Shown one piece after another: positions 1-64,000 of a stretch of 64,000 nucleotides of DNA (positions are counted from its first letter, which is position 1; the number at the start of each line of letters is the position of its first letter). The translations under genes were made by a program, and so were the position numbers. The notes below the pieces were generated by a model. The model had not been told where the DNA came from. It worked only from the letters and a program-made list of their open reading frames with translations, and ran no database searches. This DNA comes from Luidia sarsii (lineage: Eukaryota > Echinodermata > Asteroidea > Paxillosida > Luidiidae): the NCBI GenBank assembly GCA_949987565.1, contig OX465105.1:868001-932000 (forward strand), in the 5' to 3' direction.

Positions 1-470
1 TAAGCGTTTCCACACTATACAACCACATGGCCTTAATATTCAGGAAGGGAATGACTAATCCTCACTTCATTAACACCTCTTTTCTTCATCTTCCCTGTAG
101 CTTTTCCCTTTGATCTCCCACCTCCTTCCCGTCCTTTTGATCCTCCCCACCCTTTTGTTTGTTTTCCCTAATCTCCCCTCCCTCGGTGTACATCTGCATC
201 CCACTCCCTTCCCTTTTGTCCTTCCTCTGTCATGTGTGTCAGGACTTTCCTTCTGCTGACTGTCTGTGTTTGTCCTTGTCACTTTGCCTTTGAGAAAGGT
301 CCTGCTAGGATCTAAATGTCAGGCCCGGTAATTTTTGAGATATTTCCTTCCCAATGGATATATATATAAGACTTAAGGCTTTGCATGGTGTGTGAATCAA
401 TATACATTGTAGGAAGGTTTGCGGTGACACCATGTATAAGGTCTCTTAAAGAAGAGGTGTGGTTCAGAAA
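1..470 (+). mobile_element. Penelope-like element, 3' end with end of GIY-YIG domain
   Basis: Bases 2-55 encode KRFHTIQPHGLNIQEGND followed by TAA at 56-58. This is the same C-terminus as the better preserved PLE ending at 34167. A pyrimidine-rich 3' UTR follows, then the family's terminal hairpin motif near 290-325 (TTTGAGAAAGG, then TCCTGCTAGGA). The rest of the element lies off the left edge. The extent past about 330 is uncertain because an oppositely oriented PLE segment seems to follow. Confidence 0.75.
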
Positions 471-474
471 AGAA

Positions 475-545
475 CCTGAGTGGTAACTCGACATTCCGAC
501 CAGTATGCTCTGGCCGTCATCAGGAGAATGTCTTGGACTCAGTGG
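475..545 (-). ncRNA. Hammerhead-ribozyme-like motif of a Penelope-like element (degenerate)
   Basis: On the minus strand there is CTGATGA (plus-strand 518-524), then a stem CGGCCAG / CTGGTCG closing a 6-nt loop, then GGAATGTC where the hammerhead consensus would be GAAA plus GTC. A stem I can form in two parts: CTC with GAG, and CTGAGT with ACTCAG. PLE terminal repeats are known to carry hammerhead motifs. The GAAA box here reads GGAA, a change at a catalytic core position, so self-cleavage is probably lost. Called from motif and stems only. Confidence 0.55.
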
Positions 546-559
546 TGGATCTGCTTATA

Positions 560-984
560 TGCCGGTGATCGCTGAGGCGGGAAGGCGGGAAGGCGGGAAA
601 GATAATCCTCTGGGGAGGATAATCCTAAGGGGCCTTGGTGGGGGGAGGGGGGTGGACGTGTGGGTGCTCACTGCTCACTTCCCAATGGACTTGTCCCTAG
701 CCACTCATGGACCTGCCTGTACGGTGCCATCCATGGCACGCCCAGAGAGAGGGAGAGCTCCCCCCCCCCTCGCCACTGAGGGGCGTGACGTCACACAATT
801 AAACCACATCATGAACTATTGCCAAACATCTCTGACATTGTATTTTCATAGGTAAACCTCGCTGACAATAACGACTTCACTGTAAACAACAAATTTTATA
901 ACATTTGTTGACTACAGTAATAAGCAAAAATGTTGCAAACTTCAAACTGACTAAATTGACCAAAAAGTTAATATCAAACATTAG
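560..984. other. G-rich and low-complexity spacer between PLE fragments
   Basis: It holds a short tandem of AAGGCGGG, with one more unit here than in the copy near 34690, a G-run near 640-660 and a C-run near 760. No gene is visible. The reading frame open at 505-855 has no similarity that I recognise. Confidence 0.5.
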
Positions 985-1430
985 CAGGGCCTGACATTTC
1001 GATCCTAGCAGGACCTTTCTCAGAGGCAGAATGACAGGGACAAAACAAATATGAATGGGAAAGTAACGGAGACATGAATGACAGAGGACAAAGGGGATAG
1101 CTGGTAGGGTGAGATCAGAGGGAAGGGCAGGGGTTTGGGTAGGGATGAGATAGTGGAAGGGGGAAACATCAAAGGGAAAAGGTGAAAGAGAGAAGTGGGG
1201 GAGAGAACACAAAGGAGGGGTTATTGGTTCACATGCAAGGTGTTCATCATTCCCCTCCTGGATGTTGAGGCCATGTGCTTGAATTGTCCAAAAACGCTTC
1301 ATCCACATTTTCTCTTGGCTTAAACAGACAGCATTACTAAGATGACCAAGTAATTCTATTCCCAGAACACTCATATCTGGTATGAAATGATTGGGGAGAT
1401 TGAAGTGACACCCTACTGGTGTATCCAATT
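985..1430 (-). mobile_element. Penelope-like element fragment: end of endonuclease plus 3' UTR
   Basis: Read on the minus strand from 1428 it encodes TPVGCHFNLPNHFIPDMSV, then HGLNIQEGND and a stop. This matches the end of the GIY-YIG endonuclease of the PLE at 33541-34167. It then runs into the shared 3' UTR and the terminal motif at 990-1020 (GACATTTCGATCCTAGCAGG). It is truncated at the 5' side and duplicated at 35090-35531. Confidence 0.75.
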
Positions 1431-1499
1431 ATTCAGTTCTGGTGCTATTTTTTGTTGATATATACAAAAAATCTTGCAAACTGCTTTAATACTGACTAA

Positions 1500-1795
1500 A
1501 ATTACCAAAATGCAAATCTCAAAATTTAGTGGGCCTGACGTTTCGATCCTAGCAGGACCTTTCTCAAAGGCAGAGTGACAAGGACAAAACAGATACATGT
1601 AAAAGAAGGAAGGGGGAAGAGAGTGAATAGGACACGGATGAGAAACAAAGTACAAAGAGTAAAGCTGGTAGGGAGAGATCAAAGGGAAGGGCAAGGAGTA
1701 GGGTAGGGATTAGTGAAAAGAGGGGGAAAGATCAAAGAGAGAAGTGTGGAGGAGTGAACACAACAGAAGGATTATCAGAAAGCTTACATGGTGTT
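1500..1795 (-). mobile_element. Penelope-like element 3' UTR fragment
   Basis: It begins with the PLE 3' terminus (AAATTACCAAAATGCAAATC), then GGGCCTGACGTTTCGATCC and the purine-rich complement of the 3' UTR. Only the non-coding 3' part remains. The copy is at about 35603-35898. Confidence 0.7.
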
Positions 1796-1799
1796 AGTC

Positions 1800-2206
1800 A
1801 TTACCCCCCACTAACACTGTTGTCAACCTTTCCTCTTCTTTTCTAACTGATGCGGACCATATGTTACTTTCCAAGGGTTTGATAATGATGTCACCGCGGG
1901 AACGTAGAGTATTGAGAGCAAGACGTTCTTCCCTAGGGAGATTGTCGTGGGGCTTACGGGTAAGATGAGAGGAGTTGCAAACTTGAGAACTGACTGCTTG
2001 CACATACGTTTCAAGGGCTGGAACACGGTTCTTGGGGGGACCCAGGTGCTTTTTACTCGGAAAGGTTCTTCTTGACTGAGCATTACTTGGTCAACTTTGG
2101 GGGGAGTTGGACAAAAGTTCAAACCCTTGGAAACTAACGTATGCTCCGCATCAGTTAGAGAAGAAGAGGAAAGGTTGACAACATTGTTAGTGGGGGGTAA
2201 TATTGT
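1800..2206 (-). mobile_element. Penelope-like element N-terminal fragment inside an inverted repeat
   Basis: Two minus-strand frames show the start of a PLE polyprotein: NFCPTPPKVDQVMLSQEEPF at about 2060-2122 and NLPREERLALNTL followed by DIIIKP at about 1870-1945. The second resembles the conserved PLE segment before the reverse transcriptase. The frame switch shows a frameshift. Bases 1800-1880 and 2127-2206 are near-perfect reverse complements (about 80 bp arms), so the fragment sits in a palindrome. Confidence 0.65.
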
Positions 2207-2239
2207 TGATATGCAGTGTCGTGATGGACAGCCTGAAGA

Positions 2240-2640
2240 GTGATTTCACATTGCTCTACTGGGCATAGAATCCCTTGGTCACCGTAGTGATGCTGTCCGG
2301 CTTAGCCGTGAGAAAATGTGGATGAAGCGTCTTTGGACTATTTAACCACATGGTCTCAACATCCAGGAGGGTAATGACTAACACCATGCAAGCTTTCTGA
2401 TAATCCTTCTTTTGTGTTCACTTCTCTCTTTGATCTCTCCCCCTCTTCTCACTAATCCCTACCCTACTCCTTGCCCTTCCCTTTGATCTCACCCTACCAG
2501 CTTCACTCTTTGTCCTGTTTCTCATCCGTGTCCTATTTACTCTCTTCCCCCTTCCTTCTTGTACATGTATCAGTTTTGTCCTTGTCACTCTGCCTTTGAG
2601 AAAGGTCCTGCTAGGATCGAAACGTCAGGCCCACCAAATT
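2240..2640 (+). mobile_element. Penelope-like element fragment: end of endonuclease plus 3' UTR
   Basis: The plus strand encodes GIESLGHRSDAVRLSREKMW with an in-frame TAA shortly after (TTTAACCACATGG), then HGLNIQEGND-like codons and the 3' UTR. It ends with the hairpin TCCTGCTAGGA and CGAAACGTCAGGCCC near 2610-2632. It faces the minus-strand fragments at 985-2206, making a head-to-head PLE cluster. Confidence 0.7.
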
Positions 2641-2732
2641 TTGGTATTCTTTTGTTTAAATAAAATACACCTGAGATTAGACACTGGGCACATGAGGGTG
2701 TCTAGTAACCCAACTTGACGTATTTGAATGAT

Positions 2733-2913
2733 CTCAAAATTTAGTGGGCCTGACGTTTCGATCCTAGCAGGACCTTTCTCAAAGGCAGAGTCATTTCTGC
2801 CTTTGAGAAAGGTCCTGCTAGGATCGAAACGTCAGGCCCACTAAATTTTGAGATTTGCATTTTGGTAATTTTAGTCAGTAAGCAGTTTGCAACATTTTTG
2901 TATATCACTTTAA
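2733..2913. mobile_element. Palindromic PLE-derived mini-element with 13 bp target-site duplication
   Basis: This 181 bp unit is two inverted copies of the PLE terminus (CCTGACGTTTCGATCCTAGC and its complement) joined at a short centre, followed by the PLE 3' tail ending TTTTGTATATCACTTTAA. It is flanked by GTATTTGAATGAT at 2720-2732 and again at 2914-2926, a clean 13 bp target-site duplication. It lies 36 bp upstream of the last NHL exon of gene 1. A second unit with the same structure and its own duplication is at 42899-43069. Confidence 0.8.
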
Positions 2914-2949
2914 GTATTTGAATGATATTCTTTTCCACATATCCTGCAG

Positions 2950-3234
2950 GTGTTTGATGGTGCAACAGGCAGGTACCAGACTACATTTGGGTCACGAGGC
3001 AGTGGACCCAACCAGCTGGACGGGCCAGTAGGCATTGCCATCGATTCCATGGGCTTTGTGGCCGTGGCAGAGCAAGGCAACCACCGTGTCCAACTGTTCA
3101 CTCCTCGCTGGGAATCCTTCCACATGCTACACAACCAAGAAGATCCTTTTCAATCTCCTTGGGGCGTAATCTTCAACCAGCGCAAGGAGATAGTTGTCTG
3201 TGACTATGGCAATGGCAGGATCCAATTATTCTGA
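2950..3234 (+). CDS. TRIM-NHL gene 1, last exon (partial gene)
   Basis: An acceptor TCCTGCAG ends at 2949 and the exon opens in phase 0 with GTG TTT GAT, running 94 codons to TGA. It encodes the last NHL blades: NQLDGPVGIAIDSMGFVAV followed by NHRVQLF, then EIVVCDYGNGRIQLF and the stop. NHL repeats form a beta-propeller used by TRIM-type E3 ligases to bind protein or RNA. The matching exon of gene 2 is at 37053-37337. Twelve residues differ, several at the NHR-type loop positions (QGNH here, NVND there). The RING and coiled-coil exons of this copy must lie off the left edge. Confidence 0.85.
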   Translation: MFDGATGRYQTTFGSRGSGPNQLDGPVGIAIDSMGFVAVAEQGNHRVQLFTPRWESFHMLHNQEDPFQSPWGVIFNQRKEIVVCDYGNGRIQLF

Positions 3235-3842
3235 ATCCATACCTTTCACTTGTTCCTTTTCATTTGAGTCAGTCAGAAATTTTCTGTCATTTCTGTAAGG
3301 ATTCATCACTTGAATTAAGTATAACTGTAAATTGTAGGATTATTACATTGTTCAGATATGATTGCATCAGTCAATATTTTATTGACACTGAGATTTGTAT
3401 ATTTTGGTATAATTATATTGTTTTATATTTTGGATTACTTCAGACTGTGAACAGTGTTCTGCATTTCTTAAGGGATATATGTAAACGATACATAACTGTT
3501 AATGAACTTTGATAATCAGCATACATGAGACTAAATTCTTGCAGACAAATGTAGGTAACCAGGACTGAAGCTTGAAAGAAAACTATAACCGTTGAATGAG
3601 GCATGTATCCATAGCAACCAATACAGCAAGCAACTCACTCCATACATGCTGTGTTCTGCTTATATAGGCCTATGTGCAGTCAATTTGCACTGTTTGTACA
3701 GTGTGTCCTTTCCCATGCCGTTACCCGTCATGGTTTTTATTATAGTCATTATTTCTTTTGTGTCCAGTATTGTGATGTGTAAAGTGTATGTATAACCTGG
3801 AAAATTCAATAAATGAAATACATGTAGATATAACTGAATAAA
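3235..3842 (+). other. 3' UTR of TRIM gene 1 with polyadenylation signals
   Basis: This AT-rich sequence follows the stop codon and holds AATAAA at 3808-3813 and 3837-3842. It is homologous to 37338-37826 up to about 3720, with scattered indels. In copy 2 the homology stops before the AATAAA signals, where LINE sequence begins. Confidence 0.6.
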
Positions 3843-4411
3843 TGAAATATTATGGGAAAGGAATTAACTTATTGAATGTTTACCTTCTGTCAGTGTGATA
3901 GGAAAAGGGAGAAAGAAAAGCAAACATTAGGATGAGGTATCAAGTCAAGATGGATGGTTGATAAAGACCCAAATCAACAAGAATCATTGTGTATCTTGTC
4001 TGTAATCCATCTTCATTGTTGGCTGACATCACCTACTGGATCATACAGCAAGGTTGGACCACTACACAACCATCGAGCTGCAATTCATTTCATTCAAAAT
4101 CTTTATCTTGCTGCATGAAACAAAGAAATAAAATAAGTATTTCTTTCAAACTCATAGATTCTACTTCATTGCAATGGTTAATAATTTTTATCCTACAATT
4201 GACAAAATACAACATTTAGAACAAAATAATCTACAAACTGCACTTTGTTGAAAAGCAACAGCCTGATACCATTCCATTGTTCTAAACACGAAACAACAAA
4301 GTTTGAAAGAAGAATGGATATTCATTAAAATGCAGAAAACATTCATATCATTATATCTTTATTAGTTGTTTTACAGCATGTACAAAAGTGCTATGGAACC
4401 ATAAGCTAGGC
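3843..4411. other. Intergenic sequence, nothing recognised
   Basis: AT-rich sequence with only short, unremarkable open frames on either strand. Confidence 0.4.
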
Positions 4412-4543
4412 CGTGTCTGAATATATTGGCTGCGGCTAGAAGTATCATGCAACCCTATGGGAACTGGCTGCAGCCGCTTGTTGACGGCTTCCATAGACTC
4501 GTGTGTACTTGCAAGCCATAGCCAATGGATTGGCACGCAGCCT
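4412..4543. mobile_element. Candidate MITE with imperfect terminal inverted repeats
   Basis: The left end AGGCCGTGTCTGAATATATT and the complement of the right end AGGCTGCGTGCCAATCCATT align over about 30 bases (both then read GGCT.CGGCT-like). Length is about 132 bp and no coding frame is seen. Target duplication is unclear. Confidence 0.4.
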
Positions 4544-4625
4544 TAGAGTTGTTTATGCCTGTCCACGTTTTGGGTATAGCGCCCTCTCTTGATTGTAGTT
4601 CCTGCAATGTTTACATTCATTCATA

Positions 4626-4693
4626 GACTGGTTCCCGTCTCACGTTCTTTCTTCATTTTGTGAGGCGTCTGGAGTAGGGGACGGGAACCAGTC
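4626..4693. mobile_element. 68 bp MITE, TA target duplication, TIR GACTGGTTCCCGTC
   Basis: Left GACTGGTTCCCGTC and right GACGGGAACCAGTC are exact inverted repeats, flanked by TA on both sides (4624-4625 and 4694-4695). A 54 bp relative with TIR GGCTGGTTCCCGTC is at 45627-45680. A TA duplication with such short ends suggests a non-autonomous Tc1/mariner-like element; no transposase is visible. Confidence 0.7.
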
Positions 4694-4699
4694 TAATTC

Positions 4700-5334
4700 C
4701 TTCATCGCCCTGTACTCACGTTGCTCACTCTTCAGCTCCAAATTCTTCTCGTTTTCCACTATTTCTGAATTTGCAAGCCTCGTCCTGCGTCTTTGCAAGC
4801 ATCAGCCGTAAGTAGGTTAGACAGTAGGAATGTTGGATTGCTATGAATGGTGTATTTGAGGATGTTTTTGGCTTGGATGGTTTGTGCATGTTGTAATGTA
4901 AGCATTGGTGCGTGAGCAACTCGGGGGCAAATGCATGTAACCCCGGTCACACTAGTTCAGTAGTTGGCCTCAACACGCCCACGTTGCCGTCCAAATTACC
5001 CAAAGCACTAGCAGTCAATTTACACTCAAATATTGTCAATATAGTACAGTGTTATAGCTAGGGTATTTTTAGTGGTGGTTCAAATTTCACCAACAAGAAG
5101 TCATTCTCGTGAACGAAGCCTCGCAATTAGCGGCTGTGGTCAAAATGATGGCAACAAAACTTGTATTTAATAGTAATACATGTTTACATGTATCCTCCAG
5201 TAACCGGTTTTCGACGATATAAGAACTTTTCTTCAAACTGAACAACGTGGACGAAAGTATCACACTAAAAGAGGTCTCAGTCACTTTTTCCACACCACAG
5301 ACTACATAGAGAAGGTTGATCAAGTCTGTCACTT
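4700..5334. other. Intergenic sequence, nothing recognised
   Basis: No gene or repeat of this window was recognised apart from two close TACATGT motifs near 5165-5185. Confidence 0.35.
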
Positions 5335-6010
5335 CCATAGTCCGAGTAACTTGGACCTGACAAGTCACCCTTTTTTTATCGAATTTTGAAATTTTGAGTT
5401 TCGGGTGACTGTAGGGTCCAAGTCCATGATCAGTGTCCTAAATTCCTAATATGGATTATCTGTACAAACCGCCAAAAAACATTTCAAAAAACTACCCGAC
5501 ACAAACCCCCAGATTTACCGCCGAAAACACCTGTATCACCGTCCTACGTGCCCATTTTTGTATGCAGTGAGAATCAAGTATTCTAATACTGGTCATTTGC
5601 TTTACTCACGTTTTGGAAAAAAAGGCCAAAATACCCTCAGTTGATCGAGAAGGTCTTTCGCCCGTGCTACAGCCAAAACAAGGCGGCCATCTTTTTTTCA
5701 AAAAATAGCATTCTGACAGTTCTGTGTGCGCAGTGTGTCTGCAACCGTTGAGCCCGCGACTGTTTCATGAATGGCGCAAAGCATGCAACGATACGCGGTG
5801 TGTGTGGTGCAATAGCAGTAACTTAAAATGTTTCTCGAAAAATTCAAGTCTACATGTTTTGGATTATTAACCGAGACGATGCACCGTACTGCGTCGCGCG
5901 AAGTGCGATCGTCGCAATAACGGCCAGCGGTACCAGTCCCGAAAATTCTGTTTACAGTACCGGGTCCGGGTACAGCGCGGTGCTTTGCGCCGTTCATGAA
6001 ACAGTCGGAA
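5335..6010. mobile_element. TIR element, copy A (family of 46028-48455)
   Basis: It starts with AGTCCGAGTAACTTGGACC, the same terminus as 46028. Homology to the inner parts of that element continues: GATTTACCGCCGAAAACACC, ACTGGTCATTTGCTTTACTC, and near 5938-6005 a segment matching 47222-47300 (GAAAATTC.GTT.ACAG, then GAAACAGTC). Within it, 5756-5790 and 5978-6009 are inverted copies containing ACTGTTTCATGAA. No transposase frame and no right-end TIR were found, so the right boundary is a guess. Confidence 0.55.
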
Positions 6011-6110
6011 GCTTTGTTTTTCACCAGGAGTGGTGGACGGAGATTACCCGTGCTGGTCGGCCCCATCCACCGCCGACCAGCGTAGCTATAACACTAGTCA
6101 TCGGTTAAGA

Positions 6111-7344
6111 ACTCTGAAATGAAAAACACCTTAAAACTATTACAGTATTAGTTGTGCAGGCACCCGATGTTCCCCCGTTAAAGTTACGGGAGGAATGGCC
6201 CATGGTGAACATCCAGGGAGCCATTGGAGTGCCTGACACAAAACATTGAAGTAACTGTCCTAATGCCTCCATTGTATGCCAGAGCAGCTGCACATGTAAA
6301 TGGACAAATAACTTTATTGGCCATTATAGGAGCTAATTTTTTTTTTATTTTCCACCATGTCTGTCAAATTCCCGCCCAAAACTGGTTCAAAAGTGCAAAT
6401 GTCTTCCAAGACTATACAGGATACAATTCCCCAACTGAACCGTTGGGAGGAAGATGGCTCTTGGTGCACATCCAAGAAACCAAACCAATAACTGGTGATG
6501 ATACAAGTACATCATTTCTGTACATGTATGTATGCACATGCTCGATTCAAAATGCACTTCTCATAAAGTACTTATCCCAAGGTGGAGACGGGGTGGAGGC
6601 AGGTAATGAGATATTTTAAAAGTCGGCACATTGCCTGATTGTAACCCATACATGTACAAAGGCTGTGACAAACTGAAAACTTTTTACATCCCATTCACGT
6701 AAACAGGGACTAGTAAAAAGTACAATGTAGACAGCAGTGCAGACTGTACATGTACACATTGCATGTACTGTACAGTACACTGTGCAGGGCTAGAAAAACT
6801 TGCTGCGGGCTAGCAAAAAACTAAATTTACTAGCCCGGTGGGCTGGTTAATAAAAAAACTGAAGTGCGAGGCCTGTTAAAGGTTTTGTTACTACAGCTCT
6901 CTCATTGGCCAAAATTCTCTACTGTGATTGGCTGACACATATGCTCATTGGTCTGTGGAGCCTTTTGGGCAAAACTGTGTTTCTCAAAAATGTTGTAAAG
7001 TCAATTTAGCCAGCATGCTTTCCTGACATTCTGCACATGTCTGCAGATAATGAAAGCTGCTAAAAAATACTACCTTACACTCCAAGCACCACTTCTAGAT
7101 AGTTATGCATGGAAGAGATTCTTCAGTTTTTCTTGTCTGCATGACACCACCCTGTACCAAGGCCCACCCCACACACAATGGGGTCTGACCAATCACGTAA
7201 GGGGGACCAGAAGTTGAACCCTACCCCACAACCATCTGCAGACATTCCTGATACCATCAGGCACTGAGCGCATGACCCGAAGGGCAAAACCCCCAAAAGC
7301 TATCGGGAAAAAAGCAAACAGAATGAGCCAAAGTCTAATGGAGG
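6111..7344. other. Intergenic, low information
   Basis: Short open frames only. There are several TACATGTA motifs (about 6519-6530, 6640-6660, 6745-6785) and an imperfect hairpin around 6790-6835 (GGGCTAG / CTAGCCC). Confidence 0.35.
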
Positions 7345-7830
7345 CTATGGGTGGCTTGAGGCCTACGTGACAAGCACTGTACCAGGGGGTATGGTGGTGA
7401 ACTTATGGATAGTGCGTGTCGTTTGTTTGCGTCAACTAGAGCTGGAGGCCCTCATTGGCCCACGAGTATGAAGACCAGCTATTTATAGCACAACATCACA
7501 CTGTTACTAGGGAGTCTTTGACCATTTATGCACCCCCCCCCCCCCCACCTGCCAAAAAGGGTCTTCCTTTGGGTGAGAAGCACCTCAAAATACTCATGGT
7601 TGATAGCGCATTACAGATGGTTGGGTTGTACCTGTACATATTTAATGATCAAACTAAAATCTTGACTAGATCAATATGCAGTGTGATCAGAATTCAGTGT
7701 ACATTTTGTACTGCCACACAGAACTACATTCATAGTGGATGTATATGATTGAACCACACAACAGTCACGCACTCAGAACAATGCTTTATCTATACGTTGC
7801 ATTTGACTTTGCCCTTTGGGCGATGGTAAG
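7345..7830. repeat. About 870 bp dispersed unit, degenerate copy 0
   Basis: Matches the units below over AGAGCTGGAGG, GTATATGATTGAACCACACA and GCATTTGACTTTGCCCTTTG, but carries many substitutions and a C-homopolymer of about 17 at 7532-7548. The small frame conserved in the other copies is broken here. Confidence 0.6.
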
Positions 7831-7878
7831 TATTAGTTAATATTAATTATTTTGGAACTGGGAAGGCCACCATCTAAG

Positions 7879-8165
7879 GGCTGGATAGCTCAGATTGGTG
7901 AGCGCTGATACATTCATCCAGAGGTATTGGGCTTAAGTCCTGGACCAGTCAAAGTTCTTGCAATTTTTTAATTTTTTCAAAAAAATTCCCAGTCATTTTT
8001 TCCTCTGTTTGACTTGAATTGAAAAAGCTGCATCCACTTTGTGTGATCCCTGAGTTGCCGTAGCCAGGTTTACAACAATTGGTTGTTTGCATCTGAATGA
8101 AAGCGGGGTTGTGATCCCTGGAGAAATACTGACGGCCCCACCCCGGCAAAGACTAGTTGACTATT
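7879..8165 (+). mobile_element. tRNA-derived SINE, head plus body
   Basis: The head GGCTGGATAGCTCAGATTGG has a tRNA A-box, and a weaker B-box-like GGGCTTAAGTCCTGG follows near 7929. The body from about 8012 (GAATTGAAAAAGCTGCATCC to CAAAGACTAGTTGACTATT) recurs at 8728, 17335, 23917 and 24462. The last of these is directly followed by a better preserved head at 24616. These features fit an RNA polymerase III SINE. Confidence 0.6.
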
Positions 8166-8179
8166 AGAGATGGCCACCA

Positions 8180-8700
8180 TGGGTGGCTGTTGAGTTTTGA
8201 GGCTACGTGACAAACACTGTATGGTGGTGAACATATTGATAGTGTGTGTAGTTTTTTTTACATCAACAAGAGCTGGAGGCTCTCACTGGCCCATGAGTAC
8301 CAAGGCAAGCTACAACTCCTCAAAAAACAGTAATTTTTGTTTAAAAAAAAATGATTGTTGATAGATCAGTAAGAGATGGATAGGCTGTATATACTGTAAT
8401 GCATCGTGATAAGAAAGGAATACACTGTGCTGTCAAGTGGAACTACATTCATAGTGGATGTATACATGATTGAACCACACAACAGTCACATACTCAGAAC
8501 AATGCCATATCAATACGCCGCATTTGACTTTGCCCTTTGGGCGAGGCTGAATATTAGTGGTGTACGTGATAATTATATGTGTACTTATGATCATTTCAGG
8601 GGGTGTGTGATGTACATTGCATAGGTGTATACAGACTCATCTGATCTTCACTGGTTCAACTGACACCTTGTTACCTGGGCACAACTTGGTAAGTTTTTGC
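8180..8700 (+). repeat. About 870 bp dispersed unit, copy 1, with conserved small frame
   Basis: Starts GGGTGGCTGTTGAGTTTTGA. An open frame at 8406-8621 encodes YAAFDFALWARLNISGVRDN near its middle and is kept in five copies (8406, 15263, 16163, 17010, 20883). It begins after a stop with no upstream ATG, and its first ATG is internal, so translation is doubtful. Copies are near identical throughout, so conservation of the frame is not independent evidence of coding. Confidence 0.7.
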
Positions 8701-8727
8701 CATTGTTCACTTCATTTTTTCCTTTGT

Positions 8728-8870
8728 TTTACTTGAATTACAAAAGCTGCATCCACTTTGTGTGATCCCCGAATGTTGTAGCCAGGTTTACAACAATTGG
8801 TTGTTTGCATCTGAATGAAACGCCCCCACCCCGGCAAAGACTAGTTGACTATTAGAGATGGCCACCATGT
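8728..8870 (+). mobile_element. SINE body fragment
   Basis: Same body as 8012-8165 (AAGCTGCATCCACTTTGTGT to GACTAGTTGACTATTAGAG), with a short internal deletion near 8820. Confidence 0.6.
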
Positions 8871-9114
8871 AACAGAATGAGCCAAAGTCTAATGGAGGGT
8901 ATTAGGCCGTTGCACGTCCCCTTCTATCGTTTCATGTCGTAGCACATCTCTGAGAACTAGAAATAAATGATCTAATTTTGTGTATTTTGCTATATTTATG
9001 TGAAATGTTGGCACCCGTCTTTTCCTGCAGTTTATGAGAAAATTAATTTTGGCAGTTCAAAATCAGCGCGTTTTCCGTTCAGAGCGACCTGAAATGTATG
9101 ACGTAATGTTAACC

Positions 9115-9560
9115 AGTGAGGGGTTTCAACCAATCAGTTCCCATTCTTGGGATCACGTGACTACATGTACGCTCGCAACTAAAGATGGCTGCCCCATGAT
9201 CACATTGGTTAAGTGACAAAGTCGTTTTGTCGGAGATGCATGTAATTCTAAACATATTTCCCTGATTGTCAATCATTTGACATCCTGCAATCATGATCAG
9301 ACATGTGAAATGGAGTGTATTTTAAATGTACATGTTTCAAAAACACTGTCCAAACTTTCACAGAAAAATTACTGGACAGAGACTATTCATAACCCGAGGT
9401 CAAGCTTCTCACAAGCAAAGTATCTCCCGAAAACCGATCCCAACTGGTTCACAAACTCCATACTAAAACCTAGAAAACCAAACCCCTTGTGTTCAGCACC
9501 ACCTACAACCCAGCGGTTAACCACCGTGACCTGCGATGGAAATGTTAGTATATAAAGGCA
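9115..9560 (+). promoter_or_regulatory. Promoter-like block upstream of the long 90 bp array
   Basis: Ordered motifs: an inverted CCAAT area (CCAATCAG), an E-box TCACGTGA at 9153-9160, AAGATGGCTGCC (YY1-like) at 9182-9193, and TATATAAA at 9549-9556, about 90 bp before the first minisatellite unit. The same order is kept at 17743-18190 before the second array. Motifs only; no transcript evidence. Confidence 0.35.
9277..9555 (+). CDS. Hypothetical open frame upstream of the 90 bp array
   Basis: The frame runs from a non-ATG codon, with its first ATG in GAAATGGAG at about 9310, and encodes YLPKTDPNWFTNSILKPRKP before TAA inside the TATATAAA motif. It is kept in the second copy at 17905-18183 with very few changes. 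The product is not recognised. As the copies are recent duplicates, coding status is unproven. Confidence 0.2.
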   Translation: MTSCNHDQTCEMECILNVHVSKTLSKLSQKNYWTETIHNPRSSFSQAKYLPKTDPNWFTNSILKPRKPNPLCSAPPTTQRLTTVTCDGNVSI

Positions 9561-9639
9561 AAACTCCCCTTGCCTAAACAAACCCCCATCCCAGATGATT
9601 CTGGTTCCTTTGAGGAACCGGATGAAACCCTGGACACAC

Positions 9640-12600
9640 TGCTCTCCTTACTAGAGGAGCAAGTCATCCACCCAATAACCAACCTACCCGGTCACTACAA
9701 CCTAAACCAAATGGCACACCAATGGGCACTGCTCTCCTTACTAGAGGAGCAAGTCATCCACCCAATAACCAACCTACCCGGTCACTCCAACCTAAACCAA
9801 ATGGCACACCAATGGGCACTGCTGTCCTTACTAGATGAACAAGTCATCCACCCAATAACCAACCTACCCGGTCACTCCAACCTAAACCAAATGGCACACC
9901 AATGGGCACTGCTGTCCTTACTAGAGGAACAAGTCATCCACCCAATAACCAACCTACCCGGTCACTCCAACCTTAACCAAATGGCACACCAATGGGCACT
10001 GCTCTCCTTACTAGAGGAACAAGTCATCCACCCAATAACCAACCTACCCGGTCACTCCAACCTAAACCAAATGGCACATCAATGGGCACTGCTCTCCTTA
10101 CTAGAGGAGCAAGTCATCCACCCAATAACCAACCTACCCAGTCACTCCAACCTAAACCAAATGGCACACCAATGGGCACTGCTGTCCTTACTAGAGGAGC
10201 AAGTCATCCACCCAATAACCAACCTACCCGGTCACTCCAACCTAAACCAAATGGCACACCAATGGGCACTGCTGTCCTTACTAGAGGAGCAAGTCATCCA
10301 CCCAATAACCAACCTACCCGGTCACTCCAACCTAAACCAAATGGCACACCAATGGGCACTGCTGTCCTTACTAGAGGAGCAAGTCATCCACCCAATAACC
10401 AACCTACCCGGTCACTCCAACCTAAACCAAATGGCACACCAATGGGCACTGCTCTCCTTACTAGAGGAACAAGTCATCCACCCAATAACCAACCTACCCG
10501 GTCACTCCAACCTAAACCAAATGGCACACCAATGGGCACTGCTGTCCTTACTAGAGGAGCAAGTCATCCACCCAATAACCAACCTACCCGGTCACTCCAA
10601 CCTAAACCAAATGGCACACCAATGGGCACTGCTCTCCTTACTAGAGGAACAAGTCATCCACCCAATAACCAACCTACCCGGTCACTCCAACCTAAACCAA
10701 ATGGCACACCAATGGGCACTGCTGTCCTTACTAGAGGAGCAAGTCATCCACCCAATAACCAACCTACCCAGTCACTCCAACCTAAACCAAATGGCACACT
10801 AATGGGCACTGCTGTCCTTACTAGAGGAGCAAGTCATCCACCCAATAACCAACCTACCCGGTCACTCCAACCTAAACCAAATGGCACACCAATGGGCACT
10901 GCTGTCCTTACTAGAAGAGCAAGTCATCCACCCAATAACCAACCTACCCGGTCACTCCAACCTAAACCAAATGGCACACCAATGGGCACTGCTCTCCTTA
11001 CTAGAGGAGCAAGTCATCCACCCAATAACCAACCTACCCGGTCACTCCAACCTACATGTAAACCAAATGGCACACCAATGGGCACTGCTGTCCTTACTAG
11101 AGGAGCAAGTCATCCACCCAATAACCAACCTACCCGGTCACTCCAACCTAAACCAAATGGCACACCAATGGGCACTGCTCTCCTTACTAGAGGAGCAAGT
11201 CATCCACCCAATAACCAACCTACCCGGTCACTCCAACCTAAACCAAATGGCACACCAATGGGCACTGCTCTCCTTACTAGAGGAGCAAGTCATCCACCCA
11301 ATAACCAACCTACCCGGTCACTCCAACCTAAACCAAATGGCACACCAATGGGCACTGCTGTCCTTACTAGAGGAGCAAGTCATCCACCCAATAAACAACC
11401 TACCCGGTCACTCCAACCTAAACCAAATGGCACACCAATGGGCACTGCTCTCCTTACTAGAGGAGCAAGTCATCCACCCAATAACCAACCTACCCGGTCA
11501 CTCCAACCTAAACCAAATGACACACCAATGGGCACTGCTGTCCTTACTAGAGGAGCAAGTCATCCACCCAATAACCAACCTACCCGGTCACTCCAACCTA
11601 AACCAAATGGCACACCAATGGGCACTGCTCTCCTTACTAGAGGAGCAAGTCATCCACCCAATAACCAACCTACCCGGTCACTCCAACCTAAACCAAATGG
11701 CACACCAATGGGCACTGCTCTCCTTACTAGAGGAACAAGTCATCCACCCAATAACCAACCTACCCGGTCACTCCAACCTAAACCAAATGACACACCAATG
11801 GGCACTGCTGTCCTTACTAGAGGAGCAAGTCATCCACCCAATAACCAACCTACCCGGTCACTCCAACCTAAACCAAATGGCACACCAATGGGCACTGCTC
11901 TCCTTACTAGAGGAACAAGTCAACCACCCAATAACCAACCTACCCGGTCACTCCAACCTAAACCAAATGGCACACCAATGGGCACTGCTCTCCTTACTAG
12001 AGGAGCAAGTCATCCACCCAATAACCAACCTACCCGGTCACTCCAACCTAAACCAAATGACACACCAATGGGCACTGCTGTCCTTACTAGAGGAGCAAGT
12101 CATCCACCCAATAACCAACCTACCCGGTCACTCCAACCTAAACCAAATGGCACACCAATGGGCACTGCTGTCCTTACTAGAGGAGCAAGTCATCCACCCA
12201 ATAACCAACCTACCCGGTCACTCCAACCTAAACCAAATGGCACACCAATGGGCACTGCTCTCCTTACTAGAGGAGCAAGTCATCCACCCAATAACCAACC
12301 TACCCGGTCACTCCAACCTAAACCAAATGGCACACCAATGGGTACTGCTCACCTTACTAGAGGAACAAGTCATCCACCCAATAACCAACCTACCCGGTCA
12401 CTCCAACCTAAACCAAATGGCACACCAATGGGCACTGCTCTCCTTACTAGAGGAGCAAGTCATCCACCCAATAACCAACCTACCCGGTCACTCCAACCTA
12501 AACCAAATGGCACACCAATGGGCACTGCTCTCCTTACTAGAGGAACAAGTCATCCACCCAATAACCAACCTACCCGGTCACTCCAACCTAAACCAAATGA

Positions 12601-15138
12601 CACACCAATGGGCACTGCTGTCCTTACTAGAGGAGCAAGTCATCCACCCAATAACCAACCTACCCGGTCACTCCAACCTAAACCAAATGGCACACCAATG
12701 GGCACTGCTCTCCTTACTAGAGGAACAAGTCAACCACCCAATAACCAACCTACCCGGTCACTCCAACCTAAACCAAATGGCACACCAATGGGCACTGCTC
12801 TCCTTACTAGAGGAGCAAGTCATCCACCCAATAACCAACCTACCCGGTCACTCCAACCTAAACCAAATGACACACCAATGGGCACTGCTGTCCTTACTAG
12901 AGGAGCAAGTCATCCACCCAATAACCAACCTACCCGGTCACTCCAACCTAAACCAAATGGCACACCAATGGGCACTGCTGTCCTTACTAGAGGAGCAAGT
13001 CATCCACCCAATAACCAACCTACCCGGTCACTCCAACCTAAACCAAATGGCACACCAATGGGCACTGCTCTCCTTACTAGAGGAGCAAGTCATCCACCCA
13101 ATAACCAACCTACCCGGTCACTCCAACCTAAACCAAATGGCACACCAATGGGTACTGCTCACCTTACTAGAGGAACAAGTCATCCACCCAATAACCAACC
13201 TACCCGGTCACTACAACCTAAACCAAATGGCACACCAATGGGCACTGCTCTCCTTTCTAGAGGAGCAAGTCACCCACCCAATAACCAACCTACCCGGTCA
13301 CTCCAACCTAAACCAAATGGCACACCAATGGGCACTGCTGTCCTTACTAGAGGAGCAAGTCATCCACCCAATAACCAACCTACCCGGTCACTCCAACCTA
13401 AACCAAATGGCACACCAATGGGCACTGCTCTCCTTTCTAGAGGAGCAAGTCACCCACCCAATAACCAACCTACCCGGTCACTCCAACCTAAACCAAATGG
13501 CACACCAATGGGCACTGCTGTCCTTACTAGAGGAGCAAGTCATCCACCCAATAACCAACCTACCCGGTCACTACAACCTAAACCAAATGGCACACCAATG
13601 GGTACTGCTCTCCTTACTAGAGGAGCAAGTCATCCACCCAATAACCAACCTACCCGGTCACTCCAACCTAAACCAAATGGCACACCAATGGGCACAGCTC
13701 TCCTTACTAGAGGAGCAAGTCATCCACCCAATAACCAACCTACCCGGTCACTCCAACCTAAACCAAATGGCACACCAATGGGCACTGCTGTCCTTACTAG
13801 AGGAGCAAGTCATCCACCCAATAACCAACCTACCCGGTCACTCCAACCTAAACCAAATGGCACACCAATGGGCACTGCTCTCCTTACTAGAGGAGCAAGT
13901 CATCCACCCAATAACCAACCTACCCGGTCACTCCAACCTAAACCAAATGGCACACCAATGGGCACTGCTCTCCTTACTAGAGGAGCAAGTCATCCACCCA
14001 ATAACCAACCTACCCAGTCACTCCAACCTAAACCAAATGGCACACCAATGGGTACTGCTGTCCTTACTAGAGGAGCAAGTCATCCACCCAATAACCAACC
14101 TACCCGGTCACTCCAACCTAAACCAAATGGCACACCAATGGGCACTGCTCTCCTTACTAGAGGAGCAAGTCATCCACCCAATAACCAACCTACCCGGTCA
14201 CTCCAACCTAAACCAAATGGCACACCAATGGGCACTGCTCTCCTTACTAGAGGAGCAAGTCATCCACCCAATAACCAACCTACCCGGTCACTCCAACCTA
14301 AACCAAATGGCACACCAATGGGCACTGCTCTCCTTACTAGAGGAGCAAGTCATCCACCCAATAACCAACCTACATGTACCCGGTCACTCCAACCTAAACC
14401 AAATGGCACACCAATGGGCACTGCTCTCCTTACTAGAGGAACAAGTCATCCACCCAATAACCAACCTACCCGGTCACTCCAACCTAAACCAAATGGCACA
14501 CCAATGGGCACTGCTGTCCTTACTAGAGGAGCAAGTCATCCACCCAATAACCAACCTACCCGGTCACTCCAACCTAAACCAAATGACACACCAATGGGCA
14601 CTGCTCTCCTTACTAGAGGAGCAAGTCATCCACCCAATAACCAACCTACCCGGTCACTCCAACCTAAACCAAATGGCACACCAATGGGCACTGCTGTCCT
14701 TACTAGACGAGCAAGTCATCCACCCAATAACCAACCTACCCGGTCACTCCAACCTAAACCAAATGGCACACCAATGGGCACTGCTCTCCTTACTAGAGGA
14801 GCAAGTCATCCACCCAATAACCAACCTACCCGGTCACTCCAACCTAAACCAAATGGCACACCAATGGGCACTGCTCTCCTTACTAGAGGAGCAAGTCATC
14901 CACCCAATAACCAACCTACCCGGTCACTCCAACCTAAACCAAATGACACACCAATGGGCACTGCTCTCCTTACTAGAGGAGCAAGTCATCCACCCAATAA
15001 CCAACCTACCCGGTCACTCCAACCTAAACCAAATGGCACACCAATGGGCACTGCTCTCCTTACTAGAGGAGCAAGTCATCCACCCAATAACCAACCTACC
15101 CGGTCACTCCAACCTAAACCAAAATATGGCACACCAAA
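9640..15138 (+). repeat. 90 bp minisatellite, 61 units
   Basis: The unit runs from GCTCTCCTTACTAGAGGAGC to AATGGCACACCAATGGGCACT. First and last unit starts (9641 and 15053) differ by 5412 bases, which is 60 x 90 plus two 6 bp insertions. Units differ by a few recurrent substitutions. Both insertions are CATGTA after TA (11055-11060 and 14373-14378). A block of nine units is duplicated with an 810 bp shift, for example GTCAACCACC at 11920 and 12730 and GCTCACCTTAC at 12346 and 13156. Two forward frames are open over most of the array; each is broken once (frame 1 TAA at 10800, frame 2 TGA near 9836). This reads as a homogenised array rather than a proven gene. Confidence 0.9.
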
Positions 15139-15204
15139 ATCTGAGATGACCGGATCTGCAAATACTGCAACTGACGAGTGCCCAGAGGCGCGAAAACAAA
15201 AAAC

Positions 15205-15900
15205 TAAATGATTGTTGGTAGGTCAGTAAGAGATGGTTGGGCTGTATATACTGTAATGCATCGTGATAAGAAAAGAATACAGTGTGCTGTCAAGTGGAAC
15301 TACATTCATAGTGGATGTATACATGATAGAACCACACAACAGTCACATACTCAGAACAATGCCATATCAATACGCCGCATTTGACTTTGCCCTTTGGGCG
15401 AGGCTGAATATTAGTGGTGTACGTGATAATTCTATGTGTACTTATGATCATTTCAGGGGGTGTGTGATGTACATTGCATAGGTGTATACAGACTCATCTG
15501 ATCTTTACTGGTTCAACTGACACCTTGTTACCTGGGCACAACTTGGTAAGTTTGTGCCATTGTTCACTTTATTTCCTGACCAGGTCTGAGGTATTGATTC
15601 CTAGCAGTAGCAGGACCTATCTCAAAGGATTTTGCCTTTGCCTTTTTTAGAAAGGTCTTGCTTGCATGGAAATGTCACAGCCTTTAAGTGTATGACTTTG
15701 CAGTTTGTAACGTTTTTCTTTTATTATTACGCTAACTGTCTGACTATAAGCCCTACATTAAACAGAGTGTATACATATGTTTGAACAATGACAGTCATTG
15801 TTCTTAGCAGTGCTTTTCCTGAAAAGCATAACAGAGCTGCAAATAATATCACAATTACTGGTTGTCATTTTCCAATCTGGGAACCATTTAAAACGATATA
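15205..15900 (+). repeat. About 870 bp dispersed unit, copy 2
   Basis: Follows the 3' flank of the long array; its first part is missing. The small frame is at 15263-15478. The second half (15585-15700) contains a decayed inverted pair of PLE-terminus-like segments (TAGCAGGACCTATCTCAAAGG and AGAAAGGTCTTGCTTGCATG). Confidence 0.7.
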
Positions 15901-15913
15901 TATACATGTAAGT

Positions 15914-16785
15914 ATGGGTGGCTGTTGAGTTTTAAGGCTACGTGACAAACACTGTATGGTGGTCAACATATTGATAGTGTTTGTAGTTTTTTTACATCAA
16001 CAAGAGCTGGAGGCTCTCACTGGCCCATGAGTACCAAGGCAAGCAACAACTCCTCAAAAAACAGTAATTTTTGTTAAAAAAAGAAAGATTGTTGATAGAT
16101 CTGTAAGAGATGGATGGGCTGTATATAATGCATCGTGATAAGAAAAGAATACACTGTACAGTGTGCTGTCAAGTGGAACTACATTCATAGTGGATGTATA
16201 CATGATTGAACCTCACAACAGTCACATACTCAGAACAATGCCATATCAATACGCCGCATTTGACTTTGCCCTTTGGGTGAGGCTGAATATTAGTGGTGTA
16301 CGTGATAATTCTATGTGTACTTATGATCATTTCAGGGAGTGTGTGATGTACATTGCATAGGTGTATACAGACTCATCAGATCTTCATTGGTTCAACTGAC
16401 ACCTTGTTACCTGGGCACAACTTGGTAAGTTTTTGCCATTGTTCACTTCATTTCCTGACCAGGTCTGAGGTATTGATTCCTAGCAGTAGCAGGACCTATC
16501 TCAAAGGATTTTGCCTTTACCTTTTTTAGAAAGATCCTGCTTGGATGGAAATGTCACGGCCTTTATAAGTGTATGACTTTGCAGTTTGTAACTTTTTCTT
16601 GTATTATTACACTAACTGTCTGACTATAAGCCCTACATTAAACTGAGTGTATACATATGTTTGAACAATGGCAGTCATTGTTCTTAGCAGTGCTTTTCCT
16701 GAAAATCATTACAGAGCTGCAAATAATATCACAATTACTGATTGTCATTTTCCAATCTGGGAACCATTTAAAACGATATACATGT
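15914..16785 (+). repeat. About 870 bp dispersed unit, copy 3
   Basis: A full unit, tandem with copies 2 and 4. It carries a 7 bp difference at 16151 (ACTGTACAGTGTGCTG against ACTGTGCTG in the other copies). The small frame survives from about 16163. Confidence 0.75.
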
Positions 16786-16789
16786 AAGT

Positions 16790-17310
16790 ATGGGTGGCTG
16801 TTGAGTTTTGAGGCTACGTGACAAACACTGTATGGTGGTGAACATATTGATAGTGTTTGTAGTTTTTTTACATCAACAAGAGCTGGAGGCTCTCACTGGC
16901 CCATGAGTACCAAGGCAAGCTACAACTCCTCAAAAAACAGTAATTTTTGTTTAAAAAAAAAGGTTGTTGATAGATCAGTAAGAGATGGATGGGCTGTATA
17001 TAATGCATCGTGATAAGAAAGGAATACACTGTGCTGTCAAGTGGAACTACATTCATAGTGGATGTATACATGATAGAACCACACAACAGTCACATACTCA
17101 GAACAATGCCATATCAATACGCCGCATTTGACTTTGCCCTTTGGGCGAGGCTGAATATTAGTGGTGTACGTGATAATTGTATGTGTACTTATGATCATTT
17201 CAGGGGGTGTGTGATGTACATTGCATAGGTGTATACAGACTCATCAGATCTTCACTGGTTCAACTGACACCTTGGTACCTGGGCACAACTTGGTAAGTTT
17301 TTGCCATTGT
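16790..17310 (+). repeat. About 870 bp dispersed unit, copy 4
   Basis: Equivalent to copy 1 (8180-8700) and, like it, followed by a SINE body, the promoter-like block and a 90 bp array. The block 16790-18268 is therefore a duplicate of 8180-9640. The small frame is at 17010-17225. Confidence 0.75.
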
Positions 17311-17334
17311 TCACTTCATTTTTTCCTTTGTTTT

Positions 17335-17505
17335 ACTTGAATTAAAAAAGCTGCATCCACTTTGTGTGATCCCCGAATGTTGTAGCCAGGTTTACAACAA
17401 TTGGTTGTTTGCATCTGAATGAAAGCGGGGTTGTGACCCCTGGAGAAATACTGACGCCCCCACCCCGGCAAAGACTAGTTGACTATTAGAGATGGCCACC
17501 ATGTA
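17335..17505 (+). mobile_element. SINE body fragment
   Basis: AAGCTGCATCCACTTTGTGT to GACTAGTTGACTATTAGAG, the same body as 8012 but without the local deletion of the 8728 copy. Confidence 0.6.
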
Positions 17506-17742
17506 ATGGAATGAGCTAAAGTCTAATGGAGGGTATTAGGCCGTTGCACGTCCCCTTCTATCGTTTCATGTCGTAGCACATCTCTGAGAACTAGAAATAA
17601 ATGATCACATTTTGTGTATTTTGCTATATTTATGTGAAATGTTGGCACCCGTCTTTTCCTGCAGTTTATGAGAAAATTAATTTTGGCAGTTCAAAATCAG
17701 CGCGTTTTCCGTTCAGAGCGACCTGAAATGTATGACGTAATG

Positions 17743-18190
17743 TTATCCAGTGAGGGGTTTCAACCAATCAGTTTCCATTATTGGGATCACGTGACTACGC
17801 TCGCAACTAAAGATGGCTGCCCCATGATCACATTGGTTAAGTGACAAAGTCGTTTTGTCGGAGATACATGTAATTCTAAACTTATTTCCCTGATTGTCAA
17901 TCATTTGACATCCTGCAATCATCATCAGACATGTGAAATGGAGTGTATTTTAAATGTACATGTTTCAAAAACACTGTCCAAACTTTCACAGAAAAATTAC
18001 TGGACAGAGGCTATTCATAACCCGCGGTCAAGCTTCTCACAAGCAAAGTATCTCCCGAAAACCGATCCCAACTGGTTCACAAACTCCATACTAAAACCTA
18101 GAAAACCAAACCCCTTGTGTTCAGCACCACCTACAACCCAGCGGTTAACCACCGTGACCTGCGATGGAAATGTTAGTATATAAAGGCAAA
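17743..18190 (+). promoter_or_regulatory. Promoter-like block upstream of the short 90 bp array
   Basis: Copy of 9115-9560: CACGTG at 17788-17793, AAGATGGCTGCC near 17810 and TATATAAA at 18177-18184. It lacks the CATGTA insertion present at 9164-9169 in the other copy. Confidence 0.35.
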
Positions 18191-18267
18191 ACTCCCCTTG
18201 CCTAAACAAACCCCCATCCCAGATGATTCTGGTTCCTTTGAGGAACCGGATGAAACCCTGGACACAC

Positions 18268-18893
18268 TGCTCTCCTTACTAGAGGAGCAAGTCATCCACC
18301 CAATAACCAACCTACCCGGTCACTCCAACCTAAACCAAATGGCACACCAATGGGCACTGCTGTCCTTACTAGAGGAGCAAGTCATCCACCCAATAACCAA
18401 CCTACCCGGTCACTCCAACCTAAACCAAATGGCACACCAATGGGCACTGCTCTCCTTACTAGAGGAGCAAGTCATCCACCCAATAACCAACCTACCCGGT
18501 CACTCCAACCTAAACCAAATGGCACACCAATGGGCACTGCTCTCCTTACTAGAGGAGCAAGTCATCCACCCAATAACCAACCTACCCGGTCACTCCAACC
18601 TAAACCAAATGGCACACCAATGGGCACTGCTGTCCTTACTAGAGGAGCAAGTCATCCACCCAATAACCAACCTACCCGGTCACTCCAACCTAAACCAAAT
18701 GGCACACCAATGGGCACTGCTCTCCTTACTAGAGGAGCAAGTCATCCACCCAATAACCAACCTACCCGGTCACTCCAACCTAAACCAAATGGCACACCAA
18801 TGGGCACTGCTGTCCTTACTAGAGGAGCAAGTCATCCACCCAATAACCAACCTACCCGGTCACTCCAACCTAAACCAAATGGCACACCAAAAA
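18268..18893 (+). repeat. 90 bp minisatellite, second locus, 7 units
   Basis: Unit starts run from 18269 to 18809 in exact 90 bp steps. The unit, the leader (AGATGATTCTGGTTCCTTTG) and the tail (CTGACGAGTGCCCAGAGGCG) match those of the 61-unit locus, so this is the same locus type with an eight- to nine-fold smaller array. Confidence 0.9.
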
Positions 18894-19234
18894 CTGAGAT
18901 GAATGGATCGGCAAATACTTCAACTGACGAGTGCCCAGAGGCGTGAAAACATGTTCTTGCATGGGAGCTGCAAAGCGTCCCAAGTCTCAATAACTGCTCT
19001 GATCTGATGGCCTGCTATGTTAACCAACCGTAGCCTTTACATACATGTATTGCAAGGTCCTTGCTTTATGGTTAAACCGGCTAACCCACCATGGAATATT
19101 GCAAAGAACACGAAAAGTGGTCCTTAAATGTTTCATACATTTTTTTGTTCCACGGGTCAAACACCAGAGAGGCAGCATCACTGAATGGGAAAACACCATC
19201 CTCTTTACAAACGAGTACATATATTGAGATACGA

Positions 19235-19690
19235 AAATGTTGCAAACTGCTTACTGACTAAAATTACCAAAATGCAAATCTTAAAATTTAGTGGGTCTGA
19301 CGTTTCAATCCTAGCAGAACCTTTCTCAAAGGCAGAGTGACAAGGACAACACAGATACATGTACACGAAGGAAGGGGGAAGAGAGTGAATAGGACACGGA
19401 TGAGAAACAAAGTACAAAGAGTAAAGCTGGTAGGGTGAGATCAAAGAGAAGGGCAAGGAGTAGGGTAGAGATTAGTGAGAAGAGGGGGAAAGATCAAAGA
19501 GAGAAGTGTGAAGGACTGAACACAAAAGAAGTATTATCAGAAAGCTGCATGGTGTTAGTCATTACCCTCCTGGATGTTGAGACCATGTGGTTGAATAGTC
19601 CGAAGACGCTTCATCCACATTTTCTCACGGCTTAGACGGACAGCATTACAACGGTGACCAAGGGATTCTATGCCCAGAATACATTACGTA
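19235..19690 (-). mobile_element. Penelope-like element fragment, 3' part
   Basis: Complement of the PLE 3' terminus (AAATTACCAAAATGCAAATC), terminal motif, 3' UTR and the last codons of the endonuclease around 19555-19680 (minus-strand codons for a LGIESLGHRCNAVRLS-like stretch, then HGLNIQEGND). Truncated at the 5' side. Confidence 0.7.
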
Positions 19691-19699
19691 TACCGGTAT

Positions 19700-19840
19700 T
19701 CTCGAAATTTAGTGGGCCTGATGTTTCGATCCTAGCAGGACCTTTCTCAGAGGTCTTTCTCAAAGGCTAGGAGCGAGATGTCAGGCCCACTAAATTTTGA
19801 GATTTGCATTTTGGTAATTTTAGTCAGTAAGCAGTTATAG
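19700..19840. mobile_element. Palindromic PLE-terminus pair, damaged
   Basis: GGGCCTGATGTTTCGATCC at 19714 and the opposite GATGTCAGGCCCACTAAATT near 19778 form an inverted pair like the mini-elements at 2733 and 42899, with internal losses. No target duplication was seen. Confidence 0.5.
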
Positions 19841-20474
19841 TAATTTCAGACATCAAAATGCAATTATATTTGGAGGTAGGCCTATATGCTCATGAAGCCA
19901 TTGTTTATGTAAAGAAGGTACAAAACTACAATGTACAGAGCAGCCAAGGGCTCAGAATTCACCTTGAAGTGTCCCAGTTGAGCCCAGAATGATGTGGAAT
20001 TGTGACAATTTGTACATAATTTGCAAAATGGTGGCAATACAACCATGTTTAAGACAACCTACAAGTGCATGTGAAATGAGCTACACATGTATGTTTAAGT
20101 GCCAATAAGAGCGATTTTATGCATGAAGTCCATGCAGGTTATATTGAGCTATTGTGTAAACATGGAGTCATTAAATCTATGGGACTTGTATTTCTAACAA
20201 TCCTCCAGTGTTTTGGAATTGTCTAACCATGTGAATTTGGGGGATTTAATATCCCCGTGACAAAGTTCTGTAGGTTTTTTTTTCAGGTTTAAAGAATTTA
20301 CAGGATTAATTATGCTAATTATGCTAATTGTCATCAGCGCTAAAACTGCAGGTTTCTGGACATGCCAACATTGCTATTTGTATTTACCATCCCTGAAACT
20401 ATAATAATAAACATAGCTCAACATCATAGATACATGTATAACATGATGTTTGCGTCGAGGAGAATGTTCATGTA
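19841..20474. other. Intergenic, nothing recognised
   Basis: AT-rich sequence. No gene or recognised repeat. Confidence 0.35.
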
Positions 20475-20567
20475 ATTCAAAGAGGTTTTTGCCCTAACTG
20501 GACGTGGTGGTAGCACTGAGCATTCAGTGCTACCACCACGTCGAGTAAGGGCAAAACCTCTTTGAAT
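20475..20567. repeat. 93 bp near-perfect palindrome related to a SINE tail
   Basis: Arms 20475-20519 and 20524-20567 are reverse complements (ATTCAAAGAGGTTTTTGCCC against GGGCAAAACCTCTTTGAAT). The centre GCACTGAGCATTCAGTGC and the right arm resemble the SINE tail at 44030-44075 (GCACTGAGCATTCAGTG, then AAGGGCAAAA), so it may be an inverted duplication of that tail. Confidence 0.75.
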
Positions 20568-20664
20568 GATAGTTCAACATAATCAACAGAGTTTACATAG
20601 TTCTCAGGGGTGTGCTATGAAAACATTTTCTGAGCATTATAGATGGGGACATGCAACGGCCTAT

Positions 20665-21525
20665 GGGTGGCTGTTGAGTTTTGAGGCTACGTGACAAACA
20701 CTGTATGGTGGTCAACATATTGATAGTGTTTGTAGTTTTTTTACATCAACAAGAGCTGGAGGCTCTCACTGGCCCACGAGTACCAAGGCAAGCAACAACT
20801 CCTCAAAAAACAGTAATTTTTGATTTAAAAAAATGATTGTTGATAGATCTGTAAGAGATGGATAGGCTGTATATAATGCATCGTGATAAGAAAGGAATAC
20901 ACTGTGCTGTCAAGTGGAACTACATTCATAGTGGATGTATACATGATTGAACCACACAACAGTCACATACTCAGAACAATGCCATATCAATACGCCGCAT
21001 TTGACTTTGCCCTTTGGGCGAGGCTGAATATTAGTGGTGTACGTGATAATTGTATGTGTACTTATGATCATTTCAGGGGGTGTGTGATGTACATTGCATA
21101 GGTGTATACAGACTCATCAGATCTTCATTGGTTCAACTGACACCTTGTTACCTGGGCACAACTTGGTAAGTTTTTGCCATTGTTCACTTCATTTCCTGAC
21201 CAGGTCTGAGGTATTGATTCCTAGCAGTAGCAGGACCTATCTCAAAGGATTTTGCCATTTTTAGAAAGGTCCTGCTTGGATGGCAATGTCACGGCCTTTA
21301 TAAGTGTATGACTTTGCAGTTTGTAACGTTTTTCTTTTATTATTACGCTAACTGTCTGACTATGAGCCCTACATTAAACAGAGTGTATACATATGTTTGA
21401 ACAATAGCAGTCAGTGTTCTTAGCAGTGCTTTTCCTGAAAAGCATTACAGAGCTGCAAATAATATCACAATTACTGGTTGTCATTTTCCAATCTGGGAAC
21501 CATTTAAAACGATATACATGTAAGT
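20665..21525 (+). repeat. About 870 bp dispersed unit, copy 5
   Basis: Full unit with the small frame at 20883-21098. Detached from the others, 1.7 kb beyond the short array. Confidence 0.75.
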
Positions 21526-22052
21526 ACTATACAGTAGTTGTGGTTGGATTAGTTCATACCTATATACATGCTGCATAATATTGTACATTTTGAGCAACAG
21601 AGATGGCAGTTTACTTCCATGTCTACTTCATTTCCAACATTGATCTTTTCTGGCAAACTTCTTCTTCAAAACAATACTATCAAATACATTTCCTTGGACC
21701 AAATCAATTTGCACTGGATCAAAAAAAAACATATCTGATGTACATGTTCATGTAGCAGTCAGATTACCTTTTGAATTTTCATGGTACAGATTTTATCATT
21801 ACTTTGCTTCAAATTATAGCTCATAACAACTGTCTCATTTGGATGTGAAGAAACAAAAGAAGGCACCAAACTAATGAGAGATGAATCTGCCCTGCAGATA
21901 TATCCAACTAGAACTGAAATTTCAAGCTTCATATAAATTCTGATTATTGTCCTCAGAAGCAGAAAGCTCCTGCTATGATCTAAACGTCAAGCCCTCTAAA
22001 GATTTGCAGCTATCACTTTACATACAGTATCTGTTCTCATCACCTGTTTCAG
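21526..22052 (+). other. 5' flank or first intron of TRIM gene 2
   Basis: AT-rich sequence. A decayed PLE-like motif near 21955-21985 (AGAAAGCTCCTGC, then TAAACGTCAAGCCC). CACCTGTTTCAG ending at 22052 looks like a splice acceptor, so a non-coding first exon probably lies upstream. No promoter could be fixed. Confidence 0.4.
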
Positions 22053-22353
22053 GTCAGTCACCATGGCTTCATCGGACTCCTTATCACTAAGTGGTTTACT
22101 GGAGTGCAATATTTGCATGGAGGAGTTGAGTGAGGACAATGTCCCACGTGCTCTCCCATGCTCGCACGTGTATTGCACTACATGTCTGAGCAAGCTAGTC
22201 AGGGACCATAGAGGCAAGATCAAGTGTCCAGATTGCCGCACAGAACACATTATCATTAATGTGGAGGAGTTGAATGTCTCTCGCCCCATCATGCAACTTA
22301 GAGAGCTCAAACACACTCAGAAAATAAAAAGAGAGGCAGAACGTCAGAAACAG
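22053..22353 (+). CDS. TRIM gene 2, exon 1 (RING)
   Basis: Ten UTR bases after the acceptor, then ATG at 22063 and 97 codons, ending AAACAG before GTAAGA. It encodes LLECNICMEELSEDNVPRAL at residues 12-31, then CSHVYCTTC and CPDC. It ends in a basic helical stretch (KREAERQKQ) that may start the coiled coil. Confidence 0.85.
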
Positions 22354-25300
22354 GTAAGACATCAGATAAACATCCAATCACTGTTTGAGTTCTAAGTCAG
22401 ATTACAAATGTTGTGTTTTCTGCAGGCCCTCATCTCATCTTTCTAGTCACTTCTTGTGATTCAATTTTAAAAAGGACAAACTTTGTTAAGACAGCTTGCA
22501 ATATGTTCCTTAAATTGTGGAAAATAGCAGAAAATCCACTCATGCTAATTAATTATGCATGAGAAGTGTGAGAACACATTTTTTTTTGCTAAATACATTG
22601 TACTTGCTGTTTCCGGAAAGTTTAGACATTTGGTTTTAATTTGATGCCAAATTCATTCATGCAGGACACTTTTTGAAATTCATTGGTCATGTTCACCTTT
22701 GCGATTCAATTTTAAAAAGGACAAGAGTTCACAAAAATGTCTTCTCTCAGATTGATTTATTATAGATCAATAGACAAAATGAATATTCAAATACAAATTA
22801 AGGTTGATATAATGTGGGATAATGAAAGTAATACTATAGGACAATATAATGGGTATTAATGTAAATGACTTGTAATTTATTATATAGGCATAGTTTGGAA
22901 TTTAAATAGTCTATACTAGTCTATATTAGACACTACATTGGACACTCTCTCTACCTGTAATAAGCACATAATAAGCACATACCCCCAGTAATTAGAGAAA
23001 ATGAGTTAGCAGGAAATAGCCGTCATGCGACTGCGCACCCAACAGCCGTTGAGTCACAAGACTGACGGGTAGAAACTTTTGACCAAGCACAGAGGAACTT
23101 GAACTTGACGACTACCTGTACATTGCAGAACCAAACTCACCCAATCTCATGGATTCTGAATGTGTTAAGAGCATAAGCCTGATCAAGCCAGCAAGGTTAG
23201 CTATAGCTTTGGGTTCAAACTCTCAATGCATGGTGTGGCTATGGCGGTTTCTGGTGTAAATACTGCAATAATTAGACGGAGGGTGAAAGTTAAATTCACG
23301 TGTGTGCGCAGTCAACTCTCACCAGAGAGAGGAAGGTCACATACGCCACGGCCAAGTACATGTGTATCATGCGTGTTACGTATAACTACATCCAGGATCT
23401 TTGGGATACAATTTGTATTTACTGGGTTCCATATAATTATACAAATAATTAGTACAGTGGAAGTAGGGGTTCAGAATAATTACTGGCGTGAAATTTATAA
23501 ATAAAGAGGAAATTGAAAACATGAAGATTTAAAAAGCTCCATGGGATGGGACTACACAATGACACTACTTTGACAGATTGATATAAAATGTACAAAAATG
23601 TTGCAAACTGCTTACTGACTCAAATTACCAAAATGCAAATCTCAAAATTTAGTGGGCCTGACGTTTTGATCCTAGCAGGACCTTTCTCAAAGGCAGAGTT
23701 AAAGTTAGACTTGCTTCAAGTCTGGCTAACATACAAATAATCCATTCCATATTTTCATTGATTTTTTTCTTTTCAAGTTCAATTCTAAAAAATTAAAAAA
23801 CCTATTGCTATAGGAATTGTAAAGCAAAAGAACCTCCTGGCTTTGTTCTGTTGATTTAAGAGCAAAGAAAAATATAACTATAGCCTTTTCCAATTCAAGG
23901 TTTAAAACAAATTGATGAAGACTTGAATTGAAAAAGCTGCATCCACTTTGTGTGATTCCTGAGCTGCTGTAGCCAGGTTTACAACAATTGGTTGTTTGCA
24001 TCTGAATGAAAGCAGGGGTGTGATCCCTGGAGATATACGGCAGTTAATAGTTGAATTGCAACACACCTACATGTACATATGTACAAAGGCATTGGTCAAT
24101 CGTCTCTAATCTTTGTGGGTTATTGAGTGTGCACCCTGGCCATTGTCAGGAGGCACCGTACAATATAGCAAATATAGCTTGAATCATGTACAAATCTTAT
24201 GACGTTTTATAAGGTGTGTCGAGGGCCAGTTATCCCGTGTCCAACCCCCATACCATCTGAACACACAGCCCTTGACACACCACCACTCCACACTATAACA
24301 CAATACACTCATGGAGAGAATCCTGAGCAGGTACCACGTTGCATCATTGATATGCACCTACATGACCATTGTACTGTATATGACTTTGCATCGAGGAGAA
24401 TGTACTCCAGCTGGCAATCAGGCAAAGCCGGATGGGTTGAGAGGCTGTAGTGTGGAAAGGCCTAGCCAGGTTTACAACCATTGGTTGTTTGCATCTAAAT
24501 GAAAGCAGGGGTTTGATCCCTGGAGATATACGGCAGTAAATGGTTGAATTGCTTCTGACTGGCGCCCCCACCCCAGCAAAGACTAGTTGACTATTTGGGA
24601 AGGCCACCATCTAAGGGCTGGATAGCTCAGATGGTAAGAGCGCTGGTATGCAAAACCAGAGGTCTGGGGTTCAAATCTTGGTCTAGACAAACTTTTCTTT
24701 TGTCATAGTTTCAATCTGACTGGAAGTAATGATTAAACTTAGAAACTAAATAGGATTTGTAATCTGAAGTCAATTTTGCAGAGAGTAAGATGTCTAAGAT
24801 GACCACCTGTAATTCTTTTGCTTGCTATCGGCAGATGATACAGGCTGTCTAAAACTGAGAGGTTAGCAAGATACACCCAGACACCTCCTAAGCTTACACT
24901 GTACCAAAGGCTGTTGTCATGAAAACAAATTCTTGTCGATATGTCGCGAGAATTTTATGCCGACTGTCGACATTGTCGCGACAGAGACCCGATTTAGTCA
25001 AAAATCTGAAGTCACAATGTCGGAATTTTTTAAAGTAATAAACGAATGGGGCATGTCAAACCGCCATAGTTGTGAACTTGTGAAATTAGTTTTCATGGAT
25101 AATCTTAATTTCAATACAATTTCATATTTAATGGCTTTCGTATTTAAGATTATACACAACAAAATAATTTTTGTGCCGATATTGGGTGTTACAGTCGTAA
25201 TTTCCTAAAAAAAATCATAAAAAAGCGATTGCTCATTATTTATTCATGACGTCATCGATCGGCGATGCGTGCGTTCTCACTGCAAGAAATAATGAATATT

Positions 25301-28300
25301 TATGAATTCGCTGCACAGCGGCTGCAGTGGTTTTCCTATTGGCTATGTACACATGTACATGGAAGTTGGAGAACCAGATAGTTTCAATGAAAAGAAAAGA
25401 CGTCACCGTCCGCACCTAGCTAAAGGTAGCCGCGTATTGGGCACCCAAAACCAGCCGCGTATTGGGCCCCAAAACGGAGGAGGTCGCGTATTCAGCCATA
25501 CATTCAGACAAACCTAGAACGTATGCGGCAAAGGAGGCCTTTTTCCGATGTACATAATGTACTTCCGGTCCGTTTTTCAACGAAATAAAATACGCGGCCG
25601 GCGGGATTTTGGGCCCAAAGATGCGGTTACTTTCAGCTGGGTACCGACCGCGACGCACGTGCGATCTCATTTCTCGATCCTTCCCTCGGACGTCCACGAT
25701 CTTTCCCGATCTCTGTATTGCACTGGTATCCCGTACGCACGTGTATTAAATGCATGCGATGCAGCAACGTATACCAGCTACTGTACTGCTGACGACCGGC
25801 CATACAAACGTGCGCTATACAGTAGTGACAGTATTTACACTGTACATGTGTACATCGTAATGGCAAAATGCGTTCGGTGAACGATTTTCTTTGGTCGCGT
25901 CGCGATCCATTCCAACTTCCAACATATTTATAGTAACTATTATTTTGCGGCGTGGATAAGCAAAAATGAAATGCTCAGCGCACAATTTTAGGATTTTTTG
26001 TTCCCTTTTTATTCCCTTCTTTTCAGAGAGATTGACCATTATGACTAGAGGTAGGCTAATGGATTTTAATGTTTTTGTCGCGACAACCGAAAAGCCTAGT
26101 CGACATGTCGGAATATTTTCTTTGTCGCGACAATGTCGACAAAAGCCTTGTCGACAACAGCCCAAGACATCTCATTCCTGTGAAGGTCATTCTTTGTTCC
26201 TTTCAGAGGTCGGATGGGTCAGACTCAGTGTCTACTGCCAGTGGGAAGACAAAGAGTGCATCGCAGACTTCTGGTTCTGAGATGGAAGGACTCCTTCCCT
26301 CCTTCATGGCTTTGATGCACCGGGCTTCTCAGTCGATGGCAGATGCTTCTCACTCTGGAAAGCTTTTGGAGCTGGCTATCAATGAGACTCAGGGGAGACA
26401 GGACACTCTCTTAAAGACAATGGAATCTGCAAAACAGACCATCGAGGATTGCATGGACCGGATTGTCAGAGCAGCCACCGAACGGAAGCAGCAGCTCCTT
26501 CAAAGCTTAGAAGATGCCTTCCAAGAAAGCATGTCCCCTCTGACAGCCATGAAGAAAGATTTCAAAGCCAGACAAGAAGCCATTCAGATATTCTGCAGCA
26601 AGATGGCCCAGCAGTTACCATCCTTGCAGGGACATAATCAGGCTGATTCAGAGGAGATTGACAAGATGATTAAGGAGAATCAGGACAGTATTAATAGCTT
26701 AAAAGATAAGATCCTGATTCCCGTCAAAGAGGTTTCTCTGGACTCTGATGATGACAAATATGAGAGCATTCTTGCGGATGTCTCGTCTTGGGGTGGAATT
26801 AAGACAGAAGACACGATACATGAAGGGCCTCCCATCCCCCCTCAGACGCAGCCCAGTTTTGCAGCAATGACTACACATTACCTTGCCAAGACCAAGGCAA
26901 TGCGTGTCATTGGCTGCAGGACAGGCACTGACCTCAAGCATCCATACTGTGTAGCTCAGCTTCCAAATGGTGACATTGCCATTGGGTCATTGTTCAGCAC
27001 CCAAATCATAGTCTGTGGATCTGAGCTGAAGACAAAGAGAGTGTTTTCCCTGCCATCTGGGGAGGGATCAATGTATTCAGCAGAAAGAGGTGAGCTCTTC
27101 ATCTGCCGAAGTTGTTTTTACCTTAAAGGGGAATGCAACCCAAGAAATAAAGTTTGCTCATCTGATTGGGTGTTAAAAACAACCTACACGTACAATTACT
27201 TATGAGCCACTCACGTATGTTTTTCATAAAGAGACAAAATCATGGAATTGTAGAGCCTCTGATGGTTGAATTTGCATTCCTGTACGTCGCCATCTTTTTG
27301 AAGGTGCCGCCACCAATTGCGGGGGTGTGATGATTCTGCGGAGAAGACGGCAACCGTGTCTGATTGATCAATAAACCTTTTTGACATTCGCAAAGCATCA
27401 TGGGTATAGATGACAAACTGGCCGTATTTTTATCATACAACTCTATGGCAAAGCGCGTATTAAGTTCATGAATTGTTTAATTTTTTTTCTCAAAAACCAG
27501 ATTGAGTTCAGAAATAAAACTCACACAGAGTTTTCGTCTAGCAACAAAATAATTTCTTTTGTCGGAACATTGAGTGGGTAGTTTCAGAGAAATCAGTGAC
27601 TGGATGACAATCACAATGCGTACATCGCGTGCCACTAGCTGCATGCACACGCCAAGTTTTCCATTCAGTCACCAAGGGAATCTCCACTGATTTCTCTGAA
27701 ACTACCCACTCAACGTTCCGACAAAAAATATATTTTGTTCCTGGTATCTAGACGAAAATTCTGGATGAGTTTCATTTCTGGACTCCAACTGGTTTTAGAG
27801 AAAAAAATATCAAGATTTTACGTGCTTTGCCATAGAGTTGTGCAGTAAATATACCGGTACATGTACATGTACGGCCAGTTTGTCATCTATACCCATGATG
27901 CTTTGCGAACGTCGAAAAGGCTTATTGCGCTTGTTCAATCCTCCCAATTTTAACTAAATTTATCAATCGACATTTTCATACATAAATTGTATACCCCAAA
28001 AATAGTACAAACATACACATTTACATGTGCTTGTATTTTTAAAATTAATTTATGCTTAACAATGAAGAAATCAAACTGATTCCTGCAGTCTTCACCGGGA
28101 AGGATCTCACATGCACGTTCTGCCTAGTCTTTCACGCAGACTGCCCAACGCCATGCCACCCCTGCAGCACAAAATATGACACGGTATGCAATGTATGTAA
28201 AATACATGTATCTACACGTGTGATTGAGTTACAGATGAGCGGTCTGCGCGAAAGACTAGGCAGGACGTGCATTGGAGAATAAGTAAACATTTATGCAGGG

Positions 28301-31300
28301 ACAGAAACGAAAACAATTAGGACATTTGTGAAGCTGTTGATTCACGTGTTGCCACCACTGGTCGATGTGGAATAATTTTTCTACTAAGAAACTGCATGTT
28401 CTTTCAGTATCCTTTCTTGGTTTTGAGCCAGTGAGTTTGGCCCACAACTGACGCAAGTCCTCCCAATCCTACTCGGTGAAGTGATCGCTACAGTACAAAT
28501 CACATTCACATCATTTCTATTGTATTGCCTATTGAGTATTGGTAGCCGATTTTGAGAAATTTCTCCACTTTGGTGGCCGCAGCCCACTTCCTAATTAACT
28601 CAGTTTTCTTGTCCTTGTTGGGAATTGCATGGAAAGTGTTTTCCAGCTTTTTCCCGCTGGCATTTTTACAGCCAAAAGCCTGGCAGTACACCATCATTTA
28701 GCTCACAAGTGTACACAAACTGCATGCAGTAGGGGGCACATCCGGGTACCTCATAGGGCAGTTCTCCGCAAAAACATCACACCCCCACAATCAGCAGCTG
28801 CCCCTTCGAAAAGATGGCGACGTACATGTACAGGAACGCAAATTCAACCACTTAATTCCATGAATTTCCCCTCTTTATGAAAATTGTATGTGAGTAGCTC
28901 ATAGGTAATTGTAGGTTGTTTTTAACACCCAATCAGATAGGCCCTAAGCAAACTTGATTATTTGGGTTGCATTCCCCTTGCAGCAAAGTCCTGCTAGCAT
29001 TGAAACACCCAACCCTCTAACTTAGCTTTGGTCCCTTGTTAGCTTTGGTCCCTTCAGGTCATGTTAGTCAGCAAGCAGTTTGGAAACATGTTTGCTTGAC
29101 TTTATTTTCCCTCGTTTGTGTTTTCTGGAAGTGGCTTTTCATCTTTTTTCCATGGGAAAACAGATTTCAAGCAGTCAAAAACCCTAACGCACCTCAATCC
29201 TCCAATTTCTTCTGGTGGTTTGGAGAATTTGAGATGCATCCCAGTAAGTTAGACCTGTGGTTGATTTCATCAAACTCATGGTAACTTACGACTCATCAAT
29301 TAACGATACACAGAAGCCATAGGCCCTACAGTACAGCCTGTGACAACTTATGATTGGTGATCAGAAGGCTTTGTGAAATCCTAGACTTTTCATTTACACT
29401 ATACCACAGGGAACCACAATATGCTAAGTACCGGTAGGTACAGGGCCATATACCACAGAATACCACAGGCATTTGTGTGCATGTGCAGAGGACAGTATAC
29501 CACAACATACATGTACCACAGAAAAACCAGGTAAACTGGTAAACTGGTAAATTGTGGTATAGATTAGAAACTCTCAGACACTGAATCATAATATACTTGG
29601 GACTGACCACAGCAACTGTCACTTTTCAATTCCATCACATGACCTTGACCAGCTTGGTGGCCAAGTGGTTAAGCCACTAGAAAGTAGGAGTCATGGTTTG
29701 AAGCCCGCCTGAGCCACCACTACCTGAGTTTCTTTATGTTTTTCCAAGCAGCTTTCAGTACTAGCTGTATTTCATGTGATTTGTTTAACAGGAATGTGCG
29801 TGACTCCAAATGGTAAACTCTGCATCAGTGATCCTGGTATGAAGACTGTGCATGTTGTTACACCAGAAGGCAGACTGGAGAGTAGATTCAACACATGTCT
29901 ACCTCCCCTGAAGAATGGCTTTTATCCTGGGGGACTGGCCAGCAACAAGGAAGGGGAGGTGTTTGTATGTGATCGGAGCAACCATCTCATCCGTGTCTTT
30001 GATCAGAGTGGTCAGGAATGTCGTCGATTTGGGGGCCAGGGTGAGGAGCCAGGGAAGCTGCGCGACCCACATGACCTGGCTGTGACACCTGATGGCAAGG
30101 TGCTTGTGGCAGATTATGAAAACCATAGAATACAGGTGCGGTGTTACAGAGCAATCAAAACCTTTTCTTACAAAATTAATATCTTCCCAAATTGTCTGTC
30201 TGTGGGCTCTCAGCTTTCCTTTTTGCCCATCTGTCATATTGTTGTGTATTTGTTTTCATTTGTTCTCCCTTTCTATCGGTTTTTGTCTTTGCTATTTTGT
30301 CTTACAGAAATGTACGAGTACTGAAACCTAGTTTTCAAGGATTTGTTTTTGCTATTGTCAGAAAGCTACACTGTTTTTGCAACATACATTTACATGTATT
30401 TCTATTTTTATGATTTTGTTCTTTATCTCTGAGATTCCATAGTCTGTTTCACAACCAATTGCACTTTGCATCTGCTGAAAAGGGCGTGATCCCTGGAAAA
30501 ACAGATAATGGTTAATAGTTTCTTAGGCATTGCCATAGTTACATTATAATGTAACTTTATGGGATAATTGGGATTACATACAGGCATTGAGCATAGGTCA
30601 CATGACATTAGCCCCCGCCCAGTGCACACTGATTGGATAGACAGGTCACTGCTCTCCCCACGTAGCGCAGGCATGAGGCTCTGCAATGGCTATATAAGGT
30701 GAGCATCGCTAGCCCATGGACAGGTTGGACCTTTTCTTTGGCTGCACAGGGCAGACCTTCCTGGTAGGTTTGCACTCTCACTACTCCTCGCTTGTTGGTA
30801 GTAGGGCCGTGCAGTTTGCACAGAGACAGTATAGGACCCTCTGAGGGGCCTGTGTGGTGCGGTCAGTGGAGGTAGGGGTTCCCTGCTGTGGCCCTTGCAG
30901 CATTAGTTGCAAGGGGGCAAAGCCCCTGACATCTGTCTCCCTTGAGCTAAGCAAACCCATGTTCTTTGAGCTTAGGGGCCGTGTCGCTGGTACGTTGCTG
31001 TCAATTGTCTGGGTGGTGCGTGTGCTGGCATAAGAGGTTTGTGTGCTAGCTCGGGGTGTAAGGGCTATAACCGTGTGGTGCATCGTACGTAGAGGCTGGG
31101 GCTTGTGGCTGTAACCTGCACATTGTTAGTGGTGTGGGGCTGCATCCCTAGGCTGGTTGTGGGCCTGTGGTTGATGTCATCAAACCCATCATAAATTACG
31201 ATCAAGCACAAGAAAATGAGCGATGCACAGAAACCATACGACCTGTCACAACATACGATGGGTTATCTATCATAAGTTGAGTTAACCAATTTTAGGAAGC

Positions 31301-34300
31301 ATCGTAAGGCTTTGTGAAATCCAACCCTGGTCTCCTGGGGCTGCGCTAGAGCCATAGTGAATTGCTGGGCTACGATAACGCTGGTATATGTAGTCTTGTT
31401 TCAGGTTGCTTTACCATCCATTACTATAGCGCCCTCTCTTGTTGGAGTGTGTTGATTGAAATGAAACACTTCCTGCTTTGATTCACGTAACACTGGTTCC
31501 CTCGTGTATTGCTTTGTTAGTTGTTGGTTGAGGTATACCTGTGATCGGTCAAGGGTCTGGTTCCCCTAGTGAGTGACCCTAGCCTAGACCACACACCAGT
31601 ACTGGGATGGTATTTTTCCTTCCCAGTTGGAAGACATCAAGGACCAGGTTCCCAACACAGCCATCATTGGCACCATTGATGTCTCCTCCCTGTATACTAA
31701 CATCCCCCATGAGGAAGGAATTCTCAGCGTTGGTCAGAAGTGGACACTCCCCTCCCCCCATTAGTGACATCGTTACCCTAATGAGACTTGTATTAACCAA
31801 GAACAACTTTTCCTTTCTGGACAAACACTATTTACAGGTACATGACACTGCTATGGGTACACGCATGGCTCCCTCCTTCGCTTGCCTCTGCATGGGTGAC
31901 CTTGAAGAACGCATACTGAAGATGGCACCCTGTCTCCCATGGATATGGTGGAGATACATCGATGACGTATTTTTCATCTGGACTAGGGAAAGTAGCAGTT
32001 TAGGTGATTTCATTGAACACATCAATTCCTTCCACAGGAGTATCAAGTTCACATCGGAGTACTCATCCTATCAGACGCACTTTCTGGATGTCACCATACG
32101 GAAAGACGGCGACACCTAAGGTTGTGCCGGTTTCAAATTGTAGATACTCGGTATACCGTGGGAATAAAACCACGGTTTCGGTATACCGTGACGTAATGTT
32201 TCCTTGGCCACGCCCACCCCGATAGAAAAAGGGGGGGGGGTTAAACCAACTGATAATTATTAGTAAGTCTACCATGGTTATCATAAAAGTAGCTTCACCC
32301 ACTGAGTAGTTGATAGCGTTGTGCATCATAGCTATGATTGCTGGTTCTCCCATAAATCACGTACATGTAGTTACAAAAATGCATAGTAAACTTTTAGGGA
32401 AAAATAAAAGTCCAGTTGGCTAGCAGTAGCAAGCTGCGCATGCATTCATCCCAGCACGTGCACGTTGTATGCAGGCACATAGCCCTGGACGGTTTTTTTT
32501 TACACTGTACATATACAGGCCGTCCGGCCATACACACAGCTAGCTAGCTTCACAACCGCAGTGTTTGGCAATATTTTCAAACAAACTTTTCGATCCAAAC
32601 AGGATCAGGCGTGAAACCCTCGTCATGATTGAGTCTGGTTTTTTTCCCTCCATGTAACATTTTATTGCAATGCATGGATCTGGTGCAGACATTAAAGTTA
32701 CATGTGTAGCTAAAAAAGAACGTCGATCTCACGCAAGACACACTGATATAATGTAACGAGGCCGATCGTGTACCATGCTTGCGGGGTCGTCAATTATTTT
32801 GTTGCCTTGATGACATTGGTGATCGTTTGCTCCTCATGGAAATATCAACACATACATCTCTGTGATGCGCCAGGTGAATATGCCCAATTTACTTTTCCAA
32901 CAGCATGACAGCAACACAAAAGTATACGAGCACAGACGTGCAGTAAGAAAAAAACGCAGTGGCTGTTGTTACGGCAGTCGTCCGTGTGGTTCCTTGACTT
33001 CACAGTATTTGTCAGGATGTTTAGCTCTTGGAACCAGACTATCAGCTAATAGACTGGTTCAACCAGCCTGCAATGCTGACGAAATACAATCAAGTCAGGG
33101 AACCACACGGACGACTGCCGTAACAACAGCCACTGCGAAGAACAAAACACGGTTTTTTTTCAGTTCGGTCTCAGCCGGTTTTTTGGTTTTTCAGAAAGGC
33201 TTCGGTTCGGTTTCGGGTTTTTTTAAACCGCTATTTTTCGGTATAACTGAAAACTGGCACAACCTTAGCGACACCCTAACCACCGATTTGTATTCTAAAG
33301 TTTCTAAACCCACAGATACACATTGATATCTCCATGCCTCAAGCTGCCATCCCAGACACTGTAAGACTGGAATAGCCTACAGTCAAGCTCTTCGCCTTAG
33401 GCGTATTATGTTCTAATGATTCAGATTTCTCCCGCCATTCACAGGACCTCAAGAGGAATTTAATTGCCAGGGGTCACGGCCGTCATCAAATTAAAAGCTC
33501 TATTGATAACCCTAACCCTACGAAAAGGCCCAGGATCCCCTTGGTCACCAGCTTTCATCCTTGTCTCCTTCCCCTCCGGAAAATTATTAATGACAATCAC
33601 AACATTCTTCACACCTCAGACCGTCTGGCCAGTGCTGTTCCGGACATACCATTCCTGGCATACAGACGTCCTCGCAACCTACGAGATCTGATTGTTTGTG
33701 CTGAGGTCCCCTCTTTGGATCCTTCACCCCCGACCCAGCATGGAACCTTCAAGTGTAACTCTGAATGTGTAGTCTGTCTGAACCATGTGAAGGAAGCAGT
33801 CTCCTTTTCTGGACACTCCTCTGACTCTATGCATAGGACCAATGGAATAATCACTTGCACAACTACTAATGTTATATATCTCATTTCTTGCAGGGTTTGC
33901 AACATTCAATATGTCGGTGAAACTAGAAACAGCCTAAAGAAAGGACTCTATGGTCACAGATCTACCATCAACACCAAGCGAGTAGATACACCTGTGGGCC
34001 ATCACTTCAATCTCCCTAATCATTCCATTCTTGACATGTCTGTACAGGGCATAGAGTCTCTTGGCCATCGGAAAGATGCTGTCCGCCTCAGCAGGGAAAA
34101 ACTGTGGATTAAGCGTCTCCGCACTATACAACCTCATGGCCTTAATATTCAGGAAGGGAATGACTAAAACCTCACTTCATTAACACCTCGTTTTTTCATC
34201 TTCCCTGTAGCTTTCTCCTTTGATCTCCCACCTCCCTCCTGTCCCTTTGATCCTCCCCACCCTTTTGTTTGTTTTCCCCTTTGATCTCCCCTCCCTTTGT

Positions 34301-37300
34301 GTACATCTGCATCCCACTCCCTTCCCTTTTGTCCTTCCTCTGTCATGTGTGTCAGGACTTTCCTTCTGCTGACTGTCTGTGTTTGTCCTTGTCACTTTGC
34401 CTTTGAGAAAGGTCCTGCTAGGATCTAAATGTCAGGCCCTGTAATTTTTGAGATATTTCCTTCCCAATGGATATATATATAAGACTTAAGGCTTTGCATG
34501 GTGTGTGAATCAATATACATTGTAGGAAGGTTTGCGGTGACACCATGTATATGGTCTCTTAAAGAAGAGGTGTGGTTCAGAAAAGAACCTGAGTGGTAAC
34601 TCGACATTCCGACCAGTATGCTCTGGCCGTCATCAGGAGAATGTCTTGGACTCGGTGGTGGATCTGCTTATATGCCGGTGATTGCTGAGGCGGGAAGGCG
34701 GGAAAGATAATCCTCTGGAGAGGATAATCCTAAGGGGCCTTGGTGGGGGGAGGGGGGTGGACGTGTGGGTGCTCACTGCTCACTTCCCAATGGACTTGTC
34801 CCTAGCCACTCATGGACCTGCCTGTACGGTGCCATCCATGGCACGCCCAGAGAGAGGGAGAGCTCCCCCCCCTCGCCACTGAGGGGCGTGACGTCACACA
34901 ATTAAACCACATCATGAACTATTGCCAAACATCTCTGACATTGTATTTTCATAGGTAAACCTCGCTGACAATAACGACTTCACTGTAAACAACAAATTTT
35001 ATAACATTTGTTGACTACAGTAATAAGCAAAAATGTTGCAAACTGCAAACTGACTAAAATGACCAAAAAGTGAATATCAAACATTAGCAGGGCCTGACAT
35101 TTCGATCCTAGCAGGACCTTTCTCAGAGGCAGAATGACAGGGACAAAACAAATATGAATGGGAAAGTAACGGAGACATGAATGACAGAGGACAAAGGGGA
35201 TAGCTGGTAGGGTGAGATCAGAGGGAAGGGCAGGGGTTTGGGTAGGGATGAGATAGTGGAAGGGGGAAACATCAAAGGGAAAAGGTGAAAGAGAGAAGTG
35301 GGGGAGAGAACACAAAGGAGGGGTTATTGGTTCACATGCAAGGTGTTCATCATTCCCCTCCTGGATGTTGAGGCCATGTGCTTGAATTGTCCAAAAACGC
35401 TTCATCCACATTTTCTCTTGGCTTAAACAGACAGCATTACTAAGATGACCAAGTAATTCTATTCCCAGAACACTCATATCTGGTATGAAATGATTGGGGA
35501 GATTGAAGTGACACCCTACTGGTGTATCCAATTATTCAGTTCTGGTGCTATTTTTTGTTGATATATACAAAAAATCTTGCAAACTGCTTTAATACTGACT
35601 AAAATTACCAAAATGCAAATCTCAAAATTTAGTGGGCCTGACGTTTCGATCCTAGCAGGACCTTTCTCAAAGGCAGAGTGACAAGGACAAAACAGATACA
35701 TGTAAAAGAAGGAAGGGGGAAGAGAGTGAATAGGACACGGATGAGAAACAAAGTACAAAGAGTAAAGCTGGTAGGGAGAGATCAAAGGGAAGGGCAAGGA
35801 GTAGGGTAGGGATTAGTGAAAAGAGGGGGAAAGATCAAAGAGAGAAGTGTGGAGGAGTGAACACAACAGAAGGATTATCAGAAAGCTTACATGGTGTTAG
35901 TCATTACCCCCCACTAACACTGTTGTCAACCTTTCCTCTTCTTTTCTAACTGATGCGGACCATATGTTACTTTCCAAGGGTTTGATAATGATGTCACCGC
36001 GGGAACGTAGAGTATTGAGAGCAAGACGTTCTTCCCTAGGGAGATTGTCGTGGGGCTTACGGGTAAGATGAGAGGAGTTGCAAACTTGAGAACTGACTGC
36101 TTGCACATACGTTTCAAGGGCTGGAACACGGTTCTTGGGGGGACCCAGGTGCTTTTTACTCGGAAAGGTTCTTCTTGACTGAGCATTACTTGGTCAACTT
36201 TGGGGGGAGTTGGACAAAAGTTCAAACCCTTGGAAACTAACGTATGCTCCGCATCAGTTAGAGAAGAAGAGGAAAGGTTGACAACATTGTTAGTGGGGGG
36301 TAATAGTGTCGATATGCAGTGTCGTGATGGACAGCGTGAAGAGGGAATTCACTTTGCTCTACGGGGGATAGAATCCCTTGGTCACCGTAGTGATGCTGTC
36401 CGGCTTAGCCGTGAGAAAATGTGGATGAAGCGTCTTTGGACTATTTAACCACATGGTCTCAACATCCAGGAGGGTAATGACTAACACCATGCAAGCTTTC
36501 TGATAATCCTTCTTTTGTGTTCACTTCTCTCTTTGATCTCTCCCCCTCTTCTCACTAATCCCTACCCTACTCCTTGCCCTTCCCTTTGATCTCACCCTAC
36601 CAGCTTCACTCTTTGTCCTGTTTCTCATCCGTGTCCTATTTACTCTCTTCCCCCTTCCTTCTTGTACATGTATCAGTTTTGTCCTTGTCACTCTGCCTTT
36701 GAGAAAGGTCCTGCTAGGATCGAAACGTCAGGCCCACTAAATTTTGGTATTCTTTTGTTTAAATAAAATACACCTGAGATTAGACACTGGGCACATGAGG
36801 GTGTCTAGTAACCCAACTTGACGTATTTGAATGATCTCAAAATTTAGTGGGCCTGACGTTTCGATCCTAGCAGGACCTTTCTCAAAGGCAGAGTCATTTC
36901 TGCCTTTGAGAAAGGTCCTGCTAGGATCGAAACGTCAGGCCCACTAAATTTTGAGATTTGCATTTTGGTAATTTTAGTCAGTAAGCAGTTTGCAACATTT
37001 TTGTATATCACTTTAAGTATTTGAATGATATTCTTTTCCACATATCCTGCAGGTGTTTGATGGTGCAACAGGCAGGTACCAGACTACATTTGGGTCACAA
37101 GGCAGTGGACCCAACCAGCTGTACGGGCCAGTAGCCATTGCCATCGATTCCATGGGCTTTGTGGCCGTAGCAGAGAATGTCAACGACCGTGTCCAACTGT
37201 TCACTCCTCGCTGGGAATCCTTCCACATGCTACACAACCAAGAAAATCCTTTCAAATGTCCTCGGGGCGTAATCTTCAACCAGCGCAAGGAGATAGTCGT

Positions 37301-37337
37301 CTGTGACTATGTCAATGACAGGATCCAATTATTCTGA
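22063..37337 (+). CDS. TRIM-NHL gene 2: RING, coiled coil, NHL propeller (four coding exons)
   Basis: Join 22063-22353, 26207-27089, 29792-30135, 37053-37337: 1803 nt, 600 residues. Junction phases agree (0, 1, 0) and every intron is GT..AG. The ATG has a good context (TCACCATGG). Residues 15-58 form a C3HC4 RING (C15, C18, C33, H35, C38, C41, C55, C58), the ubiquitin E3 ligase module. Residues about 125-260 are a helical coiled coil. Residues about 310-600 are NHL repeats forming a propeller, ending at the stop as in TRIM2/3/32/71-like proteins. No B-box cysteine/histidine pattern is visible between RING and coiled coil, so the order is RING-CC-NHL. Probably a cytoplasmic E3 ligase; its target cannot be told from sequence. 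The model could miss an alternative exon in the long introns. Confidence 0.85.
23590..23700 (-). mobile_element. Penelope-like element terminal fragment
   Basis: Complement of the PLE 3' terminus and terminal motif (GGGCCTGACGTTTTGATCC, then GCAGGACCTTTCTCAAAGG). Only about 110 bp remain. Confidence 0.65.
23917..24055 (+). mobile_element. SINE body fragment
   Basis: GACTTGAATTGAAAAAGCTG to TGATCCCTGGAGATATACGG. Same body as at 8012, with a diverged end. Confidence 0.6.
24462..24605 (+). mobile_element. SINE body fragment preceding a tRNA-like head
   Basis: TAGCCAGGTTTACAACCATT to GACTAGTTGACTATTTGGG. It leads directly into the head at 24616, showing the body and head in adjacent repeats. 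Confidence 0.6.
24616..24688 (+). tRNA. tRNA-Cys(GCA)-like SINE head or tRNA pseudogene
   Basis: 73 nt. The D-arm region TAGCTCAGATGGTAAGAGC is intact. The anticodon arm CTGGT-ATGCAAA-ACCAG is perfect and gives anticodon GCA. The B-box is GGGTTCAAATC. The acceptor pairs at 6 of 7 positions (GGCTGGA with TCTAGAC), but the T-stem pairs poorly. This and its link to the repeated body make it a SINE promoter or pseudogene rather than a working tRNA. Confidence 0.5.
24909..26162. mobile_element. TIR element with TGTCGCGACA subterminal repeats
   Basis: Ends GGCTGTTGTC (24909-24918) and GACAACAGCC (26153-26162) are inverted. Both sides carry TGTCGAC and TGTCGCGACA motifs (near 24971, 26078 and 26131). 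Between are CpG-rich stretches (25420-25510, with a repeated GCCGCGTATTGGGC) and no transposase. No clear target duplication. Confidence 0.5.
26207..27089 (+). CDS. TRIM gene 2, exon 2 (coiled coil and first NHL blade)
   Basis: Acceptor TTGTTCCTTTCAG ends at 26206; donor GTGAGC starts at 27090. 883 nt, leaving phase 1. It starts with a serine-rich linker (RSDGSDSVSTASGK), then heptad-rich helices from MEGLLPSFMALMHRASQSMA to about SINSLKDKI, then an acidic hinge, and begins the propeller at MRVIGCRTGTDLKHP and CVAQLPNGDIAIGS. The open frame extends upstream to 26069, but that part lies in the TIR element and intron. Confidence 0.85.
27118..28982. mobile_element. P-element-like (THAP) transposon remnant with long inverted repeats
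   Basis: Outer ends AAGGGGAATGCAACCC (near 27125) and GGGTTGCATTCCCCTT (28963-28978) are inverted, and homology continues inward through 27345 and back to 28735. A second inverted pair lies inside: 27380-27610 against 27685-27925, centred near 27645. A minus-strand THAP-domain pseudogene sits on the right arm. Terminal repeats with a THAP zinc finger are typical of P-type transposons. No 8 bp target duplication was found, so the exact ends are open. Confidence 0.6.
28256..28697 (-). pseudogene. THAP-domain zinc finger, broken
   Basis: The minus strand from 28697 reads MMVYCQAFGCKNASGKKLEN, then TFHAIPNKD and RKWAAATK, the first half of a C2CH THAP DNA-binding domain (C..FGC.N, FH.IP, W). The second half (CSDHFTE, then DWEDLRQLW) follows near 28490 in another frame and after an in-frame stop, so at least one frameshift and one stop break it. 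THAP domains are found in P-element transposases and host THAP proteins. The location between inverted repeats favours a transposon origin. Confidence 0.65.
29255..29385. repeat. Dispersed repeat pair, member 1
   Basis: Shares CTGTGGTTGAT, TCATCAAAC, ACACAGAA.CCATA and AGGCTTTGTGAAATCC with 31155-31330, in the same order. Family unknown. Confidence 0.5.
29650..29722 (+). mobile_element. tRNA-like SINE head, diverged
   Basis: CAGCTTGGTGGCCAAGTGGT is a tRNA-Ser/Leu-like A-box region, followed by a weak B-box (GGTTTGAAGCCC). Same head type as 43925 (GACCTTGACCAGCTCGGTGG there). Confidence 0.5.
29792..30135 (+). CDS. TRIM gene 2, exon 3 (NHL blades)
   Basis: Acceptor TTGTTTAACAG ends at 29791; donor GTGCGG starts at 30136. 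344 nt, which with the base carried over gives 115 codons. It encodes classical NHL repeats: GEVFVCDRSNHLIRVFDQSG and DGKVLVADYENHRIQ at the exon end, which joins VFDGATGRY of exon 4 without a break. Confidence 0.88.
30590..30720 (+). promoter_or_regulatory. Promoter-like motifs inside intron 3
   Basis: CCCCCGCCC (GC box) near 30610, GATTGG (inverted CCAAT) near 30631 and CTATATAAGG (TATA) near 30691. It could be an internal promoter of an inserted element; the G-rich sequence after it (30700-31150) has no recognised frame. Confidence 0.3.
31155..31330. repeat. Dispersed repeat pair, member 2
   Basis: Longer relative of 29255-29385, starting GCCTGTGGTTGATGTCATC and ending GGCTTTGTGAAATCC. 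Confidence 0.5.
32117..33267. mobile_element. hAT-like non-autonomous element inserted in the PLE, 8 bp target duplication
   Basis: TIRs TAAGGTTGTGCC (32117-32128) and GGCACAACCTTA (33256-33267) are exact. GCGACACC is present at 32109-32116 and 33268-33275, an 8 bp target duplication typical of hAT transposons. Removing the element rejoins the PLE frame. No transposase is visible; subterminal palindromic stretches (CGGTATACCGTG) and an inner foldback are. The family assignment rests on the duplication length. Confidence 0.75.
32957..33135. mobile_element. Foldback element nested in the hAT-like element
   Basis: Arms 32957-32999 and 33093-33135 are 43 bp inverted repeats with one mismatch (CAGTGGCTGTTGTTACGGCA at each outer end). 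A second small inverted pair lies inside (GAACCAGACTAT / ATAGACTGGTTC, 33031-33061). Third level of nesting here. Confidence 0.7.
34588..34658 (-). ncRNA. Hammerhead-ribozyme-like motif, second copy (degenerate)
   Basis: Counterpart of 475-545 with the same GGAA core change. An extra change in the outer stem I strand (CCGAGT here, CTGAGT there) weakens the pairing further. Confidence 0.55.
35090..36743. mobile_element. Nested PLE fragments, duplicate of 985-2640
   Basis: Order and orientation repeat the first copy: minus-strand endonuclease end (35090-35531), minus 3' UTR piece (about 35603-35898), palindromic N-terminal piece (about 35903-36309) and plus-strand endonuclease end (36343-36743). 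In this copy the stretch 36302-36375 differs at about 11 bases from 2206-2270. Confidence 0.75.
36836..37016. mobile_element. Palindromic PLE-derived mini-element, duplicate copy
   Basis: Same 181 bp unit and 13 bp duplication (36823-36835 and 37017-37029) as 2733-2913. It came with the segmental duplication, not by a new insertion. Confidence 0.8.
37053..37337 (+). CDS. TRIM gene 2, exon 4 (last NHL blades)
   Basis: Acceptor CATATCCTGCAG ends at 37052, phase 0, 94 codons and TGA. It encodes YGPVAIAIDSMGFVAVAENV with NDRVQLF, and ends YVNDRIQLF. Compared with gene 1 (2950-3234) there are 12 amino-acid changes and three synonymous codons. No AATAAA was seen before the LINE at 37827, so its polyadenylation site is unclear. 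Confidence 0.88.
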   Translation: MFDGATGRYQTTFGSQGSGPNQLYGPVAIAIDSMGFVAVAENVNDRVQLFTPRWESFHMLHNQENPFKCPRGVIFNQRKEIVVCDYVNDRIQLF

Positions 37338-37826
37338 ATCCATACCTTTCACTTGTTCCTTTTCATTTGAGTCAGTCAGCAATTTTCTGTCATTTCTGTA
37401 AAGATTCATCACTTTTATGAGGCATAACTGAAGAATAATTACATTGTTCAAATATAATTTGATCAGTCAATAATTATTCGATTGGCACTGATTTGTATAA
37501 TCTGGGTATATTTTGGGTATACGTAATTATATTGTTTTATATTTTGGATAATTTCAGACAGTCAGCAGTTTTCTGTTTTTCTTAAGGGATGTAACCGATG
37601 CATAACTGTTAATGAACAGTAATTAATCAGCATACATGAGACTAAATTCTTGCAGACAAATGTAGGTAACCAGGACTGAAAACTATAACCGTTGAATGAG
37701 GCATGTATCCATAGCAACCAATACAGCAAGCAACTCACTCCATACATGCTGTGTTCTGCTTATATAGGCCTATGTGCAGTCAATTTGCACTGTCTGTACA
37801 GTGTGTCCTTTCCTATTTCCCATGCC

Positions 37827-40800
37827 CATAAAGTTAGAGGGCGCTGTTCATCAGCTGCCAGTCCTATTTTATTGCTCCAAGTCTTCAATTTTTAATCCTT
37901 GAAAATCTCTGTTTTGTGACGCCATCCTTTCCTGGGTTTCTTCGGGTGTGACTTTGATCGTTTTTAGAACACAATATTTGTGAGTTTTTGTGACATTTAT
38001 TTATACTTGGAGTGAAATTTTATCTGCTTTTGAAATCCTGCTAACTGGACTCATGTTCTGGACTGGACTAACTTTGTTGCTTGTATTGCACAATGCCACC
38101 AAGCTGCAAGTCAACATATGCATGCACTGAACCTACTATTCATCAGGTAAAACTGCCATCGTGTTCCTTTCGTGTGACTTGGAATTCCTACGCCACATCC
38201 ACATAATGTGTCAGTCAGGCTCTGTTCTACTGGATTTCCTGCTGCAAAGTCATCTCCTGTGAAGCAGTCCAAACATGGTTGCACATGCCTTGCTATTCAT
38301 GGGCATGATCCTCCCATCGACATTAGTTTTTATGGATGTTTCTAAAACCCCTGGCCCTTCCAATTCTCAGTTGGATACTGATGCTGCATTCACTACATGT
38401 ATCCATTCAAAAAGATGCATGGGTTATACACGTCATGAACTCCTGCGACTTCGCCGCCCTTCCAAGGGATTTATTGATCAAGAAACATTCCACGCACTTA
38501 AATTGAATAGTATTTTCCGATACCGTGGCCGTCGAGGCGGGAGGCGCAAAATGGAAGTGCCGGTAGTAATCAATCATCGCAGGGATTATGTTGGACGACC
38601 AAAACCATGTCCTCACGCACGAGTGCTAACTTCCTTGACAAGAACACAACTCCGCAGCTCAGCTGAAACTTTGCAGTTTAAATACAAGGTCTGTGAGAAG
38701 TAAGTCAGCTTTGTTTGCTGACTACGTCTTCAGTAGTAAAGCTGACCTGTACTGTTTAGCTGAGACCTGGCTTATCGAGATGGACACTGCCCTAAAAGCT
38801 GAAATCACACCTACTGGATTCACTTTCCTGGATCATCCCCGCATGAACCGTACTGGGGGAGGCACTGGCCTTCTCTTCAGAGACAGTTTACATGTAACCC
38901 AAGTGGCTGCAGGTAAACTGAATTCCTTCGAGTATTCTGAGTGGATTGTCAGTTACAAGTTGTTTAATCTGCGGCTATCAATCATTTATAGGCCTCCATA
39001 CTCTACCAATCACCCAGTTACAACTACAGAATGTGGTGCCTACGGTATTTGGAATCGGTTGTCCTGTCAACAGAATCTGTACCCTTAACCAGTGACTTCA
39101 ATGTGCATGTGGATGTGGCCAACGACCGTGATTCCATGTGACTTTTGGAATCGCTTGAATCCATGGGTCTTACAACAACATGTGGATCAATCAACGCACG
39201 AGCATGGTCATACGCTGGATCTTATCATCACTCGTCGTAATGATGAAGTTGTTAGTGATCACCCGTCTATTGATCACCTGTTTTCTGACCATTTTTCAGT
39301 ACTTTGTGACCTCAATATGGCCAAACCTTCCCTCTCAACAAAACAGGTTTCATACAGGAAATTGAAATCAATTGACATTGATGCACTGAAATCTGAACTT
39401 GCTTCTTCTTAGCTGTTTCAAGAAACCCTGAATGATCTGGACATCTTAGTGGACTGTTGAAACACTACTTTAGTTGAGCTACTCGATCATCATGCCCCCA
39501 TACAAACTAAAACAATTAAAGCCAGGCCCCTGATGCCCTGGTTTAATGATGAAATCAAGGCTGCAAAGAGGTCACAACGTCAAGCTGAGAGGAAATGGAA
39601 GCGTTCTGGGAATATATCTCACCTGAGGTCCTACAAGTACAGGAGAAACCGCACAAACTATCTAATGAAAATGGCCCGTCAAGACTTCTACTCCAACCTC
39701 ATTAAGGAAAACAATTCTGATCCTGGCAAACTGTTTGCGATCACAAAGAATCTTCTTGGTCACCGCAGTGAGGTTCCACTGCCTCCATTCACCAGCGAAC
39801 ATGTTCTTGGAAATGAAATGGGGCAGTTCTTCTTGGAAAAAATCAATAGAATTCAAAACCAACTGGACAATGCTGTGGCCTCCATTACAGCAGATCCTCC
39901 CATTTCAGATAAGCCACCAGCGCAAACGAGTGCATTGGATTGTTTGTCACTACTTTCGGACAGTGACACAAAGTCTCTTATCTCCAAGGCATCTAAAAAA
40001 CCTGCTCACTTGACCCAATGCCAACAGCACTGTTGATGAAGTGTCTTGATGTTATACTTCCGGTGCTTACTGCAATGATTAACGTATCGTTGGATTCCGG
40101 AGTATTTGCACTTAACTGGAAAGAGGCCATAGTTACTCCACTGCTAAAGAAAGCAAACCTTGACTTGAGCTTCAACAATTATCGCCCAATTAGTAATCTT
40201 CAATTTGTTTCTAAGCTGAGCGAAATGGCTGTATTCCAGCAGGTGCACAATCACATGACTACCCATTCACTTTATCCAACATTCCAATCAGCGTATAGGA
40301 AACACCATAGCACCGAAACGGCTCTTCTTAAGGTTAAAAATGACATTTTATTGAACATGAACTCTCACTAGTCTCAGCAAGTCACTTTGCTAGTTTTATT
40401 AGATCTTAGCGCAGCATTTGACACTGTAAACCACACAATTCTGCTCCAGCGGCTTCAGACCAAGATAGGGATCCGTGGCATAGCACTGGATTGGTTCGCT
40501 TCCTACCTTGCTGACAGAAGTCAACAAATCTCCATACGGAGAGTCTTATCAGATGCATTTGAACTGAATTGTGGGGTTCTCCAAGGCTCTTGTTTGGGTC
40601 CACTATTGTTTACGATTTATACGTCCAAACTTTTTGACATAGTTGACAATCATCTTCCAAATGTGCATTGTTATGCTGATGACACTCAACTTTATTTGTC
40701 TTTTAAACCTGGTTCAGATGTCACACAATTAGCAGCTGTTAAGGCTATGGACAATTGTATTAGTGACATTAGAGCATGGATGCTTCATGACAAATTAATG

Positions 40801-41809
40801 ATTAATGATGACAAAACTGAATTTCTAATCATTGGAACCAAACAACAACTAGCTAAGCTTTCCGTTGACAACCTTAAAATTGGAAGCTGTAGCATTGCTC
40901 CAAGTACTTTGGTCAGAAATCTTGGAGCTTTGTTTGATTCAAAATTGTGTATGAGCTCTCATATTACTAAGGCTTGTTCCATATCGTTTTTCCATCTTAT
41001 TATCGTATTAGCAAGTTTTTATTCAAGGATTCATTAGTCACTCTTATTCATGCCTTTATTACTAACAGACTTGATCATTGTAATAGTCTCCTGTTTGGCT
41101 TACCCACCTCTGAATTAGCCAAGTTGCAACGAGTTCAAAACGCTGCTGCTAGGCTTGTAAGCAACACGCATAAATTCAACCATATCTCACCGGTCCTGCA
41201 TCAATTACATTGGCTGCCAGTGAAATTCCGTATTGATTTTAAAATACTCCTGTTAACATTCAAAGCCTTACATGGCTTGTCCGCAAGGTACATTAGTGAT
41301 CTTGTTGGTGTTAAGAAGGTTTCTACCTATTGCTTACGATCTTACAATAACCTATGTTTGGAAATTCCTAAGGGTAGAATGTTAAAGACACTGGGGCATA
41401 GATCGTTTCTTTATGCAGCCCCTGAATTATGGAACAAGTTGCCCGCTGAAATCCAACAATCTCAGTCTATTACTATTTTTAAGTGTAAAATAAAGACTTA
41501 TCTTTTTAAATTGGCTTTAAACTAAGTAATTGTTTACTCTTAAATCTTGCTCGCAAATTTAAATCATTCCCACATTATTATTTTGGTTCTCTTTCTGTTT
41601 GTGTTTTCACTTGGTGCATTTGTGGGGAGGTTTTTAATAGGTTTTCTATATTATTGTTTGGTTCAGTCATTTTGAGATAATTTTGTTTTTTGTAAGTGGT
41701 TTAAGTCTATTTGTAAATGAAATGTGATTGTTTTTATGTAATGCGCGTACGATCATTATCATGAGGACCGCTCAATATAAATTTTAATTTATAATTATTA
41801 TTATTATTA
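37827..41809 (+). pseudogene. CR1/L2-type LINE, endonuclease and reverse transcriptase, multiply broken
   Basis: Pieces in order: an N-terminal part ending in an arginine-rich stretch (RYRGRRGGRRK, about 38517-38550); an apurinic-type endonuclease (ADLYCLAETWL at about 38738-38772, IIYRPPYS at about 38980, SDHFSV at about 39285); a linker; then RT (NNYRPISNLQFVSKL about 40177-40220, DLSAAFDTVNHTILL about 40405-40450, and YADDTQLYLSF about 40671-40705 with the catalytic YADD); then a long C-terminal region (LHQLHWLPVKFRIDFKIL, about 41199). At least five frameshifts or stops separate these. The 3' end is a short ATT repeat at 41790-41809. Domain order fits the CR1/L2 group; the exact clade is not assigned. 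It cuts the 3' UTR homology of TRIM gene 2. Confidence 0.85.
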
Positions 41810-42149
41810 CCAAGCGGTCAAGCGGTGTTTATATTTTCATTTTCATTCTGACTCTCGATACCCTGGCAAGAGAGGAAAAGTACATTTTTGGCCTTTTCCA
41901 AAACCAAAGTCCAACGGAGTGAAGTGCTTTCAGTGGTTTCAGGCATGCAGTGGATCATGGATGCGCACGGTGTGTGGGCGATCGTCACTCGTTGTGTGCA
42001 TGTGCGCGGTTGCTTGGCCGTTGCTATGGTGGGCGTGGCCTACTGGATCGGTGAATTTGAGCGTGACGATATTGAGTTGATTTGGCTCAAAATGTGTTCC
42101 AAAAAGGGATACAATCTTTTAGGGTGTTTTATATAGAGCTCCTAATTCT

Positions 42150-43575
42150 CACACCAAACTCTTTGAAGACTTCCAGGTGGTTTAAGAAACAATTTTGCCA
42201 TTTGTTGATTTCAATATACCTGGGTGTAATATATGCTATATTTGCTTCTACAAATGTAGAGCGTTTACATGTATGGCCATTGCCAGTATATTTGTTGATT
42301 TTAATGTACCTGGGTAATGTGGGTATAACACGTGCTATATTTGCTTCTTCTACAAATGTACAGCGTTTACATGCTGCTTTAGATGTCCTTAATCTTCAAC
42401 AACTAGTAAATGTTGAAACTTGTCCAAAGTCAGCTATCAACCAGGGCTCAATAATTGATCTTATTTTTACAAACACACGCACCTTGTTTACTATTGTATG
42501 TATTCAACCAGGTTTAGGTTCTAGTGATCACAATGATATCTTGTGTCATATTGTCACTGGTCACAAAGCTGAATCTGTTTCCTGGTATATCTATCAATAC
42601 AACAAGGCTGATTGGAACATTCTCTGTGACACTCTTAATAGAATCCATTGAAACACAGGCTTTTGGTGAGAACATGATATTAATGATGCTTGGGATACAT
42701 TTCAAGAATTGTTACTTGCAGTAATCAAAGATGTTGCAACTATAGCTGAGCAGAGTGGTAAAAGACAAAACCCTTGGATTACCCATGAAATTGTTATTCT
42801 TAGTAAAAGAAAACATCATTCTTTCAAGGATCATAACAGAAATCCAAACAGTGATTGTCTTTGGGCTAGAATAGACAATTTTACGCAGCCCAGTCATAAT
42901 TATATCAAAATTTAGTAGGCCTGACGTTTTGATCCTAGCAGGACCTTTCTCAAAAGCCTTTGAGAAAGGTCCTGCTAGAATCGAAACGTGAGGCCCACTA
43001 AATTGTGAGATTTCAACTTTGGTAATTTTAGTCAGTAAGCAGTTTGCAACATTTTTGTATATCATTTTAAGCCCAGTCATATGCATCGTTCAATTAAGGA
43101 TCTCTTTGAGAATTGCTCATCATCTCAGAAACACTTCTGTTGTGGATAGTCAATGCTGAAAAACCTGCACAAACAGCTTCCACAAATCAAATGGAGTGAC
43201 GGTCACAGACCCTGCAGAAATTGCTAATTATTTAAACTCTGATTTTCAAAGTACTTTCACAGTTGATGAAGCAGGTTTTATCTCCTCTCAAAGTATGTGT
43301 ACTTGTAGCCAATCATCTCAATTTTCTTCCTGTGATATTTCAGTAGTTGTTGGTGAAGTTAGAAGCTTACTTCAGAAAGTTATTCATAATAATGATGCGT
43401 ACAGGTCAGCTTGGCCAGCTACTATATCTCCAATGCTGCTGAATCTAGTAAGTGATAGTCTTACAGATCCACTCACACAACTATCTAATCTCTCTCTTCC
43501 ATTGGGTGTTGTGCCTTCAGAATGAAAATGGCAAATATTGTGCCTCTTTATAAATCTAGTGACTCTCATAATGAT
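42150..43575 (+). pseudogene. Second LINE remnant, endonuclease end and RT linker
   Basis: GSIIDLIFTNTRTLF followed by GLGSSDHNDI (about 42450-42540) is the end of a LINE endonuclease. YNKADWNILCDTLNRI and KRQNPWITHEI follow in broken frames. After a mini-element insertion (42899-43069) the linker resumes (DPAEIANYLNSDFQSTFT, about 43205) and reaches LPLGVVPSE, where a lost base breaks the frame just before the RT. The catalytic RT core is absent. Different from the LINE at 37827. Confidence 0.65.
42899..43069. mobile_element. Palindromic PLE-derived mini-element with 12 bp target duplication
   Basis: 171 bp: an inverted pair of PLE termini (CCTGACGTTTTGATCCTAGC and TGCTAGAATCGAAACGTGAG) plus the PLE 3' tail (TTTGTATATCATTTTA). 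It is flanked by AGCCCAGTCATA at 42887-42898 and 43070-43081 and interrupts a LINE remnant. Independent of the insertion at 2733. Confidence 0.8.
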
Positions 43576-43915
43576 ATGATATCAACATCCATGATTATAT
43601 TGTAATAAGCAGTAGACATGTCAATACTATCCAATTTGCTTGACACCATTCTCTCTTCAATAGTTTCCCTTCAAAGGTTGTGGGAGAGTTTGCCGTCTAG
43701 TGTCAAGGAATCTCTTTGATTCTCTTCATCTTTCATTTGTGATTTACCCGAATACTGTCTTACACCTGGAGTCAATGTTAACTTGCCAATGTGAATATCC
43801 TGCAATGGTATCAACATGCTTGCTATAATGCTTGTTTTGTGCTTTGTTCTATTATGGGCGTTGTTTTTGTTTTCAGCTTTTAAGAGAGCCACTTTGGATT
43901 CGAATCCACCGCACA
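43576..43915. other. Intergenic, nothing recognised
   Basis: No recognised gene or repeat; short frames only. Confidence 0.35.
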
Positions 43916-43924
43916 ACCTTGACC

Positions 43925-44075
43925 AGCTCGGTGGTCAGTGGTTAAGACGCTCGTACTAGAAATCGGGAGTCGCGGGTTCGAATCCCGCCCGAGCTGCCTG
44001 AAATATCTTTTATCAGGCACCGGGCAAAGCACTGAGCATTCAGTGTTTATCACGTCAAGCAAGGGCAAAAAGCAA
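43925..44075 (+). mobile_element. tRNA-derived SINE (serine-type head)
   Basis: The head 43925-43995 has a perfect 7 bp acceptor (AGCTCGG with CCGAGCT), an A-box TGGTCAGTGG, a perfect 5 bp T-stem and the exact B-box GGTTCGAATCC. CTAGAAA sits where the anticodon loop of tRNA-Ser(AGA) would be, but its stem is mispaired and there is no variable arm, so it is not a working tRNA. The tail GCACTGAGCATTCAGTG, then AAGGGCAAAA, is shared with the palindrome at 20475. Confidence 0.6.
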
Positions 44076-45149
44076 AACTCATTGATTTACATTCTCCTGG
44101 ACGCAAACATCATGTTATATCTTTGAGACTTGATTGTGATATGGTTTGCATTTGGGCAATCAGACAGGGATGCTGTCTATTAAATTTAGTCTCTTGTAAA
44201 TATATTTCTTTTAACTTTCAATGTTCTGTGATTTTGTATATATATATGCATTGTTTTCCCCTATGAAATAAATCATTTTGTGTTTGTAAATACCAACATT
44301 TTGTTCTCAGTCTCTGGTTCCTGAACTTAAAAGGCCTGACTACCTTCTCCTATTGATCCCTGAATTATTGTTTGGTTGTTTACCTTTCATGCACACGAGT
44401 TTCCCCAAAATTCAATTTTTGTTAGGTTTCAGTTTCAGCAGCTGCAAGACAATCACTGGATTTTCACAAACAAGCAGATGATTTTTGAATGACACCCAAG
44501 AGCTAAAAAGATTGTAATAAACACCCATTATGCATGCTATGGGTTGGATTTCAAGTAAACTGAAGACAAACTCAGATGAATTTGTTTAGAAATCAGAAAT
44601 CGTCTGACAAGTCCCCAAATGACTGTTCAAATTATGTTCACGGGGCATAATTGACTATGGGTGCATATTTGATGCAATTCTTTTTCTTAAAAGATGATTA
44701 GTTTTCACATTCTGTCTTTAAGAAAGTTCCTGCTCAGATCAAAACAGTAGGCCCTCTACATTGTGAGTTTTCACATTGCTTTTGCTGCCTGAGTGCTTCT
44801 GAACTAGTTCATTCTAAGATTATTTTGGAAGCACTTTGACCATACTGATACTAAACGGGCAACCAATATTCCTTCCCAATCTGCCCCCTTCTCCCTTGCC
44901 CCGCCCCTTCACCATCCCCTCCTTCAAATGATCAACCATTGATATCAATTTAATCAAATTTACCCCTTAGCTAAAATGTCTTACGAGTGATTATAGGCTA
45001 CATAATCCTGTTTATACAAAGATTTCAGACTAAACAACCCTTTAACCACCCTCAAATTTAACTAAAACCATAGCAACTAGAAGCTGGGGATCCAATTTAC
45101 AGAATTCAACGATGAAGGGCGCCACCAATACCACGGTGTCCATAATTAT
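44076..45149. other. Intergenic with a decayed PLE terminus
   Basis: Only AAGAAAGTTCCTGCTCAGATC with AGGCCCTCTA near 44720-44760 resembles the PLE terminal motif. Otherwise nothing recognised. Confidence 0.4.
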
Positions 45150-45624
45150 ACTGTACATCACTACATGTACATGTACATGTGTACATCACATACTGTACAT
45201 GTACTATGTACATTTGTACATGTACATGGTACAGTGTACATGTACACGTACATGTACATGTACACTGTACATGTACACTGTACACTGTACATGTACACTG
45301 TACATGTACATGTGCATGCACATGTACATGTACATGCACATGATACAGTGTACATGTACATGTACACTGTACATGTACACTGTACATGTACACTGTACAT
45401 GTACACTGTACATGTACATGTACACTGTACATGTACACTGTACATGTACATGTGCATGCAATGCACATGTACATGCACGTGGTACAGTGTACATGTACAT
45501 GTACACTGTACATACATGTACACTGTACATGTACTGTACATACATGTATATGCACGTGGTACACTACTGTACATGTACATGTAAACTGTACATGTACATG
45601 TACATGTACATGTACATGTACATT
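45150..45624. repeat. TACATG / TACACTG microsatellite array
   Basis: About 475 bp built almost wholly from TACATG and TACACTG (or TACAGTG) words in mixed order, for example TGTACATGTACACTGTACA. Because the motif is palindromic, open frames appear on both strands; these are artefacts. A MITE abuts its right end. Confidence 0.9.
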
Positions 45625-45626
45625 TA

Positions 45627-45680
45627 GGCTGGTTCCCGTCACATACTAACCAGGTGGTGGGAAGGGGACGGGAACCAGCC
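45627..45680. mobile_element. 54 bp MITE, TA target duplication, TIR GGCTGGTTCCCGTC
   Basis: Exact inverted ends GGCTGGTTCCCGTC and GACGGGAACCAGCC flanked by TA (45625-45626 and 45681-45682). Relative of 4626-4693. It sits at the edge of the TACATG array. AGCGCCCTCTC follows within 20 bp, a word that also lies near 4579 and 31430. Confidence 0.7.
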
Positions 45681-46146
45681 TAGCATTTGCACAGCAGCGC
45701 CCTCTCGTGACAATAATGCTCTTTGCGGTAAGGTTGAATTCGTAAACAGAAGGTCCATTTCGCCGGCGTAATTTCCACGGAAAAAAACAGGGTTCAGCAG
45801 GTAAAAGACACGAAGGGTAGGATGGGGAAAGGTCCCGCCGGACTTTGGACGGGCGTGGAGTTGCTCCTGGCTGCTGGTGTACTTGCTACGGAGTCAAAGA
45901 GTCACTTTAAACAGGTCAGTATTTGTCATGTTGTAGAATTTCAATCCATGTGAGTGTGACTGTGACTGTGAGTTGTTACATACATAGACTGATAGTGATA
46001 TAGTGATACTGATAGAGCATAGACCTAGTCCGAGTAACTTGGACCAGACAAGTCACCCTTTTTAAAACATGTTGAGGTTTCGGGCGATGTAGGGTCTAAG
46101 GAAAACTGCTCGAAAACCCGAGAAACTAAGTATGTGTTCGACTCCA

Positions 46147-46965
46147 ACCCCCAGAACTGTGGGGTTCTACGTTGTCCGCTGCTCTCCCGACCGGAACCCC
46201 ACAGATAACTAGGCTTTTTTCCCATAGGCTTCTGTGTAACGTTCACAAGTGCTGTGGCATAGGGATCAGCAGGTTCAGCATAACTCCTAAAATACTGCTT
46301 CATTTGGCCCAAGATTTCTAGCAAATAATTATGGTTTACATACCACGCACCTGTGTGCAACTGTCCATGTGGCGAAAATGTGTCGATTTCCCCCAAAAAA
46401 GGGGCGAAAACCTCCCGGTTCGGTAGCAAGATCCAAACGGCAGCGCCGCAACTGGCAGTCTGGTCCCCTGTACGTCTTCGCAGCTAGTCGCTATACCATA
46501 CTAGAGGGGACCAGACTGCCAGTTACGGAGCTGCCGTTTGAATGTTGCAACTGAACCGGGAGGTTTTTTGCCCATTTTTGTGGGGAAATCGAGCAACTGG
46601 CAGTCTGGTCCCCTGTACGTCTTCGCAGCTAGCCGCTATACTTTACTAGAGGAACCAGACTGCCAGTTACGGAGCTGCCGTTTGAATGTTGCAACCGAAC
46701 CGGGAGGTTTTTGCCCATTTTTGTGGGGAAATCGACACATTTTCGCCACATGGACAGTTGCACACAGGTGCGTGGTATGTAAACCACATTTGCTAGAAAT
46801 CTTGGGCCAAATGAAGCAGTATTATGAGTTATGTTGAACCTGCTGATCCCTATGCCACAGCACTTGTGAACGTTACACAGAAGCCTATGGGAAAAAAGCC
46901 TAGTTATCTGTGGGGTTCCGGTCGGGAGAGCAGCGGACGACGTAGAACCCCACAGTTCTGGGGGT
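46147..46965. mobile_element. Foldback element 1 with arms of about 350 bp
   Basis: Starts CCCCCAGAACTGTGGGGTTC and ends with its complement. Flanks TTCGACTCCA (46137-46146) and TTCAACTCCA (46967-46976) look like a 10 bp target duplication with one change. The centre holds two small hairpin elements (46452-46522 and 46597-46666) with ends CTGGCAGTCTGGTCCCC. Long arms and a 9-10 bp duplication suggest a Mutator-like foldback. Confidence 0.65.
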
Positions 46966-47382
46966 ATTCAACTCCATGACTACCCCTGACTACATGTACA
47001 TGTAAAACCTCCAGATTTTACCCCCAAAAAACCTGTGATACCGTCCCACGCACCCGTTGGACCCAGCGCAATTTGCGCGACGTGTAGTTGGGTGTGTGTG
47101 TTTGTGTGAACATGTATGCAGTGTTTGGACACGTGAGGTATATTTCTGCGTTCATTTTGCTACTAGTACTAGACAGTAGATGGGGCAAAATGGGTCCAAT
47201 GGGCAGGCAGGCATGAGTCTCGAAAATTCGGTTCACAGCAATCAGCATGCAGCGCGCGATGTCCGGACATTGCTTTGCGCTTTTCAGGAAACAGTCAAGC
47301 GCTCAACGCGAATATGCGCGCGCACACTCACAGAGCCCCTTAGACTGTGCCCCCGGTACCCAGACGTACATTGTACAATGTA

Positions 47383-48063
47383 CCCCTAGAACTGTGGGGT
47401 TCTACGTCGTCCACTGCTATCCCGACCGGAACCCCACAGATAACTATGCTTTTTCCCCATAGGCTTCTGTGTAACGTTCACAAGTGCTGTGGCATAGGGA
47501 TCAGCAGGTTCAGCATAACTCATAAAATACTGCTTCATTTGGCCCAAGATTTCTAGCAAATGTGGTTTACATACCACGCACCTGTGTGCAACTGTCCATG
47601 TGGCGAAATTGTGTCGATTTCCCCCCCAAAAATGGGCGAAAACCTCAAGGTTCGGTCGCAAGATCCAAACGGCAGCGCCGCAACAAGCAGTCTGGTCCCC
47701 TGTACGTCTTTGCAGCTAGCCACTATACCGTACTACAGGGGACCAGACTGCCAGTTACGGAGCTGCCGTTTGAATGTTGCAAACGAACCGGTCCGGTTTT
47801 CGCCCATTTTTGGGGGGGAAATCGACACATTTTTGCCTCATGGACAGTTGCACACAGGTGCGTGGTATGTAAAGTTGTAAACCACATTTGCTAGAAATCT
47901 TGGGCCAAATGAAGCAGTATTTTATGAGTTATGCTGAACCTGCTGATCCCTTTGCCACAGCACTTGTGAACGTTACACAGAAGCCTATGGGAAAAAGCCT
48001 AGTTATCTGTGGGGTTCTGGTTGGGAGAGCAGTGGACGACGTAGAACCCCACAGTTCTGGGGG
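47383..48063. mobile_element. Foldback element 2
   Basis: Same arms as foldback 1 and one central hairpin (about 47684-47756). It is flanked on both sides by the palindrome GTACATTGTACAATGTAC (47366-47383 and 48063-48080). The arms share an open stretch MLEILGQMKQYF with ATALVNVTQKPMGK that may be a captured exon. Confidence 0.65.
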
Positions 48064-48589
48064 TACATTGTACAATGTACTGTACGTACATACTGTACAC
48101 CGGCCGTTATCTCGATTTAAAAATAGCAGCATTTTGGCTCATCGGACGGGAGAGAATCTTCTCAATAACCTGAGGGAAAATTTCTCCTTTTTCCCCAAAC
48201 GTGAGTAAAACAAATGACCAGTATTGAAATCGGTGATTCTCACTTAATCCAAAGATGGGTGCGTGGGACGGTTTCACGGTTGTTTTCGGGGTAAAATCAG
48301 GGGGTTTTGGTCTGGGGTAGTCATGGAGTCGAACACATACATATGATGATGTAGTTAGTATCTCGGGTTTCTGAGCAGTTTTCCTTGGACCCTACATCGC
48401 CCGAAACCTCACAATTTTTAAAAAGAGCGATTGTAAGGGTCCAAGTGACTCGGACTACATGTACATGTAGGTCAACTCATACCTTTGTCAACTCGTACCT
48501 TGGTCAACTCGTACCGTCAGTTAAGTCAATTCGTACCTTTGACAGTTTTAATGTGTGGAGATTTTTGCATGAATAATGTTTAGATGATC

Positions 48590-48785
48590 CTCCAGAACTG
48601 TGGGGTTCTACGTCGTCCGTTGCTCTCCCGACCGGAACCCCACATATAACCGATGCTTTTTTCTATAGGCTTCTGTGTAACATTCACTAGTACTGTGGCA
48701 TAATGCTCAGCAGATTCAGCATAACTCATAAAATACTGCTTCATTTGGCCCAAGATTTCTAGCAAATGTGGTTTACATGCTGAGC
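48590..48785. mobile_element. Half foldback element (single arm)
   Basis: One arm of the same family (CCAGAACTGTGGGGTTCTAC to TTTCTAGCAAATGTGGTTTA), more diverged. No second arm. Confidence 0.65.
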
Positions 48786-49347
48786 ATTAGTCCCACTTAC
48801 TGGGCCGCTAGGAGCTAATGTAGTAAAAAGCAGATTTTCAATCGAAGGCCTTAAAATTGCGTGAAATCGCGTCCAAAGATTTAATAAAAAGCACCCGAGT
48901 CCCGACGGATTCTACACATGTCAAGACGAACTTCATCGGTACTTATGATTGATTTTTGGACTGCAATTCTGAGCTGTTTCTGTTGTGGGCATCGGACATG
49001 TCGCGTTGTGAGCCTCTACCCGAATCGAATCCTACGTTTCGATTCCCCCTTTCGGGAAGGATTAAATCCCGAAATTGCGGGATTCAATCCCCCAATTGTT
49101 GAGTGTAAACGCAAAATGAGGATGTGACACGGCGACATCCAGTAGTGAGTTGTAGGAAGCCTGAAAGCCCGCGATAATAATATTTATTGGAGAGACGCTC
49201 CCTCAGTACAGGACGCATCTGCACGTTACTCGTTAGGCGTGTAGTCGTTGCTCATTCCATGCTCGTTCTCTCGTTCTTGTGTCGCCGTATCGCGGACAGT
49301 TTTTTTTAATTCGCCCATTCCAACCTTGTCGATCGTAACATTGGTAG
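48786..49347. other. Intergenic, CpG-containing, nothing recognised
   Basis: A short self-similar stretch (GATTAAATCCCGAAATTGCG, then GGGATTCAATCCCCC) lies at 49050-49095. The words TTGAGTGTAAACGC and GATTGAGTGTAAACGCG recur near 49100, 49830 and 49870. Confidence 0.4.
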
Positions 49348-49608
49348 CCATGGCGCCCATTTGGTGTCGATGATTGTCGTGGACGGGTGACCGGTCGGGT
49401 ATGGACAGATTTAGAGTTCAAAACTTTCCTTGACATTTGGGCAACAGAGGAAATTAAGACCAAGCTAGACGGGACTGTCCGCACCAATGCAGTTTGTACC
49501 CAGATAGCCAATAATATGAGAGAGAAAGGGTACTATAGAACTGCAAAAGAAATCAAAAACAGTATTGAGACAGTATTAGGGGCACCAGTAGGAGTAACAT
49601 CGCAGTGA
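49348..49608 (+). pseudogene. Myb/SANT-like DNA-binding domain, partial
   Basis: The frame encodes GRVWTDLEFKTFLDIWATEE, then IANNMREKGYYRTAKEIKN. This fits the Myb/SANT-like trihelix domain (WT.EE...LL.IW, then GY.RT..Q...K) found in host genes and in the accessory proteins of Harbinger-type transposons. There is no ATG in frame after the upstream TAG at 49345; a well-placed ATG (GCCATGG, 49348-49354) opens another frame that stops after seven codons. The third helix is cut short by TGA at 49606. A broken exon or transposon remnant; which one is open. Confidence 0.5.
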
Positions 49609-49920
49609 AATCCTCCATTTTCGTATATCATGCGGACGGAAGATAGAAGATGGAAATGTTGCAACGACAAAGCACAACGTCAACGAAAAGGATGTACACA
49701 GTACAGTACATGTATGCGTTGTGTGCAGTATGCGTGCTTCCGAAGTGCGCGAAAAAATGGCCCAATGGTGGCTATTGCGCAAACTCCATGACCTTCTTTG
49801 CGGTGAAAAGGGGGATTGGAGGGCAATCAGGATTGAGTGTAAACGCGACACAAGTTATCCTTTTCAGGATTGAGTGTAAACGCGGTGTATCACCCTTCAT
49901 CTATCTTGTGTTCACCCTTT

Positions 49921-50130
49921 AGCCGCATTTCCACTGGACTTATTTTGGTTAAAGTAACCAAGACGATGGTTACTTTGACCAAAATGAGTCCAGTGGAAAC
50001 GGCCCAGTCAAATTTCTCTCGGTTACTTTAACAAGTCCAATGGTTACTTTTACCGAGCAACCTCTGCCCAGTAAAAGTGACCAGGTACTGTAAGTTTAAC
50101 CGAGCCGATTAGTCCAGTGGAAACGCACCA
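49921..50130. repeat. Inverted-repeat element with CCACTGGACT ends
   Basis: GCATTTCCACTGGACT near 49925 pairs with AGTCCAGTGGAAACGGCC near 49988 and again with AGTCCAGTGGAAACGCACC near 50110. Inside are opposed copies of GGTTACTTT. MITE-like, and a related CGGTTA-rich copy continues to about 50400. Confidence 0.5.
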
Positions 50131-50989
50131 CTCGGTTAAATGCGACTCGGTAAAAAACACATCCGGCCCATGACGTAACACGTACATGCACTGTGCACAG
50201 CGTCTGCTTCATGTTGCGCGCCTAAATGTACAGTACACGTACATTGTGTATCCGGCTGACACTTGACCTTCATGAGCCGTTATATTGCCAGCTCGGTTAC
50301 TTTAACCATCGTCTCGGTTAAATTTGACCGACTCAAAAGTCCAAGTGGGAACGACAGTCAAATTTGACCATTGGAAATGTAACCATCGTCTCGGTTAAAA
50401 ATTAGTCCAGTTAGTGCTTGCGCAACACGCTTAGTCTATTTAGTACAGTAGTTAGTGCTTGCCCAACGCATTGAGTTTGTTCTTCATCTATTTTGCAGTT
50501 AGTGCTTGCCCAACGCATTGAGTTTGTTCTTCGTCTATTTTGCAGTTAGTGCTTGCCCAACGCATTGAGTTTGTTCAAAGTCTATTGAGCAGACTTTATA
50601 TGTACTGTAGTGCCTGCCCAATGTGCTGAGTTTTCCCAATGCATTGTTCACCCTTTGTCTATATTGCCCAACGCGCTACATGTATATTGGTCAACGCGCT
50701 GAGTTTGCCCTTCGTCTACTTTGCAGTTTGTGCTTGCCTAACACACCGAGTTCGCTCTTTGTCCATTTGGCAGTTTGTTCTTGCCCAACGCGCTGATTTT
50801 GTTCTTCGTCTATGTAGCAGTTAGTGCTGAGTTAGCTCTTCGTCAATTTGGCAGTTATGCAGTGCTTGCCCAACGCGCTGAGTTTGTTCTTCGTCTATGT
50901 AGCAGTTAGTGCTGAGTTAGCTCTTCGTCTATTTGGCAGTTATGCAGTGCTTGCCCAACGCGCTGAGTTTGTTCTTCATCTATGTAGCA

Positions 50990-51325
50990 TGCCTCTCCTT
51001 CTTCCATCTTGGCCTCTCCTTTTGTCTCTGTCTATCTCTGCCGCTTATGTATTGGTCTCTATCTCTGCCTGTGCCACTGTCTCTGCCTCTACCTCTCCCT
51101 ATTCTTCTATCTGGGTCTCTATCTCTGTCTCTTCCTCTGCCTCTACATGTACCTCTTCTTCTGTCTGGGTCTCTATCTCTGTCTCTTCCTCTGCCTCTAC
51201 ATGTACCTCTTCTTCTGTCTGGGTCTCACTCTCTGCCTTTGCCTCTGTCTCTGCCGCTGTGTCTGTCTCTACCTTTATCCCTGCCTCTACCTCTACATGT
51301 ATCTCCTTGTAATAACCTCTGCCTC
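50990..51325 (+). repeat. Pyrimidine-rich low-complexity block inside the satellite
   Basis: Runs of TCTCTGCCTCTACC-type words, including two copies of TCTGCCTCTACATGTACCTC. The serine/leucine-rich frames over it are compositional artefacts. Confidence 0.8.
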
Positions 51326-54300
51326 CATGTGATGCTTGCCAAATGCGTTGAGTTTGTTCTTCGTCTATTTGGCAGTTACCGGTATGCAGTGCTTGCCAAA
51401 TGCGTTGAGTTTGTTCTTCGTCTATTTAGCAGTTACTGCTTGCTCAATGCGCTGAGTTCGCCATTCTTGTATTTTGCAGTTAGAGCTTGCCCAATGCACT
51501 GAGTTTGTTCATCGTCCATTTGGCAGTTCCTGCTTGCCACATCGCGCTGAGTTTGCTCTTCGTCTATTTGGCAGTTACCATTACGCAGTGCTTGAGTTCG
51601 GCCTTCGTCTATTTTGCAGTTAGTTCTTGCCCAACGCATTCAGTTACACACTGTAGCTCTTTGTCTATTTTGCTGTTCCTGCTTGCCACATCAACGTGTT
51701 GTTCACCCTTCATCTATTTTGCAGTTAGTGCTTGCCCAATGCGTTGAGTTTGTTCTTCATCTATATAGTATAATAAGTAGTTAGTGCTTGCCCAACGCGT
51801 TGAGTTTGTTCTTCATCTATTTATTAGTTAGTGCTTGCCTAATGCGTTGAGTTTGTTCTTCATCTATTTAGTAGTTAGTGCTTGCCTAACGCGTTGAGTT
51901 TGTTCTTCATCTATTTAGTAGTTAGTGCTTGCCTAACGCGTTGAGTTTGTTCTTCATCTATTTAGTAGTTAGCTTGCCTAACGCGTTGAGTTTGTTCTTC
52001 ATCTATTTAGTAGTTAGCTTGCCTAACGCGTTGAGTTTGTTCTTCATCTATTTAGTAGTTAGTGCTTGCCTAACGCGTTGAGTTTGTTCTTCATCTATTT
52101 AGTAGTTAGTGCTTGCCTAACGCGTTGAGTTTGTTCTTCATCTATTTAGTAGTTAGCTTGCCTAACGCGTTGAGTTTGTTCTTCGTCTATTTTGCAGTTA
52201 GTGCTTGCCTAACGCGTTGAGTTTGTTCTTCATTTATTTAGTAGTTAGTGCTTGCCCAACGCGTTGAGTTTGTTCTTCATCTATTTAGTAGTTAGTGCTT
52301 GCCCAACGCGTTGAGTTTGTTCTTCATCTATTTAGTAGTTAGTGCTTGCCCAACGCGTTAAGTTTGTTCTTCATCCATTTAGTAGTTAGTGCTTGCCCAA
52401 CGCGTTAAGTTTGTTCTTCATCTATTTAGTAGTTAGTGCTTGCCCAACGCGTTAAGTTTGTTCTTCATCCATTTAGTAGTTAGTGCTTGCCTAACGCGTT
52501 AAGTTTGTTCTTCATCTATTTTGCAGTTAGTGCTTGCCCAACGCGTTAAGTTTGTTCTTCATCCATTTAGTAGTTAGTGCTTGCCTAACGCGTTGAGTTT
52601 GTTCTTCATCTATTTAGTAGTTAGTGCTTGCCCAACGCGTTAAGTTTGTTCTTCATCTATTTAGTAGTTAGTGCTTGCCTAACGCGTTGAGTTTGTTCTT
52701 CATCTATTTAGTAGTTAGTGCTTGCCCAACGCGTTGAGTTTGTTCTTCATCTATTTAGTAGTTAGTGCTTGCCCAACGCGTTGAGTTTGTTCTTCATCTA
52801 TTTAGTAGTTAGTGCTTGCCCAACGCGTTGAGTTTGTTCTTCGTCTATTTAGTAGTTAATGCTTGCCCAACGCGTTGAGTTTGTTCTTCATCTATTTAGT
52901 AGTTAGTGCTTGCACAACGCGTTGAGTTTGTTCTTCATCTATTTAGTACATGTAGTTAGTGCTTGCCCAACGCGTTGATTTGTTCTTCGTCTATTTAGTA
53001 GTTTGTGCTTGCCCAATGCGTTGAGTTCGTCCTTCGTCTATTTGTGCATTTAGTGCTTGCCTAACGCATTGAGTTCGCCCTTCTATTTTGCAGTTACACA
53101 CACAGTAGTGCTTGCCAAATGCGCTGAGTTTGTTCTTCTATTCAGCAGTTAGTGCTTGACCAACGTGTTGTTCACCCTTCATCTATTTTGCAGTTAGTGC
53201 TTGCCTAACGCGCTGAGTTTGCTCTTCGTCTATTTTGCAGTTCGTGCTTGCCTAACGCACTGAGTTAGCTCTTCGTCTATTTTGCAGTTCGTGCTTGCCT
53301 AACGCACTGAGTTAGCTCTTCGTCTATTTAGCAGTTAGTGTTTGCTCAACGCACTGAGTTCGCTCTTTGTCTATTTTGCAGTTAGAGATTGCCCAACGCA
53401 CTGAGTTCGCCATTCGTGTATTTAGCAGTTAGAGATTGCCCAACGCACTGAGTTTGTTCATCGTCCATTTGGCAGTTACTGCTTGCCACATCGCGCTGAG
53501 TTTGCTCTTCGTCTATTTGGCAGTTACCGTTACGCAGTGCTTGAGTTCGGCCTTCGTCTATTTTGCAGTTACTGTACATGTAGTTCTTGCCCAACGCATT
53601 CAGTTACACACTGTAGCTCTTCGTCTATTTGGCAGTTCCTACTTGCCACATCGCGCTGAGTTCGCTCTTTGTCTATTTGGCAGTTACCGTTACGCAGTGC
53701 TTCCAAAAGCGTTGAGTTTGTTCTTCGTCTATTTAGCAGTTAGTGCTTGCCTAACACATTCAGTTACACACTGTAGCTCTTCGTCCATTTGGTAGATCCT
53801 GCTTGCCCAACGCGCTGAGTTTGCTCTTCGTCTATTTTGCAGTTCGTGCTTGCCTAACGCACTGAGTTCATCCTTCGTCTATTTAGCAGTTAGTGCTTGC
53901 CTAACACATTCAGTTACACACTGTCGCTCTTCGTCCATTTGGCTGTTCCTGCTTGCCACATCGCGTTGAGTTTGCTCTTCGTCTGTTTGGCAGTTACCGG
54001 TATGCAGTGCTTGCCAAATGCGTTGAGTTTGTTCTTCGTCTATTCAGCAGTTACTTGCTCAGTGGTTGCTCAATGCGCCGAGTTCGCCATTCGTGTATTT
54101 TGCAGTTAGTGCTTGCCTAACGCACTGAGTTTGTTCATCGTCCATTTGGCAGTTCCTGCTTGCCACATCGCGTTGAGTTTGTTCTTCATCTATTTAGTAG
54201 TTAGTGCTTGCCCAACGCGTTGAGTTTGTTCTTCATCTATTTAGTAGTTAGTGCTTGCCTAACGCGTTGAGTTTGTTCGCCATCTATTTAGTAGTTAGTG

Positions 54301-54820
54301 CTTGCCCAACGCGTTGAGTTTGTTCTTCATCTATTTAGTAGTTAGAGCTTGCCCAACGCACTGAGTTTGTTCATCGTCCATTTGGCAGTTCCTGCTTGCC
54401 ACATCGCGTTGAGTTTGTTCTTCATCTATTTAGTAGTTAGTGCTTGCCCAACGCGTTGAGTTTGTTCTTCATCTATTTAGTAGTTAGTGCTTGCCTAACG
54501 CGTTGAGTTTGTTCTTCATGTATTTAGTAGTTAGTGGTTGCCCAACGCGTTGAGTTTGTTCTTCATCTATTTAGTAGTTAGTGCTTGCCTAACGCGCTGA
54601 GTTTGCTCTTCGTCTATTTGGCAGTTACACAGTGCTTGCCCAACGCGTTGAGTTTGTTCTTCATCTATTTAGCAGTTAGTGCTTGCCCAACGCGTTGAGT
54701 TTGTTCTTCATCTATTTAGTAGTTAGTGCTTGCCTAACGCGTTGAGTTTGTTCTTCATCTATTTAGTAGTTAGTGCTTGCCCAACGCGTTGAGTTTGTTC
54801 TTAGTCTATTTAGCAGTTTA

Positions 54821-55106
54821 TAGACCTTGACACGTGCAGTGCTTCTTCACGGCTATAATCTTGCAGGCAGAAAAGTGACTGTGCTTATTTTATCCATGTT
54901 GCTTTGCAGATCTTTTGACCGTGAACATGGAGACGAGCCTTCCCTAAATCCTTTGACAGTTTGGAACCGACTACGATGAGCGCATCCTGCCATCCATCTG
55001 CAACAAGGTCAGTGTCAAAGGTCAACTCACTGGTGGCAAGAATTGACCTCCTGGGTTGTGAGTGTGGATACAATGTAAGCCAGGCACTCCATGCATGACG
55101 TCAAGT
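54821..55106. repeat. 286 bp non-satellite segment, copy 1
   Basis: TAGACCTTGACACGTGCAGT to CATGCATGACGTCAAGT. It carries a minus-strand frame of 62 codons (54885-55073) with ATSELTFDTDLVADGWQDAL near its start. It could be an original flank or exon trapped when the satellite grew. No family recognised. Confidence 0.75.
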
Positions 55107-56754
55107 CCCAACGTATTCAGTTACACAGTGTAGCTCTTCGTCTGGCAGATCCTGCTTGCCCAACGCGTTGAGTTTGTACTTCATCTATTTAGTAGTTAGT
55201 GCTTGCCCAACGCGTTGAGTTTGTTCTTCATCTATTTAGTAGTTAGTGCTTGCCCAACGCGTTGAGTTTGTTCTTCATCTATTTAGTAGTTAGTGCTTGC
55301 CCAACGTGTTGAGTTTGTTCTTCATCTATTTAGTAGTTAGTGCTTGCCCAACGCGTTGAGTTTGTTCTTCATCTATTTAGTTGTTAGTGCTTGCCCAACG
55401 CGTTGAGTTTGTTCTTCATCTATTTAGTAGTTAGTGCTTGCCCAACGGGTTGAGTTTGTTCTTCATCTATTTAGTTGTTAGTGCTTGCCCAACGCGGTGA
55501 GTTTGTTCTTCATCTATTTAGTAGTTAGTGCTTGCCTAACGCGTTGAGTTTGTTCTTCATCTATTTAGTAGTTAGTGCTTGCCCAACGCGTTGAGTTTGT
55601 TCTTCATCTATTTAGCAGTTAGTGCTTGCCCAACGCGTTAAGTTTGTTCTTTATCCATTTAGTAGTTAGTGCTTGCCCAACGCCTTAACTTTGTTCTTCA
55701 TCCATTTAGTAGTTAGTGCTTGCCCAACGCGTTAAGTTTGTTCTTCATCCATTTAGTAGTTAGTGCTTGCCCAACGCGTTAAGTTTGTTCTTCATCTATT
55801 TAGCAGTTAGTGCTTGCCCAACGCGTTAAGTTTGTTCTTCATCTATTTAGTAGTTAGTGCTTGCCTAACGCGTTGAGTTTGTTCTTCATCTATTTAGTAG
55901 TTAGTGCTTGCCCAACGCGTTGAGTTTGTTCTTCATCTATTTTGCAGTTAGTGCTTGCCCAACGCGTTGAGTTTGTTCTTCATCTATTTAGTAGTTAGTG
56001 CTTGCCCAACGCGTTGAGTTTGTTCTTCATCTATTTAGTAGTTAGTGCTTGCCCAACGCGTTGAGTTTGTTCTTCATCTATTTAGTAGTTAGTGCTTGCC
56101 CAATGTGTTGAGTTTGTTCTTCATCTATTTAGTAGTTAGTGCTTGCCCAACGCGTTGAGTTTGTTCTTCATCTATTTAGTAGTTAGTGCTTGCCCAACGC
56201 GTTGAGTTTGTTCTTCATCTATTTAGTAGTTAGTGCTTGCCCAACGCCTTGAGTTTGTTCTTCATCTATTTAGTAGTTAGTGCTTGCCCAATGTGTTGAG
56301 TTTGTTCTTCATCTATTTAGTAGTTAGTGCTTGCCCAACGCGTTGAGTTTGTTCTTCATCTATTTAGTAGTTAGTGCTTGCCCAACGCGTTGAGTTTGTT
56401 CTTCATCTATTTAGTAGTTAGTGCTTGCCTAACGCGTTGAGTTTGTTCTTCATGTATTTAGTAGTTAGTGGTTGCCCAACGCGTTGAGTTTGTTCTTCAT
56501 CTATTTAGTAGTTAGTGCTTGCCTAACGCGCTGAGTTTGCTCTTCGTCTATTTGGCAGTTACACAGTGCTTGCCCAACGCGTTGAGTTTGTTCTTCATCT
56601 ATTTAGCAGTTAGTGCTTGCCCAACGCGTTGAGTTTGTTCTTCATCTATTTAGTAGTTAGTGCTTGCCTAACGCGTTGAGTTTGTTCTTCATCTATTTAG
56701 TAGTTAGTGCTTGCCCAACGCGTTGAGTTTGTTCTTAGTCTATTTAGCAGTTTA

Positions 56755-57040
56755 TAGACCTTGACACGTGCAGTGCTTCTTCACGGCTATAATCTTGCAG
56801 GCAGAAAAGTGACTGTGCTTATTTTATCCATGTTGCTTTGCAGATCTTTTGACCGTGAACATGGAGACGAGCCTTCCCTAAATCCTTTGACAGTTTGGAA
56901 CCGACTACGATGAGCGCATCCTGCCATCCATCTGCAACAAGGTCAGTGTCAAAGGTCAACTCACTGGTGGCAAGAATTGACCTCCTGGGTTGTGAGTGTG
57001 GATACAATGTAAGCCAGGCACTCCATGCATGACGTCAAGT
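56755..57040. repeat. 286 bp non-satellite segment, copy 2
   Basis: Identical by eye to copy 1, offset 1934, together with its satellite surroundings. Recent block duplication. Confidence 0.75.
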
Positions 57041-60000
57041 CCCAACGTATTCAGTTACACAGTGTAGCTCTTCGTCTGGCAGATCCTGCTTGCCCAACGC
57101 GTTGAGTTTGTACTTCATCTATTTAGTAGTTAGTGCTTGCCCAACGCGTTGAGTTTGTTCTTCATCTATTTAGTAGTTAGTGCTTGCCCAACGCGTTGAG
57201 TTTGTTCTTCATCTATTTAGTAGTTAGTGCTTGCCCAACGTGTTGAGTTTGTTCTTCATCTATTTAGTAGTTAGTGCTTGCCCAACGCGTTGAGTTTGTT
57301 CTTCATCTATTTAGTTGTTAGTGCTTGCCCAACGCGTTGAGTTTGTTCTTCATCTATTTAGTAGTTAGTGCTTGCCCAACGGGTTGAGTTTGTTCTTCAT
57401 CTATTTAGTTGTTAGTGCTTGCCCAACGCGGTGAGTTTGTTCTTCATCTATTTAGTAGTTAGTGCTTGCCTAACGCGTTGAGTTTGTTCTTCATCTATTT
57501 AGTAGTTAGTGCTTGCCCAACGCGTTGAGTTTGTTCTTCATCTATTTAGCAGTTAGTGCTTGCCCAACGCGTTAAGTTTGTTCTTTATCCATTTAGTAGT
57601 TAGTGCTTGCCCAACGCCTTAACTTTGTTCTTCATCCATTTAGTAGTTAGTGCTTGCCCAACGCGTTAAGTTTGTTCTTCATCCATTTAGTAGTTAGTGC
57701 TTGCCCAACGCGTTAAGTTTGTTCTTCATCTATTTAGTAGTTAGTGCTTGCACAACGCGTTGAGTTTGTTCTTCATCTATTTAGTACATGTAGTTAGTGC
57801 TTGCCCAACGCGTTGATTTGTTCTTCGTCTATTTAGTAGTTTGTGCTTGCCCAATGCGTTGAGTTCGTCCTTCGTCTATTTGTGCATTTAGTGCTTGCCT
57901 AACGCATTGAGTTCGCCCTTCTATTTTGCAGTTACACACACAGTAGTGCTTGCCAAATGCGCTGAGTTTGTTCTTCTATTCAGCAGTTAGTGCTTGACCA
58001 ACGTGTTGTTCACCCTTCATCTATTTTGCAGTTAGTGCTTGCCTAACGCGCTGAGTTTGCTCTTCGTCTATTTTGCAGTTCGTGCTTGCCTAACGCACTG
58101 AGTTAGCTCTTCGTCTATTTTGCAGTTCGTGCTTGCCTAACGCACTGAGTTAGCTCTTCGTCTATTTAGCAGTTAGTGTTTGCTCAACGCACTGAGTTCG
58201 CTCTTTGTCTATTTTGCAGTTAGAGATTGCCCAACGCACTGAGTTCGCCATTCGTGTATTTAGCAGTTAGAGATTGCCCAACGCACTGAGTTTGTTCATC
58301 GTCCATTTGGCAGTTACTGCTTGCCACATCGCGCTGAGTTTGCTCTTCGTCTATTTGGCAGTTACCGTTACGCAGTGCTTGAGTTCGGCCTTCGTCTATT
58401 TTGCAGTTACTGTACATGTAGTTCTTGCCCAACGCATTCAGTTACACACTGTAGCTCTTCGTCTATTTGGCAGTTCCTACTTGCCACATCACGCTGAGTT
58501 CGCTCTTTGTCTATTTGGCAGTTACCGTTACGCAGTGCTTCCAAAAGCGTTGAGTTTGTTCTTCGTCTATTTAGCAGTTAGTGCTTGCCTAACACATTCA
58601 GTTACACACTGTAGCTCTTCGTCCATTTGGTAGATCCTGCTTGCCCAACGCGCTGAGTTTGCTCTTCGTCTATTTTGCAGTTCGTGCTTGCCTAACGCAC
58701 TGAGTTCATCCTTCGTCTATTTAGCAGTTAGTGCTTGCCTAACACATTCAGTTACACACTGTAGCTCTTCGTCCATTTGGCTGTTCCTGCTTGCCCAACG
58801 CGCTGAGTTTGCTCTTCGTCTATTTTGCAGTTCGTGCTTGCCTAACGCACTGAGTTCATCCTTCGTCTATTTAGCAGTTAGTGCTTGCCTAACACATTCA
58901 GTTACACACTGTAGCTCTTCGTCCATTTGGTAGATCCTGCTTGCCCAACGCGCTGAGTTTGCTCTTCGTCTATTTTGCAGTTCGTGCTTGCCTAACGCAC
59001 TGAGTTCATCCTTCGTCTATTTAGCAGTTAGTGCTTGCCTAACACATTCAGTTACACACTGTCGCTCTTCGTCCATTTGGCTGTTCCTGCTTGCCACATC
59101 GCGTTGAGTTTGCTCTTCGTCTGTTTGGCAGTTACCGGTATGCAGTGCTTGCCAAATGCGTTGAGTTTGTTCTTCGTCTATTCAGCAGTTACTGCTTGCT
59201 CAATGCGCCAAGTTCGCCATTCGTGTATTTTGCAGTTAGTGCTTGCCTAACGCACTGAGTTTGTTCATCGTCCATTTGGCAGTTCCTGCTTGCCACATCG
59301 CGTTGAGTTTGTTCTTCATCTATTTAGTAGTTAGTGCTTGCCCAACGCGTTGAGTTTGTTCTTCATCTATTTAGTAGTTAGTGCTTGCCTAACGCGTTGA
59401 GTTTGTTCTCCATCTATTTAGTAGTTAGTGCTTGCCCAACGCGTTGAGTTTGTTCTTCATCTATTTAGTAGTTAGAGCTTGCCCAACGCACTGAGTTTGT
59501 TCATCGTCCATTTGGCAGTTCCTGCTTGCCACATCGGGTTGAGTTTGTTCTTCATCTATTTAGTAGTTAGTGCTTGCCCAACGCGTTGAGTTTGTTCTTC
59601 ATCTATTTAGTAGTTAGTGCTTGCCTAACGCGTTGAGTTTGTTCTTCATGTATTTAGTAGTTAGTGGTTGCCCAACGCGTTGAGTTTGTTCTTCATCTAT
59701 TTAGTAGTTAGTGCTTGCCTAACGCGTTGAGTTTGTTCTTCGTCTATTTTGCAGTTAGTGCTTGCCTAACGCGTTGAGTTTGCTCTTCATCTATTTAGTA
59801 GTTAGTGCTTGCCCAATGCATTGAGTTTGTTCTTCATCTATTTAGTAGTTAGTGCTTGCCTAACGCGCTGAGTTTGCTCTTCGTCTATTTGGCAGTTACA
59901 CAGTGCTTGCCCAACGCGTTGAGTTTGTTCTTCATCTATTTAGCAGTTAGTGCTTGCCCAACGCGTTGAGTTTGTTCTTCATCTATTTAGTAGTTAGTGC

Positions 60001-60091
60001 TTGCCTAACGCGTTGAGTTTGTTCTTCATCTATTTAGTAGTTAGTGCTTGCCCAACGCGTTGAGTTTGTTCTTAGTCTATTTAGCAGTTTA

Positions 60092-60377
60092 TAGACCTTG
60101 ACACGTGCAGTGCTTCTTCACGGCTATAATCTTGCAGGCAGAAAAGTGACTGTGCTTATTTTATCCATGTTGCTTTGCAGATCTTTTGACCGTTAACATG
60201 GAGACGAGCCTTCCCTAAATCCTCTGACAGTTTGGAACCGACTACGATGAGCGCATCCTGCCATCCATCTGCAACAAGGTCAGTGTCAAAGGTCAACTCA
60301 CTGGTGGCAAGAATTGACCTCCTGGGTTGTGAGTGTGGATACAATGTAAGCCAGGCACTCCATGCATGACGTCAAGT
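60092..60377. repeat. 286 bp non-satellite segment, copy 3
   Basis: Offset 5271 from copy 1, with a few substitutions. In the minus frame these change H to N and K to E but keep it open. Confidence 0.75.
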
Positions 60378-63300
60378 CCCAACGTATTCAGTTACACAGT
60401 GTAGCTCTTCGTCTGGCAGATCCTGCTTGCCCAACGCGTTGAGTTTGTACTTCATCTATTTAGTAGTTAGTGCTTGCCCAACGCGTTGAGTTTGTTCTTC
60501 ATCTATTTAGTAGTTAGTGCTTGCCCAACGCGTTGAGTTTGTTCTTCATCTATTTAGTAGTTAGTGCTTGCCCAACGTGTTGAGTTTGTTCTTCATCTAT
60601 TTAGTAGTTAGTGCTTGCCCAACGCGTTGAGTTTGTTCTTCATCTATTTAGTTGTTAGTGCTTGCCCAACGCGTTGAGTTTGTTCTTCATCTATTTAGTA
60701 GTTAGTGCTTGCCCAACGGGTTGAGTTTGTTCTTCATCTATTTAGTTGTTAGTGCTTGCCCAACGCGGTGAGTTTGTTCTTCATCTATTTAGTAGTTAGT
60801 GCTTGCCTAACGCGTTGAGTTTGTTCTTCATCTATTTAGTAGTTAGTGCTTGCCCAACGCGTTGAGTTTGTTCTTCATCTATTTAGCAGTTAGTGCTTGC
60901 CCAACGCGTTAAGTTTGTTCTTTATCCATTTAGTAGTTAGTGCTTGCCCAACGCGTTAACTTTGTTCTTCATCCATTTAGTAGTTAGTGCTTGCCCAACG
61001 CGTTAAGTTTGTTCTTCATCCATTTAGTAGTTAGTGCTTGCCCAACGCGTTAAGTTTGTTCTTCATCTATTTAGCAGTTAGTGCTTGCCCAACGCGTTAA
61101 GTTTGTTCTTCATCTATTTAGTAGTTAGTGCTTGCCTAACGCGTTGAGTTTGTTCTTCATCTATTTAGTAGTTAGTGCTTGCCCAACGCGTTGAGTTTGT
61201 TCTTCATCTATTTTGCAGTTAGTGCTTGCCCAACGCGTTGAGTTTGTTCTTCATCTATTTAGTAGTTAGTGCTTGCCCAACGCGTTGAGTTTGTTCTTCA
61301 TCTATTTAGTAGTTAGTGCTTGCCCAACGCGTTGAGTTTGTTCTTCATCTATTTAGTAGTTAGTGCTTGCCCAACGCGTTGAGTTTGTTCTTCATCTATT
61401 TAGTAGTTAGTGCTTGCCCAATGCGTGGAGTTTGTTCTTCATCTATTTAGTAGTTAGTGCTTGCCCAACGCGTTGAGTTTGTTCTTCATCTATTTAGCAG
61501 TTAGTGCTTGCCTAACGCGTTGAGTTTGTTCTTCATCTATTTAGTAGTTAGTGCTTGCCCAACGCGTTGAGTTTGTTCTTCATCTATTTAGTAGTTAGTG
61601 CTTGCCCAATGCGTGGAGTTTGTTCTTCATCTATTTAGTAGTTAGTGCTTGCCCAACGCGTTGAGTTTGTTCTTCATCTATTTTGCAGTTAGTGCTTGCC
61701 TAACGCGTTGAGTTTGTTCTTCATCTATTTAGCAGTTAGTGCTTGCCTAACGCGTTGAGTTTGTTCTTCATCTATTTAGTAGTTAGTGCTTGCCTAACGC
61801 GTTGAGTTTGTTCTTCATCTATTTAGTAGTTAGTGCTTGCCCAACGCGTTGAGTTTGTTCTTCATCTATTTAGCAGTTAGTGCTTGCCTAACGCGTTGAG
61901 TTTGTTCTTCATCTATTTAGTAGTTAGTGCTTGCCTAACGCGTTGAGTTTGTTCTTCATCTATTTAGTAGTTAGTGCTTGCACAACGCGTTGAGTTTGTT
62001 CTTCGTCTATTTAGTAGTTACTGCTTGCCCAACGGGTTGAGTTTGTTCTTCATCTATTTAGCAGTTAGTGCTTGCCCAATGTGTTAAGTTTGTTCTTCAT
62101 CTATTTAGCAGTTAGTGCTTGCCCAACGCGTGGAGTTTGTTCTTCATCTATTTAGCAGTTAGTGCTTGCCCAACGCGTTGAGTTTGTTCTTCATCTATTT
62201 AGCAGTTAGTGCTTGCCCAACGCGTTGAGTTTGTTCTTCATCTATTTAGCAGTTAGTGCTTGCCCAACGCGTTGAGTTTGTTCTTCATCTATTTAGTAGT
62301 TAGTGCTTGCCTAACGCGTTGAGTTTGTTCTTCGTCTATTTAGCAGTTAGTGCTTGCCCAACGCGTGGAGTTTGTTCTTCATCTATTTAGCAGTTAGTGC
62401 TTGCCCAACGCGTTGAGTTTGTTCTTCATCTATTTAGTAGTTAGTGCTTGCCCAACGCGTTGAGTTTGTTCTTCATCTATTTAGTAGTTAGTGCTTGCCC
62501 AACGCGTTGAGTTTGTTCTTCATCTATTTAGTAGTTAGTGCTTGCCCAATGTGTTAAGTTTGTTCTTCATCTATTTAGCAGTTAGTGCTTGCCCAACGCG
62601 TGGAGTTTGTTCTTCATCTATTTAGTAGTTAGTGCTTGCCCAACGCGTTGAGTTTGTTCTTCATCTATTTAGTAGTTAGTGCTTGCACAACGCGTTGAGT
62701 TTGTTCTTCGTCTATTTAGTAGTTAGTGCTTGCCCAACGGGTTGAGTTTGTTCTTCATCTATTTAGTAGTTAGTGCTTGCACAACGCGTTGAGTTTGTTC
62801 TTCATCTATTTAGTAGTTAGTGCTTGCCCAACGCGTGGAGTTTGTTCTTCATCTATTTAGTAGTTAGTGCTTGCCCAACGCGTTGAGTTTGTTCTTCATC
62901 TATTTAGTAGTTAGTGCTTGCCCAACGCGTTGAGTTTGTTCTTCATCTATTTAGTAGTTAGTGCTTGCACAACGCGTTGAGTTTGTTCTTCATCTATTTA
63001 GTAGTTACTGCTTGCCCAACGGGTTGAGTTTGTTCTTCATCTATTTAGCAGTTAGTGCTTGCCCAATGTGTTAAGTTTGTTCTTCATCTATTAGTAGTTA
63101 GTGCTTGCCCAACGCGTGGAGTTTGTTCTTCATCTATTTAGTAGTTAGTGCTTGCCTAACGCGTGGAGTTTGTTCTTCATCTATTTAGCAGTTAGTGCTT
63201 GCCCAACGCGTTGAGTTTGTTCTTCATCTATTTAGTAGTTAGTGCTTGCCCAACGCGTTGAGTTTGTTCTTCATCTATTTAGCAGTTAGTGCTTGCCCAA

Positions 63301-64000
63301 CGCGTTGAGTTTGTTCTTCATCTATTTAGTAGTTAGTGCTTGCCCAACGCGTTGAGTTTGTTCTTCATCTATTTAGTAGTTAGTGCTTGCCCAACGCGTG
63401 GAGTTTGTTCTTCATCTATTTAGTAGTTAGTGCTTGCCTAACGCGTGGAGTTTGTTCTTCATCTATTTAGCAGTTAGTGCTTGCCCAACGCGTTGAGTTT
63501 GTTCTTCATCTATTTAGCAGTTAGTGCTTGCCCAATGTGTTAAGTTTGTTCTTCATCTATTAGTAGTTAGTGCTTGCCCAACGCGTGGAGTTTGTTCTTC
63601 ATCTATTTAGTAGTTAGTGCTTGCCCAACGCGTGGAGTTTGTTCTTCATCTATTTAGCAGTTAGTGCTTGCCTAACGCGTTGAGTTTGTTCTTCATCTAT
63701 TTAGTAGTTAGTGCTTGCCTAACGCGTTGAGTTTGTTCTTCGTCTATTTAGCAGTTAGTGCTTGCCCAACGCGTGGAGTTTGTTCTTCATCTATTTAGCA
63801 GTTAGTGCTTGCCCAACGCGTTGAGTTTGTTCTTCATCTATTTAGTAGTTAGTGCTTGCCCAATGTGTTAAGTTTGTTCTTCATCTATTTAGCAGTTAGT
63901 GCTTGCCCAACGCGTGGAGTTTGTTCTTCATCTATTTAGTAGTTAGTGCTTGCACAACGCGTTGAGTTTGTTCTTCATCTATTTAGTAGTTAGTGCTTGC

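Follow-up and report, generated by a model that had tools for sequence, protein, structure and literature searches.

Tc1 footprints were reportedly described in C. elegans by Plasterk in 1991, and MITEs are known in TA microsatellites, where the element lies within a TA-rich simple repeat; in the case described here, by contrast, the repeat unit is the element's predicted scar. In the parts of the published work available, the 5' ends of Tc1/mariner elements are cut 2-3 nt inside (PMC2170065), and footprints measure 2-4 bp for Tc1/mariner (PMC7913693) and 0-4 bp for Passer (PMC9976928), both ranges including a 4-bp core. As in the footprints of Tc1, Tc3 and Sleeping Beauty, as far as these sources describe them, the inserts reported here would be TA-flanked remnants of element ends cut 2-3 nt inside the 5' ends; unlike them, they are deduced from the genome at large, and the full 2+2 form TACATGTA leads. 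For the Stowaway MITE of Triticeae, the available sections of PMC1925063 present inferred scars of 2-4 plus 1-2 bp, consisting of TIR fragments between duplicated TAs, and one insertion beside an existing scar, as seems to be the case here, but they concern five distinct scars in one intron, whereas many unrelated sites and a scar-like target context are involved in the present genome. Published footprint work, in the portions consulted, relied on one locus, a plasmid assay or a species comparison (PMC2170065, PMC7913693, PMC9976928, PMC1925063). In the open PMC literature, TACATGTA as a whole word returned Phytophthora papers only, judged by title, and searches that paired amphioxus or Branchiostoma with either ACATGT or footprints returned nothing on TA scars among the matches listed.

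The window analysed, a 64,000-bp stretch of Luidia sarsii DNA (868001-932000 of its contig), belongs to a genome of 470.9 Mb in 227 contigs. A sequence-only reading had described a recurrent CATGTA insertion after TA in this window, and all seven of its insertion sites were borne out: TACATGTA was present against TA in the partner at 9162, 11053, 14371, 28823 and 52947, and the compound inserts at 27852 (also against TA in the partner) and 53570 (11 bp) read as described (Table 1). In the sites read, in the arrays, in the indel census and in the joined-flank test, the insert sat exactly at TA and left TA on both sides. The direction was clearly a gain in the 90-bp and 47-bp arrays; in the two-copy comparisons (9162/17797 and 28823/27283), gain and loss are indistinguishable. 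Several occurrences were copies of one another: the TACATGTA of the 1594 family appears to have been inherited in the copies at 2562, 19356, 35697 and 36665, and the inserts at 52947 and 53575 recurred 4,838 bp away at 57785 and 58413 with identical 25-bp flanks, each pair thus representing one event within a longer duplication, given this shared spacing and these flanks.

Table 1. Coordinates of inserts at TA and of the TA-spaced word array in the window.
Feature	Position	Strand	Evidence
TACATGTA; TA in partner near 17797	9162..9169	.	Sequence reading, indel census, joined-flank test
CATGTA gain after TA (AACC-TA-AACC), single 90-bp unit	11053..11060	.	65 empty-site matches
CATGTA gain at another TA in the 90-bp unit (AACC-TA-CCCGG)	14371..14378	.	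67 empty-site matches
Compound TA-CCGG-TA-CATG-TA-CATG-TA; TA in partner	27852..27871	.	Sequence reading
TACATGTA; TA in inverted partner near 27283	28823..28830	.	Sequence reading, joined-flank test
CATGTA gain in 47-bp unit; event copied at 57785	52947..52954	.	285 empty-site matches for each copy
TA-CTG-TA-CATG-TA, 11-bp insert CTGTACATGTA after TA; copied at 58408-58420	53570..53582	.	
TA-spaced word array of 67 words: CATG 32, CACTG 12, CTG 3, CAGTG 3, CA 2, rest once	45162..45623	.	
TACCGGTA; TA in other units of the 47-bp array	51377..51384	.	Indel census, joined-flank test
TA-CACTG-TA insert compared with paralogue	16150..16158	.	Indel census
TA-CTG-TA insert, also at 15249	8392..8398 (approximate, left-normalised)	.	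Indel census
TACATGTA in dispersed repeat; empty site in L018	1594..1601	.	Joined-flank test

The word itself was strongly over-represented. In the non-array DNA of the window (44,026 bp), TACATGTA occurred 33 times against about 1.55 expected under an order-2 Markov model (66 against 3.1 with both strands counted). As unmasked k-mer counts were dominated by satellites, words were recounted in a tandem-masked sample of 201 kb, made up of the window and 22 other 10-kb stretches, 17 of which begin at 2.0 Mb of a contig. TACATGTA had the top z-score of all 256 palindromic 8-mers, with 63 distinct-flank sites against 4.4 expected, and together with TAGGCCTA (18 against 1.5) and TACCGGTA (15 against 1.5) it made up three of the top four, the second place being held by ATAATTAT, which is not of the form TA-N4-TA. 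In the window, TACATGTA occurred 35 times in 44,096 unmasked bp (7.9 per 10 kb), a higher density than that of the other stretches (30 in 157,334 unmasked bp). Further words were also raised, namely TACAGTA/TACTGTA (62 against 26), TACACTGTA (10 against 2.0) and TACATTGTA (13 against 2.7). The TA-N4-TA cores of highest enrichment, CATG, GGCC and CCGG, are self-complementary, as expected of two joined TIR ends. Palindromic cores would likewise be added by break repair at TA without a transposon (e.g. snap-back or polymerase-theta synthesis), with which the mild rise of TAGTACTA (8 against 1.4), TATATATA (16 against 3.2) and TACTAGTA (7 against 1.4) also agrees; however, TAGATCTA and TAACGTTA had 0 sites and TATGCATA 2 against 3.5 expected in the same masked sample, odd-length CTG and CACTG cores exist, and a preference for CATG is unexpected of a generic route, which we regard as very unlikely.

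Gains of the insert were observed directly as indels between repeat units. The 90-bp array (61 units, 5,501 bp) differed from its consensus by 69 mismatches and three indels, two of which were CATGTA following TA, each at a different TA of a unit that contains no ACATGT. Self-comparison of 262 kb yielded 481 distinct-flank indels, including 48 of 6 bp, and the remaining 6-bp indels outside the CATGTA class lay mostly within simple satellites. The expectation that CATGTA would exceed 6-bp indels of random sequence held here in rank, this class being the commonest, but with only 6 of the 48. The TA-duplicating indels of the census comprised CATGTA, CCGGTA, CTGTA, CACTGTA, CATTGTA, CACATGTA, TGGTA and GCCTA, which gave a spectrum of partial cores at other sites (CTG, CACTG, CATTG and TGG), together with some unlike element ends. 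In the joined-flank test over 312 kb, 144 of 1,655 TA-N4-TA sites had an empty paralogue, including those with the cores GGCA (34), CATG (31, of which 15 in the 45162-45623 array and several inherited), CTAC (19), CTAG (18), GTAC (17), GTAG (8) and CCGG (4). Among the matches listed, GGCA, CTAC, CTAG, GTAC and GTAG belonged to two simple satellites (L013 and L011). Outside arrays, CATG accounted for six events that are clearly separate, namely that of the 1594 family and those at 9162, 11053, 14371, 28823 and 52947.

Slippage during replication of a palindromic ACATGT microsatellite, the main alternative raised by the sequence-only reading, would both make and spread the insert. Arrays such as that at 45162-45623 are present, and TACATGTACATGTA occurred 65,803 times genome-wide, compared with 41,518 for the reversed control, which is another phase of the same repeat. 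Moreover, only 19 of the 63 distinct-flank TACATGTA sites were clear of CATG, TACA and TGTA within 25 bp, so growth beside existing tracts is likely for many of them. Slippage requires a template, however, and CATGTA was gained in the 90-bp units, in the 47-bp units and in the GGTCCTGC-TA-GGATCGAA core of a dispersed repeat, all without ACATGT; slippage could therefore not start these gains, and it leaves the single-site CCGG, CTG and CACTG cores unexplained. It is refuted for new gains and may still lengthen arrays, but it is improbable as the general source of the insert.

As six separate events are few, a larger test was carried out at one TA of this dispersed foldback repeat, GGTCCTGC-TA-GGATCGAA, an insert being defined as 1-14 bp ahead of a second TA. 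Genome-wide, 880 such TA-duplicating inserts were found, against 0 for the reversed pattern, and the 100 listed, from C1 and a portion of C2, were classified. Among these 100, 39 duplicated TA alone, with CATG as core in 13 and any other core in at most three; 44 duplicated CTA or more, including 14 GTGCTA; and 17 were exact tandem duplications (11 CTGCTA and 6 GGTCCTGCTA). At this TA, CATGTA (13) and GTGCTA (14) were about equally common among the 46 six-bp inserts listed, followed by CTGCTA (11), so CATGTA did not stand alone, yet these three words made up 38 of the 46; among the 19 six-bp inserts duplicating TA alone, 13 were CATGTA.

With the insert removed, the nearest relative of the 13 CATGTA carriers, drawn from a pool of 32 empties and 12 other carriers, was an empty copy in nine cases and a carrier in three, with one tie. 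This split is about as scattering predicts, and the carriers appear unclustered. The gains at this TA would mostly, though not all, be independent of one another, a reservation due to the low identities in the comparison (0.59-0.82) and to the left flank common to L057 and L067. This common flank, like the inherited look of the copies at 1594, 2562, 19356, 35697 and 36665 and at 52947/57785, is what would be seen if one insert had been spread by gene conversion or subfamily amplification; but the flanks of the 13 carriers were otherwise varied, the carriers did not cluster at these identities, and the gains in the 90-bp array occurred at two different TAs, making such a spread a very improbable general explanation.

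Taken on the sequence evidence, CATGTA after TA is probably the footprint left by the excision of Tc1/mariner-type elements whose ends read CA...TG (probability roughly 0.77). This origin had been proposed from the window alone, and it is supported by the gains without ACATGT, the self-complementary cores, the scar-like core family and the presence of a Tc1-like element. On entry, an element would duplicate TA; on exit, the transposase would cut 2 nt inside each 5' end and leave CA and TG on the flanks, and end joining would then produce TA-CA-TG-TA, a net gain of CATGTA. Elements with CAC...GTG ends would yield CA+TG (TACATGTA), CAC+TG or CA+GTG (TACACTGTA and TACAGTGTA), or CAC+GTG, while trimming or 3-nt cuts would yield CACTG/CAGTG, CTG/CAG, CA and TG, and elements with other ends CCGG and perhaps GGCC. 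In 26 TACATG-rich chains, the 277 inter-TA words included CATG (92), CA/TG (27), no word (20), CAG/CTG (20), CACTG/CAGTG (17) and CACATG/CATGTG (7). CACATG could stem from CpG decay of CACGTG, and CTG and CACTG inside arrays, being one-base variants of CATG, could be mutated repeats; because mutation of CATG repeats also yields some chain words, the single-site indel cores weigh more.

Elements with CA...TG ends beside TA, as anticipated by the same proposal, were found in the genome. HTH_Tnp_Tc3_2 (PF01498) had at least five matches, three of them over the cut-off, and the best was located in L026, within an open 353-aa transposase frame. This frame contained HTH_Tnp_Tc3_2 (PF01498; E 9e-22) and DDE_3 (PF13358; E 3.6e-14) domains, and matched SB100X in the PDB over the catalytic domain (E 2.5e-48). 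Sleeping Beauty has a DD34E spacing, with 34 residues; in L026, 46 residues separate D244 from E291, the longer spacing arising through a 12-residue insertion relative to SB100X that was common to the four nearest relatives in an alignment (68-84% identity). A protein search yielded relatives with as much as 83% identity. The element is bounded by CACTGCCGTGCAAATGTTATTACGCAC and the inverted copy of this sequence and is flanked by TA on either side, its ends reading TA-CACTGCC...GGCAGTG-TA; the CACTGCC ends were shared by L026, L027 and L030, and L028 had a more distant form. With its Tc-type HTH and DDE transposase, terminal inverted repeats and TA duplication, L026 is best classified as a Tc1-like transposon. 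The terminal nucleotides of its two ends (CA...TG) give the core CATG, and CCGG and GGCC were without a matched element. Its flanks carried TACATG tracts, including a TACCGGTACATGTACATGTA run, resembling the compound insert at 27852. L026 or related elements may have made the scars; the assignment of most of them to one family is less certain.

Larger insertions with target duplications were found at 40 places, mainly satellite or repeat boundaries, and none was clearly Tc1-like. In a scan for terminal inverted repeats, TA was not set apart from other dinucleotides (226 pairs, against 219 for AT). In L019, a pair of inverted repeats with CA ends (4421-6354) was discarded, as it lacked a long frame of transposase type, the longest having 88 codons; the pair may be due to chance.

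The target context of element copies was inspected at the junctions. Searched against the whole genome, the L026 element had 65 matches, and miniature copies occurred on many contigs. For the 15 copies listed that matched the right end, nine alignments spanned all six query flank bases, one of which, the C2 copy, had a mismatch within these bases. ATG adjoined TA in 14 of 14 junctions read (12 miniature copies), and TACATG|TA was found in 9 of the 14, a bias that may be inflated because 6-7 bases of flank were part of the query and 40 candidates out of 171 were scored. L026 and L030 were also located at TACATG|TA, and the junctions of L027 and L028, from other subfamilies, were GTG|TA and CAC|TA. 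The two miniature copies with both ends read had TTTTGATG-TA-CATGTACAAC and AGTGTACATG-TA-CATGTACAAT as targets. Of the left ends predicted for miniature copies, none of the seven checked had a CACTGCC end.

The scars may instead derive mainly from TA-targeting elements outside the CACTGCC-ended family, a version of the footprint explanation that does not exclude the other and that we hold to be possible, with somewhat less than even odds. The transposase matches seem few for the number of scars, ATG|TA lay on a side of just 12 of the 63 distinct-flank TACATGTA sites, and target signals were weak at the 19 isolated scars, where A at -3 reached 0.53 against 0.28 (six positions tested) and A-Y-R half-sites numbered 6 of 38 against 588 of 10,484 TA half-sites. 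Against this version, no further elements were found in the search, which covered the transposase family HTH_Tnp_Tc3_2. A Tc1-like target consensus at the isolated scars was set aside, given the weak signal at 19 sites.

If the insert is an excision footprint, a single genome may log very many past excisions in a readable code in which the core gives the element ends, and transposon activity could be assigned, and perhaps dated, without the elements themselves. Scars would also be good targets, since the sampled miniature relatives adjoin ATG|TA, and repeated landing and leaving would lengthen TACATG tracts. A self-seeding microsatellite can be tentatively envisaged, in which the element prefers ACATG-TA-CATGT and each excision adds a CATGTA that is at once a scar and a further preferred target. 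Single scars would then grow into TACATG arrays, a microsatellite class written by transposase and not by slippage, ACATGTACATGT would be favoured over other TAs, and the link between scar and target would offer a concrete route for microsatellite birth and growth.

Open reading frames of the window also gave above-cut-off matches to RING, NHL and reverse-transcriptase families, and a GIY-YIG match just under its cut-off.

A second recurrent insert, GTGCTA, was found by genome-wide pattern search at the TA of the dispersed foldback repeat GGTCCTGC-TA-GGATCGAA, where it represented 14 of the 100 inserts listed. Its relatives at this repeat included CTGTGCTA and CTTAGTGCTA, and the class as a whole consisted of short cores flanked by repeated TGCTA or CTA, a sequence pattern that may perhaps have been left by excision of an element that duplicates 3 or 5 bp of its target. 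In the 201-kb tandem-masked sample, TAGGCCTA and TATAATTATA were strongly over-represented; among the elements found, none had GG...CC ends.

Alignment of the transposase of the Tc1-like element at locus L026 with Sleeping Beauty placed 46 residues between the second D (D244) and the E (E291), a spacing accounted for by a 12-residue insertion relative to Sleeping Beauty that, in a sequence alignment, was common to its four closest relatives.

Within the window, the 47-bp array contained a 4,838-bp higher-order duplication, through which the inserts at 52947 and 53575 had copies at 57785 and 58413, respectively. The 90-bp array copies showed 97-99% matches, with stop-to-stop frames reaching 1,744 codons. 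As a RING-finger frame and an NHL-repeat frame both lay within 22000-30324, their co-occurrence suggests a TRIM-NHL gene in this region.

Coordinates of the annotated features (window positions unless a locus is named).
Feature	Position	Strand	Copies
Transposase frame	L026:862-1923	minus	
90-bp (30-codon) tandem array	9637-15137 and 18265-18890		61 and 7
RING-finger frame	22000-22395		
NHL-repeat frame	29728-30324		
47-bp array	51388-64000
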